The notes under the pieces were generated by a model. It made no database searches, was not told where the DNA came from, and saw only the letters and a list, made by a program, of their open reading frames with translations. A stretch of DNA of 51,349 nucleotides from an uncultured Eubacteriales bacterium (GTDB taxonomy: Bacteria; Bacillota; Clostridia; Peptostreptococcales; Anaerovoracaceae). Below are positions 1 to 51,349 of this stretch, one piece after another. The stretch spans positions 1-51,349 of the forward strand of contig OMXT01000025.1 of assembly GCA_900315125.1 (NCBI GenBank). Direction: 5' to 3'. Position 1 is the stretch's first letter. Every line of letters starts with the position of its first letter. The translations under genes were made by a program, and so were the position numbers.

Positions 1-5
1 GTTTT

Positions 6-57
6 AGCCAAACATCATTATACTTGAAGATTAAGCTCTTGGCTCTTTTTATTTTTC
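6..57 (+). terminator. possible intrinsic terminator of a gene left of the window
   Basis: AGCCAA at 6-11 can pair with TTGGCT at 39-44, and a T-rich run (46-57) follows on the plus strand. The stem is only 6 bp around a long loop, so the call is tentative. It would end a plus-strand transcript that begins outside the window. Confidence 0.35.
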
Positions 58-113
58 TAATTTACACCATTATACAGGCATAACCGGTGGAAATCCTCAA
101 GCCATGCCTTTGT

Positions 114-1289
114 TTACTCCGCCTTAAAGTCCGCCTTCAGGGATGCGATCTTCTCTGGGTCGCTGAATACCTTTGCAATCTCATGGGACAGGATCCGGGC
201 GCCCTGGACGAGGCATTCCTTCGCCTTGTCCGTGCGTACCAGGGCCTCGAACTCCTTGGAGTGTACGGGAACGCCACGGGGCGAGAGCTTCAGTACAGGC
301 TGGAACGCGGGGCAGATCCAGCTGACGTTGCCGCAGTCCGTAGAACCGAAGATGTCGTCTTTGTCCCCGTCCAGAGGAACGCCCACCTCGTCGTAGACTT
401 CTTCCAGTGTCCGGATCCCGGTTTCGTTGCGCTTCATGTTGAAGAAAACAGGATCACGCAGATATTTCTCCACGGTGCAGCCTGTAGCCAGGGCGCCGGC
501 CTCCGCACAGTTGTCCACCTTCTTGATCAGTTCTTCCAGATAGATGCGGTCAAGGGAGCGAACGTAGATCTCCAGCTGGGCCCGCTCGGGAACGATGCCG
601 GGAACGGTGCCGCCGTCATGGATCACGGCGTGCATGCGCACATCCGGTTTGACATGCTGGCGCATCATGTCCACAGCGTGGAGCATGAGCTGGGCCGCAT
701 TCAGAGCGTTTACTCCGTCCCAGGGATTGGCGGATGCGTGGGCTGCCTTTCCGTGGAATGTAAAGAACGCCGCGTACAAAGCCAGGGCTTTCACATCCAC
801 GATACTCTGGTCATACATGTGGATCATGAGAGCCATGTCGTAATCGTCGAACAGGCCCTGGTCCGCAATGGTGATCTTGCCGCCGTTCGTTTCCTCCGCC
901 GGCGTCCCGATGATATGCACATCCGTGTCGAGCTCATCCTGCAGATCCTGCATGGCGATGCCTGCCAGCATGCTGATGGAACCGCTGAGGCAGTGGCCGC
1001 AGGCGTGGCCCAGACCCGGCAGCGCGTCGTACTCTGTCAGGAGGGCTACCTTGTGTTTATGATTGCTTGGGCCTGCGATGGCGCGGAACGCCGTATCCAT
1101 GCCCGCAAAGGGATATTCCGCCTGGAACCCGTGGGATTTCAGCAGATTGACCGCTTTCTTCGATGTCTCATATTCCTCTCCGGAAATCTCCGGGTGGTCC
1201 GCCAGATCGCAGTTATGGGCGAACAGTTCGTCCGTGTACGCGTCGATAACGGTATCAATTTTCTTCGTTAATTCCTTATAATCCTTCAC
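114..1289 (-). CDS. M20 family metallopeptidase / amidohydrolase (AbgB-like)
   Basis: A zinc-dependent amidohydrolase of about 391 residues, cytoplasmic, expected to hydrolyse an N-acyl amino acid or a small peptide. The M20 metal-site motif HACGH and the catalytic pair in PAEETNGG are visible, as are the SGEEYETS start of the fold and the C-terminal VPVHSKEF segment. The family includes the p-aminobenzoyl-glutamate hydrolase subunit AbgB and PM20D2-like dipeptidases; the residue after HACGH is Cys, not the Asp of HipO-type enzymes, so the AbgB/PM20D2 side is closer. I chose the GTG at 1289 (VKDYKEL) because AGAAAGGA lies 12-19 nt upstream; a longer frame runs to 1379 but its extra residues look non-coding. 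It is the last gene of a minus-strand operon with a transporter and a second M20 enzyme, which suggests import followed by hydrolysis. Substrate unknown. Confidence 0.88.
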   Translation of the reverse strand: MKDYKELTKKIDTVIDAYTDELFAHNCDLADHPEISGEEYETSKKAVNLLKSHGFQAEYPFAGMDTAFRAIAGPSNHKHKVALLTEYDALPGLGHACGHCLSGSISMLAGIAMQDLQDELDTDVHIIGTPAEETNGGKITIADQGLFDDYDMALMIHMYDQSIVDVKALALYAAFFTFHGKAAHASANPWDGVNALNAAQLMLHAVDMMRQHVKPDVRMHAVIHDGGTVPGIVPERAQLEIYVRSLDRIYLEELIKKVDNCAEAGALATGCTVEKYLRDPVFFNMKRNETGIRTLEEVYDEVGVPLDGDKDDIFGSTDCGNVSWICPAFQPVLKLSPRGVPVHSKEFEALVRTDKAKECLVQGARILSHEIAKVFSDPEKIASLKADFKAE

Positions 1290-1339
1290 GACGAAATAAG
1301 ATCCTTTCTGACAAAGTCTTCTTTGCCTGTTAATTAAAC

Positions 1340-1365
1340 GGGTCCGGGCCTGCCGGCCCGGACCC
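1340..1365 (-). terminator. strong intercistronic hairpin
   Basis: A perfect 11-bp GC-rich inverted repeat (GGGTCCGGGCC, 4-nt loop, GGCCCGGACCC) lies between the transporter and the downstream M20 gene. On the minus strand it is followed by GTTTAATTAAC, a weak U-tract. It may partly terminate the operon transcript or stabilise the 3' end of the transporter message. Confidence 0.55.
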
Positions 1366-1402
1366 TGGTCATATAACAATATTCAATTGATACAACTGCA
1401 GT

Positions 1403-2827
1403 TTATGCGCCGAATCCGCTCCACAGCGTAGCGATGACAATCAGGACTGCCTGTACGCCGATCAGAGTGAAGAAGATTGGGAAGGACAGCTTCCACCATT
1501 TCTCCAGCTTGACGCCTGCAAGACCTGCCATAACAGCAGCGTAAGCAGTAGGCCAGATAATGTTGGACATACCATCACCAAACTGGAATGCCAGGCAGGC
1601 AACGTCTCTCTTCATGCCCAGCAGGTCTGCCAGCGGTGTCATGATCGGCATGGATGTAGCAGCCTGTCCGGAACCGGACGGGATGAAGAAGTTCAGTACT
1701 GTCTGGAAGATCAGCATTGCGATTCCGCTGAGCCACAGCGGCAGGTGAGACAGAGGAGAAGCCAGTCCGTTAACGACGGTGTCGATGATATGGCCGTTCT
1801 GCAGTACGATCAGGATACCGCGGGAGATACCAACCAGCAGTGCCGGTACGGCAGCTTCTTCAAATCCCTTGGCGAACTGTTTGCCAATCTCGTTCGGTCT
1901 CAGACCGAGGATGATAGCGGCGATAACGCCCATGATCAGGAATACTGTGGAGATCTCTGCGAAGTACCAGCCCTTGGCCTTAACGCCCCATACCAGGACG
2001 ATAATGGTTACCAGCAGGTCCAGCAGGATCAGTACCTGGCGGGTGCCGAATTCCTTCTCTGTTACATCTTCTCCGCTTGTGATTCCCAGCGCGCTGAAGT
2101 CTACGCCGTAGACGAGGCTCTTAGTGGGATCCTTCTTGACTTTATATGCATAGCGCATGATCAGCGCAGCGCCGACGATCAGCATAACAACGTGACATGC
2201 AATACGGAATCCAAAATCGCTCATGTAGGGCACTTCCGCGATGCCCTGGGCAACACCGACAGTAAAGGGGTTCATGCATGCGCCGGAATAACCGATGCCT
2301 GCGCCGAATGCTACGACAGCCAGTCCGGTGACGGCATCGAATCCAATTCCTATGAATATACTTGCGAAGATGGGGATGAACGGGAGCCATTCCTCGAACA
2401 TGCCGACGGTGGAAGAACCGATGCCGAACAGCGCCATAAAGATCGGTATGATGATCAGCGTGCTGTTGCCCTTGAAGATTCTCAGCAGGAATACGACCAG
2501 ACCGTCAAAGGCGCCGCTTCTGGTGATGAAGCTGGTGGATGCGAATGTGATGAAGATCAGCATGGAAATATCTGCCGCGTTCAGCATTCCATCATAGACC
2601 GCCTTGAATGTGGCGAAGATGCCCACAGGTGTAGCCTTGACTGCATGCCAGGTTCCTGCCTGTACGATTTCTCTTCCGCCCTCTCCTGCGACTCTTGTGA
2701 ATTCACCGGCAGGAATGATCCATGTCAGGATCGCGCAGACGACAATAATGCCGAATAACAGTATAAAGATGTGAGGGACCCCAAACTTTTTCTTTTTCTC
2801 GTCCCTCAGGGTTGGGCCACTACTCAT
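1403..2827 (-). CDS. YfcC family (DcuC-like) transporter
   Basis: A polytopic inner-membrane carrier of 474 residues with about 12 hydrophobic segments. It begins with a basic cytosolic stretch followed by a long first helix containing IIPAGEF, typical of the YfcC/C4-dicarboxylate anaerobic carrier family, and has the conserved re-entrant motif SGSGQAATSMPIMTPLADL near residues 385-405. Family members are often paired with M20 peptidases and are thought to import peptides, acyl amino acids or basic amino acids. Here it lies between two M20 enzymes on the same strand, so it probably supplies their substrate. ATG at 2827 is preceded by AAAAGGAGG with good spacing. Exact substrate and coupling ion cannot be read from sequence. 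Confidence 0.9.
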   Translation of the reverse strand: MSSGPTLRDEKKKKFGVPHIFILLFGIIVVCAILTWIIPAGEFTRVAGEGGREIVQAGTWHAVKATPVGIFATFKAVYDGMLNAADISMLIFITFASTSFITRSGAFDGLVVFLLRIFKGNSTLIIIPIFMALFGIGSSTVGMFEEWLPFIPIFASIFIGIGFDAVTGLAVVAFGAGIGYSGACMNPFTVGVAQGIAEVPYMSDFGFRIACHVVMLIVGAALIMRYAYKVKKDPTKSLVYGVDFSALGITSGEDVTEKEFGTRQVLILLDLLVTIIVLVWGVKAKGWYFAEISTVFLIMGVIAAIILGLRPNEIGKQFAKGFEEAAVPALLVGISRGILIVLQNGHIIDTVVNGLASPLSHLPLWLSGIAMLIFQTVLNFFIPSGSGQAATSMPIMTPLADLLGMKRDVACLAFQFGDGMSNIIWPTAYAAVMAGLAGVKLEKWWKLSFPIFFTLIGVQAVLIVIATLWSGFGA

Positions 2828-2892
2828 GATTTGCCTCCTTTTCGGTTACAAACAACCCAATACAATAAATAAAACAACAACAAATTATATTG

Positions 2893-2928
2893 CCGGATGA
2901 GAATACAAAGAAATGCGTGCTCATTCGG
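2893..2928 (-). terminator. intercistronic hairpin between M20 gene and yfcC-like gene
   Basis: On the minus strand CCGAATGAG pairs with CTCATCCGG (one mismatch) around an 18-nt loop, and a T-rich tract (complement of 2860-2892) follows. It may attenuate read-through into the transporter gene. Confidence 0.4.
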
Positions 2929-2953
2929 TGATAATCGAATAAAGGAGATTGAG

Positions 2954-4027
2954 TTATCTGCAGAGACGGTCGATCAGCTCGCTGTAGACGCGGGAAGCAT
3001 CCTCCAGCGACTGGATGCTGACGTGCTCATTCGCCTCATGGGCAGTCATGGGTCCGGGTCCCAGAATGACCCGGTCGCCCTCGAAGAATGATGCCTCAGT
3101 GATGCCGGAAAACGCCTTGCTCTTCTTTCCTGTCCTCTCCTCCAGAAAATCAGTCAGTTCGCCCCGTGAATAGAAAGAAGGGATATCGTTGATGATCTCA
3201 TAGCTGGCTTCGTAATAATCGCTCAGCGCGTCATCGACGAATTTCCGGATCTGCGGATATTCCCTCTCGCTGTCACAGATGCGGAAGTCGAGATAAATCG
3301 TCGTATGGTCAGGCACTTTATTGATTGAAGTACCGCCGTTGATGATCCCGACGTTCATGGTAGGCCATGGGATCTCGAAATGGTTCGTGTGATGCTCTCT
3401 CAGTTTCTGCTCGAATTCCATCATCCGGCTCAGGAACTGTACAGCATTCTTGTTGGAACTCTTGCCCTCGATGGGCTGGCTGGAATGGGTCGTCACGCCC
3501 TTAAATGTGAAGACATATTCCAGCAGTCCCTTGGATGCAATGGAAGGATACATGTCCGTCGGCTCTGCAATCACCATGTGCTCGGCGAAATCAACATTAT
3601 TCGCCAGAACATCCCTGATCCCCTCGAACATGATCTCTTCATCATAGGTCAGAAATACTTTAATTCCCCGCTTAAGAGAAGAGAGATCCGCGCTGCTGAT
3701 GGCAGAAAGAAACGCGGCGATGCCGCCCTTCATGTCGCAGGCGCCAAGACCGTAGAGACTGCCGTCCTTCTCCGTCAGATCGAAGGGATAAGTATTCCAA
3801 CCTTCAGTAATATCTACGGTATCTGTGTGACCAAGAAATCCAACGGCAGGATCCTCGCCAAAGGTTCCGATGAGGATCTGCTTGTCTGTCCTGGGATTGG
3901 CGATCCGCTCCACACGGAAATCCTTCGCCGTAAGGACACCCTCGATATAATCCATGATCTGGTGATTGTTATTGTCTGCGATGGTGTTGATCGCAACGAG
4001 ATCTTTCAGTAATTCTTTCGCATCCAT
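2954..4027 (-). CDS. M20 family deacylase/desuccinylase (ArgE/DapE/CPG2 type)
   Basis: A 357-residue cytoplasmic zinc hydrolase. Visible motifs are GHTDTVD near residue 66 (first metal site), GACDMKGG near 95 (bridging Asp) and YDEEI near 128 (catalytic Glu pair), in the order expected for M20A enzymes that deacylate N-acyl amino acids. The length is slightly below ArgE (about 380), which fits the shorter ArgE/DapE-like group. It is the first gene of the three-gene operon; CGGAGG lies 6 nt before the ATG. Because its neighbour is a YfcC-type carrier, a catabolic role on an imported acyl-amino acid or dipeptide is more likely than arginine or lysine synthesis, but this is inference. Confidence 0.87.
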   Translation of the reverse strand: MDAKELLKDLVAINTIADNNNHQIMDYIEGVLTAKDFRVERIANPRTDKQILIGTFGEDPAVGFLGHTDTVDITEGWNTYPFDLTEKDGSLYGLGACDMKGGIAAFLSAISSADLSSLKRGIKVFLTYDEEIMFEGIRDVLANNVDFAEHMVIAEPTDMYPSIASKGLLEYVFTFKGVTTHSSQPIEGKSSNKNAVQFLSRMMEFEQKLREHHTNHFEIPWPTMNVGIINGGTSINKVPDHTTIYLDFRICDSEREYPQIRKFVDDALSDYYEASYEIINDIPSFYSRGELTDFLEERTGKKSKAFSGITEASFFEGDRVILGPGPMTAHEANEHVSIQSLEDASRVYSELIDRLCR

Positions 4028-4051
4028 GCCCTACCTCCGAAATATAGTTCT

Positions 4052-4080
4052 ATTATAAACTGTACAGTTGTATATGGCAA
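4052..4080 (-). promoter_or_regulatory. sigma-A promoter of the M20/YfcC operon with internal palindrome
   Basis: On the minus strand TTGCCA, 17 nt, TATAAT. The spacer contains the perfect 12-bp palindrome AACTGTACAGTT (4058-4069), which sits where a repressor would block RNA polymerase. No regulator gene is adjacent. Confidence 0.8.
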
Positions 4081-4131
4081 ATAAAAATACGGTAACATTG
4101 TTAAATACTAAGAAATATTTGATAATATTCA

Positions 4132-4159
4132 TTGATGCACAGAAAGAAAAGAATATAAG
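4132..4159 (+). promoter_or_regulatory. candidate promoter for the XpaC-like gene
   Basis: TTGATG, 16 nt, TATAAG on the plus strand. It would give a leader of about 175 nt that includes the small reading frame at 4188. Only moderately close to consensus. Confidence 0.4.
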
Positions 4160-4187
4160 GTACAATATGTAGCCGCCAGAGGGGAAA

Positions 4188-4241
4188 ATGAATACAAGTG
4201 CAGCGCGGGTGAATGAATATTTCTCCGTTTCTGCGGAATAG
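4188..4241 (+). CDS. possible 17-aa leader peptide
   Basis: A 17-codon frame (starts MNTSAARVNE) with a good upstream AGAGGGG at a 3-nt spacing, inside the leader of the XpaC-like gene. A small hairpin (CGGGA/TCCCG) follows it. There is no amino-acid run typical of attenuation peptides and no homolog is known to me; it may be chance. The rest of 4081-4340 holds only the two divergent promoter regions. Confidence 0.25.
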   Translation: MNTSAARVNEYFSVSAE

Positions 4242-4340
4242 CGGGAGTTATTCCCGGACTGCAGCTGTTTAAAAGATACTTGGTCTGTGGTATCCTTAGT
4301 GTTACAGAAGACATTGGTGTTTAGAAAACAGGGGTAGATT

Positions 4341-5405
4341 ATGAGTCTGATAGTTATTATATTATTGCTTTATGCATGGTCAAACAGAGTCCGGATCATG
4401 AACTGGCTGAACCGGACAGACTGGGACCAGGAGCTGGAGAATATTCGTTCTGCCGGAAGCAGGCGCAGCAATGCGGAAACATCATGGAAGTCGCCGTTTC
4501 TGAAGTGCAGACCGAGAAAAAGACGGGCTGTACTTGCCGAAGCAGTGGGTGTGATCATAGCAGCTGCGGCAGCCGATGATATGATTACAGGATATATTCA
4601 CTGGAGCGGTGAGGATATTTTCTATCTTATCGCAGGAATACTCTTGCTGATATGGGGCGAGCGCCGGCGCCGACTGGTGAACCTCTATTACCGGTACGGC
4701 TCGATTGCCGGAAGCGCAGAGACCGTAGAAGTAGAGGAGCTGGCTCAGCAGACAGGAAAAAGTGAGGATTACGTAAAGAAGCAGCTGAAGCGCATGATGG
4801 ATCAGGATATCCTCCGGGGAGCCAGGATGGACAGGCAGCAGACTACAGTCATCCTGACAGAGCGGGCATACCGTCTCTACCGCGAGGTCAGCCGCCAGAG
4901 AGAGGAAGCGCAGAAACAAAAGGCAGAAGAGCAAGCGAAGAAGCAGGCTGCCCGGGCTCAGGCGGTCCGTGAGGGAAATGGCGAAGCGGCAGAGATCCTG
5001 GAACAGGGAGAACAGTTCCTGAAGAGGCTCCAGGACGCGGACAGCCGGATCAGCGAGCCGTCCATGAAGCAGGAGATCGAACAGCTGGGTACGCTGCTGC
5101 GGCAGATCATGGATCAGCTGCGTTCGGATCCGTCCGGGGCGGGATCGTTAAGAAAATACATGAATCTGTACCTTCCTACGGTGGGCAAGCTGATCGACGA
5201 TTATATCGAGCTCGGCGCCCGTAAGAGCAGCGCCAATGCAGCCAGCAGCCGAAAGGAGATCGAGGATGTCCTGAAGACCGTAAACGGGGCAAGCAGGACT
5301 TTGCTGGATCAGCTTATGGAGAATTCCTATATTGACATTTCTTCCGATGTCACCGTGCTGAAGCAGATGATGGAACGGGACGGTCTGCTGGAGCAGGATC
5401 GCTGA
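4341..5405 (+). CDS. XpaC-like membrane protein (5-bromo-4-chloroindolyl phosphate hydrolysis family)
   Basis: A 354-residue protein: short N-terminal hydrophobic helix (residues 2-12), two membrane helices around 62-75 and 88-103, a winged-helix-like segment (about 125-180, EELAQQTGKSEDYVKKQL), a charged coiled coil (185-215, rich in E/K/Q/A) and a C-terminal XpaC domain (about 220-350) with the YLPTVGKLIDDY motif. XpaC proteins usually sit next to TelA; this copy stands alone, but a second paralog at 38.1 kb with the same architecture is followed by telA. The biochemical role is unknown; the name comes from an old Bacillus dye-hydrolysis phenotype. The match is clearest in the last 130 residues. 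Confidence 0.8.
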   Translation: MSLIVIILLLYAWSNRVRIMNWLNRTDWDQELENIRSAGSRRSNAETSWKSPFLKCRPRKRRAVLAEAVGVIIAAAAADDMITGYIHWSGEDIFYLIAGILLLIWGERRRRLVNLYYRYGSIAGSAETVEVEELAQQTGKSEDYVKKQLKRMMDQDILRGARMDRQQTTVILTERAYRLYREVSRQREEAQKQKAEEQAKKQAARAQAVREGNGEAAEILEQGEQFLKRLQDADSRISEPSMKQEIEQLGTLLRQIMDQLRSDPSGAGSLRKYMNLYLPTVGKLIDDYIELGARKSSANAASSRKEIEDVLKTVNGASRTLLDQLMENSYIDISSDVTVLKQMMERDGLLEQDR

Positions 5406-5411
5406 CAGACG

Positions 5412-5440
5412 TTGACAGATGGAGGAGAGCGGGGTAGAAT
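5412..5440 (+). promoter_or_regulatory. sigma-A promoter of the que operon
   Basis: TTGACA (5412-5417), 17 nt, TAGAAT (5435-5440). Transcription would start near 5447, just before the preQ1 aptamer. Confidence 0.85.
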
Positions 5441-5452
5441 AGAAATCCTGAA

Positions 5453-5494
5453 AGACAGTTCGTTTGCACCATCCTGTCTATAAAAAAAACCAGG
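5453..5494 (+). promoter_or_regulatory. preQ1-I riboswitch aptamer
   Basis: Hairpin AGACAG/CTGTCT (5453-5458 with 5474-5479) whose loop begins TTC and contains CACC, followed directly by the A-rich tail ATAAAAAAAACCA. This is the layout of class I preQ1 aptamers: one hairpin whose A-rich tail docks in the stem to form an H-type pseudoknot. Position, 5 nt after the predicted start of transcription and ahead of queDEFC, fits feedback by preQ1. Confidence 0.88.
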
Positions 5495-5529
5495 GCTGAC
5501 ACAGGATTGAATATTGGAGTATTACCGGT

Positions 5530-5570
5530 CCCTGTCGCTTTGGCGGCAGGGAATTTTGATGAAAATTTTT
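5530..5570 (+). terminator. riboswitch expression-platform terminator
   Basis: CCCTGTCGC (5530-5538), loop TTTG, GCGGCAGGG (5543-5551): a 9-bp GC-rich stem followed by a T-rich stretch. CAGGG at the end of the aptamer tail can pair with CCCTG of this stem, so an antiterminator is available when the aptamer is empty. Expected logic: preQ1 bound, transcription stops before queD. Confidence 0.78.
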
Positions 5571-5589
5571 ATAAATAAGAGGGAATAAT

Positions 5590-6009
5590 ATGTATACGCT
5601 TACGTGTGAAGGAAATTTCGACGCGGCACATTTTCTGAAGGGTTATCCTGGGAAATGCGCCAATATCCACGGCCACCGGTGGGTCGTCCTGCTGGAGATC
5701 GCTTCGGACGCTTTGCAGGAAGAAGGAGCGGAGCGGGGAATGGCTATGGACTTCGCCGTGATGAAGAAGGCGCTGAAGGCGGAATGTGACCAGCTGGATC
5801 ACACGCTGATCATGGAAGAGGGTTCGCTGAAGGCGAACACGCTGGCGGCGCTGCAGGAAGAGGACATGGCTCTCAGCATCGTGCCTTTCCGGCCTACGGC
5901 AGAGAACCTGGCGAAATACTTTTTCGACCGGATGGCGGCCCAGGGCATACCGGTGTCGGCTGTGACGGTCTATGAATCGCCGGTGAGCAGCGCGCGGTAC
6001 AGCAGATAA
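5590..6009 (+). CDS. queD: 6-carboxy-5,6,7,8-tetrahydropterin synthase QueD
   Basis: A 139-residue enzyme that converts dihydroneopterin triphosphate to 6-carboxytetrahydropterin, the first committed step of 7-deazaguanine (queuosine) synthesis. Zinc ligands are H14 and the HGH pair near residues 28-30; the catalytic Cys precedes them in GKCANIHGH. FRPTAENLAKYF and the C-terminal VYESP Glu are family hallmarks. The ATG at 5590 follows AGAGGGA. First gene of queD-queE-queF-queC and directly under the preQ1 riboswitch. Confidence 0.95.
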   Translation: MYTLTCEGNFDAAHFLKGYPGKCANIHGHRWVVLLEIASDALQEEGAERGMAMDFAVMKKALKAECDQLDHTLIMEEGSLKANTLAALQEEDMALSIVPFRPTAENLAKYFFDRMAAQGIPVSAVTVYESPVSSARYSR

Positions 6010-6078
6010 CGTGCTGCGGATATAATGCTGAGAATAAAATACTGGGAGCAGGATATACCATACTACGGAGGCAGAATC

Positions 6079-6765
6079 ATGAGTAATAACCAGGGATGGC
6101 GGTGGTCCATCGCGGAGATGTTTTTCAGCATAAACGGCGAAGGCCGGAAAGCAGGGGAGCTGGCGGCTTTTGTGCGTTTTGAGGGGTGCAACCTGAAGTG
6201 CGACTGGTGTGATACACGGTGGGCACAGGGCGGCCAGTCTGTGGGCATGGTCATGTCGGCAGAGGATATCCTGGACGTCATGGAGCCCTGGAATGTCCGG
6301 AATGTGACGCTGACAGGCGGGGAGCCCCTGCAGGCAGAGCATGTAGATGATCTGATCATCGCATTGACCGATGCGGGATATGCGGTGGAAATAGAAACGA
6401 ACGGCAGCATAAACCTGACGCCCTTTCTCCGGACAGCGAAGGACCGGGACGTGACATTCACCATGGATTACAAGCTGCCGGGCAGCGGCATGGAGCAGGC
6501 CATGCACCCGGTGAATCTGAGCCTGCTGCGGCTCTGCGATACGCTGAAATTCGTCTGCGGAAGCCGCAGCGATCTGGAGCGGGCGTACGAGGTATGCAGC
6601 CAGTATCACCTGGGAGGCAGGGTCCACATAGACCTGTCGCCGGTATTCGGCAGCATCGAACCGGCTGAGATCGTAGATTTTATGAAGGAGAAGGCATGGA
6701 CCGACGCCCGGATCCAGATCCAGCTCCACAAGGTGATCTGGGATCCCGAGACAAGGGGAGTCTGA
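6079..6765 (+). CDS. queE: 7-carboxy-7-deazaguanine synthase QueE (radical SAM)
   Basis: A 228-residue radical SAM enzyme that contracts carboxytetrahydropterin to 7-carboxy-7-deazaguanine. The cluster motif is the C-x3-C-x2-C of [11 protein letters not shown] near residue 34; [18 protein letters not shown] before it and LTGGEPL after it are typical QueE. I start at ATG 6079 because CGGAGG lies 7 nt upstream and the protein then begins as other QueE do; an in-frame start at 6025 lacks a ribosome binding site. Second gene of the operon. Confidence 0.95.
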
Positions 6766-6794
6766 TTGAATCAGAGCCCCGGAATGCGCGCAAC

Positions 6795-6817
6795 GGCCGG
6801 TCGGGACTTTGTTCTAT
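6795..6817 (+). repeat. leader element copy (queF)
   Basis: GGCCGGTCGGGACTTTGTTC then TAT, ending 16 nt before the queF ATG and just ahead of its ribosome binding site GAAAGGA. One of about ten intergenic copies of the same short element in this window. It lies inside the operon, downstream of queE. Confidence 0.75.
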
Positions 6818-6833
6818 TGAGAAAGGAATTATC

Positions 6834-7325
6834 ATGACAACGAGAAAAGAAGAGGGAAGCGTAACGCTGCTGGGCAGCGGCAGCACCAGATACCCCCAGG
6901 AATACGACCCGGGGATCCTGGAGACATTCCAGAATAAACATCCGGAGAATGATTATTTCGTTAAATTCAACTGCCCGGAGTTTACCAGCCTGTGTCCGAT
7001 CACGGGTCAGCCGGACTTCGCGAATATCGTGATCTCCTATGTGCCGGCAGAGCGGATGGTGGAGAGCAAATCTCTTAAGCTCTATCTGTTCTCATACCGG
7101 AATACCGGTGAGTTCCACGAGGACTGCGTAAACCGGATCATGAAGGATCTGATCGCATTGATGGATCCGAAGTACATCGAGGTCTGGGGCAGGTTTACGC
7201 CCCGGGGCGGGATCTCCATCGACCCCTACTGCAACTACGGCAAGGCGGGTACTGCCTGGGAGGACGTGGCCCGGAACCGCCTGTTCCATCACGACATGTA
7301 CCCGGAGCGGGTAGACAACCGGTAA
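6834..7325 (+). CDS. queF: NADPH-dependent 7-cyano-7-deazaguanine reductase QueF
   Basis: A 163-residue, single-domain (Bacillus-type) nitrile reductase that turns preQ0 into preQ1. The nucleophilic Cys is in CPEFTSLCP (near residue 51), the general acid Asp in TGQPDFA, and the substrate Glu in [14 protein letters not shown] at 6834 follows GAAAGGA. The product preQ1 is the ligand of the riboswitch at 5453, which closes the feedback loop. Confidence 0.96.
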
Positions 7326-7358
7326 AGAAACGGCGGACGACAAACGGAGGATCGTAAA

Positions 7359-8039
7359 TTGAAAGCACTTGTTTTATCCAGCGGCGGCGTGGATTCCACA
7401 ACCTGCCTTGGGATGGCGGTAGATAAATACGGGAAAGACAGCGTTCTGACTCTTTCCATATATTATGGGCAGAAGCATCAGAAGGAGATCGAGGCAGCCC
7501 ATGCCGTTGCTGAGTTCTACGGCGTGGAGCATATGGACATGGATCTGACGCCCATATTCGCCTGGTCGGACTGTTCGCTGCTGCAGCATTCCGATCAGGA
7601 CATCCCGGAGGAGTCCTACGCGGAGCAGATCGCGGAGCGGGAGGGCAAACCGGTATCGACCTACGTGCCTTTCCGCAACGGGCTTTTCCTGTCCACGGCG
7701 GCGAGCATCGCGCTCTCACGGGACTGCGGCGTGATCTATTACGGCGCACATGCCGATGACGCGGCGGGGAATGCTTATCCGGACTGCAGCGCTCCTTTTA
7801 ACAAAGCCATGGCTGACGCTATTTATATCGGAAGCGGAGATCAGCTTCGGCTGGAGGCGCCCTTCGTCAATATCAATAAGGCAGAGGTGGTGCGGATCGG
7901 ACTGGAACTGGGCGTGCCCTACGAACTGACCTGGAGCTGCTATGAGGGCGGTGACCGGCCCTGCGGCAAATGCGGCACATGTATAGACCGGGCAGCGGCC
8001 TTCGCCGCCAACGGAGTGGAAGACCCGGCGCTGAAGTAA
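7359..8039 (+). CDS. queC: 7-cyano-7-deazaguanine synthase QueC
   Basis: A 226-residue ATP-dependent ligase that makes preQ0 from 7-carboxy-7-deazaguanine and ammonia. The N-terminal PP-loop SGGVDSTT (residues 8-15) binds ATP and the C-terminal Cys cluster CYEGGDRPCGKCGTC binds zinc. The start codon is TTG at 7359, with ACGGAGG 8 nt upstream and no better start nearby. Last gene of the operon; a strong terminator overlaps its stop codon. Confidence 0.95.
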   Translation: MKALVLSSGGVDSTTCLGMAVDKYGKDSVLTLSIYYGQKHQKEIEAAHAVAEFYGVEHMDMDLTPIFAWSDCSLLQHSDQDIPEESYAEQIAEREGKPVSTYVPFRNGLFLSTAASIALSRDCGVIYYGAHADDAAGNAYPDCSAPFNKAMADAIYIGSGDQLRLEAPFVNINKAEVVRIGLELGVPYELTWSCYEGGDRPCGKCGTCIDRAAAFAANGVEDPALK

Positions 8040-8062
8040 AGCGCCGGGTCTTCCGGATTTTT
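8018..8062 (+). terminator. intrinsic terminator of the que operon
   Basis: A 15-bp perfect stem (8018-8032 with 8040-8054) around a 7-nt loop that contains the queC stop codon, followed by GGATTTTT. Stop codon and terminator overlap. Confidence 0.9.
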
Positions 8063-8095
8063 GGTGCAGTTATTATTGCTCGGTAATATTACAGT

Positions 8096-8962
8096 TTACA
8101 GTGATTTGGAAGCCATGGGATAGCTGGCTCTGAAATCATTGGACTTATATTCCGCGTCTCTCTTATGTGTCTTGTTGAATGCCTTGTCGCTCTTGAGGAA
8201 GTATCTGTAGTGCGCGGCTCCTGCATCCCATGTGGCATCTGCGTTGTACCACTTGCTGCCGATCTTTACGATGTTCCATGCGTGGAGCCCGCCATTGGCC
8301 TCGCCGACGATGATGCGGCAGGGAACGCCGGACCTGCGGCACATGTCATAGAACAGGGCGGAATAGCCGTTGCATACAGCCCTGCCCTTTGCCAGAGCAT
8401 TGTAAGCGGTATATGCGGTGCTGCCGGTCTTATTATAGTTGTTGTCATATTTCACGTGTTTCGTGATGTATTTATAGATTTTCCTGACCTTTGTCTTGTC
8501 GCTGCCCCTGAGATGCATCTTCTTCAGGGTCCTGTTCAGCTTAGCGCGGTACGCCTTGTCCTGGGATTTGCTCAGTCTGTACTTGACCTTCTCTGTAACA
8601 TCGACGGTGTACTTGCCGTTTTCTTTTGTATAGGTGTAGGAGAAGGAATTGCCGTTAAAATTGTTCAGCTCCGCATAGTCGCCGTTTACGGTTGTCCCGT
8701 CATCGATGGATGAAAGGGTGCCAACGGATGCTCTTGCGAACTTGTGGAATCTGTCGTCGATCTTGTCCACGACCAGTGTGTACTCTATGGTGGAATCCAG
8801 ATCCATGACCCCTTCGTATACGTAATTCTGAGCGTCTGCGTAACTTGTGAATGTGGAGTCTTCGCTGTCCGCGTAGGAAACAGTCCCCGCGAAAAATGCT
8901 GCGATCATAACGGCTGCAGCAATGGTGAGCATGCGAATGATGCCTGCCTTGGACGTGTCCAT
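8096..8962 (-). CDS. secreted transglutaminase-like domain protein
   Basis: A 288-residue exported protein. The N-terminus (MDTSKAGIIRML then a hydrophobic run ending at TVSYADS, about residues 1-33) is a signal peptide. The C-terminal half is a transglutaminase-like cysteine-protease fold: Cys in AVCNGYSALF (near 197), His in GGLHAWN (near 229) and Asp in NADATWD (near 244). The middle is a basic, mostly helical region. I start at 8962 because AAGGAGG lies 7 nt upstream; an upstream in-frame extension to 9055 would run through a riboswitch and is not credible. Two c-di-GMP-I aptamers precede it, so it is likely a surface or cell-wall processing enzyme switched with lifestyle. Substrate unknown. 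Confidence 0.87.
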   Translation of the reverse strand: MDTSKAGIIRMLTIAAAVMIAAFFAGTVSYADSEDSTFTSYADAQNYVYEGVMDLDSTIEYTLVVDKIDDRFHKFARASVGTLSSIDDGTTVNGDYAELNNFNGNSFSYTYTKENGKYTVDVTEKVKYRLSKSQDKAYRAKLNRTLKKMHLRGSDKTKVRKIYKYITKHVKYDNNYNKTGSTAYTAYNALAKGRAVCNGYSALFYDMCRRSGVPCRIIVGEANGGLHAWNIVKIGSKWYNADATWDAGAAHYRYFLKSDKAFNKTHKRDAEYKSNDFRASYPMASKSL

Positions 8963-8983
8963 TCTAATCCTCCTTGTTAATGT

Positions 8984-9056
8984 AACTGGCTGCCATCTCA
9001 TGTAATGAGGAAGGCCCTCTAGCTTTGCGCCGCTGTCTTTCGGCAGTTTTGCCATT
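8984..9056 (-). promoter_or_regulatory. c-di-GMP-I (GEMM) riboswitch, gene-proximal copy
   Basis: On the minus strand: GGCAAA, a hairpin capped by GAAA, CGCAAAGC, GGGCCT and a second hairpin before GGCAGCC - the conserved blocks of class I c-di-GMP aptamers in order, with the GNRA tetraloop and its receptor. It ends about 14 nt before the SD sequence AAGGAGG and no terminator separates them, so this copy may act on translation. Confidence 0.88.
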
Positions 9057-9077
9057 TAATTGTCAGGTGTGGATGGA

Positions 9078-9112
9078 ATTAAAATAGCGGCTGAGTTTTT
9101 GGCTCTGCCGCT
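9078..9112 (-). terminator. terminator between the two c-di-GMP riboswitches
   Basis: Minus strand: AGCGGC-A-GAG, loop CCAAAAA, CTC-A-GCCGCT (9 bp and one A-A mismatch), then ATTTTAATT. It lies downstream of the distal aptamer and would be its expression platform. Confidence 0.7.
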
Positions 9113-9167
9113 GCATCTTCACTCTGCTGCAGGATGAATATAAATCATCATGCCGATGAACTAATGC

Positions 9168-9241
9168 AACTGGCTGCCATCTCATGTTAAGAGGAAGGCC
9201 CTTTAGCTTTGCGTCCCTGCCTTTCGGCAAGTTTGCCTTTT
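9168..9241 (-). promoter_or_regulatory. c-di-GMP-I (GEMM) riboswitch, distal copy
   Basis: Same conserved blocks as the proximal copy (GGCAAAC, GAAA tetraloop, GACGCAAAGC, GGGCCT, GGCAGCC); the two are near-identical over about 73 nt and lie 184 bp apart. The changes are mostly in stem arms, as expected for a duplicated functional RNA. The GACGCAAAGC block is closer to consensus here than in the proximal copy. Confidence 0.9.
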
Positions 9242-9268
9242 AATTTTCCATTCGATTTATCTGCTATT

Positions 9269-9297
9269 ACCATACCTTATCCGGGGGCAGGAAACAA
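9269..9297 (-). promoter_or_regulatory. promoter of the riboswitch-controlled transglutaminase gene
   Basis: Minus strand TTGTTT, 17 nt, TATGGT, placed about 25 nt before the distal aptamer. The 714-bp gap between the transglutaminase gene and nadA (8963-9676) thus holds two aptamers, a terminator and two divergent promoters. Confidence 0.6.
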
Positions 9298-9461
9298 GGG
9301 ACATAAGAGAATTTTTTGAACTTTTTACGCATTTTTTTCTGCATTTCTAAAAACAAAGGTCCGTTTGAAGGTAATGTTTGGCAAGTTGGGATATCCCGGC
9401 AGAATGGATGAGAGGAGAAGGAATCTGGCCGCAAGTTAATCTTTTCACATGTAAAGAAATT

Positions 9462-9502
9462 CGAGCAGGTGTCTTGTCAGCTCGCCGGGATTGTGTTATG
9501 CT
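9462..9502 (+). promoter_or_regulatory. nadA promoter with candidate NiaR operator
   Basis: TTGTCA (9474-9479), 17 nt, TATGCT (9497-9502). A dyad CGAGC-13 nt-GCTCG (9462-9484) covers the -35 box, with AGGTGTCTTGTCA between its arms. NiaR repressors of Firmicutes bind dyads at nad promoters, and niaR is the last gene of this operon, so autoregulated repression is likely; the match to a NiaR site is a guess. Confidence 0.5.
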
Positions 9503-9631
9503 TACTGTCAGTATGCCGGAAGTGCGATGTCCTGATCCGCTGCCGCCGGGACATACCGGGGCAGATTGGGAAGGATCTGCGATGATCTCGATAGGGCTGG
9601 AGGGGGGTCCCCCGGGCAGGCGAGGAGGACA

Positions 9632-9657
9632 GCCGGCGGAACAGGACTTTGTTGAAT
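9632..9657 (+). repeat. leader element copy (nadA), divergent
   Basis: GCCGGCGGAACAGGACTTTG followed by TTGAAT, ending 19 nt before the nadA ATG. It keeps the AGGACTTTGTT core but has a changed 5' half. It lies in a long leader of about 165 nt. Confidence 0.6.
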
Positions 9658-9676
9658 AAGAAAAGAGGAAAAGAAA

Positions 9677-10588
9677 ATGTCTCAGATCGTTGATGAAATC
9701 AAACAGCTGGCGAAGGAGAAGGATGCGGTCATCCTGGCTCACTATTACGTAAACGGCGACGTCCAGGACGTAGCGGACTACGTGGGCGATTCGTTTTATC
9801 TGGCTCAGATGGCACGGGAGGATCCCCGCAAGACCATTGTATTCTGCGGTGTTACGTTTATGGGTGAGAGCGCGTCCATCCTGAATCCGGACAAGACGGT
9901 GATCGTGCCGGACGCGTCGGCGCTGTGTCCCATGGCGATGATGGTAAATAAAGAGAAAGTTGCGGAAATGAGAGAAAAGTACGATGATCTGGCGGTGGTC
10001 AGCTACATCAATTCTTACGCGGAGACCAAGACGCTGGCAGACGTATGCGTGACTTCTTCCAATGCGGTGAAGATCGTAAAGCAGCTGCCCCAGAAGAATA
10101 TTTACTGCATCCCTGACGGGAACCTGAGCCGTTATATTGCCAAACAGGTGCCTGAGAAGAACGTGATCCCGGGATTTGGATACTGTCACGTTCACGACGA
10201 TATGCGCTACGAGGATGTAGAGGATATGAGGGAAGCTCATCCGAACGCGGAGGTTCTGGCTCATCCGGAGTGCCGGATGGAAGTGCTGGACGAGGCGGAC
10301 TTTATCGGGAGCACCAAGGCGATCATCAATCACGCCGTGAACAGCGACCGGGATGAGTTTATCGTATTTACAGAATCCGGCGTGGGTCACGAGCTGCAGA
10401 AGCTGGCTCCGGAGAAGAAGTTCTATTTTATGGGCGAAGGATACCAGTGCAAGAATATGAAGAAGATCACCCTGGAGAGTCTCCGGGACTGCCTGAAGGC
10501 GGGAGGGCCCGTGCTGAAGGTAGAAGAGGATGTCCGGCTTAAGGCAGTTCCGTCTCTGGAGCGGATGCTCGAGCTGGGATCAAATTAA
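9677..10588 (+). CDS. nadA: quinolinate synthase NadA
   Basis: A 303-residue [4Fe-4S] enzyme that condenses iminoaspartate with dihydroxyacetone phosphate to quinolinate. HYYVNGDVQDVADYVGDS (residues 22-39) and FCGVTFMGESASIL (58-71) are NadA signatures. Cluster cysteines are expected in FCGVTFM, in the mid-protein region and in HPECRMEV (near 195). ATG at 9677 follows AAGAGGAAAAG. First gene of nadA-nadB-nadC-niaR. Confidence 0.95.
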   Translation: MSQIVDEIKQLAKEKDAVILAHYYVNGDVQDVADYVGDSFYLAQMAREDPRKTIVFCGVTFMGESASILNPDKTVIVPDASALCPMAMMVNKEKVAEMREKYDDLAVVSYINSYAETKTLADVCVTSSNAVKIVKQLPQKNIYCIPDGNLSRYIAKQVPEKNVIPGFGYCHVHDDMRYEDVEDMREAHPNAEVLAHPECRMEVLDEADFIGSTKAIINHAVNSDRDEFIVFTESGVGHELQKLAPEKKFYFMGEGYQCKNMKKITLESLRDCLKAGGPVLKVEEDVRLKAVPSLERMLELGSN

Positions 10589-10612
10589 TCTGATGGATGG
10601 AAAGGCCGAATT

Positions 10613-12310
10613 ATGAATAACGGAATCGATGTAGTGATCGTCGGATGCGGCGTCGGCGGGCTTTATACGGCGCTGAATATCCCGATGAACAGAAATATCG
10701 CCATCATTGCCAAGGGAGACTGTGAAGAGTGCGACTCTTACCTGGCCCAGGGCGGGATCTGCATGCTCCGCGACGAGGATGACTACGACGCCTATTTTAA
10801 TGATACGATGCGGGCGGGGCATTATGAGAATGACCCAAGGTCTGTGGATCTCATGATCCGGGGATCCCAGGACGTGATAAAAGACCTGATCGGCTACGGC
10901 GTGGATTTTCAGCGGAAGGAAGACGGGGAGCTGGACTTTACGAGAGAGGGCGCCCACTCCCAGCCCCGGATCCTCTATCACGAGGATATTACCGGCGAGG
11001 AGATAACGAAGCACCTTCTGGCGGCGGTCCGCCGTCTGCCCAATGTGAAGATCTATGAGCATGTGACGATGGTGGATATTCTGACGGCAGGTGAGGCGGG
11101 CCGGATCGGGGCAGCGGCCGGCAGCCCCATGGGCCGGGCGCTGCCCCGATCTGAGGAGCACATCGGTTACCTGGGCAGCGAACGGGAACGTCACGCTGCC
11201 GCCGTTAACGCGGAAGGTCACAGCGGCAGGACGGCAAGCCCTCTGGAGGGACTGGCAGGACTGAGTCAGGGCAGCAGCAGCGCCGGAGAGAATCCTGACG
11301 GAGCATCTGCGGGGACAGGCGGAGCATCGGCTGCGGTGCCTTACTGCAGAGGCATCATTGCTGTGGCGCCGGCGGACTCTGAGTTTGCCAGGGACTTCGG
11401 CGTAACAGAAGGAGGCTCGGGAGACCAGATCAGTTTCGACCCGGGAGCAGGAACGGGAGCACCGGCTGCAAACGGGAGTAATGCGCCCGGGCCGGCGCTG
11501 ACGGATAAAGGGGAGCAGGTCTGCGTGCTCCACGCGCCGGAGGTCGTATGGGCCTGCGGCGGCATCGGCGGTCTGTTCGAACATTCCACGAACTTTCCCC
11601 AGCTGACGGGAGACGCGCTGGCGATCTCGCTGAAGCACGGCATCCGTCTGGAAAACCCGGACTATATCCAGATCCATCCCACTTCTTTCTATTCGGAGAA
11701 GCCGGGCAGATCTTTCCTCGTGTCGGAATCGGTCCGGGGTGAGGGCGGCATCCTGCTGAACGAACACGGCAGGCGCTTCGTCAACGAGCTGCTCCCCAGG
11801 GACGTGGTGAGCAACGCGATATTCCGGGAAATGGCGGAAGAGGGGACCAAGCATGTCTGGCTCTCCATGGAACGGATCCCGAAGGATGTGATCGTCAATC
11901 ATTTTAAGCACATCTACGAGCACGGTCTGGAAGAGGGGTATGACTGTACGAAGGAGCCGATCCCTGTGGTCCCGGCCCAGCATTATTTTATGGGCGGCGT
12001 CTGGGTGGATACGGACAGCCGCACATCCATGGATCACCTGTATGCGGTGGGCGAGACCAGCTGCAACGGCGTCCACGGCAAGAACCGGCTGGCCAGCAAT
12101 TCTCTTCTTGAGAGTCTTGTATTCGCCAAACGGGCGGCGCATGCGATCACAGAGGAGTCAGCCCAGGTGACCATGAACCTGGACCAGGAAGAAGAGCTGG
12201 ACCTGAAGCTCTATGAGAACAGTAAGGATCTGGAGGAAAGCTACCGGGAGGCGGTACTCGGCGAGATCGAGCGAATGAAGCAGTTCCGGGAGCAGCAGAA
12301 GAATCGGTAG
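10613..12310 (+). CDS. nadB: L-aspartate oxidase NadB with low-complexity inserts
   Basis: A 565-residue FAD enzyme that oxidises L-aspartate to iminoaspartate for NadA. Visible are the dinucleotide motif GCGVGG (11-16), YLAQGGI (43-49), REGAHS (111-116), ESVRGEGGILLN (372-383), active-site Arg in PRDVVS and the C-terminal GETSCNGVHGKNRLASNSLLE (480-500). Odd: residues about 159-243 and 255-299 are Ala/Gly/Ser/Pro-rich inserts placed where other NadB proteins have a short loop, and the helical C-terminal domain is missing (only about 65 residues after the NRLASNS motif). The frame is open through the inserts, so they are translated. ATG at 10613 follows GGAAAGG. Confidence 0.93.
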   Translation: MNNGIDVVIVGCGVGGLYTALNIPMNRNIAIIAKGDCEECDSYLAQGGICMLRDEDDYDAYFNDTMRAGHYENDPRSVDLMIRGSQDVIKDLIGYGVDFQRKEDGELDFTREGAHSQPRILYHEDITGEEITKHLLAAVRRLPNVKIYEHVTMVDILTAGEAGRIGAAAGSPMGRALPRSEEHIGYLGSERERHAAAVNAEGHSGRTASPLEGLAGLSQGSSSAGENPDGASAGTGGASAAVPYCRGIIAVAPADSEFARDFGVTEGGSGDQISFDPGAGTGAPAANGSNAPGPALTDKGEQVCVLHAPEVVWACGGIGGLFEHSTNFPQLTGDALAISLKHGIRLENPDYIQIHPTSFYSEKPGRSFLVSESVRGEGGILLNEHGRRFVNELLPRDVVSNAIFREMAEEGTKHVWLSMERIPKDVIVNHFKHIYEHGLEEGYDCTKEPIPVVPAQHYFMGGVWVDTDSRTSMDHLYAVGETSCNGVHGKNRLASNSLLESLVFAKRAAHAITEESAQVTMNLDQEEELDLKLYENSKDLEESYREAVLGEIERMKQFREQQKNR

Positions 12311-12332
12311 CGGGTCGGTCAGGACTTTGTGC
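12311..12332 (+). repeat. leader element copy (nadC)
   Basis: CGGGTCGGTCAGGACTTTGT then GC, directly between the nadB stop and the nadC ribosome binding site (AGAAGGAG at 12333). It forms the whole intergenic spacer. Confidence 0.72.
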
Positions 12333-12346
12333 AGAAGGAGTAAATT

Positions 12347-13198
12347 ATGAATGGAATCACCATGGGGCTGAATGTGGATCCCCTGATCCTGTCAGCGCTT
12401 AGGGAGGATATAACAAGTGAAGATGTTTCCACCAATGCGGTCATGCCGGACTATGTGAAGGGAACGGTGGATCTCATTGCAAAGGAGGACGGTGTGATCG
12501 CCGGCCTGGACGTGTACGCAAGGGTCTTTTACCTGCTGGATCCGGAGACGGTCTGCGCGTTCGCCATTAAAGACGGGGATGAAGTGAAGAAGGGCCAGAC
12601 CATCGGCCATGTGGATGGGGATATCCGCGTGCTGCTTTCCGGCGAGCGGACGGCCCTGAATTATCTGCAGCGCATGAGCGGCATTGCGACATACACCCGT
12701 TCTTTCGCCCGGCTGCTGGAGGGATCCGGCGTGAAGCTTCTGGATACCCGCAAGACAACGCCGAACAACAGGATCTTCGAGAAGTACGCTGTGAAAGTCG
12801 GCGGCGGTACGAACCACAGATATAACCTGACGGACGGGGTCATGCTGAAGGACAACCACATCGCCGCGGCAGGGGGGATCACCCAGGCGGTGACTATGGC
12901 GAGGGATTATGCTCCCTTTGTACGGAAAATCGAAGTGGAAGTGGAGGATCTGGATATGGTGAAAGAGGCGGCGGACGCAGGTGCGGACATCATCATGCTG
13001 GACAATATGGATCACGAGACCATGAAGAAGGCGGTTGCGATCATAGACGGCAGGGCGGAAATCGAGATTTCCGGCAATGTGACCCGGGAGAACGCCGCGT
13101 CCCTTGTGGATCTGGGCGTCGACTATATTTCCAGCGGAGCATTGACTCATTCTGCGCCGATCCTGGATCTTTCTATGAAACATCTGAGAAGGCTGTAA
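12347..13198 (+). CDS. nadC: nicotinate-nucleotide pyrophosphorylase NadC
   Basis: A 283-residue quinolinate phosphoribosyltransferase that makes nicotinate mononucleotide from quinolinate and PRPP. Type II PRTase motifs: REDITSEDVST (19-29), SGERTALNYLQRMSGIAT (97-114), LDTRKTTPNNRIFEKYAVKVGG (122-143), MLKDNHI (162-168) and the C-terminal EISGNVTRENA. Normal length. AGAAGGAG lies 6 nt before the ATG. Completes the de novo route begun by NadA and NadB. Confidence 0.96.
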   Translation: MNGITMGLNVDPLILSALREDITSEDVSTNAVMPDYVKGTVDLIAKEDGVIAGLDVYARVFYLLDPETVCAFAIKDGDEVKKGQTIGHVDGDIRVLLSGERTALNYLQRMSGIATYTRSFARLLEGSGVKLLDTRKTTPNNRIFEKYAVKVGGGTNHRYNLTDGVMLKDNHIAAAGGITQAVTMARDYAPFVRKIEVEVEDLDMVKEAADAGADIIMLDNMDHETMKKAVAIIDGRAEIEISGNVTRENAASLVDLGVDYISSGALTHSAPILDLSMKHLRRL

Positions 13199-13288
13199 TG
13201 GGAGCATGCTCCCGGAAACGATATGGGTCCGCGAAAAGCAGAAGCGCGGATGACGGCGATATTACTGAAGAATGGAGGGAGTCTGGCT

Positions 13289-13849
13289 GTGCCGAAACTG
13301 AAAGCAGCGGAACGCAGAAATCAAATATATGAGATACTGTCAGCGTCGAAGGAACCGGTAAAAGGCAGCGACCTGGCACGGCAGCTGGGCGTGAGCCGTC
13401 AGGTGATCGTTACGGACATTGCCATGCTCCGGAACCGGTTCCCGGGGATCCTGTCTACGAACTCGGGATATACGCTGAACGGAGCGCTGGCTCATACGAG
13501 AGTCTTTAAGGTGAACCACGATGACGATTCAACGGAAGATGAACTCAGCGGCATCGTGGACCTGGGCGGCGTCGTTGTTAATGTATTCGTGGAACATAAA
13601 GTCTACGGAACGATCACCGTGCCCCTGGATATCCGTTCCAAGCGGGACGTGGCAAACTTTATCCGCGACATGAAAAGCGGCGTTTCCACCCCGCTGAAAA
13701 ATATCACTCAGGGTTATCATTATCATACGGTGGAGGCCCGCAGCGAGCAGATCCTGGATGAGATCGAAGAGATGCTGGACCAGCGGGGATACCTGATAGA
13801 AGCCGGCCTGACGCCGGAGGTGTACAGCCCGAAAAATTACGGGGTGTGA
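13289..13849 (+). CDS. niaR: NiaR-type transcriptional repressor of NAD synthesis
   Basis: A 186-residue regulator: N-terminal winged helix-turn-helix (residues about 8-60, DLARQLGVSRQVIVTDIAML) and a C-terminal 3H domain (about 75-180) with the conserved His residues in NVFVEHKVYG and GYHYHTVEARS, which bind metal and nicotinate in this family. It represses nad genes when niacin is plentiful. I prefer GTG at 13289 (VPKLKAAERR) because GGAGGGAG lies just upstream and the length matches Bacillus YrxA; in-frame ATGs at 13223 and 13250 are alternatives. Last gene of the operon. Confidence 0.9.
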   Translation: MPKLKAAERRNQIYEILSASKEPVKGSDLARQLGVSRQVIVTDIAMLRNRFPGILSTNSGYTLNGALAHTRVFKVNHDDDSTEDELSGIVDLGGVVVNVFVEHKVYGTITVPLDIRSKRDVANFIRDMKSGVSTPLKNITQGYHYHTVEARSEQILDEIEEMLDQRGYLIEAGLTPEVYSPKNYGV

Positions 13850-13868
13850 TCTAAAGCGGATACAAATA

Positions 13869-14588
13869 TCACAGGATGGATCCAATATCCGACAGCGAGA
13901 ATTGCTCCAGCCACAGACATCGCAGTCCCCGGGAAAGAACGAAGTCCCGGATCGCTGCTCCATCCGGATGCCCCATCAGATTCCCGTTGAAGATCACAGC
14001 ATCGTCGACTCTGCCTGATGCTCCGCCGATGAAGCCGGTATCGTATCCGGGCAGATGGATGTGTCCCGGCCGAATGAGGAGCACGCTCATGCCTGCTGCT
14101 TCCGCAGGGGCGGCTATGCCCCGGTCATAAGTGATGATGGAATCTCTGTCCACGATGACGGTGGAGCATTTGGCATAACCCTGGCGGACATGAATCATCC
14201 TCATGCCCATCTGCTCCGCGACTGACAGAAGCCGCGGGTGTGTAAATTTCAGATTGTGAAGGAAATATTTCCCGGTGCATGCGGCGCAGAATGCCACATC
14301 ACTGGGATATTTTTCTGTGAGCTGTGCAAGTTCTTCAGGTGCGGGAACAAATAACGGCGCGTCTGTCCAGTGCTTAGCAGGCAGGGCTTCTTCCACTGCG
14401 CCTGCGCATCCTGCCGGCTCCGGTACGCCCATCCGGCACATCTGAATGTCCGGGTGTCCGGCGATGGGAGCCGCCACATTGGTCAGCGCCGGAACAGTCA
14501 TAATTGATCTGCCCATGCTCCGGAGCAGGTCCATTAGCTGTGGTTTAGCGTCGTGAGAGATATATGTTGTCCCGGCGTAATTTTTCAT
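13869..14588 (-). CDS. DUF6873-like (GME-fold) hypothetical protein
   Basis: A 239-residue soluble protein resembling a clostridial family of unknown function (DUF6873, guanidino-modifying-enzyme fold). It has motifs such as FCAACTGKYFLHN (mid), HVRQGYAKCSTVIVD, ITYDRGIA and FNGNLMGHPDG near the C-terminus. I do not know a function. Start: ATG 14588 has AGAAAGG 7 nt upstream; an ATG at 14669 would overlap the preceding radical SAM gene by 41 nt and has a poorer binding site. It is the last gene of the minus-strand operon starting with deoD. Confidence 0.7.
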   Translation of the reverse strand: MKNYAGTTYISHDAKPQLMDLLRSMGRSIMTVPALTNVAAPIAGHPDIQMCRMGVPEPAGCAGAVEEALPAKHWTDAPLFVPAPEELAQLTEKYPSDVAFCAACTGKYFLHNLKFTHPRLLSVAEQMGMRMIHVRQGYAKCSTVIVDRDSIITYDRGIAAPAEAAGMSVLLIRPGHIHLPGYDTGFIGGASGRVDDAVIFNGNLMGHPDGAAIRDFVLSRGLRCLWLEQFSLSDIGSIL

Positions 14589-14628
14589 TACAAAGCCTTT
14601 CTCTGTTGTGACCCGAATCGCAGGGATA

Positions 14629-15684
14629 TCAAACCCGCTCAACGCGAAATTCTCTGTCCGCCAGTTCATTATCCACCATATAGCGGATGTTCAGCTGAGG
14701 ATAATGTTCAGAAAAGTATATGCGGTTCTTCGACTGATTGCCGATCATGTTAGAAAACCAGCGGGCATTGGAATATATGCGGATTCGGACAGCCCCTGCG
14801 TCAGTTGCAGGGCCGGCGTCGTCTGTTCCGGTAATTACAGAATCAAGCAGTCCGCTGATCTGCTGCCGCGCCAGGTATCCCTCCACCAGCTGGCGGAAGG
14901 CGGGATGGTAGGTGCCGCCGTTTACTGCGCCGCCCTCGGCAATGATATCGCTGCTTTTCAGGCCGACACGCATGATCTGGATACCGGCTTCGTCGAGGAT
15001 CTCGTACATTTCTGCTGTGATCCTGACCGCATCCTCCCGCTTTAGCGGAGCGTAAGTGCCTGCACGGTACATCTCAAATAATGGCGTGTGGTCAAGTACG
15101 ATAGTCGGATAAAGCCGTGCCAGTTCCGGTCTGATTTCAGCAGTCTTTCGCGCGGAATCAATGCAGGTTTCTTCCGAATCACCAGGAAGGCCGATCATCA
15201 GCTGGATTCCCAGACGGAATCCGTAATCCCGTATCATATCACAGGCTCTGTAAACACAGGAAACACCGTGCCCCCGGCAGCTCAGACGCAGGACTTCCTC
15301 ACTGAAGGACTGGACGCCCAGTTCCACGGCAGTGACGCCGAAGCGCTTCAGATTGTCCAGGATATCTGCATCGATGCAGTCCGGCCGCGTAGAAAGGTGA
15401 ATGCCGCCGATGCGGCCGTTATCAAGATATTCCTTCGCGACAGAAAGAAAAGCAGACTGCTCCTCCAGTGGGATCGCTGTAAAGCTGCCGCCGTAAAATG
15501 CGATCTCTATGTTTGCGGAATCCAGAGATCCCAGCGTACTGAGCCAGGTATCCGCGATGCTGCGTACATCTTCCGGCGAAACATCGTCCGACCGGGCGGT
15601 AATTTCCTTCTGATTGCAGAAGACACAGTTGTGGGGACAGCCTCGATGAGGTATGAATATGGGAATGATGGCGTGCTTCTTCAT
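14629..15684 (-). CDS. Elp3-like radical SAM protein
   Basis: A 351-residue radical SAM protein. The cluster motif is C-x3-C-x2-C in GCPHNCVFCNQ (residues 15-25); EIAFYGGSFTAIP and STRPDCID follow, as in the Elp3/MiaB-like branch. It lacks the GNAT acetyltransferase domain of true Elp3, and the last 70 residues (RIRIYSNARWFSN) are a small C-terminal domain. Such proteins are common in Clostridia and of unknown substrate; RNA modification is the family-level guess. Its ATG overlaps the stop of the HEPN gene by 4 nt (ATGA), so translation is coupled. Confidence 0.85.
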   Translation of the reverse strand: MKKHAIIPIFIPHRGCPHNCVFCNQKEITARSDDVSPEDVRSIADTWLSTLGSLDSANIEIAFYGGSFTAIPLEEQSAFLSVAKEYLDNGRIGGIHLSTRPDCIDADILDNLKRFGVTAVELGVQSFSEEVLRLSCRGHGVSCVYRACDMIRDYGFRLGIQLMIGLPGDSEETCIDSARKTAEIRPELARLYPTIVLDHTPLFEMYRAGTYAPLKREDAVRITAEMYEILDEAGIQIMRVGLKSSDIIAEGGAVNGGTYHPAFRQLVEGYLARQQISGLLDSVITGTDDAGPATDAGAVRIRIYSNARWFSNMIGNQSKNRIYFSEHYPQLNIRYMVDNELADREFRVERV

Positions 15685-16070
15685 AACCAGTTCGATTCGA
15701 TCTCTTCTTTCAGACGGCAGAACATATCGTAATAGTCAGATTTGATCCTCTGGATGATGCTCAAAGCAATGTCTTGATTATATGCGTGAGCAACGTTATT
15801 CCTGGATGCGAAGGCATCCAGCCAGAGATCTTCATCACGGATCATGCCAGCTTGATAAGCGGATTTCAGCACCTTGCGGGGAGAACCGGTCTGGCTCTCT
15901 GATATGCCCTGATCTGTGAGTATTTCCTTCATGGCTTTCCAGGACTGTTCAAAGCAAATCTCGAATAATCCTACCAATCCTGTCGTTGTTACTGTATTGT
16001 AGGGTTCGTCGCAGGTATAGATGTCTGCCAGATTATCCAGAGCGCGGCAGAAATTTTCAAACTTTTTCAT
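15681..16070 (-). CDS. HEPN-domain protein (HI0074 family, MNT partner)
   Basis: A 129-residue all-helical protein of the nucleotidyltransferase substrate-binding (HI0074/KNTase-C) type. It carries the HEPN active-site pattern R-x4-H in ASRNNVAHAY (near residue 90), which is required for RNase activity in this superfamily. Its start overlaps the end of the MNT gene by 14 nt, the usual layout of HEPN/MNT toxin-antitoxin pairs, in which MNT inactivates HEPN by nucleotidylation. Whether it is an active toxin cannot be seen. Confidence 0.88.
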   Translation of the reverse strand: MKKFENFCRALDNLADIYTCDEPYNTVTTTGLVGLFEICFEQSWKAMKEILTDQGISESQTGSPRKVLKSAYQAGMIRDEDLWLDAFASRNNVAHAYNQDIALSIIQRIKSDYYDMFCRLKEEIESNWL

Positions 16071-16356
16071 AGATAATAATTCCCTCTTTCTCGATGGAAT
16101 GAAGCAAATCGCTGTTTACCGGTCCGTCAAGGTTGACTATGTCAAACTTCAGAAGCGTTGGGATTTCATCTTCTGCATCCAGCGTAAACCGAACGATATC
16201 GCCGCCGCTGACCGCCAAATCGATATCGCTCGTTCTGAGGTAATCGCCCCGGGCCCGTGACCCGAAAAGAATCAGCCGTTTAAGCTGACAAGATCCTGCC
16301 AGCTCAAGCAGTGCGTCCATGACGCGTTCCTTAATGCCGGTATCGCTGGCATCCAT
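16057..16356 (-). CDS. MNT-type nucleotidyltransferase (antitoxin)
   Basis: A 99-residue minimal nucleotidyltransferase. The catalytic signature GSRARGDYLRTSDIDLAV (residues about 33-50) has the G-S pair and the two Asp of D-I-D that bind metal and NTP. Start ATG 16356 is chosen because GGAGGAG lies just upstream; this binding site is the end of deoD, where the C-terminal Glu-Glu-Glu codons (GAG GAG GAG) also serve as the Shine-Dalgarno sequence. Partner of the HEPN protein. Confidence 0.88.
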   Translation of the reverse strand: MDASDTGIKERVMDALLELAGSCQLKRLILFGSRARGDYLRTSDIDLAVSGGDIVRFTLDAEDEIPTLLKFDIVNLDGPVNSDLLHSIEKEGIIIYEKV

Positions 16357-16358
16357 GG

Positions 16359-17081
16359 TTACTCCTCCTCCGCGCACAGCACCGCTGTCTCCAAAGCGAT
16401 CGTCATCATATCCGTAAAGTCATGCTGGCGCTGTTCTACGGTGGCTGTCTCGCCTGTGACGAAATGGTCGCTGATGGTCATGATGGCCAGGGCACGTTTG
16501 CCCAGATAAGCCGCGTTGGTGTACAGCGCCGCCGCTTCCATCTCAACGCCCAGAACGCCCAGATGCTGCCAGCCCTTCCACCAGTCCGGATCCGCCTCAT
16601 AGAAATGGTCGCTGGAGAATACGTTGCCTGCACGGAATGTGAGATCGCTGTCCGCAGCCGCTTTCTGTGCCTTGACAAGAAGATCGTAGTCGCAGGAGGG
16701 AGCATAATAACCGTCCAGTTTCAGCATGTTGGGATAGCTGGAGTCTGTGGATGCGGCAAGAGCCACGATCGTATCGCCAACCCTGATCGACGGGTCAAAG
16801 GATCCGGCGGTACCGACGCGGATGATGTTCTCTACACCGTGCTGCTCGAACAGCTCCCATGAATAGATGCCCATGGAAGGCATGCCCATGCCGCTGCCCT
16901 GCACGGAAACCGGAACGCCCTTATATGTACCGGTATAGCCGTACATGTTACGGATCTCAGAGTAACGAACAGCCCCTTCCAGAAAATTCTCCGCAATAAA
17001 CTGGGCCCGCAGCGGGTCCCCTGGCATAAGTACTGTTTTAGCTACGGGTGCCTTGGCATCCACGGAAATATGTAATGACAT
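16359..17081 (-). CDS. deoD: purine-nucleoside phosphorylase DeoD
   Basis: A 240-residue hexameric-type phosphorylase that cleaves purine nucleosides with phosphate in salvage. Visible: VLMPGDPLRAQFIAENFL (17-34), GSGMGMPSMGIYSWELF (62-78), EMEAAALYTNA near 180 and the catalytic Asp in TISDHF (near 204). AAGGAGACACC precedes the ATG. First gene of a five-gene minus-strand operon that also carries the MNT/HEPN pair, a radical SAM protein and a DUF6873-like protein. Confidence 0.96.
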   Translation of the reverse strand: MSLHISVDAKAPVAKTVLMPGDPLRAQFIAENFLEGAVRYSEIRNMYGYTGTYKGVPVSVQGSGMGMPSMGIYSWELFEQHGVENIIRVGTAGSFDPSIRVGDTIVALAASTDSSYPNMLKLDGYYAPSCDYDLLVKAQKAAADSDLTFRAGNVFSSDHFYEADPDWWKGWQHLGVLGVEMEAAALYTNAAYLGKRALAIMTISDHFVTGETATVEQRQHDFTDMMTIALETAVLCAEEE

Positions 17082-17101
17082 AGGTGTCTCCTTTCTTCTT
17101 C

Positions 17102-17120
17102 AACAAAGCCCTGACCGGCC
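17102..17120 (-). repeat. leader element copy (deoD)
   Basis: Minus strand: GGCCGGTCAGGGCTTTGTT, starting a few nt after the predicted transcription start and ending 20 nt before the deoD ATG. With the eno copy this is the best match to the consensus. Confidence 0.8.
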
Positions 17121-17129
17121 GTTTTCTCA

Positions 17130-17158
17130 ATTATACTGAAGCAAAGAGGGCAGTGCAA
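17130..17158 (-). promoter_or_regulatory. sigma-A promoter of the deoD operon
   Basis: Minus strand TTGCAC, 17 nt, TATAAT. It fixes the transcription start near 17123, so the leader element at 17102-17120 is at the extreme 5' end of the mRNA. Confidence 0.88.
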
Positions 17159-17178
17159 GTGCACTCTCGTACTGCAGG

Positions 17179-19086
17179 TTAGTCTTCCGCAATCTGTTCC
17201 ACGTTCTTTCCGCAAAACGCAATGCCGACGCGAATGATCGCCGAAACTCCTGCCTGTTTCAGATCTGTATCGTAATCCTTCCGTCTGATCTGCTGAAGTG
17301 CACTGCCTGCGAGGGAGCGGAGATCCGCCTCCTGGTCTCTCGTTGATTTCAGTTCGAATATAAAGCCGGGAAGCCCTTTTTCCAGGGGTTTTAGCTGTAT
17401 GTCAAAACGTCCCAGCCCTGACTCCCTGTTCGAAGTCACGATATAACGATTGTTCAATACAGCGCACAGCCCGATCATCAGACCCTGATAGAATGCTTCA
17501 CTTCCGGTATCGTAATAGCTGATGGTTTCCGCAAGGTACTCCTGAATCTTCTCCTGGAGCTTCCTTGTGTCCCGGCTGATCACGGCCTGCTGGATCGCGA
17601 GGGCGATAGATTCTGCCGCCGGAGGCTGCAGGCGGGAAAGGATCTCCTTCTCGTAAACAAAGGATATCTCCCTGTTGGGAATCAAAAGACGGCACATATA
17701 ATTACCGTCACCCTGAACATGGATATCCAGGGCCTTCAGATAACCGGCAACGAGAAGAAAACTGTAGATCGTCGAAGGTCTCCGGGGTATGTCAGGATAT
17801 ATGACGCTGGTATCCACGTAAGCGGCTATTGACTCACCCTGCATCAGCCGTCTCAGGTTCTCTGTGATTTCCGGCGTGGCATGGGCAATGATCTCTCCGA
17901 TGATCTCATTGCTCCCCGTGGACTGCCAGTATGCCAGGGGTACGCAGCCCTCGTCAATGTAATTGATAACGGACCAGGGATTGAAAATCTCGCTGTCACC
18001 AAAATGGTAGCCGTCATACCAGCGGCATGCTTCTTCCAGATGGTCTCCATAGCCGTAGTAATCAAGCATCTGCCGAACCTCGTCTGCAGTAAATCCGAAG
18101 TAGCTGCTGAAGCGGCGGTCAAGAACGGAATGGACCTTAAGGTTATTCATTCCGCTGAAAATGCTCTCCCGTGCGATACTCAGGATCCCTGTGAGAAAAC
18201 CATAGGCAAGGCAGTGGTTATCCTTGAATGTGCCGGAAAACAGATTCCGGGTGAACTCAGTGACCTGATCGTAATATCCATGCAGATGTCCCATCTGGAT
18301 AGGCGTATCGTATTCGTCGATGATAATCACCGCCGGCTCTCCATAGTGATGCGTAAGCATGGATGACAGAACGGACAGAGAGCGGCTCAGAGCTGCCTCG
18401 TCTGCTGTTCCCTCCATGACCCTGTGGTAGAAATCTTTCTCAAAGTCATTGCAGCGGGAACTCCTGGCTACCTCGCTGTGCCGGGCAAACTCCTGACGTA
18501 TGGTGTCCGTCAGGTCCCGGAATGTCTCGGCCCAGGTGCTGAATTTGGCATCTTTCAGTGTAAGGAATATTACGGGATATTTTCCCTGAAACTGCCGGTA
18601 TCTTTCGCCGCAAGACCAGATGGCTCTGCCGCGAAAATAAACAGATGTATCCTCATCGGATCGCTCGAAAAACACTCTGAGCATGTCCATATTGAGCGTC
18701 TTGCCGAAACGGCGGGGGCGTGTGAACAGGGACACCTTGGGCAGTGTGTCGATGAAATCCCGGATCATCAGCGTCTTATCCACGTAATAATAATTGGTTA
18801 CCGCCTCACGATAGCTGGAGATCCCGACAGGCAGGGGCAGGCGGACATCTGCTGCAGGCGGAACATCTCCAGCCTTGCGGGACCGGTATGAAATACCCGG
18901 TTCTCTTAGAGAAAATGTATTGCCTGAGACGATGGATAAGCGATCATTCAGGGCATCTTCCGGGATGCACCACGTTCTGCCGCGGCGGACAGCACCGTCG
19001 ATTTCCCCAGAGCGGCACATCTGCTGAATCCGCCTGACAGTCAGCCCCAGACGATCCGCGGCCTGGGCAGATGAGATATAATTCAT
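17179..19086 (-). CDS. AAA-ATPase-like / PD-(D/E)XK nuclease protein with N-terminal HTH
   Basis: A 635-residue protein. Residues 1-50 are an excisionase-type helix-turn-helix (AQAADRLGLTVRRIQQMCRSG). An AAA-ATPase-like domain (PF09820 type) follows from about 85: GISSYREAVTNYYYVDKT, the RPRRFGKT phosphate loop (about 122-129) and VIIIDEYDTP as Walker B (about 252-261). The C-terminal third holds a PD-(D/E)XK nuclease-like domain with GRFDIQL and FIFELKS (about 570-595). The family is common, often multi-copy, in Clostridia and Bacteroides; suggested roles are defence or mobile-element related, none proven. AAGGAGG precedes the ATG. Monocistronic with its own promoter. Confidence 0.85.
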   Translation of the reverse strand: MNYISSAQAADRLGLTVRRIQQMCRSGEIDGAVRRGRTWCIPEDALNDRLSIVSGNTFSLREPGISYRSRKAGDVPPAADVRLPLPVGISSYREAVTNYYYVDKTLMIRDFIDTLPKVSLFTRPRRFGKTLNMDMLRVFFERSDEDTSVYFRGRAIWSCGERYRQFQGKYPVIFLTLKDAKFSTWAETFRDLTDTIRQEFARHSEVARSSRCNDFEKDFYHRVMEGTADEAALSRSLSVLSSMLTHHYGEPAVIIIDEYDTPIQMGHLHGYYDQVTEFTRNLFSGTFKDNHCLAYGFLTGILSIARESIFSGMNNLKVHSVLDRRFSSYFGFTADEVRQMLDYYGYGDHLEEACRWYDGYHFGDSEIFNPWSVINYIDEGCVPLAYWQSTGSNEIIGEIIAHATPEITENLRRLMQGESIAAYVDTSVIYPDIPRRPSTIYSFLLVAGYLKALDIHVQGDGNYMCRLLIPNREISFVYEKEILSRLQPPAAESIALAIQQAVISRDTRKLQEKIQEYLAETISYYDTGSEAFYQGLMIGLCAVLNNRYIVTSNRESGLGRFDIQLKPLEKGLPGFIFELKSTRDQEADLRSLAGSALQQIRRKDYDTDLKQAGVSAIIRVGIAFCGKNVEQIAED

Positions 19087-19108
19087 GGCGGCACCTCCTT
19101 GTTCGAAA

Positions 19109-19152
19109 ATTATAGCATATCAAACGAAACGAAACAACGCATTTCGCGAAAT
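19109..19152 (-). promoter_or_regulatory. promoter and palindromic operator of the AAA-ATPase gene
   Basis: Minus strand TTGTTT, 17 nt, TATAAT with an extended TG. Directly upstream is the perfect palindrome ATTTCGCGAAAT (19141-19152) within a run of TTTCGTTT-like repeats. The encoded protein has its own DNA-binding N-terminus, so it may bind here. Confidence 0.7.
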
Positions 19153-19248
19153 AAACGAAATAAATCGAGAGAAACATTTCACCACGGTCATAAGAAATGA
19201 TAATATTCCCTGACCGGAAGTTTACAGGAAAACGCATATGTATTTTCG

Positions 19249-19277
19249 TTGCAACGGATGGAAGAAAACAGTATAAT
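19249..19277 (+). promoter_or_regulatory. sigma-A promoter of eno
   Basis: TTGCAA (19249-19254), 17 nt, TATAAT (19272-19277). Transcription would begin about 19284, immediately before the leader element. Confidence 0.88.
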
Positions 19278-19288
19278 GAGGGAGAGCA

Positions 19289-19311
19289 GGCCGGTCAGGG
19301 CTTTGTTCTAT
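19289..19311 (+). repeat. leader element copy (eno)
   Basis: GGCCGGTCAGGGCTTTGTTC then TAT. It starts about 5 nt after the predicted transcription start. A 55-nt stretch separates it from the eno ATG, longer than at most copies. Confidence 0.8.
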
Positions 19312-19339
19312 AAAGCTTACCAACCGCAGTGCGGAATAG

Positions 19340-20677
<1,338 letters not shown>

Positions 20678-20705
20678 TAGAATCTGAACAAAAAATATAA
20701 TAGAA

Positions 20706-20746
20706 CGCCTCGGAGGACTAACTCAGCCTTTCGAGGCGCTCTTTTA
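20706..20746 (+). terminator. terminator downstream of eno
   Basis: CGCCTCG (20706-20712) pairs with CGAGGCG (20732-20738), followed by CTCTTTTAT. It lies between the convergent eno and alpha-galactosidase genes and may serve both. Confidence 0.75.
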
Positions 20747-20752
20747 TAATGG

Positions 20753-22693
20753 CTATAGCTTCAATTCTATCACTTCCTTCTCCCCGTCCAGGGTGAAGGT
20801 AAGGGTCAGGCTCCTGTGATCCAGAGCGACGGACTGGATCACACCGTTCCGGTAGTAGGGCAGGGCCTGGACCAGCTGCTTCATCTCCGGCGAATATTCC
20901 ATAACGTCGTCGGAGATGGCAAGGAGGCCGTTGCAGAGGGCGTCGATCTTGGCAGTGTCCACGCTGCGCTGGTAGAGGGGCGAATTGACGTTCCCGCTGA
21001 GCTTCAGCGTGAAGGTATCCGATCCGGACTGGAAAGCCCTGCCGTTCAGGTGGCGGCGTCCCAGTTCGGTCAGCAGGCATCCTCTGGCAGAATTCCGTTC
21101 CAGATAGGCATAGCGGGCCAGGTGATGATCGTCCCATTCCTCACCGGTGTCGCAGGTGACCCGGCAGAAATCTGCCACGCCGAAGGCGGGCATCAGCGGT
21201 GTGCCGCAGGCGAAGATCTCGGCATCGCCGGCGCAGTCCCGGAGAAATTCCATGGCTTCGGTCATGACCTGGCCTCTTGTTTTGTCCGGCGGGGTCTGCA
21301 TGCAGACCGCATAGAGGAAGTCCATCTTCAGAAGGGAAAATCCCCATTCATGGACAATGGTCTCAATGCATTTTCTGATGTATGCCCGGGCGTCCTCGTT
21401 GTAAAAGTCCAGAACGCGGATGCCGCTCCAGTTGCTGCCGGCGCAGAGGAAGGTGTCTTTGGGAGATTCTTCGGGCGTCCCACCATCCGAAGACGGGTCG
21501 GGGGCATTGGTGTTCCGGCTGCCGGGCATGCGGATCAGCCGGGCAGCTCCTGTCAGCGCCCGTCCTGCCAGGGCAGCGCCGCCGGCGGCTGCACTCTGAA
21601 GAATATTCTTCTGCCCTGCGCTGCGGCTGTCCTTCCGCTGCTGTTTCCGGGCTGCCTTCTCGTCGAGAAGGAACCAGTCCGGATGGAGGGCAATCAGTTC
21701 AGAGTCCTTTTCTGCGACAAAGGGAGCGATCCAGATGCCGGGGGTCAGATCCGCCCGGCGTATGGCGTCCCGCAGCATGGGCATGCCTTCGGGGAATTTG
21801 GAGACGTCCGGTTTCAGCCAGTCTCCCATGTGGCTGGCCCATCCGTCGTCTATGATAAACTGGTTAAATGGAAACAGCACATAGGGCGAGTGGGAGCGGG
21901 CCCAGCGGACCCCTGCCAGATCGTGGAGCAGTTTCAGCTCGTCTATATCGTGGCCGTGGCGGTACCAGCTCGTATAGGCCTGAGCCGGCTCCTGTCTGCG
22001 GGGATGGATGTCCATGGCAGCAAACCAGCCGTCGAATACCTCCTGCTCTGAACCCACATCAAGATAGAGATCCACCAGACAATAAGTCTGAGGCTCCTCC
22101 GGGCTGCCCTGGTAGACCCGTTTGCTGACTTCCTTTTCACAGTAGACTTTGCCGCTGGACGTATCCACGGTAAACTTGCTGAACCCGCTGGCTTCAGATA
22201 GCGACGCGTAGAGACAGAATGTCTTCTTCGACCGGATATAGCAGTAGCTCCAGCCGTGAAAACGGCCAGGTTTGAGGCTGTACGACGCGAAGCGGTAATC
22301 ACCGTAGCTGTCCATGGACCAGCGGCGGACGGCGGAGCGGGGCACCCGGTTCAGACCGGTTACTGTATCCTGGACGGATCGCTCACAGCTCTCGGTCCAG
22401 GACTGCCAGCCGTTGACGAATACCCGGTCATCGGGCAGGAATGCCTCGTGCCATGTGATTTTCAGCTGGTCCAGTATTACCGGCTGCATCGTCGTCATAA
22501 AGACCTGCAGGCGGTGGCCGCTGCGCCGGACTTCTGCTTTTACATTAGGGCGGGGCGGAGCCTCTGCCGCGTCCCGGTTTTCTCTGGAGCGGGTCCCTGC
22601 GGCAGGGTCGACGCTGCCGGTTCCCGCGACAGGTATTGCGGCAGGTGGGCCGCCCGGCCGGTGGAGGCGGATGCTGCAGGAAAGTAATATCAT
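20753..22693 (-). CDS. alpha-galactosidase-like glycoside hydrolase, family 36
   Basis: A 646-residue GH36/melibiase-type enzyme, predicted cytoplasmic, hydrolysing alpha-galactosides. TIM-barrel motifs: FIIDDGWASHMGDW (about 279-292), IWIAPFVAEKDSEL (about 320-333), nucleophile Asp in LKMDFL (about 458) and acid/base Asp in CDTGEEWDD (about 515). Two low-complexity insertions stand out: residues about 12-50 (Pro/Ala/Gly) and about 349-415 (Ala/Gly/Ser/Pro) within the barrel before the nucleophile strand. I start at ATG 22693 (MILLSCSIRL) because GAAAGGAAG is just upstream; a longer frame reaches 22831 without a binding site. No sugar transporter lies nearby. Confidence 0.88.
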   Translation of the reverse strand: MILLSCSIRLHRPGGPPAAIPVAGTGSVDPAAGTRSRENRDAAEAPPRPNVKAEVRRSGHRLQVFMTTMQPVILDQLKITWHEAFLPDDRVFVNGWQSWTESCERSVQDTVTGLNRVPRSAVRRWSMDSYGDYRFASYSLKPGRFHGWSYCYIRSKKTFCLYASLSEASGFSKFTVDTSSGKVYCEKEVSKRVYQGSPEEPQTYCLVDLYLDVGSEQEVFDGWFAAMDIHPRRQEPAQAYTSWYRHGHDIDELKLLHDLAGVRWARSHSPYVLFPFNQFIIDDGWASHMGDWLKPDVSKFPEGMPMLRDAIRRADLTPGIWIAPFVAEKDSELIALHPDWFLLDEKAARKQQRKDSRSAGQKNILQSAAAGGAALAGRALTGAARLIRMPGSRNTNAPDPSSDGGTPEESPKDTFLCAGSNWSGIRVLDFYNEDARAYIRKCIETIVHEWGFSLLKMDFLYAVCMQTPPDKTRGQVMTEAMEFLRDCAGDAEIFACGTPLMPAFGVADFCRVTCDTGEEWDDHHLARYAYLERNSARGCLLTELGRRHLNGRAFQSGSDTFTLKLSGNVNSPLYQRSVDTAKIDALCNGLLAISDDVMEYSPEMKQLVQALPYYRNGVIQSVALDHRSLTLTFTLDGEKEVIELKL

Positions 22694-22796
22694 GGCATAC
22701 TTCCTTTCTGAACAGGATAATAATAAAGTCTGAATATTGCAAGTTCCGAAACCCTGTGATCCGGCCTGATATTGACGGATATTCCGCAGTACCGTA

Positions 22797-22826
22797 TTGA
22801 CCTTTCTCTGAGAGTGATGATAGAAT
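22797..22826 (+). promoter_or_regulatory. promoter of the ArsB/NhaD-type permease and terD
   Basis: TTGACC, 18 nt, TAGAAT on the plus strand, giving a leader of about 118 nt. It is divergent to, and only 28 bp from, the minus-strand promoter of the galactosidase. Confidence 0.72.
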
Positions 22827-22853
22827 TTCACTCAGACCAACTAACTCTGATTC

Positions 22854-22882
22854 ATTATATGATATACAGAAAACAAGTTCAA
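22854..22882 (-). promoter_or_regulatory. promoter of the alpha-galactosidase gene
   Basis: Minus strand TTGAAC, 17 nt, TATAAT; close to consensus. The transcript would start near 22847 and cross the opposite promoter, so the two divergent units interfere. Leader about 154 nt. Confidence 0.8.
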
Positions 22883-22891
22883 GGTACCTTT

Positions 22892-22912
22892 GGAACAAAG
22901 CCGGAACCGGCC
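22892..22912 (-). repeat. leader element copy, upstream of the galactosidase promoter
   Basis: Minus strand: GGCCGGTTCCGGCTTTGTTC. It precedes the minus-strand -35 box, so it is not in that leader; on the plus strand it lies reversed in the permease leader. One of two intergenic copies that break the usual arrangement. Confidence 0.55.
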
Positions 22913-22950
22913 GTTTCCCGGCAGGCCCGGATCACTGAAAGGGGAAAATA

Positions 22951-24219
22951 TTGAAGACCGCAGCGCTTATCATATTCATCGTCATGTATGCCGTGATGAT
23001 TATCAAACCGGACTGGCGGGCCTGGGCAGCTCTGGCAGCTTCGGCAGTCTACGGAGCCATGGGACTCCTTGCGCCCCATGAGATTCTGACAGCCATTGAC
23101 TGGAATATTCTCATGATGCTGTTTGGGACTATGATCACCGTCGGCTATTTTATCCGGTCCCGGATGCCCAACCGCATTGCGGACCACCTGCTGGACCTGG
23201 CGCCCAATGTCATGTGGGTGACCATATTTATTTCACTGTTCTCGGGGGTCATTTCCGCGCTGATCGACAACGTATCCACCGTCCTCATGGTGGCGCCGGT
23301 GGGTCTTGCCGTCTGCCGCAAGCTGAAGGTAAATCCGGTTCCGGTTGTCATCAGCATCGCGGTCTCCTCCAATCTGCAGGGAGCGGCTACCCTGATCGGC
23401 GATACTACATCCATGATGCTGGCAGCCTATGCCCATATGGATTTTATGGATTTCTTCTGGATGAACGGAAAGCCTGGCATATTTTTCGCCGTGGAGCTGG
23501 GGGCGGTCGCCACCGTTCCGCTGATGATGTTTTTGTTCCGGAAAGAGAAGACACCGGTTCAGGCAGACGAATATACCGACGTTACAAGCCTTGTGCCCAC
23601 CTTCGTCCTTCTGGCCCAGATCGGCTGCCTCATCGCCGCATCGTTCCTGCCCGATAAACCGGGTCTGACAAACGGCATCATTTGTGTCGCAGGCGCCCTG
23701 ATCTGCATGATGTGGGAAGGAATATTTCAGGAATCCCGGGGCGTTCTGGGCACCCTGCGGGGCGTGGATTATCAGACCCTCCTGCTGCTGGCAGGCCTGT
23801 TCCTGGTGGTTGCGGGCATTACCAATGCGGGCATCATCGGCGACCTTGCGGACATCATTGCAAGGGTGGGCGGAACCAACGTGTTCCTGCTGTACACCAT
23901 CGTCGTCTGGGGATCTGTTGCTATTTCCGCTTTTATAGACAACATCCCCTACGTGGCTACCATGCTGCCCGTTCTCCAGACGCTGACGGAAACGTCTGGG
24001 GCGGATCCATCCCTGCTGTATTTCGGGCTGCTGATCGGAGCGACGCTGGGAGGCAATATGACGCCGGTAGGAGCGTCAGCAAATATTGCCGGCGTAGGCA
24101 TGCTGCGCCAGAGAGGATACGAAGTAAGCTTCCGCGAATTCGGAAGGATCGGCATTTCGTTTACACTTACGGCAGTGACCGTCGGTTATGTATTCCTGTG
24201 GCTCGTGCTGGGAAGATAG
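22951..24219 (+). CDS. ArsB/NhaD/SLC13-type ion permease
   Basis: A 422-residue membrane protein with about 10-11 hydrophobic segments and the two inverted family motifs: SALIDNVSTVLMVAPVG (about 103-119) and SAFIDNIPYVATMLPVL (about 327-343), plus GATLGGNMTPVGASANIAG near residue 363. This is the ion-transporter superfamily containing ArsB, NhaD and citrate carriers; the substrate cannot be told apart from sequence. The start is TTG at 22951 with GAAAGGGG 7 nt upstream. terD follows after 10 nt, so the two are co-transcribed. Confidence 0.87.
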   Translation: MKTAALIIFIVMYAVMIIKPDWRAWAALAASAVYGAMGLLAPHEILTAIDWNILMMLFGTMITVGYFIRSRMPNRIADHLLDLAPNVMWVTIFISLFSGVISALIDNVSTVLMVAPVGLAVCRKLKVNPVPVVISIAVSSNLQGAATLIGDTTSMMLAAYAHMDFMDFFWMNGKPGIFFAVELGAVATVPLMMFLFRKEKTPVQADEYTDVTSLVPTFVLLAQIGCLIAASFLPDKPGLTNGIICVAGALICMMWEGIFQESRGVLGTLRGVDYQTLLLLAGLFLVVAGITNAGIIGDLADIIARVGGTNVFLLYTIVVWGSVAISAFIDNIPYVATMLPVLQTLTETSGADPSLLYFGLLIGATLGGNMTPVGASANIAGVGMLRQRGYEVSFREFGRIGISFTLTAVTVGYVFLWLVLGR

Positions 24220-24229
24220 GAGAAGAACC

Positions 24230-24754
24230 GTGGAAAATATTGCGATCAGAGCGAAACATATAACAATTGGATTTGGCTGGGACGCCTATGAGAGGCAGTA
24301 TTCCGGGGGATATTTCGGAGGACTGGCTGCCTCCCGCCGCAAGACCGCCGTGGACTGCGACGGATCTGCAGAGTTGGAATTTTCCTCTTCAGCGGGAGAG
24401 GCGCTCCCGGCTCCGGTCCGGGTGGATTATAAAAACCCCTCGGCACTGGAGGGCGCAGTACGCCATAACGGCGACAGCCGGACCGGCTATGCAGAGGGGG
24501 ACGATGAAACGATCGATATAGACATCGACCGCATACCGGAGCGGGTCTGCGCCATTACGCTCCGGCTGGACATGCTGAAAGAAAAGCGGCGTTCCATGAC
24601 CTTCGGCAGGGTCCAGAACGCCTTCCTGCGGATCATCGATGCGGACAGGGGAGAGGAGCTGCTGTATCGGGATCTGACGGGCGCCGGGGAGCGGGTCCTG
24701 GAATGCGGACGGCTGCTGAGGGATCCAGACGGGAACTGGCAGTACCGGCCCTGA
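24230..24754 (+). CDS. TerD family protein
   Basis: A 174-residue TerD/CABP-type protein. Signatures: GFGWDA (about 13-18), AVDCDGSAELEF (the D-x-D calcium-binding block), HNGDSRTGYAEGDDETIDIDI (about 79-99) and the C-terminal FGRVQNAFLRIID. TerD domains bind calcium and are linked to tellurite, phage and chemical stress, usually in complexes with TerB/TerC; none of those is nearby. Start GTG 24230 with AGGAGAAG upstream. It follows a permease by 10 nt. Its last 122 nt overlap the 3' end of the convergent membrane-protein gene. Confidence 0.87.
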   Translation: MENIAIRAKHITIGFGWDAYERQYSGGYFGGLAASRRKTAVDCDGSAELEFSSSAGEALPAPVRVDYKNPSALEGAVRHNGDSRTGYAEGDDETIDIDIDRIPERVCAITLRLDMLKEKRRSMTFGRVQNAFLRIIDADRGEELLYRDLTGAGERVLECGRLLRDPDGNWQYRP

Positions 24755-25172
24755 GCCTGTAAACTGCCGCAATAGCAAGGAGAACGGCTCCTGCTGCAGG
24801 ATAGGCGATGATGTACCTGGAGGATGTGCCGGCGATAAGGAAGATCCCCTCCATAATGCTGCCGGCGGTCAGGGTGATGATCCCGGCGGCGAGGCTCCGG
24901 CGGGCAGTGACCAATCGCCGAGCAGCGTCGCCTGCGGCGCCGGTTATGCCGGGCGCGCAGATCGGAATTCCCCGACTGCCCAGCCAGACAAGCAGACCGC
25001 CGGCGAGGGGGATCAGGAACGCCAGGTCCATAAACAGAGAATGGACGCCGTGGGAGTAGTGATCATATATAAGGGCGAACAGCAGGACGGCTGCTGCCGC
25101 GATGATATAGTGCAGGACGGGCTTAACAGCCGGTCCTTTTGTTTTTTGTGATGCGTGTTTATATGTTCTCAT
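24633..25172 (-). CDS. hypothetical membrane protein
   Basis: A 179-residue protein with about four membrane helices (residues about 18-35, 46-64, 93-112, 122-138) and a conserved-looking HYSHGVHSLFM segment after the first helix. The last 40 residues are an Arg/Pro/Ala-rich tail encoded antisense to terD; there the terD frame is the conserved one, so the tail is probably a read-through extension. I do not know the function. It lies 55 nt downstream of the phosphodiester glycosidase on the same strand. The real 3' end might differ if a frameshift was missed. Confidence 0.6.
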   Translation of the reverse strand: MRTYKHASQKTKGPAVKPVLHYIIAAAAVLLFALIYDHYSHGVHSLFMDLAFLIPLAGGLLVWLGSRGIPICAPGITGAAGDAARRLVTARRSLAAGIITLTAGSIMEGIFLIAGTSSRYIIAYPAAGAVLLAIAAVYRLRAGTASSRLDPSAAVRIPGPAPRRPSDPDTAAPLPCPHR

Positions 25173-25210
25173 GATGATCTGTGCCTCCTTTGATCTCTTT
25201 TGGATTTCGT

Positions 25211-25231
25211 CGGGTCAGGGCTTGGTTCTAT
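25211..25231 (+). repeat. leader element copy, reversed relative to genes
   Basis: CGGGTCAGGGCTTGGTTCTA then T on the plus strand (one change in the core). It abuts the stop codon of the minus-strand glycosidase and lies 39 bp before the membrane-protein start, opposite in orientation to both. Confidence 0.6.
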
Positions 25232-26175
25232 CCTATGTAAATGATGTCGCTGACTTCACGCTCGCTGGAGCCGTTGCCGCCTCTGCCGCCGGTGGGATTA
25301 TTCACCACCTGCCCGTTGAAGTACATGGTGGAGGAGCCGCCCCCGTCAAGGTTGTAGGCGACGGTGCAGCCTGCGTCCTTCATGACCTGGGCCAGCTCTT
25401 TCAGGCTCAGGCCGGCGCTCTCGGACGTTCTGCCGTCGGAAACGACGAACACGTAGTGAAGAGGGCTGACCATGCCGATGGCGGTACGGGGATTGGAATT
25501 CATGGACTGAGCGACTTCATCACTGTCGGATACGAGGATCTTGCTGTTGTTTACCAGTGCGGGACCGAAGGAGTAGACCTGGAGAGCGCCGGCTTTTTCC
25601 AGGCTTTCGGCGGATGTTTCTGACTCATTGATGATAGAGAAACTGCCGTCGCTGTTTACTACCAGGTCCTGGCTGTCCCCGCCTTCACTTCGGTAAAGGG
25701 TACCGTTGCGGAGCACGTATCCGTAATCCCGGAATCCGTAGTAATCTCCGTTTATGGCCAGCACTGCATTATTGGATGAAGCCATGGAGGAGGTGGTCTC
25801 CTTAATGTTGCGGCCGTAGCTGTTCTGGGCCAGGGCGGACTTCAGATAAGATACGTCGCTGACCTTAACGTCCGCTATGTATACCGCAGTGTCTGCGACC
25901 CGTTTGGCAGTCAGTGTGACCTGGATGTTGTCGTCTTTATATGTCGTGTCTGTGGTTACCGCGGAATCATCAGAGGACTCTGACGAGCCGGATCCGGACG
26001 ACTGGTCTTTACTGTTTTCCGAGGCGTAGGCCGAGGAAGCCGATGAACTTTCCACACTGGGAAGGACGAAGGTGTCCAGCATCACATAGGCGGTAAAGCA
26101 GACCAGGACGGTCATGTAAAGGATAAAGAGCCAGGGTCGTTTCCGGCCTGCGGCATTTACAGTTTTCTTCTTCAT
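25228..26175 (-). CDS. membrane-anchored phosphodiester glycosidase (NAGPA family)
   Basis: A 315-residue protein: basic N-terminus, one membrane anchor (about 14-36), a Ser/Asp-rich linker (about 40-75) and a NAGPA-type domain (PF09992) from about 95. Family motifs are AINGDYYGF (about 145-153), SFGPALVNN, NPRTAIG, YVFVVSDGR and the C-terminal NLDGGGSSTMYFNG (about 278-291). Members hydrolyse sugar-phosphodiester links in capsule, teichoic acid or peptidoglycan-associated polymers; here outside the membrane. ATG 26175 follows AAAGGAG; the start overlaps the stop of the GT2-GtrA gene by 4 nt, pointing to one pathway of envelope glycopolymer turnover. Confidence 0.88.
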   Translation of the reverse strand: MKKKTVNAAGRKRPWLFILYMTVLVCFTAYVMLDTFVLPSVESSSASSAYASENSKDQSSGSGSSESSDDSAVTTDTTYKDDNIQVTLTAKRVADTAVYIADVKVSDVSYLKSALAQNSYGRNIKETTSSMASSNNAVLAINGDYYGFRDYGYVLRNGTLYRSEGGDSQDLVVNSDGSFSIINESETSAESLEKAGALQVYSFGPALVNNSKILVSDSDEVAQSMNSNPRTAIGMVSPLHYVFVVSDGRTSESAGLSLKELAQVMKDAGCTVAYNLDGGGSSTMYFNGQVVNNPTGGRGGNGSSEREVSDIIYIG

Positions 26176-27413
26176 TGCACATTCTCCTTTTCTGGGAACA
26201 AAGCCCTGGCTGCGGCTGATTCTTCCGGCTGGCCTGCCCGGTGGAATACCCAGTTCTTCTGTACGAGGAACGAGCATACGGCCAGACCAGTATCCGTGAT
26301 CGCTTTGATCAAAGGCAGAGGCAGCGGGAGGATAGAGAGTACGGAGACAACGGTGGAACTGGCGGCCATGATCCCCAGAAACAAAATGAAATAACGGATC
26401 ATCTGCCCCGCCGGCGCCCCGCTTTTTGCGTTATTTTCTTCGAAGGACCAGAACCGGTTGAGAAGGAAGTTTACACTGCCCGACATGATCCGCGCGATGA
26501 CCGTTGCTGCAAGGATGGTCCCGAAAGCCGTGTCCATCAGCGCAATGGTTCCGGAGCCGAAGAGCATGATCAGTATGGTGAAGAGACCCAGGTCTATGCC
26601 TGCGGAGATCAGGGAAGCGGCAATATACCGAAGAGGCGTCCGGTAAATACGGACAGAATCTCTGACCGTCTGGAAATGGGAGCTCCCGTTGCCCGCCTCG
26701 TAGACAGTAGTTATAGGGATCATCCGTATATCCCGGGCACAGGCGGTGAGAAAATTCATCTCGTATTCGTACCTGTCTCCCGGCGTGTCCAGCGCCTTTG
26801 CGAAAAGCCGCCGGGGTATGGCCCGCAGGCCGGTCTGTGTGTCCGGGCACCGGACGCCGGTGGTCAGCCGGAAGTAGAGGGCAGAAAAACTGTTGCCCAA
26901 CCGGGATCTCAGGGGCACCTCCGCGCCCCCGAGATCCCGTGTCCCCAGCAGCAGAGCCGGCGCCCTCTGATTCCCGCCCGGCGCCGGCCCTGCCTCACTG
27001 ACCGCAGCCCCTGCGTCCTCCCGTTCCGCCTCCCGGCAGACGCGGAGAATGTCCTTCGGCAGATGCTGGCCGTCCGCGTCCGCCGTTACAATATATGAAA
27101 CCTTCGGAAAGTGGCTTGCGGTATATTGGATCCCCGTCCGGAGCGCTGCGCCCTTGCCCCGATTGGCGGGGTGGGTCAGGACCATGCAGCCGAGCCGCTC
27201 CGCTTCACGGAATATCGGCTGGTAATCCGGCCCGCTCCCGTCGTCTACGACTATGAAGGGACCGCTGAAGCCAGCGATCCGAAGATCGCTGATCAGGATC
27301 AGCATCGCCGTTTCCGGTTCATACGCCGGGATAAGTACGGCGGTGCGGTCCGGCAGTCTGTTATTTTTTGTTCTTGCGGTTTTAGTATCTGATTTATCCT
27401 TAGGCGTGTTCAT
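26172..27413 (-). CDS. bifunctional glycosyltransferase family 2 / GtrA protein
   Basis: A 413-residue protein. The N-terminal GT2 domain has VLIPAYEPE (26-34), VVDDGSG (55-61), NRGKGAALRTG (83-93) and the D-x-D-type TADADGQH (about 110-117). From residue about 265 a GtrA-like domain gives four membrane helices with NFLLNRFWSFEEN (about 316-328) and a repeat of the motif in QKNWVFHR. This fusion transfers sugars to lipid carriers at the membrane. A Glu/Ala/Gly/Pro-rich insert sits at about 128-150. AAAGGAG precedes the ATG. Co-transcribed with the glycosidase. Confidence 0.9.
   Translation of the reverse strand: MNTPKDKSDTKTARTKNNRLPDRTAVLIPAYEPETAMLILISDLRIAGFSGPFIVVDDGSGPDYQPIFREAERLGCMVLTHPANRGKGAALRTGIQYTASHFPKVSYIVTADADGQHLPKDILRVCREAEREDAGAAVSEAGPAPGGNQRAPALLLGTRDLGGAEVPLRSRLGNSFSALYFRLTTGVRCPDTQTGLRAIPRRLFAKALDTPGDRYEYEMNFLTACARDIRMIPITTVYEAGNGSSHFQTVRDSVRIYRTPLRYIAASLISAGIDLGLFTILIMLFGSGTIALMDTAFGTILAATVIARIMSGSVNFLLNRFWSFEENNAKSGAPAGQMIRYFILFLGIMAASSTVVSVLSILPLPLPLIKAITDTGLAVCSFLVQKNWVFHRAGQPEESAAARALFPEKENVQ
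26195..26215 (-). repeat. leader element copy (phosphodiester glycosidase)
   Basis: Minus strand: GCCGCAGCCAGGGCTTTGTT then C, directly before the glycosidase ribosome binding site and inside the 3' end of the GT2-GtrA coding sequence, where it encodes the protein's C-terminal tail (AAARALFPE). Confidence 0.68.
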
Positions 27414-27761
27414 AGCTGACTCCTTTCCTTTAATGTTTTTCGCAGGTCCGTCTCCCGCGTGATCAAAAGCGATCTATGGGGAGCTGGCTGATGTCTTTGT
27501 AATCCCTATATTAATAGAGCCCTTTGTTGCAGGTATGACAGGAAAATGACGGACCGAACAGCGTCAGGTGTGATTTTATGTCCGGGAACATCCTGAAAAT
27601 GACAAACAAATCAGGCATCCGACACAATCTTCACAAATCCGCCCGGGAGCATCACAAAGCCGGCATGGAATCGTCGCAGAGCCGCCTGAAAAACGACGAA
27701 TCCAGTTCAGCCAGTTTACAAAGAGTTTATATATGATGAGGTCAGAAAGGAGGAACCGGAT
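27414..27761 (+). other. divergent intergenic region, no gene seen
   Basis: These 348 bp separate the minus-strand GT2-GtrA gene from the plus-strand polyphosphate operon and must hold two divergent promoters. TGTCAT-18 nt-TATTAA on the minus strand (around 27510-27540) is a weak candidate. GAGCCCTTTGTTGCAG near 27517 resembles half of the leader element. I find no convincing plus-strand promoter, structured RNA or reading frame. Confidence 0.4.
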
Positions 27762-28622
27762 ATGGACTATCAGCAGATTTTCCGAAGAAAAGAACAGAAA
27801 TACCGGGTGCCGGCAGAGGAGCTTCCGGCGCTCATGAAGATCCTGCAGCAGTATTTTCGGCCGGATATCTATTATGAGGGCACGAACTGCAGCCTCTATT
27901 ATGACACACCGGATCACCGGTTAATTACAGATTCCATGGAGAAACCAGCGTTCCGACAGAAACTCAGGATGAGGAGCTACGGAACGTCGGAACGGGAGCA
28001 GCCGGTATTTATAGAACTGAAGAAAAAATATTCCGGCATAACATATAAGCGGAGGGAAAGTCTCTCTCTTGCCGAGGCGGAAGCTCTGCTGAAGGGTGAT
28101 TGGCGCCCGGAGGGCAGGACTCGGACATTGGATGAGATCATCTGGTTCCTCGACCAGTATGACCTGGAGCCCAGCATGTTTATCGCCTATGACCGCCTGT
28201 CCTACCGGGGAATCGATGCTCCCGAGCTGCGGGCGACCATAGACCGAAACATCCGGTACCGGACGGCAGATCTTTTCCTTGGAGCCGGGAGCAGCGGTCA
28301 TCTGCTGGACCTGGGCGGAGACGCGATCATGGAACTGAAGACGAACCGGGCGCTGCCCATGGGACTCGTGCGATCCCTGAAACGCCTGGGTGTTTTTCCT
28401 GGATCCTTCTCAAAATATGAAGCATGCTATACCCAGGAGCAGAGAGCACGAAAGACGAATCGGGACAGGACGGCGGATGCAGGAAGGAAACTGTCAGATA
28501 TGTCAGGGAGCATATGGAAGGAATACCAGCGGTTTGCCGCCGATTATACTATAAGACACGGCGGACATATGCCGGAGCAGGGAGCTGCATTCCAGTCACT
28601 GGATCCTGCCGGCAGTATATAA
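27762..28622 (+). CDS. VTC-domain polyphosphate polymerase
   Basis: A 286-residue protein of the VTC family (PF09359), tunnel-fold enzymes that polymerise polyphosphate from ATP. The basic and acidic tunnel residues are visible in order: RKEQKYRV (9-16), CSLYYDTPD (44-52), KLRMRSYG (67-74), FIELKKKYSGITYKRR (83-98), YDRLSYRG (147-154) and the terminal strand IMELKTNRALPMG (195-207) plus SKYEACY. GGAGG precedes the ATG. In Clostridia the gene is usually followed by a DUF4956 membrane protein and a CotH or DUF4353 protein, as here. Confidence 0.92.
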   Translation: MDYQQIFRRKEQKYRVPAEELPALMKILQQYFRPDIYYEGTNCSLYYDTPDHRLITDSMEKPAFRQKLRMRSYGTSEREQPVFIELKKKYSGITYKRRESLSLAEAEALLKGDWRPEGRTRTLDEIIWFLDQYDLEPSMFIAYDRLSYRGIDAPELRATIDRNIRYRTADLFLGAGSSGHLLDLGGDAIMELKTNRALPMGLVRSLKRLGVFPGSFSKYEACYTQEQRARKTNRDRTADAGRKLSDMSGSIWKEYQRFAADYTIRHGGHMPEQGAAFQSLDPAGSI

Positions 28623-28637
28623 AAGGAGGGGAGCATT

Positions 28638-29357
28638 ATGTTCAGCAGTATATTAGGCACGACAGGAAGCACGGCAGCATCTGCGGCGGCAGCGACAGCC
28701 ACCGGGAGCAGTGACCTGTCGGCGCAGAGCGTATTAATCTGTATCGGAGCAGCCATGGTCATGGGCATTGTCATCGCGCTTGTCTACCGACTCTGTGACA
28801 GGGAAGCGAAAAAAGAATATATTATTACCCTGGCGGTGCTCCCGATCCTTGTCCTGACGGTCATTATGATGACCAGCGGCAACCTGGGAAGCGCGGTGGC
28901 GGTCATGGGAGCATTCTCCCTGATACGGTTCCGCTCTGCTCCGGGAACGGCGCGAGAGATCCTGTTCATATTCTATTCTATGGCGGTGGGCCTTTGCTGC
29001 GGCATAGGCCAGGTCGTATTCGGCGGAGTCATAACGGCAGCCGTGGCTTTGTTCTTTCTTATCCTCACAAAGACGCGGTTCGGCGCCGGGGACGGAAAGA
29101 GCCGCCATCTGCAGATCCGCATCCCCGAGGATCTGGATTACACCCGCGCGTTCCAGGACGTGTTCGAGGAATACACGGAAGATTGCCGAAGAATCAGCGT
29201 CCGCACGGTGAACCTCGGGAGCATGCTTGACATAGATTATCAGTTAAAGCTCAGGGACCTGAATCGCGAGAAGGAATTCCTGGACGCGATCCGGGTCCGC
29301 AACGGCAACCTGAAGGTGGTGCTCCAGACGGGAGCAGAAAGGGAGGCGTTATCATGA
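28638..29357 (+). CDS. DUF4956 domain-containing membrane protein
   Basis: A 239-residue protein with four membrane helices (about 31-52, 61-79, 83-95, 110-140) followed by a 90-residue cytosolic domain. The GAFSLIRFRSAPGTAREILFIF motif (about 91-112) is the DUF4956 hallmark. The family is nearly always next to a VTC polyphosphate polymerase, so it probably forms the membrane part of that system; its activity is unknown. AAAGGAGG precedes the ATG. It overlaps the next gene by 4 nt (ATGA). Confidence 0.9.
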   Translation: MFSSILGTTGSTAASAAAATATGSSDLSAQSVLICIGAAMVMGIVIALVYRLCDREAKKEYIITLAVLPILVLTVIMMTSGNLGSAVAVMGAFSLIRFRSAPGTAREILFIFYSMAVGLCCGIGQVVFGGVITAAVALFFLILTKTRFGAGDGKSRHLQIRIPEDLDYTRAFQDVFEEYTEDCRRISVRTVNLGSMLDIDYQLKLRDLNREKEFLDAIRVRNGNLKVVLQTGAEREALS

Positions 29358-31267
29358 AAAACAGGCAATTGCGCAAAGTTCTGACGGCAGGTCTTGCTGC
29401 GGCTGTCATGGTATGTATGCTGGGAGCATGCAGCGTCCCGGGACTGTCGGGAGCATCATCCTCCGGGTCGTCCGATTCTTCCGGTTCTTCCTGTTCGGCG
29501 AAGACGGTCAGCAGCAAGTTCGGCGGACTTTTCCTTACATCCGATGATATTAATGTGAAGGACTCTGACTCTTATTCCGACTGGAAGTCCTCGGACTATA
29601 CAGAGATCAAAGGGAGCAGTTCCGCTGTGTCTATTACAAAGGCTGGTACCTACGTTCTCTCGGGAACATTTACCGGCGGCGTGACAGTAAAGGTCAGCGA
29701 TGACGAGAAGGTGGTCATCGTGCTGAACGGCGCGACCTTTAAAGTCAGCGGCAAGCCGGCGGTCAATATAAAGAGCGGAGACAAAGTCACGATTTCTACC
29801 GCGTCTGGCACATCCAATTCCATAACAGTCAGCGGCCTGTCCTCATCCAGCGATACGGACGCGGCGATCTACAGTAAAGCGGACCTGGTGCTGAACGGCG
29901 AAGGAGCACTGACGCTGAAGAGCAATCACGATGCCATTCACAGCACGGACGATCTCCGGATCACCGGCGGAACCTGGAAGATCGACGCGGGGAATAATGG
30001 TCTGACCGGCAAAGACCGGCTGGAGATCACCGGCGGCACATTTACGATCTCCGCGGATAATAAGGGTCTGAAGACGACGAACGAAGAAGATTCTGACAAA
30101 GGCTTTCTTTACATTTCAGGCGGCACGTTCAATATCACAGCGGGCGATGACGGCATGAATGTAAAGACGGCGGTCTGGATCACCGGCGGAACGATTAAGA
30201 TCAGTTCCGGCGACGACGCTATCCACGCGGACGAAACTCTGACCGTTGACGGTGGGAAAATAACGGTAAGCAAAAGTTATGAAGGACTGGAGGCGCCGGA
30301 GATCGTGATAAACGGCGGCACTGTCAATGTGACGTCCAGCGATGACGGCATAAACGCAGCCGGCGGAAACAGCACAGAGACGGCGGAGAGCAAGGACGAG
30401 TCGTCTTCTTCCGGGGCGTCCGGATCTTCCGATTCGTCGGGGTCATCAGAGTCGTCTGCAGTCAAAAATGTTTCAGCGGATACGACAGTGTCCCTGGATA
30501 CGACGACAGCCTCAGATACGACGGAGGCCTCGGATTCCAGCAGCTCGGATACGGATGGGACGACCTCCGCAACGCCCAAAACGGGTGACCGCCCGTCAGG
30601 TGACCGTCCCCAGAAACCGGGCAGCAGCAATGATTCCGATGACAGCGGGTCCGGCGATGGCTCATCCGGCGGCCCAGGAGGCGGCGGATTCGGCGGCCGG
30701 GGCGGTATGGAAAACTCGGAAGGTTACCTGACCATAACCGGCGGCACGATCACGGTCAACGCAGAAGGCGACGGTCTGGATGCCAATACCAGTATCACCC
30801 AGACCGGCGGAAAAGTTACAGTCTTCGGTCCGGTCAGCAGGGGCAACGGCGCTCTGGATTATGGAGATGAATATAAAATGACCGGAGGCACACTTCTGGC
30901 AGTGGGCAGCAGCGGCATGGCCCAGTCCACGTCCAGCACTTCTACAGTGCCGGTCATCTCCACAGATGTGAGCGGACTGAGCGCAGGATCGACACTGACT
31001 GTCAAAGACAGCTCCGGCAAGACGATTTACTCAGTTAAGGTCGCCAAGGATGCTGAGAATCTGGTATATGCCAGCTCCGAACTGAAATCCGGCAGCAGTT
31101 ATACCATATATTCTGGCAGCACCAAGCTGACCACGGTCAAGGCTGGCAAAGGAACGGATTCTGCGTCCGGCAAGGGTACAAAGGGGCCTGGCGCAAATGG
31201 TCAAGGGGCTTCAACTGGCTCTTCAAATGATTCATCGTCCGGAGCACCAATGGGATCTGAATCCTGA
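29354..31267 (+). CDS. DUF4353 carbohydrate-binding-like lipoprotein
   Basis: A 637-residue surface lipoprotein. The signal peptide ends in the lipobox LGAC (Cys26). A Ser-rich linker is followed by a right-handed beta-helix-like region (about 60-330) built from recurring ITGGT, ISGGT and DGI units, typical of the DUF4353 (carbohydrate-binding) family, then a Ser/Asp/Thr/Gly-rich segment (about 335-450), two more GGTI repeats and a Ser/Gly-rich C-terminus. Third gene of the VTC-DUF4956 operon; the family accompanies polyphosphate polymerases in many Clostridia for reasons unknown. A terminator follows. Confidence 0.88.
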   Translation: MKNRQLRKVLTAGLAAAVMVCMLGACSVPGLSGASSSGSSDSSGSSCSAKTVSSKFGGLFLTSDDINVKDSDSYSDWKSSDYTEIKGSSSAVSITKAGTYVLSGTFTGGVTVKVSDDEKVVIVLNGATFKVSGKPAVNIKSGDKVTISTASGTSNSITVSGLSSSSDTDAAIYSKADLVLNGEGALTLKSNHDAIHSTDDLRITGGTWKIDAGNNGLTGKDRLEITGGTFTISADNKGLKTTNEEDSDKGFLYISGGTFNITAGDDGMNVKTAVWITGGTIKISSGDDAIHADETLTVDGGKITVSKSYEGLEAPEIVINGGTVNVTSSDDGINAAGGNSTETAESKDESSSSGASGSSDSSGSSESSAVKNVSADTTVSLDTTTASDTTEASDSSSSDTDGTTSATPKTGDRPSGDRPQKPGSSNDSDDSGSGDGSSGGPGGGGFGGRGGMENSEGYLTITGGTITVNAEGDGLDANTSITQTGGKVTVFGPVSRGNGALDYGDEYKMTGGTLLAVGSSGMAQSTSSTSTVPVISTDVSGLSAGSTLTVKDSSGKTIYSVKVAKDAENLVYASSELKSGSSYTIYSGSTKLTTVKAGKGTDSASGKGTKGPGANGQGASTGSSNDSSSGAPMGSES

Positions 31268-31280
31268 CAAAATATAAAGC

Positions 31281-31322
31281 ATCCCCGGCTCCATTCAGGA
31301 GCACGGGGATATTTGCTTTTTT
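31281..31322 (+). terminator. terminator of the polyphosphate operon
   Basis: ATCCCCG-GCTCC, loop ATTCA, GGAGC-A-CGGGGAT (12 bp and one bulged A), followed by ATTTGCTTTTTT. Confidence 0.9.
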
Positions 31323-31324
31323 CA

Positions 31325-31530
31325 GATTCACAGTGTGTGATGTCTTGGAATCCATGAGACGCCGGGGCGATGCGACTGACCAAATGGCGAGATTCGGCAC
31401 TTTCGCGGTCCAGACGCTGGAGCCGCCCCGGAAACCATTAGATCCTGGGGCGATACGATTGACAGAATGGCGAGATTGCTGCATTTCACGGATTCACTGT
31501 GTGAGCTGCCCCGGGATCTGATGTCGGAGC
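31325..31530 (+). repeat. degenerate tandem repeat, 83-bp period
   Basis: Units start near 31325, 31408 and 31491 (the third partial). Recurring blocks are GATTCACNGTGTG, GGGGCGATNCGA and AATGGCGAGATT; the latter two recur exactly 83 bp apart (31364 and 31447). The third unit runs into the 3' end of the MoxR gene on the other strand, so the protein's last residues are repeat-derived. No reading frame of note. Confidence 0.7.
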
Positions 31531-33141
31531 TGCCTCAGAATTCATCGATTCGATCTCCCGGGCAATGCGGCTTTGGGTGTCATCGAACAGCAGCTCCCGG
31601 TTATGGCGGTAGTAGGCGTCGCAGCCGAAATTCTCAACAAACCAGCTGGTATCGTAGCCGGCGGTGATCTCTGTGACGAAAATGACCAGTTCCTGACCCT
31701 GGCCGAAGGAGGCTTCCAGGAAACGGAATACGTTGTCAAACCGCGTGCCGGTCTCATCGGCGATAGTCTGGCGCTCTTCGGTCAGTTTAGTAAACTGCTC
31801 CCGGATCAGATCCATGGCTTCCTCGGGCGACAGAACCGAGTTTCCGCTTTCCGCCTCTTTCAGCAGCGCAGCGTAGGACGTCAGCAGTGAAATTTCCTGC
31901 ATGGCAAGATCACGCTTTTCCTTGTCGTTCTGGCCCGCGTCCTGGGCCCGCTTCAGGGATTGCTCCCGGCGGTCTGCAAGGGCAGTCATGATCGCTGCGG
32001 GGGAAGCTGGGGTATCCGGGAAGCCCTGGCCATGGGCAGCAGGCAGACATTCCGCAGCACCGACCGAGCCAGGACTTTGTTCGGGGTGATCAAGACCCAG
32101 GGAGGCGCGGAATTTCTTCAGGTCGGCGAAGACCGCGTCGGTCAGGGCATCCTGGCGCCGGGTGCGGCGGGCGTCCTCTGCGAGGCGGGAGAACAAAAGC
32201 CCGATGACTGCCAGCTTCTCATCGAAGGGCGCTGTCCGCAGCTCGGTCATGGTCACGGGCAGCCATTTGCCCGCGAGGATCGATGCCACGTTGTATGTTT
32301 TCTGATACTTGTTGTACAGGCTCAGATAGTTGGCGAAATCCTTCGCGATCTCCGGCATCTGGATGTACTGCTCAACCACTTCCCGGTCGACAGAAAGTCC
32401 CAGCTTCTCGTAAGCGTATATCAGCTCGCTCAGATCCTCCCAGCCCCGGGCAGTGGCGAAACGCATGCCGTCCACCGTGTTTTCTATACGGTAAAAGTTA
32501 TCCTTCTTAATGTCCAGATAACTGATGACTGCACCGTGAAGATTGTTCCTGCGGGCGTATTCTTTCCAGACGCGGAAGTCCCACGTTACATCGATCCGCT
32601 TGACCCGGTCCAGGGTAACTACGTCAAAATCCCGGGCGGACCGGTTGTACTCCGGCGGGTTCCCGGCGGCGACGATCAGCCAGCCGGGGGGCATCTTTCG
32701 ATTGCCGAATGTCTTGTTCTGCAGAAACTGGAGCATGACAGGAGCCAGGGTCTCGGATACGCAGTTGATCTCGTCCAGGAACAGGATGCCCTCGCGGATG
32801 CCTGTGCGCTCCATCATGTCATAGACGCTGGCGAGTATTTCGCTCATGGTATATTCCGTGATGGTCACTTCTTCTCCGTCATAGGTCCGGTGCTCGATGA
32901 AGGGCAGTCCGATGGCGCTCTGGCGGGTATGGTGGGTTATGGTGTAGGCGACCAGACCTACGCCGGTTTCTGAGGCGATCTGGGTCATGATCTGGGTCTT
33001 GCCGATGCCCGGAGGACCCATGAGCAGCACGGGGCGCTGCCGGTTCTCGGGGATCAGATAATTGCCCAGTTCATCCCGGGTAAGATAGGCGCGGAGTGTG
33101 TTCGTGATCTCCTGCTTCGCCTGTTTTATGTTCATTGACAT
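31486..33141 (-). CDS. MoxR-type AAA+ ATPase
   Basis: A 551-residue AAA+ ATPase. Walker A GPPGIGKTQ (42-50), Walker B ILFLDEIN (119-126), sensor 1 in VAAGNPPEYNRSA (157-169) and an Arg finger region near ARDFD. MoxR proteins act as chaperones with a VWA partner to mature or activate other proteins under stress; the VWA gene lies directly upstream. Odd: residues about 351-383 form a Pro/Ser/Gly/Ala-rich insert that contains an antisense copy of the leader element, and the last residues (PTSDPGAAHTVNP) are encoded by an intergenic-type repeat. ATG 33141 is preceded by CCAGGAGCAACTGAC. Confidence 0.9.
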   Translation of the reverse strand: MSMNIKQAKQEITNTLRAYLTRDELGNYLIPENRQRPVLLMGPPGIGKTQIMTQIASETGVGLVAYTITHHTRQSAIGLPFIEHRTYDGEEVTITEYTMSEILASVYDMMERTGIREGILFLDEINCVSETLAPVMLQFLQNKTFGNRKMPPGWLIVAAGNPPEYNRSARDFDVVTLDRVKRIDVTWDFRVWKEYARRNNLHGAVISYLDIKKDNFYRIENTVDGMRFATARGWEDLSELIYAYEKLGLSVDREVVEQYIQMPEIAKDFANYLSLYNKYQKTYNVASILAGKWLPVTMTELRTAPFDEKLAVIGLLFSRLAEDARRTRRQDALTDAVFADLKKFRASLGLDHPEQSPGSVGAAECLPAAHGQGFPDTPASPAAIMTALADRREQSLKRAQDAGQNDKEKRDLAMQEISLLTSYAALLKEAESGNSVLSPEEAMDLIREQFTKLTEERQTIADETGTRFDNVFRFLEASFGQGQELVIFVTEITAGYDTSWFVENFGCDAYYRHNRELLFDDTQSRIAREIESMNSEAAPTSDPGAAHTVNP

Positions 33142-33202
33142 GTCAGTTGCTCCTGGTTCTTTCTGTGATAAGGTAAATTTCTGTTTATTGCGAGGTCGCG
33201 GG

Positions 33203-33224
33203 GCAACAAAGCCATGACCGGCAT
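33203..33224 (-). repeat. leader element copy (MoxR gene)
   Basis: Minus strand: ATGCCGGTCATGGCTTTGTT then GC, in the 147-nt gap between the VWA gene and the MoxR gene, about 60 nt before the MoxR ATG. One change in the core (CATGG for CAGGG). Confidence 0.65.
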
Positions 33225-33288
33225 GCTCCGCGCGGCGCGGATGCGTCTCCGCCCGGCAGTGCGCCTACCATTTGCAGTGCCCGGTGCG

Positions 33289-34689
33289 CTACGTCCGGGG
33301 CAGTTCGTCCCAGTCTATCATGTCCGGTTCGTCTGTTTCCGCGTCCTCCCGGGCTTTCCGCAGGTCCGGCAGCTCCAGCACCAGCTTGATAGCCCAGGCG
33401 GGTACATGGACCATGGGCGGCGGTTCCGCCAGCATGATGAAGGCAGTGTCATAGTCCGGGCGCTTTTTCGGATAGATGCCCATGCCGTCGGTGAAGTAGA
33501 TCAGCCCCCGCAGCGCGTGGAAGGCTCCGGATTTCTGCAGTTCCTCCACGTGCTGGAAGACCGGCCGGAAGTCCGTGCTGCTGCCGCCGCTGAGCCGGAA
33601 GCTGGCCATATAATCCTGCAGGTCATCCAAATCGTGGATCGCGTCGTCGGAACGGACCCGGTTGTCGCACTGAATGATCCGTATATTTACTTTCCTCGTA
33701 TAGGTCTCCGTGCTCCGCAGGATGGCATAGGTGCATGCCAGGAACTCCCGGACCAGGTCGCCGGAAGTGGACATGGAGGTGTCCACAGCGATGACCAGAT
33801 CCTCGATCCGTTTTTCTTCCCGGGTCTCCGGGGGCTCGATCAGGGGCATGTTCCCGTAATGCTGCAGTCCGAATGTGTAATAAATATAGTCGAAGGAATC
33901 CGTGTCCGCCTCCATGACCTCGTGAGGCGCGGCGAACCGCCGGAGAAAATTCCGGTAATCCACATCGTCTTTTACTGCTACCTGGATCTGGTCGTGCATC
34001 AGATCCCCGCCGGCGCCCTGGTCGGAGGGCATGGTCTCCAGGGACGTGCGGGTCCGGTCAGCAATATCTTTCCACCGGGTATCCTGCTCCTGGCGGCGTT
34101 CCTGCTCCCGCTGCTCTTCCGGAGTCCACAGCCCGTGGTCGTCGAACAGGAAGGCACGGCTCAGCATCTGCAGCCGGTTCCGGTCTGGCGGATTCCGCTC
34201 CAGTTTCAGATATACCCCCTCTGCGGTGATCACCTTCATGTCCCGGCAGCATTCGCCGATGAACCGGGATTTGAGAGGGGACGCCTGTTCTTCTATGCAG
34301 GCGTAGTTCTGTTCGGAAAGCAGAGCTTCTACTGCCACATCACAGGCGAGATCCCACAGAGCCGGGTCTTTGCCCCGGGCTTTCCATATGTGCCGCAGGA
34401 TGCAGTGAAAAAGGACATGCATATAGCCCCGGTTCACCGCCTGGCGGCTCCGCAGATAACGGCGGGCCAGCCAGCTTCCCTGGTACCACAGGGACTCCCC
34501 GTCTGTGGCGACAGTGCCTGTGGGCGCGGGCATACCGCTGCTCACAACACCCTCTGCGTCGCGGAACTCCAGGGCGCAGAGCGCTGCGTCCAGATAGGGA
34601 AAACTCATGTATAATTCATTGCGGGAGGCAGTCAGGACCTCCAGGCCGATCGCGCCCATGGATCCCGCCCTGCCGGCAGATTCATTCAT
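33289..34689 (-). CDS. VWA-domain protein with N-terminal metallopeptidase-like domain (DUF2201)
   Basis: A 466-residue protein. The N-terminal half matches the DUF2201 putative metallopeptidase domain, with a His-rich helix HVLFHCILRH (91-100). A charged linker (about 185-290) leads to a C-terminal VWA domain whose metal site is complete: D-x-S-x-S in AVDTSMST (301-308), Thr in SSTDF (370-374) and Asp in YFTDGMG (398-404). VWA-MoxR pairs act together: the ATPase remodels a target that the VWA protein recruits. GAGG lies 7 nt before ATG 34689. The LRR-like gene upstream ends 9 nt away. Confidence 0.9.
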   Translation of the reverse strand: MNESAGRAGSMGAIGLEVLTASRNELYMSFPYLDAALCALEFRDAEGVVSSGMPAPTGTVATDGESLWYQGSWLARRYLRSRQAVNRGYMHVLFHCILRHIWKARGKDPALWDLACDVAVEALLSEQNYACIEEQASPLKSRFIGECCRDMKVITAEGVYLKLERNPPDRNRLQMLSRAFLFDDHGLWTPEEQREQERRQEQDTRWKDIADRTRTSLETMPSDQGAGGDLMHDQIQVAVKDDVDYRNFLRRFAAPHEVMEADTDSFDYIYYTFGLQHYGNMPLIEPPETREEKRIEDLVIAVDTSMSTSGDLVREFLACTYAILRSTETYTRKVNIRIIQCDNRVRSDDAIHDLDDLQDYMASFRLSGGSSTDFRPVFQHVEELQKSGAFHALRGLIYFTDGMGIYPKKRPDYDTAFIMLAEPPPMVHVPAWAIKLVLELPDLRKAREDAETDEPDMIDWDELPRT

Positions 34690-34698
34690 CGTTCTACC

Positions 34699-35694
34699 TC
34701 ATAAACTGTAAGATTTGGCCCGGCCACGGGGTACTTCGCCATGAAGCTTTTCCAGAAGGATAGCCAGGCAGTCGGTTCGCTCCATCTGCCGGGCAGTATC
34801 GCAGGCCTGGCGGAGGGCGTCCTGATTCGGTTGGATTCCTGACAGAAGATCATGGAGATCCGAAGCGGTCCCGTGTTCCATGATCCAGTCCATCAGCATG
34901 CCGGCCCGGGGAGCGGTATAAGCCCGGTAAGCCTCCCGGTGTTCATCGCTGAGCTCCCGGGGCCATCGGAGCCGGAACCAGGCCAGGACAGCAGGCGTTA
35001 ATTCCTCCGCCGACCGGCTCCTGTACTTTTCCCAGAGCCGGTCATAGTCCTGAAAATGAAAGAGCCGGTCCCGGAAAACATGGTGATAGGGGTAGCCCAG
35101 CCCTTCAATGGAATATTCGATCTTGTGAGCGGAATAGTGCTCGTTGAATATTTCGCTGTATTCCGGGAACAAAAGCCTGGCTTTGCATGCTTCCCGCCCC
35201 AGCTCTGTCTGCATCATTGTGATATCCAGTTCCTGGGGGAGCTCCCGGCAGAGATAGCACAGCGTGCGGCTCTCCGGCCGCCACTGATGCAGCGTGATCT
35301 GATGGAGCATGTCACAGTTCATCATAGGCGACGTTCCCCAGTCGATATCCCGGTCCGTCAGCTCCAGCCGCTCCAAATGGTCACAGTTCATCAGCGCGTA
35401 GTGCTCGACCCGCAGGATCCCGGCCGGGAGCACAAGGGAGCGGATGTTCCTGTTGTTCCACTTGTCATCCGGGCCCTCCGGCGAGGAGATAAGTTCTATA
35501 CATTCCGAAGGGTCTGCGGATGCCCAGTCAAAGGGCTTCATCATGCCCTGGCCCAGAATTGTAACGGGCAGACCAAAAAGCTCCTCCGGGAGCGCCGCGT
35601 CCCGATCCCGGGTCACGGCAGCATTCAGGCGGATGTGATCCTCGTATTTCGTGTAATTCAGTTTCCAGCTGCTGGTTCCCCAGATCTGCTCCAC
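34699..35694 (-). CDS. leucine-rich-repeat-like hypothetical protein
   Basis: A 331-residue soluble protein. The centre (about 80-160) has degenerate leucine-rich repeats of the BspA kind (SLVLPAGILRVEHYALMNC, ERLELTDRDIDW). The C-terminal 60 residues look ankyrin-like (QDALRQACDTARQMERTDCLAILLE). No catalytic motif is apparent. I start at GTG 35694 (VEQIWGTSS), which has GGAGG 6 nt upstream; the longer frame to 35805 overlaps relE and has no binding site. Immediately upstream of the VWA and MoxR genes on the same strand, so it may be a target-recognition or adaptor subunit of that system (inference). Confidence 0.65.
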   Translation of the reverse strand: MEQIWGTSSWKLNYTKYEDHIRLNAAVTRDRDAALPEELFGLPVTILGQGMMKPFDWASADPSECIELISSPEGPDDKWNNRNIRSLVLPAGILRVEHYALMNCDHLERLELTDRDIDWGTSPMMNCDMLHQITLHQWRPESRTLCYLCRELPQELDITMMQTELGREACKARLLFPEYSEIFNEHYSAHKIEYSIEGLGYPYHHVFRDRLFHFQDYDRLWEKYRSRSAEELTPAVLAWFRLRWPRELSDEHREAYRAYTAPRAGMLMDWIMEHGTASDLHDLLSGIQPNQDALRQACDTARQMERTDCLAILLEKLHGEVPRGRAKSYSL

Positions 35695-35729
35695 GCTGTA
35701 CCTCCAATATTGTCTGATGAAGGAGAAAC

Positions 35730-36071
35730 TTATTGATCCGGAAGGCGTTTCTTCTCCAATTGACTGACCTGGTCCCGCCCAACGTAAATAACGCCTGTGA
35801 TCCATACGGCGGCACGCTGGTCATCGATCCAGAAATAAACGTAATAATTCCTGACTCTGACTTTCCTAATACCCAAATCACCCCAGGGGTTTTCATCCAG
35901 TACTATAATACGCCCTGGATTCCTTTCAAGAGACTGAATGCCCTTTTCGAATTCATCCTGCAGGCGCAGGGCAGCGCCGGGTGCGCAAAGTTCTCCTGCG
36001 ATGTACAGGACGATTTGACGGACGTCCTGCTGCGCTTCGGGTGTGATAATGGTCTTGTAATGTTCAGACAT
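35730..36071 (-). CDS. RelE/ParE family toxin
   Basis: A 113-residue protein of the RelE/ParE fold: ITPEAQQDVRQIVLYIAGEL (two helices), a loop, then the strands RIIVLDENPW, IRKVRVRNYYVYFWID and AAVWITGVIY, the usual ribosome-dependent RNase or gyrase-inhibitor scaffold. Its start overlaps the end of the antitoxin gene by 8 nt. The downstream LRR-like gene starts only 35 nt away, so the module may drive the stress operon. Confidence 0.9.
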   Translation of the reverse strand: MSEHYKTIITPEAQQDVRQIVLYIAGELCAPGAALRLQDEFEKGIQSLERNPGRIIVLDENPWGDLGIRKVRVRNYYVYFWIDDQRAAVWITGVIYVGRDQVSQLEKKRLPDQ

Positions 36072-36381
36072 ATTCGTTCACAATTTCCTGTCTAAGGGAC
36101 TCGAAGAAATCCTCTGAAGAATCTCCTTCCCCTGACTTCGCCTGATCAAGTCCCCGAAGCATTTTCTTATTGAATGCTTCTTCCGTCATTTCTGAAAGAA
36201 CTTCCGGACGCTTCATCTGTGCTACCGGCCGGAAGGGAAGGCCGTTGCATACGATCACCTGCCTGTAAAACATGTTAATACTGCTGGAAGCGGAAAGACC
36301 AATGCTGGAAAGTATTGCTTCAGCCTTTTCTTTTACATCGGGTTCAACTCTTGCGATTACATTTGCGCTTTTAGAAGCCAT
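36064..36381 (-). CDS. RelB/DinJ family antitoxin
   Basis: A 105-residue antitoxin. Residues 1-50 are a ribbon-helix-helix domain (NVIARVEPDVKEKAEAILSS then GLSASSSINMFYRQV), with GLPF after it as in DinJ proteins; the acidic C-terminal tail would wrap the toxin. It probably represses its own promoter, where inverted repeats overlap the -10 box. ATG 36381 is preceded by AAAGGCGGTGG. Confidence 0.92.
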   Translation of the reverse strand: MASKSANVIARVEPDVKEKAEAILSSIGLSASSSINMFYRQVIVCNGLPFRPVAQMKRPEVLSEMTEEAFNKKMLRGLDQAKSGEGDSSEDFFESLRQEIVNEYV

Positions 36382-36399
36382 GGAACCACCGCCTTTCTA

Positions 36400-36433
36400 A
36401 TACAAGAATAACATTTTGTATATCGTGCTGCAA
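36400..36433 (-). promoter_or_regulatory. relBE promoter with operator repeats
   Basis: Minus strand TTGCAG (36428-36433), 17 nt, TATTCT (36405-36410). ATACAA-10 nt-TTGTAT (36400-36421) overlaps the -10 box, and a second near-palindrome CAATACATATTG (36431-36442) covers the -35. Both suit a RelB dimer. Confidence 0.7.
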
Positions 36434-36472
36434 TACATATTGTCGCACTAAGACGGTACGGCAAAATACCCA

Positions 36473-36501
36473 TTGCTTTGTATACTAATTCCGTGTAAAA
36501 T
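36473..36501 (+). promoter_or_regulatory. promoter of the amino-acid symporter gene
   Basis: TTGCTT, 17 nt, TAAAAT on the plus strand; divergent from relBE. Confidence 0.7.
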
Positions 36502-36549
36502 AGGATTGTGTTTTTTGTGAATTTTGTATACAGAGAAAGGATGCAGTGT

Positions 36550-37965
36550 ATGATACTGGAAATTTTAAACAAACTGGATACGGTAATGTACTATCCGATC
36601 CTGATGATCATTCTGCTTGCGGGAGGGCTGTTCTTTACCTTCCGTCTCAAGTTCCTGCAGATCCGGTGGTTTCCTGAATCCCTGCGGGTCGTCATGGAAA
36701 AGCCGGACGGCGAAGGGGACAAGCACGTCAGTTCCTTCCAGGCACTGATGGTCTCCACCGCTTCCCGTGTAGGAACGGGAAATATCATCGGCGTTTCTAC
36801 GGCCATCTGTCTGGGCGGGCCGGGAGCGGCTTTCTGGATGTGGCTCATTGCCCTGGTCGGCGGCGCGACAGCCTTTGTAGAATCGACACTGGCTCAGGTC
36901 TATAAGCATGGGAACAGGAAAGACGGATGCTACGGAGGCCCGGGATACTACATTTCCGATGCCCTGGGCAAACCGACACTGGCGGCTGTGTTTGTTGTCT
37001 GCCTGATCGCGACTTATGCCTTCGGGTTCAATCTGCTCTGTTCCTATAACCTGCAGTCAACATTTTCCGGTTATTCTTTTTATAATACAAAGTCTACACC
37101 GGCGGTCATCGGAGTGATCCTGGCGGTGCTCGTCTTTATCTGCATCGTCGGCGGAGCGAAGCGGGTCGTGCACATTACAGAGGTTATGGTTCCGTTCATG
37201 GGGATCATGTATGTGATTCTGGCCCTGATCGTAATCATCGTCAATATCCGCCTGCTGCCCGGCGTATTTGCGGCGATCTTCCGGGATGCCTTCGACTTCC
37301 GGGCAATTTTCAGCGGGGTTGCCGGTTCCTGCATGGTTTACGGCATCAAGAGAGGCCTGTACTCCAACGAAGCCGGCGTAGGATCCGCGCCGAACGCCGC
37401 GGCGTCCGCCATGGTTTCGCACCCGGTAAAGCAGGGTCTGGTCCAGATGCTGTCCGTGTACATCGATACGCTGCTCCTCTGTACCGCAACGGCCATGCTG
37501 TGCCTTTGTTCCGGCGTTGACCGGGTTGCCGCTGACGCAGGAGCGCCCTACGTTCAGCACGCGGTAGCCTCAGTATTCGGCAGCATCGGTCCGGTGTTCA
37601 TCACCATTGCCATGATCATGTTTGCCTTTACCACACTCCTGGGAAATCTCTATTACGTGGACAATGCCCTGGCGTTTCTGAATAAGAAAGTGATGCCGGG
37701 CCGGAAGTTCATGTTCGTCTGGCGGATCATCTGCGCGGTTGTCATCTTCTTCGGCGCGATCATCCCCATGGACGCGGCATGGGCCGCGGCGGATATCACC
37801 ATGGGTCTGATGGCGATGATCAATGTGCCCAGCTGCCTCGCTCTGGGAAGGGTAGCTGTAGATGCGTCTAAGGATTACGCGCGGCAGAAGAAAGAAGGGA
37901 AGAACCCGGTGTTCCACGCCGCAGACATCGGCCTGGATCCGGATAAGCTGGATTTCTGGAAATAG
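36550..37965 (+). CDS. sodium:alanine/glycine symporter (AGCS family)
   Basis: A 471-residue membrane carrier with about 10-11 helices that takes up alanine or glycine with sodium. Signatures: RVGTGNIIGVSTAICLGGPG (75-94), FWMWLIALVGGATAFVEST and, near residue 275, GLYSNEAGVGSAPNAAAS. ATG 36550 follows AGAAAGGA with 8-nt spacing; an upstream start at 36508 has no binding site. Monocistronic, with its own promoter and terminator. Confidence 0.93.
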   Translation: MILEILNKLDTVMYYPILMIILLAGGLFFTFRLKFLQIRWFPESLRVVMEKPDGEGDKHVSSFQALMVSTASRVGTGNIIGVSTAICLGGPGAAFWMWLIALVGGATAFVESTLAQVYKHGNRKDGCYGGPGYYISDALGKPTLAAVFVVCLIATYAFGFNLLCSYNLQSTFSGYSFYNTKSTPAVIGVILAVLVFICIVGGAKRVVHITEVMVPFMGIMYVILALIVIIVNIRLLPGVFAAIFRDAFDFRAIFSGVAGSCMVYGIKRGLYSNEAGVGSAPNAAASAMVSHPVKQGLVQMLSVYIDTLLLCTATAMLCLCSGVDRVAADAGAPYVQHAVASVFGSIGPVFITIAMIMFAFTTLLGNLYYVDNALAFLNKKVMPGRKFMFVWRIICAVVIFFGAIIPMDAAWAAADITMGLMAMINVPSCLALGRVAVDASKDYARQKKEGKNPVFHAADIGLDPDKLDFWK

Positions 37966-37973
37966 AAGCAAGG

Positions 37974-38001
37974 GACTGCTCTGAAAAGGGCGGTCTTTTT
38001 T
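37974..38001 (+). terminator. terminator of the symporter gene
   Basis: GACTGCTC, loop TGAAAA, GGGCGGTC (8 pairs, two of them G-U), followed by TTTTTT. Confidence 0.82.
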
Positions 38002-38037
38002 ATTCCCTGCAGGCAGTCTGGTCCGGCTGATGTTTCG

Positions 38038-38066
38038 TTGCTAAAACATGCGGTCCATGATAAAAT
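38038..38066 (+). promoter_or_regulatory. promoter of the xpaC-telA operon
   Basis: TTGCTA, 17 nt, TAAAAT on the plus strand; leader about 30 nt. Confidence 0.72.
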
Positions 38067-38102
38067 TAAAAAAGCACAAAGAACGGAGTGCAGGAGGCGC
38101 CT

Positions 38103-39293
38103 ATGGACAGGACACAGGATGCAATAGATGTAAGCAGCAGGATCGATACGATGGTCGACGAGTCGCTGGAGAGCGATGATTTCAGCGAACTTGCCCAGGG
38201 GATCCAAAAGGAAATGGAAAACTACCGAACCTTCGGGCAGAAGGAACAGTCACTGCAGATGAAGAACGGCAAGCTGTTCGTTCAGCGTCACGGGGACTGG
38301 CAGCGCCGGGAAGCCGGGGAACAAAGGCAGTCTGCGGGGAACAGGCAGACAGTGCAGGCCGGCGCAGTCCCCTTCCTGCAGAAGAAACCGCGGAAAATCA
38401 AGGGCATCCTGCAGCTGGTCTTCGGTATTTTTAATATTATGGTGGGCGCGGAGATGATCGCCGATCCCTCTGACCGGATCGTCGGAGTCATATGGACGGC
38501 GGGATTTGCGTACATGCTGTACCGGGGAATCGTGAACCTGATGGCATACAGGAATTTCAACCAGTACGCTGCCTATGTGGGAAACAGTGACAGGATTGTC
38601 TTGTCGGACCTGGCGGGATTTATGAATAAGCCCGAGGAGCGGGTAAAGAAGGATCTTCTGCGGATGATCGGCATGAACATGCTGCCCCAGGCGAGGTTCG
38701 ACAAAGAACAGAGAGTTCTGTTCCTGACAGAAGAAGGGTACAGGAATTACCAAAAGAACAGAAAGTCCGGGGCTGCCGGTGCACAGAGCGAAAGGCAGAG
38801 CGGTGGACAGCAAGACAGGCAGCCCACAGAGGAGAGCCGGAGAGTCGTAAAGGAAGGTCAGGCCTTTGTTGCAGAAATAAGAAAAGCGAATGACGCCATA
38901 CCCGGGGAGGAGATGAGCGGCAAGCTGGATCAGCTGGAGAATAACCTGCGGAGGATCTTTTCCCAGGTGGAGAATGATCCGGCAAGCGCGCCCAGCCTGA
39001 GAAAGTTCATGAATTACTATCTTCCGGCAACCCGGAAGCTGCTGAACGCGTACGTAAAGCTGGACAGCCAGGGTGCGGGCGGCTCCGCATCGGAGACGAA
39101 ACGGGACATAGAGAGCGCTGTGGATGCTGTGAACGGCGCCTGCAGTGTTCTGCTGGACCAGATGCTGGAGGATCTGACCATGGATGTGCAGTCGGACATC
39201 GATGTGATGAAGAACATGCTGGAGAGGGACGGACTGGCCGGCCAGGAAATGGCAGGGCCTTTTGGGAACGAAGAGCATCCGGACAATCAGTAA
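38103..39293 (+). CDS. XpaC-like membrane protein, telA partner
   Basis: A 396-residue protein with the same plan as the one at 4.3 kb: an acidic, Gln-rich N-terminus (1-85), two membrane helices (about 102-118 and 125-142), a winged-helix-like segment (about 160-215, DLAGFMNKPEERVKKDLLRM), a Gln/Ser-rich linker and a C-terminal XpaC domain (about 255-390) with FMNYYLPATRKLLNAY. XpaC and TelA are neighbours in many Firmicutes and probably act together at the membrane; the activity is unknown. ATG 38103 follows AGGAGG. First gene of a four-gene operon. Confidence 0.85.
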   Translation: MDRTQDAIDVSSRIDTMVDESLESDDFSELAQGIQKEMENYRTFGQKEQSLQMKNGKLFVQRHGDWQRREAGEQRQSAGNRQTVQAGAVPFLQKKPRKIKGILQLVFGIFNIMVGAEMIADPSDRIVGVIWTAGFAYMLYRGIVNLMAYRNFNQYAAYVGNSDRIVLSDLAGFMNKPEERVKKDLLRMIGMNMLPQARFDKEQRVLFLTEEGYRNYQKNRKSGAAGAQSERQSGGQQDRQPTEESRRVVKEGQAFVAEIRKANDAIPGEEMSGKLDQLENNLRRIFSQVENDPASAPSLRKFMNYYLPATRKLLNAYVKLDSQGAGGSASETKRDIESAVDAVNGACSVLLDQMLEDLTMDVQSDIDVMKNMLERDGLAGQEMAGPFGNEEHPDNQ

Positions 39294-39302
39294 CGGGGGT
39301 TC

Positions 39303-39322
39303 GGCTCCGTCCTGGCGGAGCC
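39303..39322 (+). other. hairpin between xpaC and telA
   Basis: GGCTCCG, loop TCCTGG, CGGAGCC. No T-run follows, so it is more likely a processing or stability hairpin than a terminator. Confidence 0.35.
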
Positions 39323-39369
39323 TTAGCATATAAACGAAAGTCATGGAACATTATCATGGAGGAAAGACA

Positions 39370-40560
39370 ATGGATGACATTAAACTGACCGATCTGGGAT
39401 CGAACGAACCTACGCTGGAATTCGGCACGGAGGCGGACACCGCGGAAATGCCCGCGATGCCTCAGATGCAGACGATGGATCTTTCGGGGATCACGGGATC
39501 ATCTCAGACTCAGGTACTGGACCCGGCAGATACTCTCAGTGAGAAGGAATTAGCGCAGGTAGACGCCTTTGTAAATAAAATAGACATTTCCAATTCCAAT
39601 GCCATCATGAATTACGGATCGGGCACACAGAAGAAAATGGCTGACTTCTCTGAGAGGACCCTGAGCTCTGTGCAGACCCGGGATATGGGCGAAGTAGGGA
39701 ATATGATCACCCAGCTCGTCACAGAACTGAAGAATTTCGATGTGGACCAGGACGATGGGAAAATTATCGGGTTCTTCAAGAAAAAGAAAAACAGCCTGGA
39801 TGCGCTGAAGGCGAAGTACAGCAAGGTAGAGACGAATGTGAATACCATCCAGAACCGCCTGGAGGAGACACAGATCCAGCTGATGAAGGATTCTGCCATG
39901 CTGGACAAGATGTATGAGTATAACCTGAATTATTATAAGGAATTGACCATGTACATTGTGGCAGGGAAGAAGAAACTGGAACAGGTTCGCACGCAGGAAG
40001 TGCCCGCGCTGCAGCAGAAGGCTCAGGCCAGCGGTAATCCTCTGGACGCCCAGGCGGCTCAGGACCTGACACAGCGCTGCGAGCGCTTTGAGAAGAAGAT
40101 TCACGACCTGGAGCTGACCCGGACCATCTCCATGCAGACCGGGCCGCAGATCCGGACGGTCCAGGCTTCGGACAACGTGATGTCGGAGAAGATCCAGTCC
40201 ACCATCGTAAACATGATCCCCCTGTGGAAGAACCAGATGGTCATCGCCCTTGGCGTCCAGCATTCCGCAGAGGCTGCCAAGACCCAGAGAATGGTGACGG
40301 ATATGACGAACGAACTGCTGCAGAAGAATGCGGACGCCCTTAAGATGGCTGCTGTTGAGACGGCGAAGGAATCAGAGAGAGGGATCGTGGATATTGAGAC
40401 CCTCCGTCACACCAACGAATCGCTGATCTCCACACTGGACGAGATCATGGCGATCCAGCAGGAGGGCAAGGAGAAGCGCAAGGCTGCGGAGCAGGAACTG
40501 ACAGAAATAGAGAACCAGCTCCGGGGCAAACTGCTGGAGGCTTCCCGTGAACGGCAGTAG
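39370..40560 (+). CDS. telA: TelA family toxic anion resistance protein
   Basis: A 396-residue, mostly helical cytosolic protein of the TelA/KlaA family linked to tellurite and antimicrobial-peptide resistance. The KIDISNSNAIMNYGSGTQKKMADFSE segment (about 70-95), the basic loop GFFKKKKNSLDALKAKY (about 135-151), long coiled coils and TGPQIRTVQASDNVMSEKIQ near residue 260 are characteristic. ATG 39370 follows GGAGG; a start at 39343 lacks one. The downstream Fe-S gene begins with a GTG inside the last codons of telA, so the two are translationally coupled. Confidence 0.92.
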   Translation: MDDIKLTDLGSNEPTLEFGTEADTAEMPAMPQMQTMDLSGITGSSQTQVLDPADTLSEKELAQVDAFVNKIDISNSNAIMNYGSGTQKKMADFSERTLSSVQTRDMGEVGNMITQLVTELKNFDVDQDDGKIIGFFKKKKNSLDALKAKYSKVETNVNTIQNRLEETQIQLMKDSAMLDKMYEYNLNYYKELTMYIVAGKKKLEQVRTQEVPALQQKAQASGNPLDAQAAQDLTQRCERFEKKIHDLELTRTISMQTGPQIRTVQASDNVMSEKIQSTIVNMIPLWKNQMVIALGVQHSAEAAKTQRMVTDMTNELLQKNADALKMAAVETAKESERGIVDIETLRHTNESLISTLDEIMAIQQEGKEKRKAAEQELTEIENQLRGKLLEASRERQ

Positions 40561-41269
40561 GGAAACGTTTATTCCTGATCCGAAACTCACAGAGGAATTC
40601 AGGCGATACTGCACGGAAGAATGCGGGATCGACCTGCTCGGCATTGCCGATGTAAACAGAATCAATGAGAATGCCCGGCCGGGCAGGAGAGCCTGCGATC
40701 TTTATCCTGCCGCCCGGGCGGTCCTCGTCATCGGCGTGGGCCTGCTGGATCCCTTTACCCGGGGCTGGGTGCGCAGCGGAAACAGCGGGCCCTTCTACTC
40801 CCTGGCGCTCCTGGAACTGGAGCGCCGGTGCTGGCTGATCCGGCGGTTCCTCCGGCAGAAAGGATACCAGTGCTACGGCGGCGATGCTTACGGAGGCGGT
40901 CTGTTCTCCTGCGGTTCCCGCTTTTCCAATATTGCCGAAAGCTGCGGCATGGGGTATATCGGCCGAAGCAATGCGCTGGTCACGGAGAAATACGGCCCCC
41001 GGATCAATCTGGTATGCATGGGCACCAACGCTCCTCTTGAACCGGCGGATGTGCATCCGGAGCTGCAGTGCGGCAGCTGCCGCGCATGTCAGAACGCCTG
41101 CATCAGCGGGGCAATCATGGGAGATGGTTATTTTCACCAGCGCCAGTGCGAATGCATGATCAATTCATCGCCAAACAAGCGTTATTACAGCGATCACGTG
41201 GATCAGGACTGCGACCGCTGTCTTGCCGTCTGCCCAAAAGGTGATTATCACTGGAGGAAGAACAGATGA
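40547..41269 (+). CDS. QueG-like 4Fe-4S double-cluster protein
   Basis: A 240-residue protein resembling epoxyqueuosine reductase QueG: an N-terminal region with IDLLGIADV (27-35), a cofactor-like domain with SCGMGYIGRSNALVTEKYGP (about 131-150), then two ferredoxin-type clusters with CGSCRACQNAC (about 174-184) and CDRCLAVCPKG near the C-terminus. It is shorter than QueG (about 310-380) and lacks the C-terminal HEAT-repeat domain. Start GTG 40547 overlaps telA by 14 nt, with GGAGG 7 nt upstream. It could reduce epoxyqueuosine (the window has queDEFC) or act on another substrate with its neighbour; I cannot decide. Confidence 0.72.
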   Translation: MNGSRETFIPDPKLTEEFRRYCTEECGIDLLGIADVNRINENARPGRRACDLYPAARAVLVIGVGLLDPFTRGWVRSGNSGPFYSLALLELERRCWLIRRFLRQKGYQCYGGDAYGGGLFSCGSRFSNIAESCGMGYIGRSNALVTEKYGPRINLVCMGTNAPLEPADVHPELQCGSCRACQNACISGAIMGDGYFHQRQCECMINSSPNKRYYSDHVDQDCDRCLAVCPKGDYHWRKNR

Positions 41270-42084
41270 AGAAAGACTGGAAATCTCCCCGCAGCCGCGC
41301 CGATGTGGAGAAGCAGATCCCGCTGCAATACCAGCAGAAAGACCGGGAGACCCAGGAGCGGCGGGAACTTACATTTCTGCTGCAGGAATGCGCTTTTTCC
41401 CAGCACATTCCTGTTTACTGCGCCATAGATGCTGAGGAAGTCACTCCGGAGGAACGGCAGCTGCTCCAGCAGGCAGCGCAGAGCCGGGGCAGCGCCATGA
41501 CGGTTCGGGGCGCCATCGTTCTCGGCACGAATATCAGGGAAATGTTCCTGTTTGCGGAGCAGGGCGTGCCTGAGACCCAGGGCATCCGCCAGACTACGGC
41601 GGCACAGCTCATCGCAGAGAATTATCTCCTTCGGTACCGGGAACTTCTGGAGATTCAGGGATATCAGACCATAATTGTGGAGCCGGAGGTGATGCCGGAT
41701 CCGGAGCTTGCGGTGCTTCTTTCCGTCTGTCACAAAGGCGCGGCTGGCCGTAATTCCCGGTTCATTGCCGGCGCTTACGGGCAGCGTGTCTGCTGCGGCA
41801 TGATACTGACCGACGCGCCCCTGATGGGCGGCGATTATCGCTTCCCGGACTATCCTCAGGATATATGCCGCAGGTTATGCGGATCAGATGATAACGGTTC
41901 CGCTCTGCAGAGCCCCTGCATTGCGGCATGTCCGGCGGGGGCGTTCCGGCAGGAAGGGGAACGGGTGCTATTTCAGAAAGATGTCTGCAGCGCATGGCGG
42001 GATGACCCGGAGAACCAGGAACAGGTGGACGCCTTTACCGTGAGAAAATGCATGAAATGCATGGAAGCCTGTCCTGCGCACTGA
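41266..42084 (+). CDS. second QueG-like Fe-S protein
   Basis: A 272-residue protein related in layout to its neighbour: helical N-terminus, a central alpha/beta domain (IVEPEVMPDPELAVLLSVCHKG, IAGAYGQRVCCGMILTDAPLMGGDY) and a C-terminal cysteine-rich end with SPCIAACPAG and CMKCMEACPAH (the last 11 residues). These suit two 4Fe-4S clusters. The start overlaps the upstream stop by 4 nt (ATGA), so the two proteins are made together, perhaps as subunits of one enzyme. Fourth and last gene of the xpaC-telA operon. Substrate unknown. Confidence 0.7.
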   Translation: MKKDWKSPRSRADVEKQIPLQYQQKDRETQERRELTFLLQECAFSQHIPVYCAIDAEEVTPEERQLLQQAAQSRGSAMTVRGAIVLGTNIREMFLFAEQGVPETQGIRQTTAAQLIAENYLLRYRELLEIQGYQTIIVEPEVMPDPELAVLLSVCHKGAAGRNSRFIAGAYGQRVCCGMILTDAPLMGGDYRFPDYPQDICRRLCGSDDNGSALQSPCIAACPAGAFRQEGERVLFQKDVCSAWRDDPENQEQVDAFTVRKCMKCMEACPAH

Positions 42085-42133
42085 CTTTTGTGATATTTTA
42101 TCTACTTTTTAACGTTACATTTTCTATATGCGG

Positions 42134-42139
42134 TATAAT
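42134..42139 (+). promoter_or_regulatory. -10 box ahead of rfbA
   Basis: A consensus TATAAT with only a poor -35 candidate (TTAACG at 19 nt). It would start the rfbA message about 75 nt before the ATG. Confidence 0.45.
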
Positions 42140-42217
42140 AAACTGACCATATGTATTGCACAGCAGAAATAGATGTACAGGCTGCCGGCGGCGGCAGGGA
42201 AGGCAGAGACAGAGATA

Positions 42218-43087
42218 ATGAAGGGAATTATACTGGCGGCAGGCCGGGGAACGAGACTTTATCCGATCACAACATCCATATGCAAACCGCTGCTGCCGGT
42301 TTATGACAAACCGCTGGTCTACTACCCCATATCCCTTATGGAAACGGCAGGGATCCGGGACACGCTCATTATCACGCCGCCGGGATATAAGGACGCCTTC
42401 GTCAAGCTGCTGGGCGACGGGTCCCGGTTCGGCATGCATATAGAATACCGCACCCAGAAGGTGCAGAAGGGCATCGCGGACGCTCTCCTGGTCGGTCAGG
42501 ACTTTGTGGGAAAAGACTCAGTGTGCCTGATCCTGGGAGACAATATACTCTTTGGACCGGCACTGCGCCGCAAGCTGCGAAAAGCAAAGAGTCACGCGAA
42601 GGAGGGCGCCGGTATTTTCGGCTACTATGTGATCGATCCCCGGCCCTTCGGTGTCGTGGATTTTGACGATGACGGCAGGGCGGTCGCCATAGAGGAGAAA
42701 CCCAGGAGGCCCCGCTCCCACTATGTGGTGCCCGGTGTTTATTTTTACAGTAACGATGTAATAGATATCGCCCGGGATGTGAAGCCCTCGCCCCGGGGCG
42801 AGATGGAAATCACGACGGTAAATAACATTTACCTGGAGCAGAACCGCCTCCACGTGACGAAGCTGGGCAATGAGTATACCTGGTTCGACGCCGGGAATGC
42901 GGACAGCCTGTTTGAGGCGGCAGGCGCTGTCCGGGCAGCCCAGCGCTCCGGCCGGATGGTGGGATGTCCCGAGGAGATCGCGTTCTACAATCAGTGGATC
43001 ACCAGGGAGCAGCTGGAAAAGTGCGCGGACCGGATGAAGAAGACAAACTACGGAAAATACCTGGACGCCATCGTCGACGAGTTCTGA
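42218..43087 (+). CDS. rfbA: glucose-1-phosphate thymidylyltransferase RfbA
   Basis: A 289-residue enzyme that makes dTDP-glucose from glucose-1-phosphate and dTTP, the first step towards dTDP-rhamnose. Signatures: GIILAAGRGTRLYPIT (3-18), KPLLPVYDKPLVYYPI (24-39), LILGDNILFG (about 106-115), VDFDDDGRAVAIEEKPRRPRS and TWFDAGNADSLFEA. Full length. ATG 42218 matches family starts; the upstream binding site is weak. rfbB, rfbC and rfbD are not adjacent, which is unusual. Monocistronic with a terminator. Confidence 0.94.
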   Translation: MKGIILAAGRGTRLYPITTSICKPLLPVYDKPLVYYPISLMETAGIRDTLIITPPGYKDAFVKLLGDGSRFGMHIEYRTQKVQKGIADALLVGQDFVGKDSVCLILGDNILFGPALRRKLRKAKSHAKEGAGIFGYYVIDPRPFGVVDFDDDGRAVAIEEKPRRPRSHYVVPGVYFYSNDVIDIARDVKPSPRGEMEITTVNNIYLEQNRLHVTKLGNEYTWFDAGNADSLFEAAGAVRAAQRSGRMVGCPEEIAFYNQWITREQLEKCADRMKKTNYGKYLDAIVDEF

Positions 43088-43173
43088 GGGCGGCGGTCCG
43101 GACAGGCGTGAGCTGACCGGAGACCCGTGTAAAGTAAACGTGTAATTTAAAATAGAATCAAAACACCAGAAAA

Positions 43174-43213
43174 CCCCGGCGGCCATAAGGCTGCCGGGGC
43201 TGTTCTGTTACTT
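43174..43213 (+). terminator. terminator of rfbA
   Basis: CCCCGGCGGCC, loop ATAA, GGCTGCCGGGG (11 pairs, one G-U), followed by CTGTTCTGTTACTT. Confidence 0.8.
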
Positions 43214-43272
43214 GCTATTGTTGCTCCGGATTGGGGAGAGGGATAGAAATCCGGCGATCCATTGCCTTCTTT

Positions 43273-43521
43273 CTATGTGCGGAGCGGATAGCAATCATCA
43301 GGGCAGGAAACGTTCTGTTTTGGGTAGGAAACATACAGCTCCTCTGCCTCGATTGTGCATCCTAAACGGTTGCCGAGATACCAGCTCAGTTTGTCCAGCG
43401 TACTGGAATGAAGCAGTTCGCCGGTTCGCATAGCATTGAGTTCTGTCATGCTGATAGGCAGTTCGGCATCATAAATCCCGTTTCTTGACATTATGTCACG
43501 CAACGGCTGGAACGAAAACAT
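43273..43521 (-). CDS. small Cro/C1-type HTH protein
   Basis: An 82-residue protein that looks like a lone Xre-family helix-turn-helix domain: FQPLRDIMSRNGI (helix 1), SMTELNAMRTGELLHSSTLDKLSWYLGN (recognition region), followed by a short tail EAEELYVSYPKQ. The type is the single-domain HTH_26-like repressor. Start ATG 43521 with GGAGGTGGAAGG upstream; the frame stays open further up to 43689 without a binding site. Its targets are not evident. Confidence 0.75.
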   Translation of the reverse strand: MFSFQPLRDIMSRNGIYDAELPISMTELNAMRTGELLHSSTLDKLSWYLGNRLGCTIEAEELYVSYPKQNVSCPDDCYPLRT

Positions 43522-43762
43522 ACCTTCCACCTCCTGACTCACTGAGATCCCGCGATGCGCGCCGGCGCAGCGACCGTTCCCCATCGGCCCAGCCGCCGGA
43601 AGCGGCTGCAGCACAAACATCTGTGCCGGTATACATCCATGGATCCTTCGATCGGTGATTCCCAAGGACGCGGTATGTTGTATTATCATGTCTCACATGT
43701 TCTGTCAGTACCGATCAGTCCAAAAGGTCCCCTCCGATCTTTACTGATATACATTTAAAATT

Positions 43763-43791
43763 ATTTTAGCATGGCAGATGCGGAAAGTAAA
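43763..43791 (-). promoter_or_regulatory. promoter of the small HTH gene
   Basis: Minus strand TTTACT, 17 nt, TAAAAT. It implies an unusually long leader of about 235 nt. The 497-bp gap 43522-44018 holds this leader, an AT-rich stretch with nothing recognisable, and the next promoter. Confidence 0.55.
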
Positions 43792-43921
43792 TGGGTTTTG
43801 AGTGGAAAAATACAGAAATTTTATATTTTTTATTTGATTATCACAAAGTCTTTACCTGCTGCCTCCCGGATCCCTGTCTGCAGGAATGCGTTTACCGGTC
43901 TTGGGCATAGATAAGTTGGGG

Positions 43922-43950
43922 TTGACTATAAAAGATAAATAGAATATTAT
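43922..43950 (+). promoter_or_regulatory. promoter of the repeat surface-protein gene
   Basis: TTGACT (43922-43927), 17 nt, TATTAT (43945-43950) on the plus strand; leader about 62 nt. Confidence 0.72.
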
Positions 43951-43978
43951 TGTAAACATAGGAATAACCGGATGAACT

Positions 43979-44005
43979 GTGCCGAAATGACTGGAAACTC
44001 GGCAC
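43979..44005 (+). promoter_or_regulatory. hairpin next to the ribosome binding site
   Basis: GTGCCGA pairs with TCGGCAC around a 13-nt loop. The stem ends 4 nt before CGGAGG of the surface-protein gene, so it could affect ribosome access or protect the 5' end. It matches no riboswitch class I know. Confidence 0.5.
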
Positions 44006-44018
44006 ATCGGAGGTCTAT

Positions 44019-46277
44019 ATGAATGCGAAAAGCACGAATTTATTCAGGAATACATGCTTAGTTATTGCTGCGGCTCTGGTGATCACAGGGCTTCTGTGGG
44101 CAGGCTCCTGCATTCAGGGAGGAGGGCAGGTACTGACGTGCCCTGTTTATGCTGAGTCCGACGCCGGTACAACTCCGGGCAGTACAGATCCGTCGGGGGA
44201 TCCGGGAGCGGCGGACCCTGTTCAGCCGGTGCAGACCGTGGACCTTGCGGCTGCGGGTGCGGTACTGAGCCCGATATCGGACCAGAAATACACAGGCTCG
44301 GCGCTGAAGCCTGCTGTCACGCTGCAGATCCCCGCATCCAAAGCGGCAGGGGCAGCCGGAACGGAAACGGGCATGGTGACGCTGAAAAAAGGAACAGACT
44401 ACAAGGTGACCTATGGAAACAATACCTCCGTAGGAACCGCGTCAGTGACCATTACTGGAACCGGCAGCTACAGCGGAACGGTGAGCGGCACATTCCGCAT
44501 CATGCCGAAAACCATAACATCCGGCATGATCGGCGGCATAAATAAGACGTATATCTATACATCCAAGCCGGTCACACCCTCTCCAAAGGTGAAGAACGGA
44601 AAGACGACGCTGAAAAAGAACAGGGATTATACCGTTGCCTATAAGGATAATGTAAACGAAGGAACAGCAAAGATCATCATTACAGGTATCGGCAATTTTA
44701 CCGGTACGGTGACGGTCACATTTAAGATCCAGCGGATCTCCATGTCGAAAACGTCGATAACATTCCCGAAGATCACATATAACGGCAAGGCACGGACGCC
44801 GACGCCTACAGTAAAATACGGCAGCAGCAAGCTGAAAAAGGGCACAGATTATACGATCACCTACAGCAATAATACGGAGGCGGGCAGGGCATCTGCCGTG
44901 CTGAAAGGAAAAGTCAGCTATAAAGGCTCTGTTACAGTGACATTCCGCATCAGCCCAAGGGATATCGCGAAATCTACGGTGAGCAGCATTCCGGCCGCGG
45001 CGTATACCGGGGAGGCGATCGTGCCGGACTTTACCGTGAAGTACGGCAGCACGCCCCTGATCTGGTCGAAGGACTATACGTACTATACGAGCGATACCCT
45101 GAAGGTGGGTACGGCGAAATTATACATCCGTGGGAAAAGCAACTACAGCGGGGTCAAGGTCGTAAAGTTCAAGATCAAATCCCGCAGCATATCGAAGGCG
45201 GCGATCCAGAGCATCCCGGATCAGATCTATACCGGCGAAACGGCAGAGCCGAAGGTGACGGTAACGGACGGAGCGGACGTGCTGAAAGAAGGGACGCACT
45301 ACAGAGTATCCTATCTCAACGCCGTCAATGCCGGCAAAGCAAAGGTGAAGGTGACGGGCAGAGGTCTCTACTCGGGGAGTATAACCAAGACATTCTCCAT
45401 CGTTCCCCGATCGCTGGACAGCAGCTGCCTGCGGGAGATTGCCGACCAGATATATACCGGGAGCGGCCTGGAGCCGGACGTAACGGTGAAGGATGGCAGC
45501 TATACTCTCGTGAAAGGAAAGGATTATTCTGTTTCTTACAGTTCGAACCGGTCCGTGGGGACTGGCACGGCACGGATCACGCTGAAAGGAAATTACACCG
45601 GGACGCTGCGTCAGTCATTCCGCATCGTATCTTCCAAAAAGAGGACCGCGGTAAGTGAATCGGCTGCAGAGGAGGCGCTGTCTGACGTATCGTCTATCAG
45701 CGATCTTGATGTGATCCGTTATGACGGGAAGGATCTGCAGCAGGGCCCGGACTTTGTCATAGAGAAAAAAGCCATGAGCGGCGGCAGCGTCCAGGTAATA
45801 ATCACATTTACCGGCGAATATAAAGGCAGCTATACAGTGGAGTTCTGGGAAGACGATACCGAAGGACTGAGCAAGGGAGATCTCCTGTCCATCGGCGGAC
45901 TGGAGTACGAGGTGATCAACGCCAGGAAGCATACTGTAAAAGTAACCGGAGCGGAGAGCAGCGGAATCCGGAGTCTCTCCATACCGGATACCATCCAGCC
46001 GGACGGTGCGAAGTACCGGGTCACAGCAGTGGCCGGGTCGGCTTTCCGGGGATGCAGCGGGCTGACCCGCGTCAGCATTGGAAAATATGTGACATCTGTT
46101 GGCGCATCCGCGTGGTACGGAGACAGCAAGGTCAGCAGGGTAACATTCCGTGGAACGTTGTTGAAATCCATTGGGAAGAAGGCCTTCCGGGGTATCAGCA
46201 AAAAGGCAAAGGTCAGCGCGCCGAAAAAAGTACTGAAAAAGTATAAGAAACTGATTAAAAAGTCGGGCGGATTCTGA
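44019..46277 (+). CDS. secreted multi-repeat Ig-like protein with BspA-type LRR
   Basis: A 752-residue exported protein. Signal peptide about 1-47 (hydrophobic core LVIAAALVITGLLWAG, end near VYAES). After a Thr/Pro/Gly linker come six Ig-like repeats of about 75 residues and a seventh, degenerate one (about 85-610), each with a YTG...P..TVK, L.KG.DY.VSY.NN, G.A...TG.G.Y.G, FRI pattern. The C-terminus (about 615-752) has BspA-type leucine-rich repeats (SIPDTIQPDGAKYRVTAVAG, KVSRVTFRG) ending in the basic KKVLKKYKKLIKKSG tail common in clostridial surface proteins. No sortase motif. Likely an adhesin or wall-associated protein. Confidence 0.85.
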   Translation: MNAKSTNLFRNTCLVIAAALVITGLLWAGSCIQGGGQVLTCPVYAESDAGTTPGSTDPSGDPGAADPVQPVQTVDLAAAGAVLSPISDQKYTGSALKPAVTLQIPASKAAGAAGTETGMVTLKKGTDYKVTYGNNTSVGTASVTITGTGSYSGTVSGTFRIMPKTITSGMIGGINKTYIYTSKPVTPSPKVKNGKTTLKKNRDYTVAYKDNVNEGTAKIIITGIGNFTGTVTVTFKIQRISMSKTSITFPKITYNGKARTPTPTVKYGSSKLKKGTDYTITYSNNTEAGRASAVLKGKVSYKGSVTVTFRISPRDIAKSTVSSIPAAAYTGEAIVPDFTVKYGSTPLIWSKDYTYYTSDTLKVGTAKLYIRGKSNYSGVKVVKFKIKSRSISKAAIQSIPDQIYTGETAEPKVTVTDGADVLKEGTHYRVSYLNAVNAGKAKVKVTGRGLYSGSITKTFSIVPRSLDSSCLREIADQIYTGSGLEPDVTVKDGSYTLVKGKDYSVSYSSNRSVGTGTARITLKGNYTGTLRQSFRIVSSKKRTAVSESAAEEALSDVSSISDLDVIRYDGKDLQQGPDFVIEKKAMSGGSVQVIITFTGEYKGSYTVEFWEDDTEGLSKGDLLSIGGLEYEVINARKHTVKVTGAESSGIRSLSIPDTIQPDGAKYRVTAVAGSAFRGCSGLTRVSIGKYVTSVGASAWYGDSKVSRVTFRGTLLKSIGKKAFRGISKKAKVSAPKKVLKKYKKLIKKSGGF

Positions 46278-46291
46278 TCCGCCCCCTTTTT
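46265..46291 (+). terminator. terminator overlapping the surface-protein stop codon
   Basis: GGGCGGA, loop TTCTGA (which holds the TGA stop), TCCGCCC, then CCTTTTT. Confidence 0.82.
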
Positions 46292-46328
46292 CTGCGGAGA
46301 ATGTTTTTTGTGATTCCTGTGAAGCGGG

Positions 46329-46358
46329 TTGTCACGGCTTCGCCTGCGATGGTACAAT
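46329..46358 (+). promoter_or_regulatory. promoter of glmM-dtd-ygjP-like operon
   Basis: TTGTCA, 18 nt, TACAAT. Transcription would start near 46365, 20 nt before the leader element. Confidence 0.7.
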
Positions 46359-46385
46359 AAGAGGCAGTGTAAAGTGAATGAAAAG

Positions 46386-46404
46386 TCCGGTCAGGGCTTT
46401 GATG
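46386..46404 (+). repeat. leader element copy (glmM)
   Basis: TCCGGTCAGGGCTTTGATG: exact core with one late change (GATG for GTTC). It lies in the glmM leader, 39 nt before the ATG. Confidence 0.72.
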
Positions 46405-46443
46405 AAGGAGTCCATACAAGGCAAACAGAATTGAGGTAGCAGA

Positions 46444-47829
46444 ATGGGTAAATATTTTGGAACGGACGGGTTTCGCGGTGAAGCAAATGTAGCGCTGACC
46501 GCAGCCCGGGCATATAAAGTCGGAAGATTCCTGGGATGGTATTACGGGCGCAATCACGAGGACGGCAGGGCACGGATCGTCATCGGCAAGGATACCCGCC
46601 GGTCCAGCTACATGCTGGAGGACGCGCTGAGCTGCGGCCTGACGTCCAGCGGTGCGGACGCCTATCTCCTCCACGTGACGACCACGCCATCTGTGGCATA
46701 CTGCACGCGGATCGACGGATTCGACTGCGGCATCATGATCAGCGCCTCCCATAATCCTTATTATGACAATGGGATCAAGATCATCCGGGCGACCGGCCAG
46801 AAAATCGAGCCGGAGGTGGAAGAAGCCATAGAGCGGTATATTGATGGGATCCTCCCGGAGGATTTGGCGGGATCTGACGGGAACGCTCCGGCGGACCTGC
46901 CCCTGGCTCACAGAGATGCATTGGGCAGGACCATAGATTACGCGGCGGGCAGGAACCGGTACATCGGCTATCTTATGACGGTCCCCACCCGGGGATTCAA
47001 CGGCCGGAACATCGGCCTGGACTGCGCTAACGGTTCCGCCAGCGCTGTAGCCCGCAGCGTGTTTGAAGCACTGGGCGCTAAGGTCTTTGTCATAAACAAT
47101 GAACCCGACGGGACGAATATAAACAGGGGCTGCGGATCCACCCATATCGAAGGACTGCAGAAGTATGTTGTGGATAATCACCTGGACGCGGGGTTCGCCT
47201 ATGACGGAGACGCGGACCGCTGCCTTGCGGTGGATGAGCTGGGCAACGTGATAGACGGGGACCATATCATGTTCCTGTGCGGAAAGCATCTGATGGAAGA
47301 GGAGCAGCTGGACGGCAACACCATCGTCACCACCGTCATGTCGAACATGGGCCTTTACAAGGCCTGCGAAGAGCTGGGCGTTCAGACGGTCCAGACGAAC
47401 GTGGGCGACAAGTTCGTAGCGGAAGAGATGATGCGCAGCGGCTACGTGCTGGGAGGCGAGCAGTCCGGACACATCATATTCGGGAAATACGCCATAACCG
47501 GCGACGGCATCCTCACATCCCTCATGGTGATGATGGCTATGATTGACAAGAAACTGCCCCTGTCCATGCTGGCGTCAGAGATGCCCACCTATCCTCAGGT
47601 CCTGAAGAACGTCGTTGTTTCTGACAAAGCCAGGGTCATGGAGAATCCGGAGGTCCTGGCCGCCTGCGACGCGGTGTCGGAGGCGCTGGGCTCCGAAGGG
47701 CGTATTTTGCTGCGGCCTTCCGGCACAGAGCCGAAGATCCGGGTCATGGTAGAGGCGAAGACGGACGAGCTCTGCCGGAAATATACGGACCAGGTGGCGG
47801 ATGTCATTGAACGGGTGATCGGAAAGTAA
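46444..47829 (+). CDS. glmM: phosphoglucosamine mutase GlmM
   Basis: A 461-residue mutase that converts glucosamine-6-phosphate to glucosamine-1-phosphate for peptidoglycan. Signatures: [12 protein letters not shown] (4-15), catalytic phosphoserine loop [18 protein letters not shown] (about 97-114), metal loop [12 protein letters not shown] (about 256-267), the sugar-specificity loop GEQSGH (about 338-343) and the phosphate site [15 protein letters not shown]. Normal length. GAGG lies 7 nt upstream of the ATG. First gene of a three-gene operon. Confidence 0.95.
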
Positions 47830-47860
47830 GCATTCTATTTACAGCAGGAGAATTTATATC

Positions 47861-48319
47861 ATGAGATTTGTTATACAGAGGGTAAAGCACAGCAGCGTTT
47901 CCGTGGACGGCCAGGTCATTGGAGAGATCGGCCTGGGATTTAACGTGCTGATCGGCGTCTGCGATACGGACACGAAGGAAACGGCAGACAAGATGATCCG
48001 CAAGATGATCAATATGAGGATATTTGAGGATGAGAACGGCAAGACGAATCTGTCTCTGGATAAGGTGGGCGGAAGCCTGCTTCTGATCTCCCAGTTTACG
48101 CTGTATGCGGACTGCCGCAAGGGGAATCGGCCCAGCTTTGTTAAAGCCGGTGACCCTGCCCTTGCAGAGGAACTCTATGAATACATTATTGCGCAGTGCC
48201 GGACCATGGTGCCTGAGGGCTCCCGTGTGGAGACCGGATCATTCGGCGCGGACATGACTGTAGAGATCACCAATGACGGTCCCTTTACGATCGTGCTGGA
48301 TTCCGCCGATCTGGCATAG
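47861..48319 (+). CDS. dtd: D-aminoacyl-tRNA deacylase
   Basis: A 152-residue proofreading enzyme that frees tRNA charged with D-amino acids or glycine. Both active-site motifs are present: [17 protein letters not shown] (about 77-93) and the Gly-Pro loop in [12 protein letters not shown] (about 137-148). The fold starts [17 protein letters not shown] as in other Dtd. Full length. AGGAG precedes the ATG. Confidence 0.96.
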
Positions 48320-48329
48320 GGGCGCATCC

Positions 48330-48914
48330 ATGGACACTTATGCCATGAGCAGTAAGGATTCGGTGATCGAGTATCGGGTCATCCGGAGCCGGCGCAAGAC
48401 GATAGAAATACAGATCCGGCCCGACGGCCAGGTGGTGGTCCGCGCTCCGATTCAGGCCAGCGAAGAGCAGATCCGGGCCTTTGTGCGAAAGAAGAGTCAT
48501 TGGATCCGGGAGCACGCGGCAGCAGCCGCTGCACGGGAACCGGAGGATGTGGATCTGCTCAGCCAGGCGGAGATCCGGGAACTGGCAGAGCGGGCTGTTA
48601 AGGTGATCCCCCAGCGGGTCGCCTACTACGCGCCCCGGGTGGGGGTGACATACGGACGCATAACCATACGGAATCAACGGACCCGCTGGGGCAGCTGCAG
48701 CGCCAAGGGCAACCTGAACTTCAACTGCCTCCTGATGCTTATGCCCCCGGAGGTCCTGGACAGCGTTGTGGTCCACGAGCTCTGCCACCGGCGGGAGATG
48801 AATCATTCGCCCCGGTTCTACGCGCTGGTCCGCTCCGTTTATCCGGAGTACGACCGGTGGACAAGCTGGCTGAAAGCAAACGGCCCTGCCATCATGCGCC
48901 GAATGACGGGATGA
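48330..48914 (+). CDS. M48/YgjP-like metallopeptidase domain protein
   Basis: A 194-residue cytosolic protein of the YgjP/SprT-like group (PF01863). The zinc motif HELCH (about 152-156) and the later His in MNHSPRFYALV are present, with the family-typical TRWGSCSAKGNLNFN ahead. Proteolysis has not been shown for the family. I start at ATG 48330, 10 nt after the dtd stop, with AGGGG upstream; the in-frame extension to 48273 overlaps dtd. Confidence 0.87.
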   Translation: MDTYAMSSKDSVIEYRVIRSRRKTIEIQIRPDGQVVVRAPIQASEEQIRAFVRKKSHWIREHAAAAAAREPEDVDLLSQAEIRELAERAVKVIPQRVAYYAPRVGVTYGRITIRNQRTRWGSCSAKGNLNFNCLLMLMPPEVLDSVVVHELCHRREMNHSPRFYALVRSVYPEYDRWTSWLKANGPAIMRRMTG

Positions 48915-48936
48915 TAGCAGGGCTGTCCTGTTTTTT
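48883..48936 (+). terminator. terminator of the glmM operon
   Basis: GCCCTGCCATCAT (48883-48895) pairs with ATGATAGCAGGGC (48911-48923) with one mismatch, followed by TGTCCTGTTTTTTG. The 5' arm is inside the metallopeptidase gene. Confidence 0.85.
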
Positions 48937-48938
48937 GA

Positions 48939-49547
48939 CTATTCCTCCGAGATCTTTATCACAAGTTTGTAATCGTCCATATCGGCGCCGGCATCTTTTA
49001 CGGTCTTTTCTGTCTGTTCCTTAAGGTAATTCTTCAGCTTCTGCCGCGCACGCTTTTCCAGTCCGTCTTTCAGTGCCAGGTCGCCGGAGTCCTGTTTCAG
49101 TGTTTTCACGAAGGCTTTCCGGTCTTTTGCTGACAGTTCCTTCCCGTTGACAGCGCTGGTGATTGTGATGCTGTTTTCGTCAATTTTATTTTCCAGGACC
49201 CGTATCGGTCCGGTGATCACGAAGATCTGCTTGTCCTTCGTCACCTGGCAGTGTACGTCGGTGGCGTCGATGCCTGCCCGGATGGTGCCCTGGTAATCGG
49301 CGGCGTATGCTGCGCTGCCGTCTCCGGATTTTTCGCTCAGCAGTTTCTTATCTTTATCATAGAGCTGGTTGGAAAAGTGATAATCGTAAATCTCCGCTCC
49401 CTCCGTGGAGATCTCGCTCATGCTGCCGATCACAGCGGATCCGGTCACGTCTCCTCCGCCCCTTATGGCGTTGATGCCTAAATACCCCGCATAGATGATC
49501 CCGATAACCAAAGCGATGGTGATGATGATCTGGCCAAATGATTTCAC
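48939..49547 (-). CDS. DUF4230 domain-containing membrane-anchored protein
   Basis: A 202-residue protein with one N-terminal membrane helix (about 5-27) and an extracytoplasmic domain matching DUF4230: YDYHFSNQLYDKDKKL, a GTIRAGIDATDVHCQV strand and VITGPIRVLENKIDENSITI. The C-terminal third is a Lys/Glu-rich helix. No function is known. Start is GTG 49547 with AGGAGGAC upstream. Convergent with the glmM operon. Confidence 0.83.
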   Translation of the reverse strand: MKSFGQIIITIALVIGIIYAGYLGINAIRGGGDVTGSAVIGSMSEISTEGAEIYDYHFSNQLYDKDKKLLSEKSGDGSAAYAADYQGTIRAGIDATDVHCQVTKDKQIFVITGPIRVLENKIDENSITITSAVNGKELSAKDRKAFVKTLKQDSGDLALKDGLEKRARQKLKNYLKEQTEKTVKDAGADMDDYKLVIKISEE

Positions 49548-49578
49548 TGTACCGTCCTCCTCTTAAATATTATGTATT

Positions 49579-49605
49579 GCCGGGCATGTTTCCCGGCGTT
49601 TTATT
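49579..49605 (+). other. hairpin with plus-strand T-tract in the DUF4230 leader
   Basis: GCCGGG, loop CATGTTT, CCCGGC, then GTTTTATTT on the plus strand. No plus-strand gene ends here, so as a terminator it has no obvious client; on the minus strand it is a leader hairpin of the DUF4230 message. Confidence 0.4.
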
Positions 49606-49620
49606 TAATGCGATGTTCCA

Positions 49621-49629
49621 AGTATAACA
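49621..49629 (-). promoter_or_regulatory. extended -10 promoter of the DUF4230 gene
   Basis: Minus strand TGTTATACT: a TATACT hexamer with an upstream TG. The -35 region is poor. Confidence 0.4.
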
Positions 49630-49662
49630 CAGAACAGGATCGGAAGGTAGGGCGGTGAGGAG

Positions 49663-51123
49663 TCAGCTGCACCAGCTTTCGATCATATCCCGGATCGCAT
49701 CGTCGATCTCATCCAGGGGGATCTGGTTATAATAGAATATCAGGGTGAATGAGCGGTCTGATGCTGTCCGCTCTCCTTCTGCCTCCTCAGACAGATTCTC
49801 CATGGGAAGAACCTGGAGCCGGAGATCCGCCGCCAGGCGGCACAGGTCAGCCGGGGCTTTGTTCCCCAGAGTGCCTGCTCCCAGCTCCGCGCAGGACATC
49901 CCGCCGGTCAGGACCCGAAGGATAAGATTGACGCCGGAATGAGTATTGAGGGGCACCACGAGGTTCGGCGCCCAGCGCCGGAAGGCAGCGATACAGGCCT
50001 GCAGCTTGGAGGCATACAGGGAACGCATGCGGCGGATCCCCGTCCTGTAGTAACCCCGCTCCATAAACAGCGCCAGCGCCAGCTGCTCCTCCTTGGAACA
50101 GGTCTGGTCATAGCCGCCCTTAAATGACTGAAAGATCTCCGCCATACGGTGGGGAAGGACCATGTAGCTGATCTTGATGGCAGGGAACAATGTGGAAGAG
50201 AAGGATCCCAGATATACCACGCATTCTCCAGATTCGTCCAATCCCTGCAGCGCAGATACCGGCTTGCCGAAATACCGCAGCTCGCTGTCGTAATCGTCTT
50301 CCAGGATGATGCTCTGATTTTCCCTTGCCCAGCGCAGCAGCTCGTAGCGCCTGCCGATGGGCATGACGGCGCCGGTGGGGAACTGGTTGGAGGGGCAGAC
50401 ATATACCGCTGAAGGGACATTCACGGGCAGCTTCTCAATGCGAATCCCGTCCTGAGCTACCGGGATCTTCGTGATCGTAAAGCCCCGGTCGTGAAATATA
50501 TTCTGCACAGGCAGATACCCGGGATCCTCCAGAGCAACATGGCCGATATCCATGTTCCGCAGGATCCGGGCCAGGTGATTTGTCAGCTGCTGTGTCCCTG
50601 CGGCGATGACGATATCCTCCGGCCGGCAGTCCACGCCCCGGGAGCTGAACACGTAGCGGGAGATCTGCTGCCGCAGGGCGAGCTCTCCCTGGGGGTCGCT
50701 CTCGAACAAAAGCCGGTCCGGCCAGTCGTTCAGCACGGCTGACATGCATTTCTTCCATTTCACGAAATTAAAGGACGCAAGGTCATACCGGTACCGGGGC
50801 TCCTGCCCCGCCGAAAGCTCCACTGACTCTCCCAGACCGGCAGGACCCGGACCGGCGCTCCGCGCCGGTCCGCTCCCAACCTTCAGGGCGTAATATCCGG
50901 ACTGGGGCCGGCTCTCCACATATCCTTCCACCAGCAGCTGGCTGTATGCCATCTCCGCTGTAGTAATGCTGATCCCAAGTTCCTCTGCCATCTTCCGCAG
51001 AGACGGCAGGCGCTCTCCTTCCGCGATCCCGCCTTCGGCGATCTCTTTTTTCAGATATTCGTACAGCTGGATATACAGGGGATCCTTTGACTTTTTATTC
51101 AGTTCCAGAGTGATCGGTCTCAT
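49663..51123 (-). CDS. MocR/PdxR-type GntR regulator with aminotransferase-like domain
   Basis: A 486-residue regulator: GntR winged helix (about 10-78, ERLPSLRKMAEELGISITTAEMAYSQLL), a Gly/Pro/Ala-rich linker (about 82-108) and a fold-type I aminotransferase-like domain. EDDYDSELRY (about 276-285) carries the Asp that holds the PLP ring. Odd: in the cofactor segment SFSSTLFPAIKISY (307-320) Ser310 sits where the family has the PLP-binding Lys of SFSKTL. Either PLP is not bound covalently or Lys317 replaces it. MocR proteins usually control pyridoxine or amino-acid genes, often divergent; the target gene may lie right of the window. ATG 51123 has an AGAAAGAAA stretch upstream. Confidence 0.88.
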   Translation of the reverse strand: MRPITLELNKKSKDPLYIQLYEYLKKEIAEGGIAEGERLPSLRKMAEELGISITTAEMAYSQLLVEGYVESRPQSGYYALKVGSGPARSAGPGPAGLGESVELSAGQEPRYRYDLASFNFVKWKKCMSAVLNDWPDRLLFESDPQGELALRQQISRYVFSSRGVDCRPEDIVIAAGTQQLTNHLARILRNMDIGHVALEDPGYLPVQNIFHDRGFTITKIPVAQDGIRIEKLPVNVPSAVYVCPSNQFPTGAVMPIGRRYELLRWARENQSIILEDDYDSELRYFGKPVSALQGLDESGECVVYLGSFSSTLFPAIKISYMVLPHRMAEIFQSFKGGYDQTCSKEEQLALALFMERGYYRTGIRRMRSLYASKLQACIAAFRRWAPNLVVPLNTHSGVNLILRVLTGGMSCAELGAGTLGNKAPADLCRLAADLRLQVLPMENLSEEAEGERTASDRSFTLIFYYNQIPLDEIDDAIRDMIESWCS

Positions 51124-51211
51124 GACGTTTCTTTCTGCCCAGACGTGATAGCGCTGTGCTTCAGTTTTGTATATTTCTATTATTTAAATTCGCTATTTTC
51201 CGTTGAATACA

Positions 51212-51241
51212 ATTATATTCTGCTGATACCGTCACCGTCAA
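51212..51241 (-). promoter_or_regulatory. promoter of the MocR gene
   Basis: Minus strand TTGACG, 18 nt, TATAAT. The rest of 51242-51349 is AT-rich, with TAAAAT at 51271 and GGATAATCC near 51312, and probably belongs to a divergent transcription unit; no coding start is visible before the window ends. Confidence 0.65.
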
Positions 51242-51349
51242 GGATTATACAATCTGATCCTGGGTTAGTGTAAAATAGATGTGGAGGTTTTAGGGAGAAG
51301 AGGATAATCCGAGAGAATAAAATAGAGGCCACCTTCTTGTGATAGAATA

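Follow-up and report, generated by a model that had tools for sequence, protein, structure and literature searches.

A recurrent short element in a probable rumen bacterium is one spelling of a genome-wide DNA motif

Copies of the element in the window

The window, that is, the whole stretch of 51,349 nt analysed here, carries a short element that a first-pass annotation had described as a recurrent leader ahead of unrelated genes. All ten copies listed there were recovered with the 15-mer core GGTCAGGGCTTTGTT, at 0-3 mismatches and with an offset of 0-7 nt. The full 19-mer first proposed does match at up to 3 mismatches, against 0 matches in each of 100 shuffles, but in 4 places only; conservation covers the 15-mer together with a GCC ahead of it and a C behind it, and does not include CTAT. 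The list was also incomplete, as in-gene copies at 38856 and 42494 were absent from it. In the following, mismatches are to the 15-mer core, and the names queF, nadA, deoD and glmM are those of the first-pass annotation.

6799..6813, plus strand: copy with 2 mismatches, ahead of queF
9639..9653, plus strand: copy with 3 mismatches, ahead of nadA
12317..12331, plus strand: copy with 2 mismatches, in the stretch that separates ORFs 10613-12310 and 12347-13198
17102..17116, minus strand: exact core copy, ahead of deoD
19293..19307, plus strand: exact core copy, with the enolase ORF 59 nt downstream
22894..22908, minus strand: copy with 3 mismatches between divergent ORFs, sense to minus-strand 20753-22831 and opposing plus-strand 22951-24219
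25213..25227, plus strand: copy with 1 mismatch, opposing both neighbouring minus-strand genes
26197..26211, minus strand: copy with 2 mismatches, lying within the final codons of upstream ORF 26172-27413 and preceding the gene called at 25228-26175
33205..33219, minus strand: copy with 1 mismatch, between minus-strand ORFs 33289-34689 and 31486-33141
38856..38870, plus strand: copy with 1 mismatch, within predicted gene 38103-39293, in frame GQAFV
42494..42508, plus strand: weak match with 2 mismatches, within a gene
46389..46403, plus strand: copy with 1 mismatch, ahead of glmM

The two 3-mismatch copies (9639 and 22908) were accepted on the positions given in the first-pass annotation, and at 3-4 mismatches the 15-mer matches many further places in the window, probably by chance. 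The match at 42494 may be ordinary coding sequence, with a homologue having GEDFI in place of GQDFV. Two copies had been called reversed; the one at 25213 indeed opposes both its neighbours, but that at 22894-22908 reads in the sense of its minus-strand neighbour.

Placement in the genome and among relatives

In the window's own genome (G000, 2.3 Mb, probably from a rumen bacterium; other G numbers are comparison genomes) GGTCAGGGCTTTGTT is found in 55 exact copies, 142 at up to 1 mismatch and 275 at up to 2 mismatches, with a mirror control near zero (0 and 2 matches at up to 1 and 2 mismatches), which bears out the claim of recurrence far beyond chance. This form is about 18 nt long, and the 15-mer has a density of 1 per 16 kb. 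Placement was classified for 99 of the 142 copies, those in stretches sampled from the matches listed. Intergenic copies numbered 69 against about 13 expected (12.6 of 99 for random positions in the same stretches, plus 1.3 at gene edges), and 30 lay within predicted genes, as did 11 of the 55 exact copies, the genes being calls of a home-made hexamer finder, mostly without homology check, so that some calls or starts are wrong. One copy (L098:9564) was called antisense inside an ORF thought to be spurious.

The genome scan for a leader or strand bias gave a divided answer: the preference for intergenic DNA is clear and 45 of the 66 classifiable intergenic copies run along the next gene (21 opposing, about 2:1), but many copies lie in genes. 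As a genome-wide rule, the description of the copies as each lying on the coding strand upstream of a start codon fails, with 30 of 99 genic and 21 of 66 opposing. Together with the window copies near start codons, the sense majority is what a 5' mRNA leader element, acting in translation or stability or as a site for a small RNA or protein, would produce. At the eno leader, however, the element was not seen by eye in the 20 leaders inspected out of those of 80 relatives. No Rfam family matched in nine copy-bearing stretches, and the only Rfam matches of the window are two c-di-GMP riboswitches away from the copies; both results speak against a leader element.

The long form belongs to this genome: at up to 1 mismatch GGTCAGGGCTTTGTT occurs 142 times in G000 versus 0-4 times in each of 16 congeners. 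The heart common to all forms is the octamer GGCTTTGT, with totals of 494 in G000 and 827 in G006 (mirror controls 68 and 70). Genome-wide densities per Mb are about 360 in G006, 332 in G010, 256 in G008 and 213 in G000, so that 4 of the 17 genomes of the genus are rich in the word (about 210-360 per Mb, about 380-830 core copies each) and the remaining 13 have about 10-100 per Mb. Among 26 family and 28 order genomes the density is at most about 87 per Mb; the mirror control is an imperfect yardstick, being exceeded 4- to 6-fold even in some order genomes that are not rich in the word (G027, 137 vs 21). The sampled densities of G008 and G010 (313 and 547 per Mb) are inflated by contig choice relative to the genome-wide values, the G008 contigs and all G010 contigs except C84 having been chosen for holding a search word and C84 for an ATPase match.

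The flanks of the word differ between the G000, G006/G008 and G010 spellings, and the congener variants lie largely inside genes. The G006 spelling, AGGCTTTGTGC, has 114 copies in G006 (64 forward, 50 reverse), 21 in G008 and 3 in G000, with mirror controls of 0-4. Weaker words were seen in G007, G002 and G009, and none was clear in G012. In G000, G006 and G010 the word is denser between genes than within them. Twelve eno loci taken as belonging to the same genus showed no enrichment when pooled (1 vs 1.35). The element is the form taken in one species by a motif that is genome-wide, acts as a DNA word and is built on the core GGCTTTGT.

The core word within genes

In 398 kb of G006, the single-contig congener, GGCTTTGT is the top over-represented 8-mer (9 of the 20 stretches in this sample were chosen around 10 CAGGGCTTTGTT matches). 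Its coding copies number 131 against 14.5 from protein-preserving shuffles and its intergenic copies 26 against 2.2. All six reading frames are in excess, with observed/expected counts over 20 shuffles of 25/4.8, 16/0.8 and 28/1.1 in the sense frames and 3/0.7, 52/10.6 and 7/0.1 in the antisense frames (sum 131/18.1). Protein sequence, codon usage and the dinucleotides at codon junctions are all preserved in these shuffles. An earlier, weaker shuffle kept codon usage only; a codon-context artefact, in which AAA-G contexts would mimic the word, was rejected when the signal stayed after the junction dinucleotides were kept.

The same octamer heads the list in 427 kb of G000 (coding 51/8.8, intergenic 14/1.7, one of the six frames at 0 vs 0.3). 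This sample consists of the window and stretches picked away from the listed long copies, and the coding excess of the core thus reaches beyond them. In G008 the six coding frames sum to 40/4.2, and in congener G012 there is clearly no excess (8/6.7). The coding enrichment on both strands, together with the variant spellings in genes, is a DNA-level signal. A function as a 5' mRNA segment, proposed in the first-pass annotation, does not account for a core that is enriched in genes on both strands, that overlaps a stop codon of the opposite strand in 6 of the 99 copies, and whose congener variants lie in genes; on the sense and antisense enrichment a leader was rejected as the unifying function, and we regard that reading as very unlikely.

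An octamer-sized core at about 360 per Mb, in excess in the G006 host DNA but not in one prophage, also resembles a Chi-like recombination hotspot or a polar segregation motif such as KOPS. In G006, however, the core is balanced over the replication strands (79 leading, 81 lagging), versus 29:18 for Chi in a small control of four E. coli stretches, and polarity as the explanation was rejected on this ground; the extended GGCTTTGTG leans slightly to the leading strand (39:27). Unlike Chi, the motif has dialects within one genus and conserved extended flanks, and the G000 form spans about 18 nt. It is therefore highly improbable that the motif belongs to this class.

One prophage region of G006 holds 1 copy in 59.8 kb, versus about 21 expected from the genome-wide density and 25 from that of the sampled stretches. 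This lack of enrichment in a prophage and the strand-independent, DNA-level enrichment elsewhere would also fit a site, kept by selection, for an abundant DNA-binding protein such as a chromosome organiser (a nucleoid, segregation or occlusion factor), and a motif and its reader changing together could yield dialects. On the other hand, matS and Noc sites are palindromic and most copies here are not, the core has no replication polarity, and the densities of congeners differ widely (about 10 to 360 per Mb). We consider such a site improbable, less so than a Chi-like role.

How the copies arose bears on whether the long form in G000 multiplied, through copying and insertion, as a REP- or MITE-like dispersed extragenic repeat. 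On that reading the conserved 15-mer would be a single arm of an imperfect palindrome, and the coding excess of GGCTTTGT would be a separate matter. Like such repeats, the copies are lineage-specific and mostly intergenic (69 of 99), and among them are 45-bp inverted pairs whose arms are conserved (L116:1264-1308 and L155:1240-1284). In G010, strong hairpins precede the intergenic copies (n=11, with a mean MFE of -16.4 vs -9.7 for shuffled sequence). Solo arms predominate, however: only 8 of 99 copies have a match resembling an arm some 30 nt upstream, and the search for upstream arms gave a weak palindrome only. PF01797 (Y1_Tnp/RAYT) had 0 matches in G000 and is present in 5 of 14 control genomes. 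The 11 exact copies in predicted genes also speak against a dispersed repeat, as does the core enrichment in G000 coding sequence away from the long copies. When six exact genic copies were compared with solved structures, homologues were found for four, and the in-frame motif segment was gapless in all four (two alignments clear, two weak). In those few testable cases, four of the six, the alignments point to substitution, and not insertion, as the origin of the coding copies. The wider gap test covered 34 genic sites in G000 (non-self homologues for 6, of which 5 were gapless; 3 further sites matched their own genome only) and 20 in G006 (homologues for 4, of which 2 were gapless); the sole gapped G000 case, a response regulator (L115), aligns without a gap to the best three of the solved structures listed. 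A dispersed repeat is possible for the long G000 form, but as an account of the motif we find it unlikely.

The G010 hairpins, and some G000 copies that by eye flank or follow terminator-like hairpins, would also agree with a structure of the intrinsic-terminator type, in which GGCTTTGTT comes after a GC-rich hairpin. Upstream folding in G000 is no stronger than that of shuffled sequence (-8.8 vs -8.5, n=69), and a terminator leaves the genic copies on both strands unexplained; this is the least probable of the readings. A terminator role would more likely be a secondary use, as reported for pairs of the uptake signal sequence (USS) in the parts of PMC1852404 available.

A possible self-DNA watermark

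It may well be that the motif is a watermark of self DNA kept by biased uptake and recombination, an explanation in which we place middling confidence. In such a scheme, the competence machinery would include a DNA receptor, extracellular or in the cell wall, that favours fragments with the local spelling; the imported fragments would recombine into the chromosome, and word-bearing alleles would consequently build up by molecular drive wherever the protein sequence permits. Leaders and trailers would merely be the most permissive sites.

The motif shares several features with the DNA uptake sequences (DUS) of Neisseriaceae: it is a short non-palindromic word in hundreds of copies, equal on the strands, genic and intergenic, with dialects among related species around a small common core (strands, placement, dialects and core as described in the parts of PMC3630211 and PMC1852404 available). 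It differs in apparently belonging to another phylum, in its unrelated sequence and longer G000 form, and in its lower density: the 8-mer occurs no more often than about once per 2.5 kb versus about 1 per kb in the DUS accounts at hand, which counts against an uptake role. Close inverted pairs are typical of DUS; here they number 1 vs 3.9 expected in G000 (an expectation inflated by stretches chosen around copies), 0 vs 0.4 in G006 and 2 vs 1.6 in G010. With the USS of Pasteurellaceae the motif shares a core with weaker, A-rich extended flanks, near-equal strand counts and possibly some use within terminator-type hairpins, although its core is GGCTTTGT and not AAGTGCGGT. The available parts of PMC1852404 report the A-rich flanks, USS pairs within such hairpins, and 927-1,516 core copies per genome, versus about 380-830 in the four rich genomes. 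Also against the uptake explanation, the long G000 form is mostly intergenic and runs about 2:1 along the next gene, no intergenic copy of the core was found in 7.3 kb of G008, and homologues were rare in the gap test (6/34 sites in G000 and 4/20 in G006).

More tentatively, and with somewhat less confidence than in the watermark itself, we suggest that a Gram-positive lineage, apparently Lachnospiraceae-like and from the rumen, could have evolved its own sequence-specific uptake with GGCTTTGT dialects, so that self-DNA recognition in transformation would have arisen there independently. The reader of the word might be a Tad pilus or a ComEA-type receptor, in place of the word-binding minor pilin (ComP, ComN) of a type IV pilus. 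To our knowledge there is little evidence for natural transformation in these bacteria. The sources at hand give Neisseriaceae and Pasteurellaceae as the groups with sequence-specific uptake, and in the part of the open-access PMC literature covered we recognised no report of an uptake-type sequence for Firmicutes or Clostridia; a screen of Veillonella parvula genomes, as far as the available text of PMC5397411 goes, found no sequence of at least 10 bp present at least 100 times. If true, this would add an independent third instance, in which one genus holds several dialects beside word-less congeners, so that the evolution of dialects and receptors would become testable by comparison, and it would point to natural transformation in these bacteria.

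Competence genes are widespread in the genus: ComEC is found in 14 of 17 genomes, ComEA is above the cut-off in 16 of 17 and DprA in 6 of 8 genomes searched. ComEC and ComEA are found in motif-less congeners too, which counts against the uptake explanation. In G006 comEC is split by a prophage, so that G006 is probably not competent now; in G000 the gene is cut by a contig end. The known DUS and USS systems use type IV pili; no PilB/PilT-like ATPase pair was found in G000 or G006, only Tad-type loci, which counts against uptake and is a further difference from DUS. PilB-like and adjacent PilT-like ATPases, named from E-value and length, were found only in congeners G004, G009 and G013. The Tad-like loci of G000 and G006 each include an ATPase of the CpaF type, and G000 has a further, weaker ATPase match on C44 (E 2e-11).

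The repeat in the window and in its own genome

All ten places at which the first-pass annotation had seen a short leader element proved to be real when searched with the 15-mer GGTCAGGGCTTTGTT at 0-3 mismatches. The 19-mer originally proposed does recur (at up to three mismatches it gave 0 matches in 100 shuffles of the window), but its conserved part had been drawn wrongly. In the genome from which the window comes (G000; 2.315 Mb in 101 contigs), GGTCAGGGCTTTGTT is present in 55 exact copies, 142 with at most one mismatch and 275 with at most two, while its mirror control, the pattern read backwards, gave 0 at up to one mismatch and 2 at up to two. The 15-mer is almost private to G000, with just 0-4 copies per genome at up to one mismatch in 16 congeners. 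Ninety-nine of the 142 copies (55 exact and 44 with one mismatch, from 60 stretches and the window) were studied with their flanks, and the block conserved among them is GCC-GGTCAGGGCTTTGTT-C in A-rich surroundings.

According to a simple gene finder, 69 of these 99 copies are intergenic, compared to about 13 expected for random positions, and 30 lie within predicted genes, 11 of them exact; in six genic copies the stop codon of the gene is carried on the opposite strand (e.g., ...GTKP*). The earlier impression of an element standing ahead of genes on the coding strand has some basis, because among the 66 intergenic copies flanked by a gene on either side 45 run along with the following gene and 21 oppose it, though this lean is only about 2:1, and the exclusivity did not hold, given the genic and the opposing copies. 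Nor was a 5' mRNA segment borne out as its chief nature, since the shared 8-mer heart of the motif, GGCTTTGT, is in excess in sense and antisense coding frames alike. We are highly confident that its signal lies at the level of DNA and that an mRNA leader role is not the main one.

A core word of the genus and its dialects

Very probably, the element represents one dialect of a motif found across the genus. A k-mer search of G006, a congener in a single contig, gave GGCTTTGT as the most over-represented 8-mer of the 398 kb covered. Against shuffles preserving protein, codon usage and codon-junction dinucleotides, 131 copies were found in coding DNA where 14.5 were expected (8 shuffles), and between genes 26 compared to a Markov estimate of 2.2. 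With 20 shuffles the coding expectation rises to 18.1 and the excess is seen in all six reading frames (observed/expected 25/4.8, 16/0.8 and 28/1.1 in sense; 3/0.7, 52/10.6 and 7/0.1 in antisense). The same word came out on top in G000 (51/8.8 coding, 14/1.7 intergenic), in DNA consisting of the window and stretches picked away from the listed 15-mers. Two further congeners had coding values of 40/4.2 (G008, with no copy in 7.3 kb of intergenic DNA) and 15/2.2 (G010, with 14 more copies between genes). The shuffling itself does not create the signal, because G012, a congener with few copies, stays at 8/6.7. Twelve enolase (eno) loci from named MAGs judged to be of the same genus showed no enrichment when pooled.

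In a survey of 71 genomes, GGCTTTGT was counted 827 times in G006, 564 in G010, 494 in G000 and 384 in G008, which corresponds to densities of about 210-360 per Mb. The mirror controls were 70, 77, 68 and 18, respectively. As a null the mirror is imperfect: in a few genomes of the order the word outnumbers it 4- to 6-fold although their density is ordinary (137 vs 21 in G027). In the other 13 genomes of the genus the density lies between about 10 (G003, G014) and about 100 per Mb (G007), and the 26 family and 28 order genomes reach at most about 87. The spelling is GGTCAGGGCTTTGTTC in G000, AGGCTTTGTGC in G006, where one more A often precedes it, and GGCTTTGTT in G010 (22 of 28 in the sample), in which strong hairpins lie directly upstream of the intergenic copies. 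Exact copies of AGGCTTTGTGC number 114 in G006, 21 in G008, 9 in G007, 5 in G002 and 3 in G000 (mirror controls 0-4). Weaker signals come from G009, with GGCTTTGAT among its top words, and from G002 and G007, whose top words include CTTTGTTC and TTCTTTGT. Other repeated intergenic words of G006 (L157-L176), the TTGACACA/TGTGTCAA and TTCCGCTAA families, look like separate dispersed repeats of that genome, and a GTGTCAAG word family is present in G012.

Strand balance, a prophage and the origin of genic copies

Leading and lagging strands of G006 were assigned in 20 stretches from their GC skew. The core word GGCTTTGT is found 79 times on the leading and 81 times on the lagging strand, a lack of polarity that argues against its acting like Chi or KOPS. 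For comparison, E. coli Chi gave 29:18 in four stretches, and the longer GGCTTTGTG leans slightly to the leading strand in G006 (39:27). A different word family, GGGAGCA / CGGGAGCA, is in coding excess in G006 (L157-L176) and also in G000 and G007, and is a possible Chi sequence candidate for the genus; GGGAGCA favours the leading strand of G006 by 106:40, as do most genes.

One region of G006 differs in its content of the core word:
Contig C1, about 562-622 kb (L279, L280, L169, L236): prophage region, bounds set from gene content

The region encodes terminase, portal, capsid, a tail protein and two large serine recombinases, its last 10 kb holding genes without clear phage assignment. It has one copy of GGCTTTGT compared to 25 expected at the density of the sampled stretches, and about 21 if the density of the whole genome is used; as composition alone would, by our estimate, give about 3 and this is a single observation, it indicates absence of enrichment and not active avoidance. 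Another part of C1, at 1763-1798 kb (L286, L287), has 44% G+C and only 2-3 motif copies and is possibly a second mobile region.

Few as the cases are, gapless alignments favour base substitution over insertion as the probable origin of the genic copies. Solved structures served as the comparison for six exact copies. A 3-methyladenine DNA glycosylase aligns without gaps through the site (EKVRALL vs EDVERLL), as do a response regulator (EQSPDL) and, in weak alignments, an aldo/keto reductase and a glutamine-amidotransferase-like protein, and two had no homologue among the structures. A non-self homologue was available for 6 of 34 genic sites of G000 (up to two mismatches, sampled stretches), five of them gapless and the sixth being the response regulator, gapless against solved structures. 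In G006, 4 of 20 sites had a homologue, every one at low identity, and 2 were gapless.

Competence genes and likeness to uptake sequences

Two papers (PMC3630211, PMC1852404) describe the uptake sequences of Neisseriaceae and Pasteurellaceae (DUS/USS) as over-represented words with near equal strand numbers, permitted within genes and common between them, often forming inverted pairs that serve as terminators, and differing as dialects across related species. Most of these features are shared by the word described here (excess, strand balance, genic and intergenic copies, dialects). However, it shows no excess of inverted pairs, it is less dense, and a pilus of the known type did not turn up in G000 or G006; hence we call it uptake-like without counting it among the family's members. 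We give even odds to a role of the motif in DNA uptake or other sequence-biased import. Doubt comes chiefly from two sides: the classical pilus is missing, and the G000 form, long and for the most part intergenic, could in addition have a past as a repeat. In the open-access PMC literature searched, we recognised no report of an uptake-type word in Firmicutes or Clostridia.

ComEC (PF03772) was detected in 14 of the 17 genus genomes, including all 13 good ones, and ComEA (TIGR00426) above cut-off in 16. DprA (PF02481) passed its cut-off in six of eight genomes searched, the match in G014 covering just 43 residues, and neither G003 nor G010 (83% complete) gave a match. PilB-like ATPases (E < 1e-127) with an adjoining PilT-like one, names assigned from score and length, are confined to G004, G009 and G013. 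G005 and G008 have shorter T2SSE matches that may represent PilT-like proteins. G000 and G006 yielded no PilB/PilT-like pair, and both have CpaF-type ATPases within loci read as Tad pilus loci, G000 also having a weaker T2SSE match (C44). A link between Tad pili and DNA uptake has been reported in Liberibacter (PMC8513845).

The comEC gene of G006 is interrupted. In alignments with four congener loci, its N-terminal piece (678-aa ORF) extends exactly to the base at which the C-terminal piece (95-aa ORF) starts, both ORFs align side by side to congener ComEC, and the prophage region of about 60 kb lies between them, reminiscent of the prophages that occur inside competence genes elsewhere. Competence may therefore be off in present-day G006, in which case the word would be a record of past transfer. 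In G000, comEC is cut by the end of its contig.

As to the host, the named genomes with the most similar enolases (81-85% identity) are two MAGs that carry the labels Ruminococcaceae and Oscillospiraceae. After these come mostly MAGs of uncultured Lachnospiraceae, many of which bear isolate names of the rumen type. Judged from these matches, the species would be rumen Lachnospiraceae-like and, by extension, Gram-positive. Near the start of the ORF at 8096-9055 the window also has two c-di-GMP-I aptamers in tandem:
8978-9063, minus strand: c-di-GMP-I riboswitch aptamer, at the Rfam gathering score
9161-9246, minus strand: c-di-GMP-I riboswitch aptamer, at the Rfam gathering score

In many named relatives, a small hairpin, CCGTTC..GAACGG, was seen by eye directly 5' of the enolase ribosome-binding site (hairpins of this type in L019-L025, L027-L029, L033 and L062), and the eno leader of the window carries CCGCAGTGCGG.
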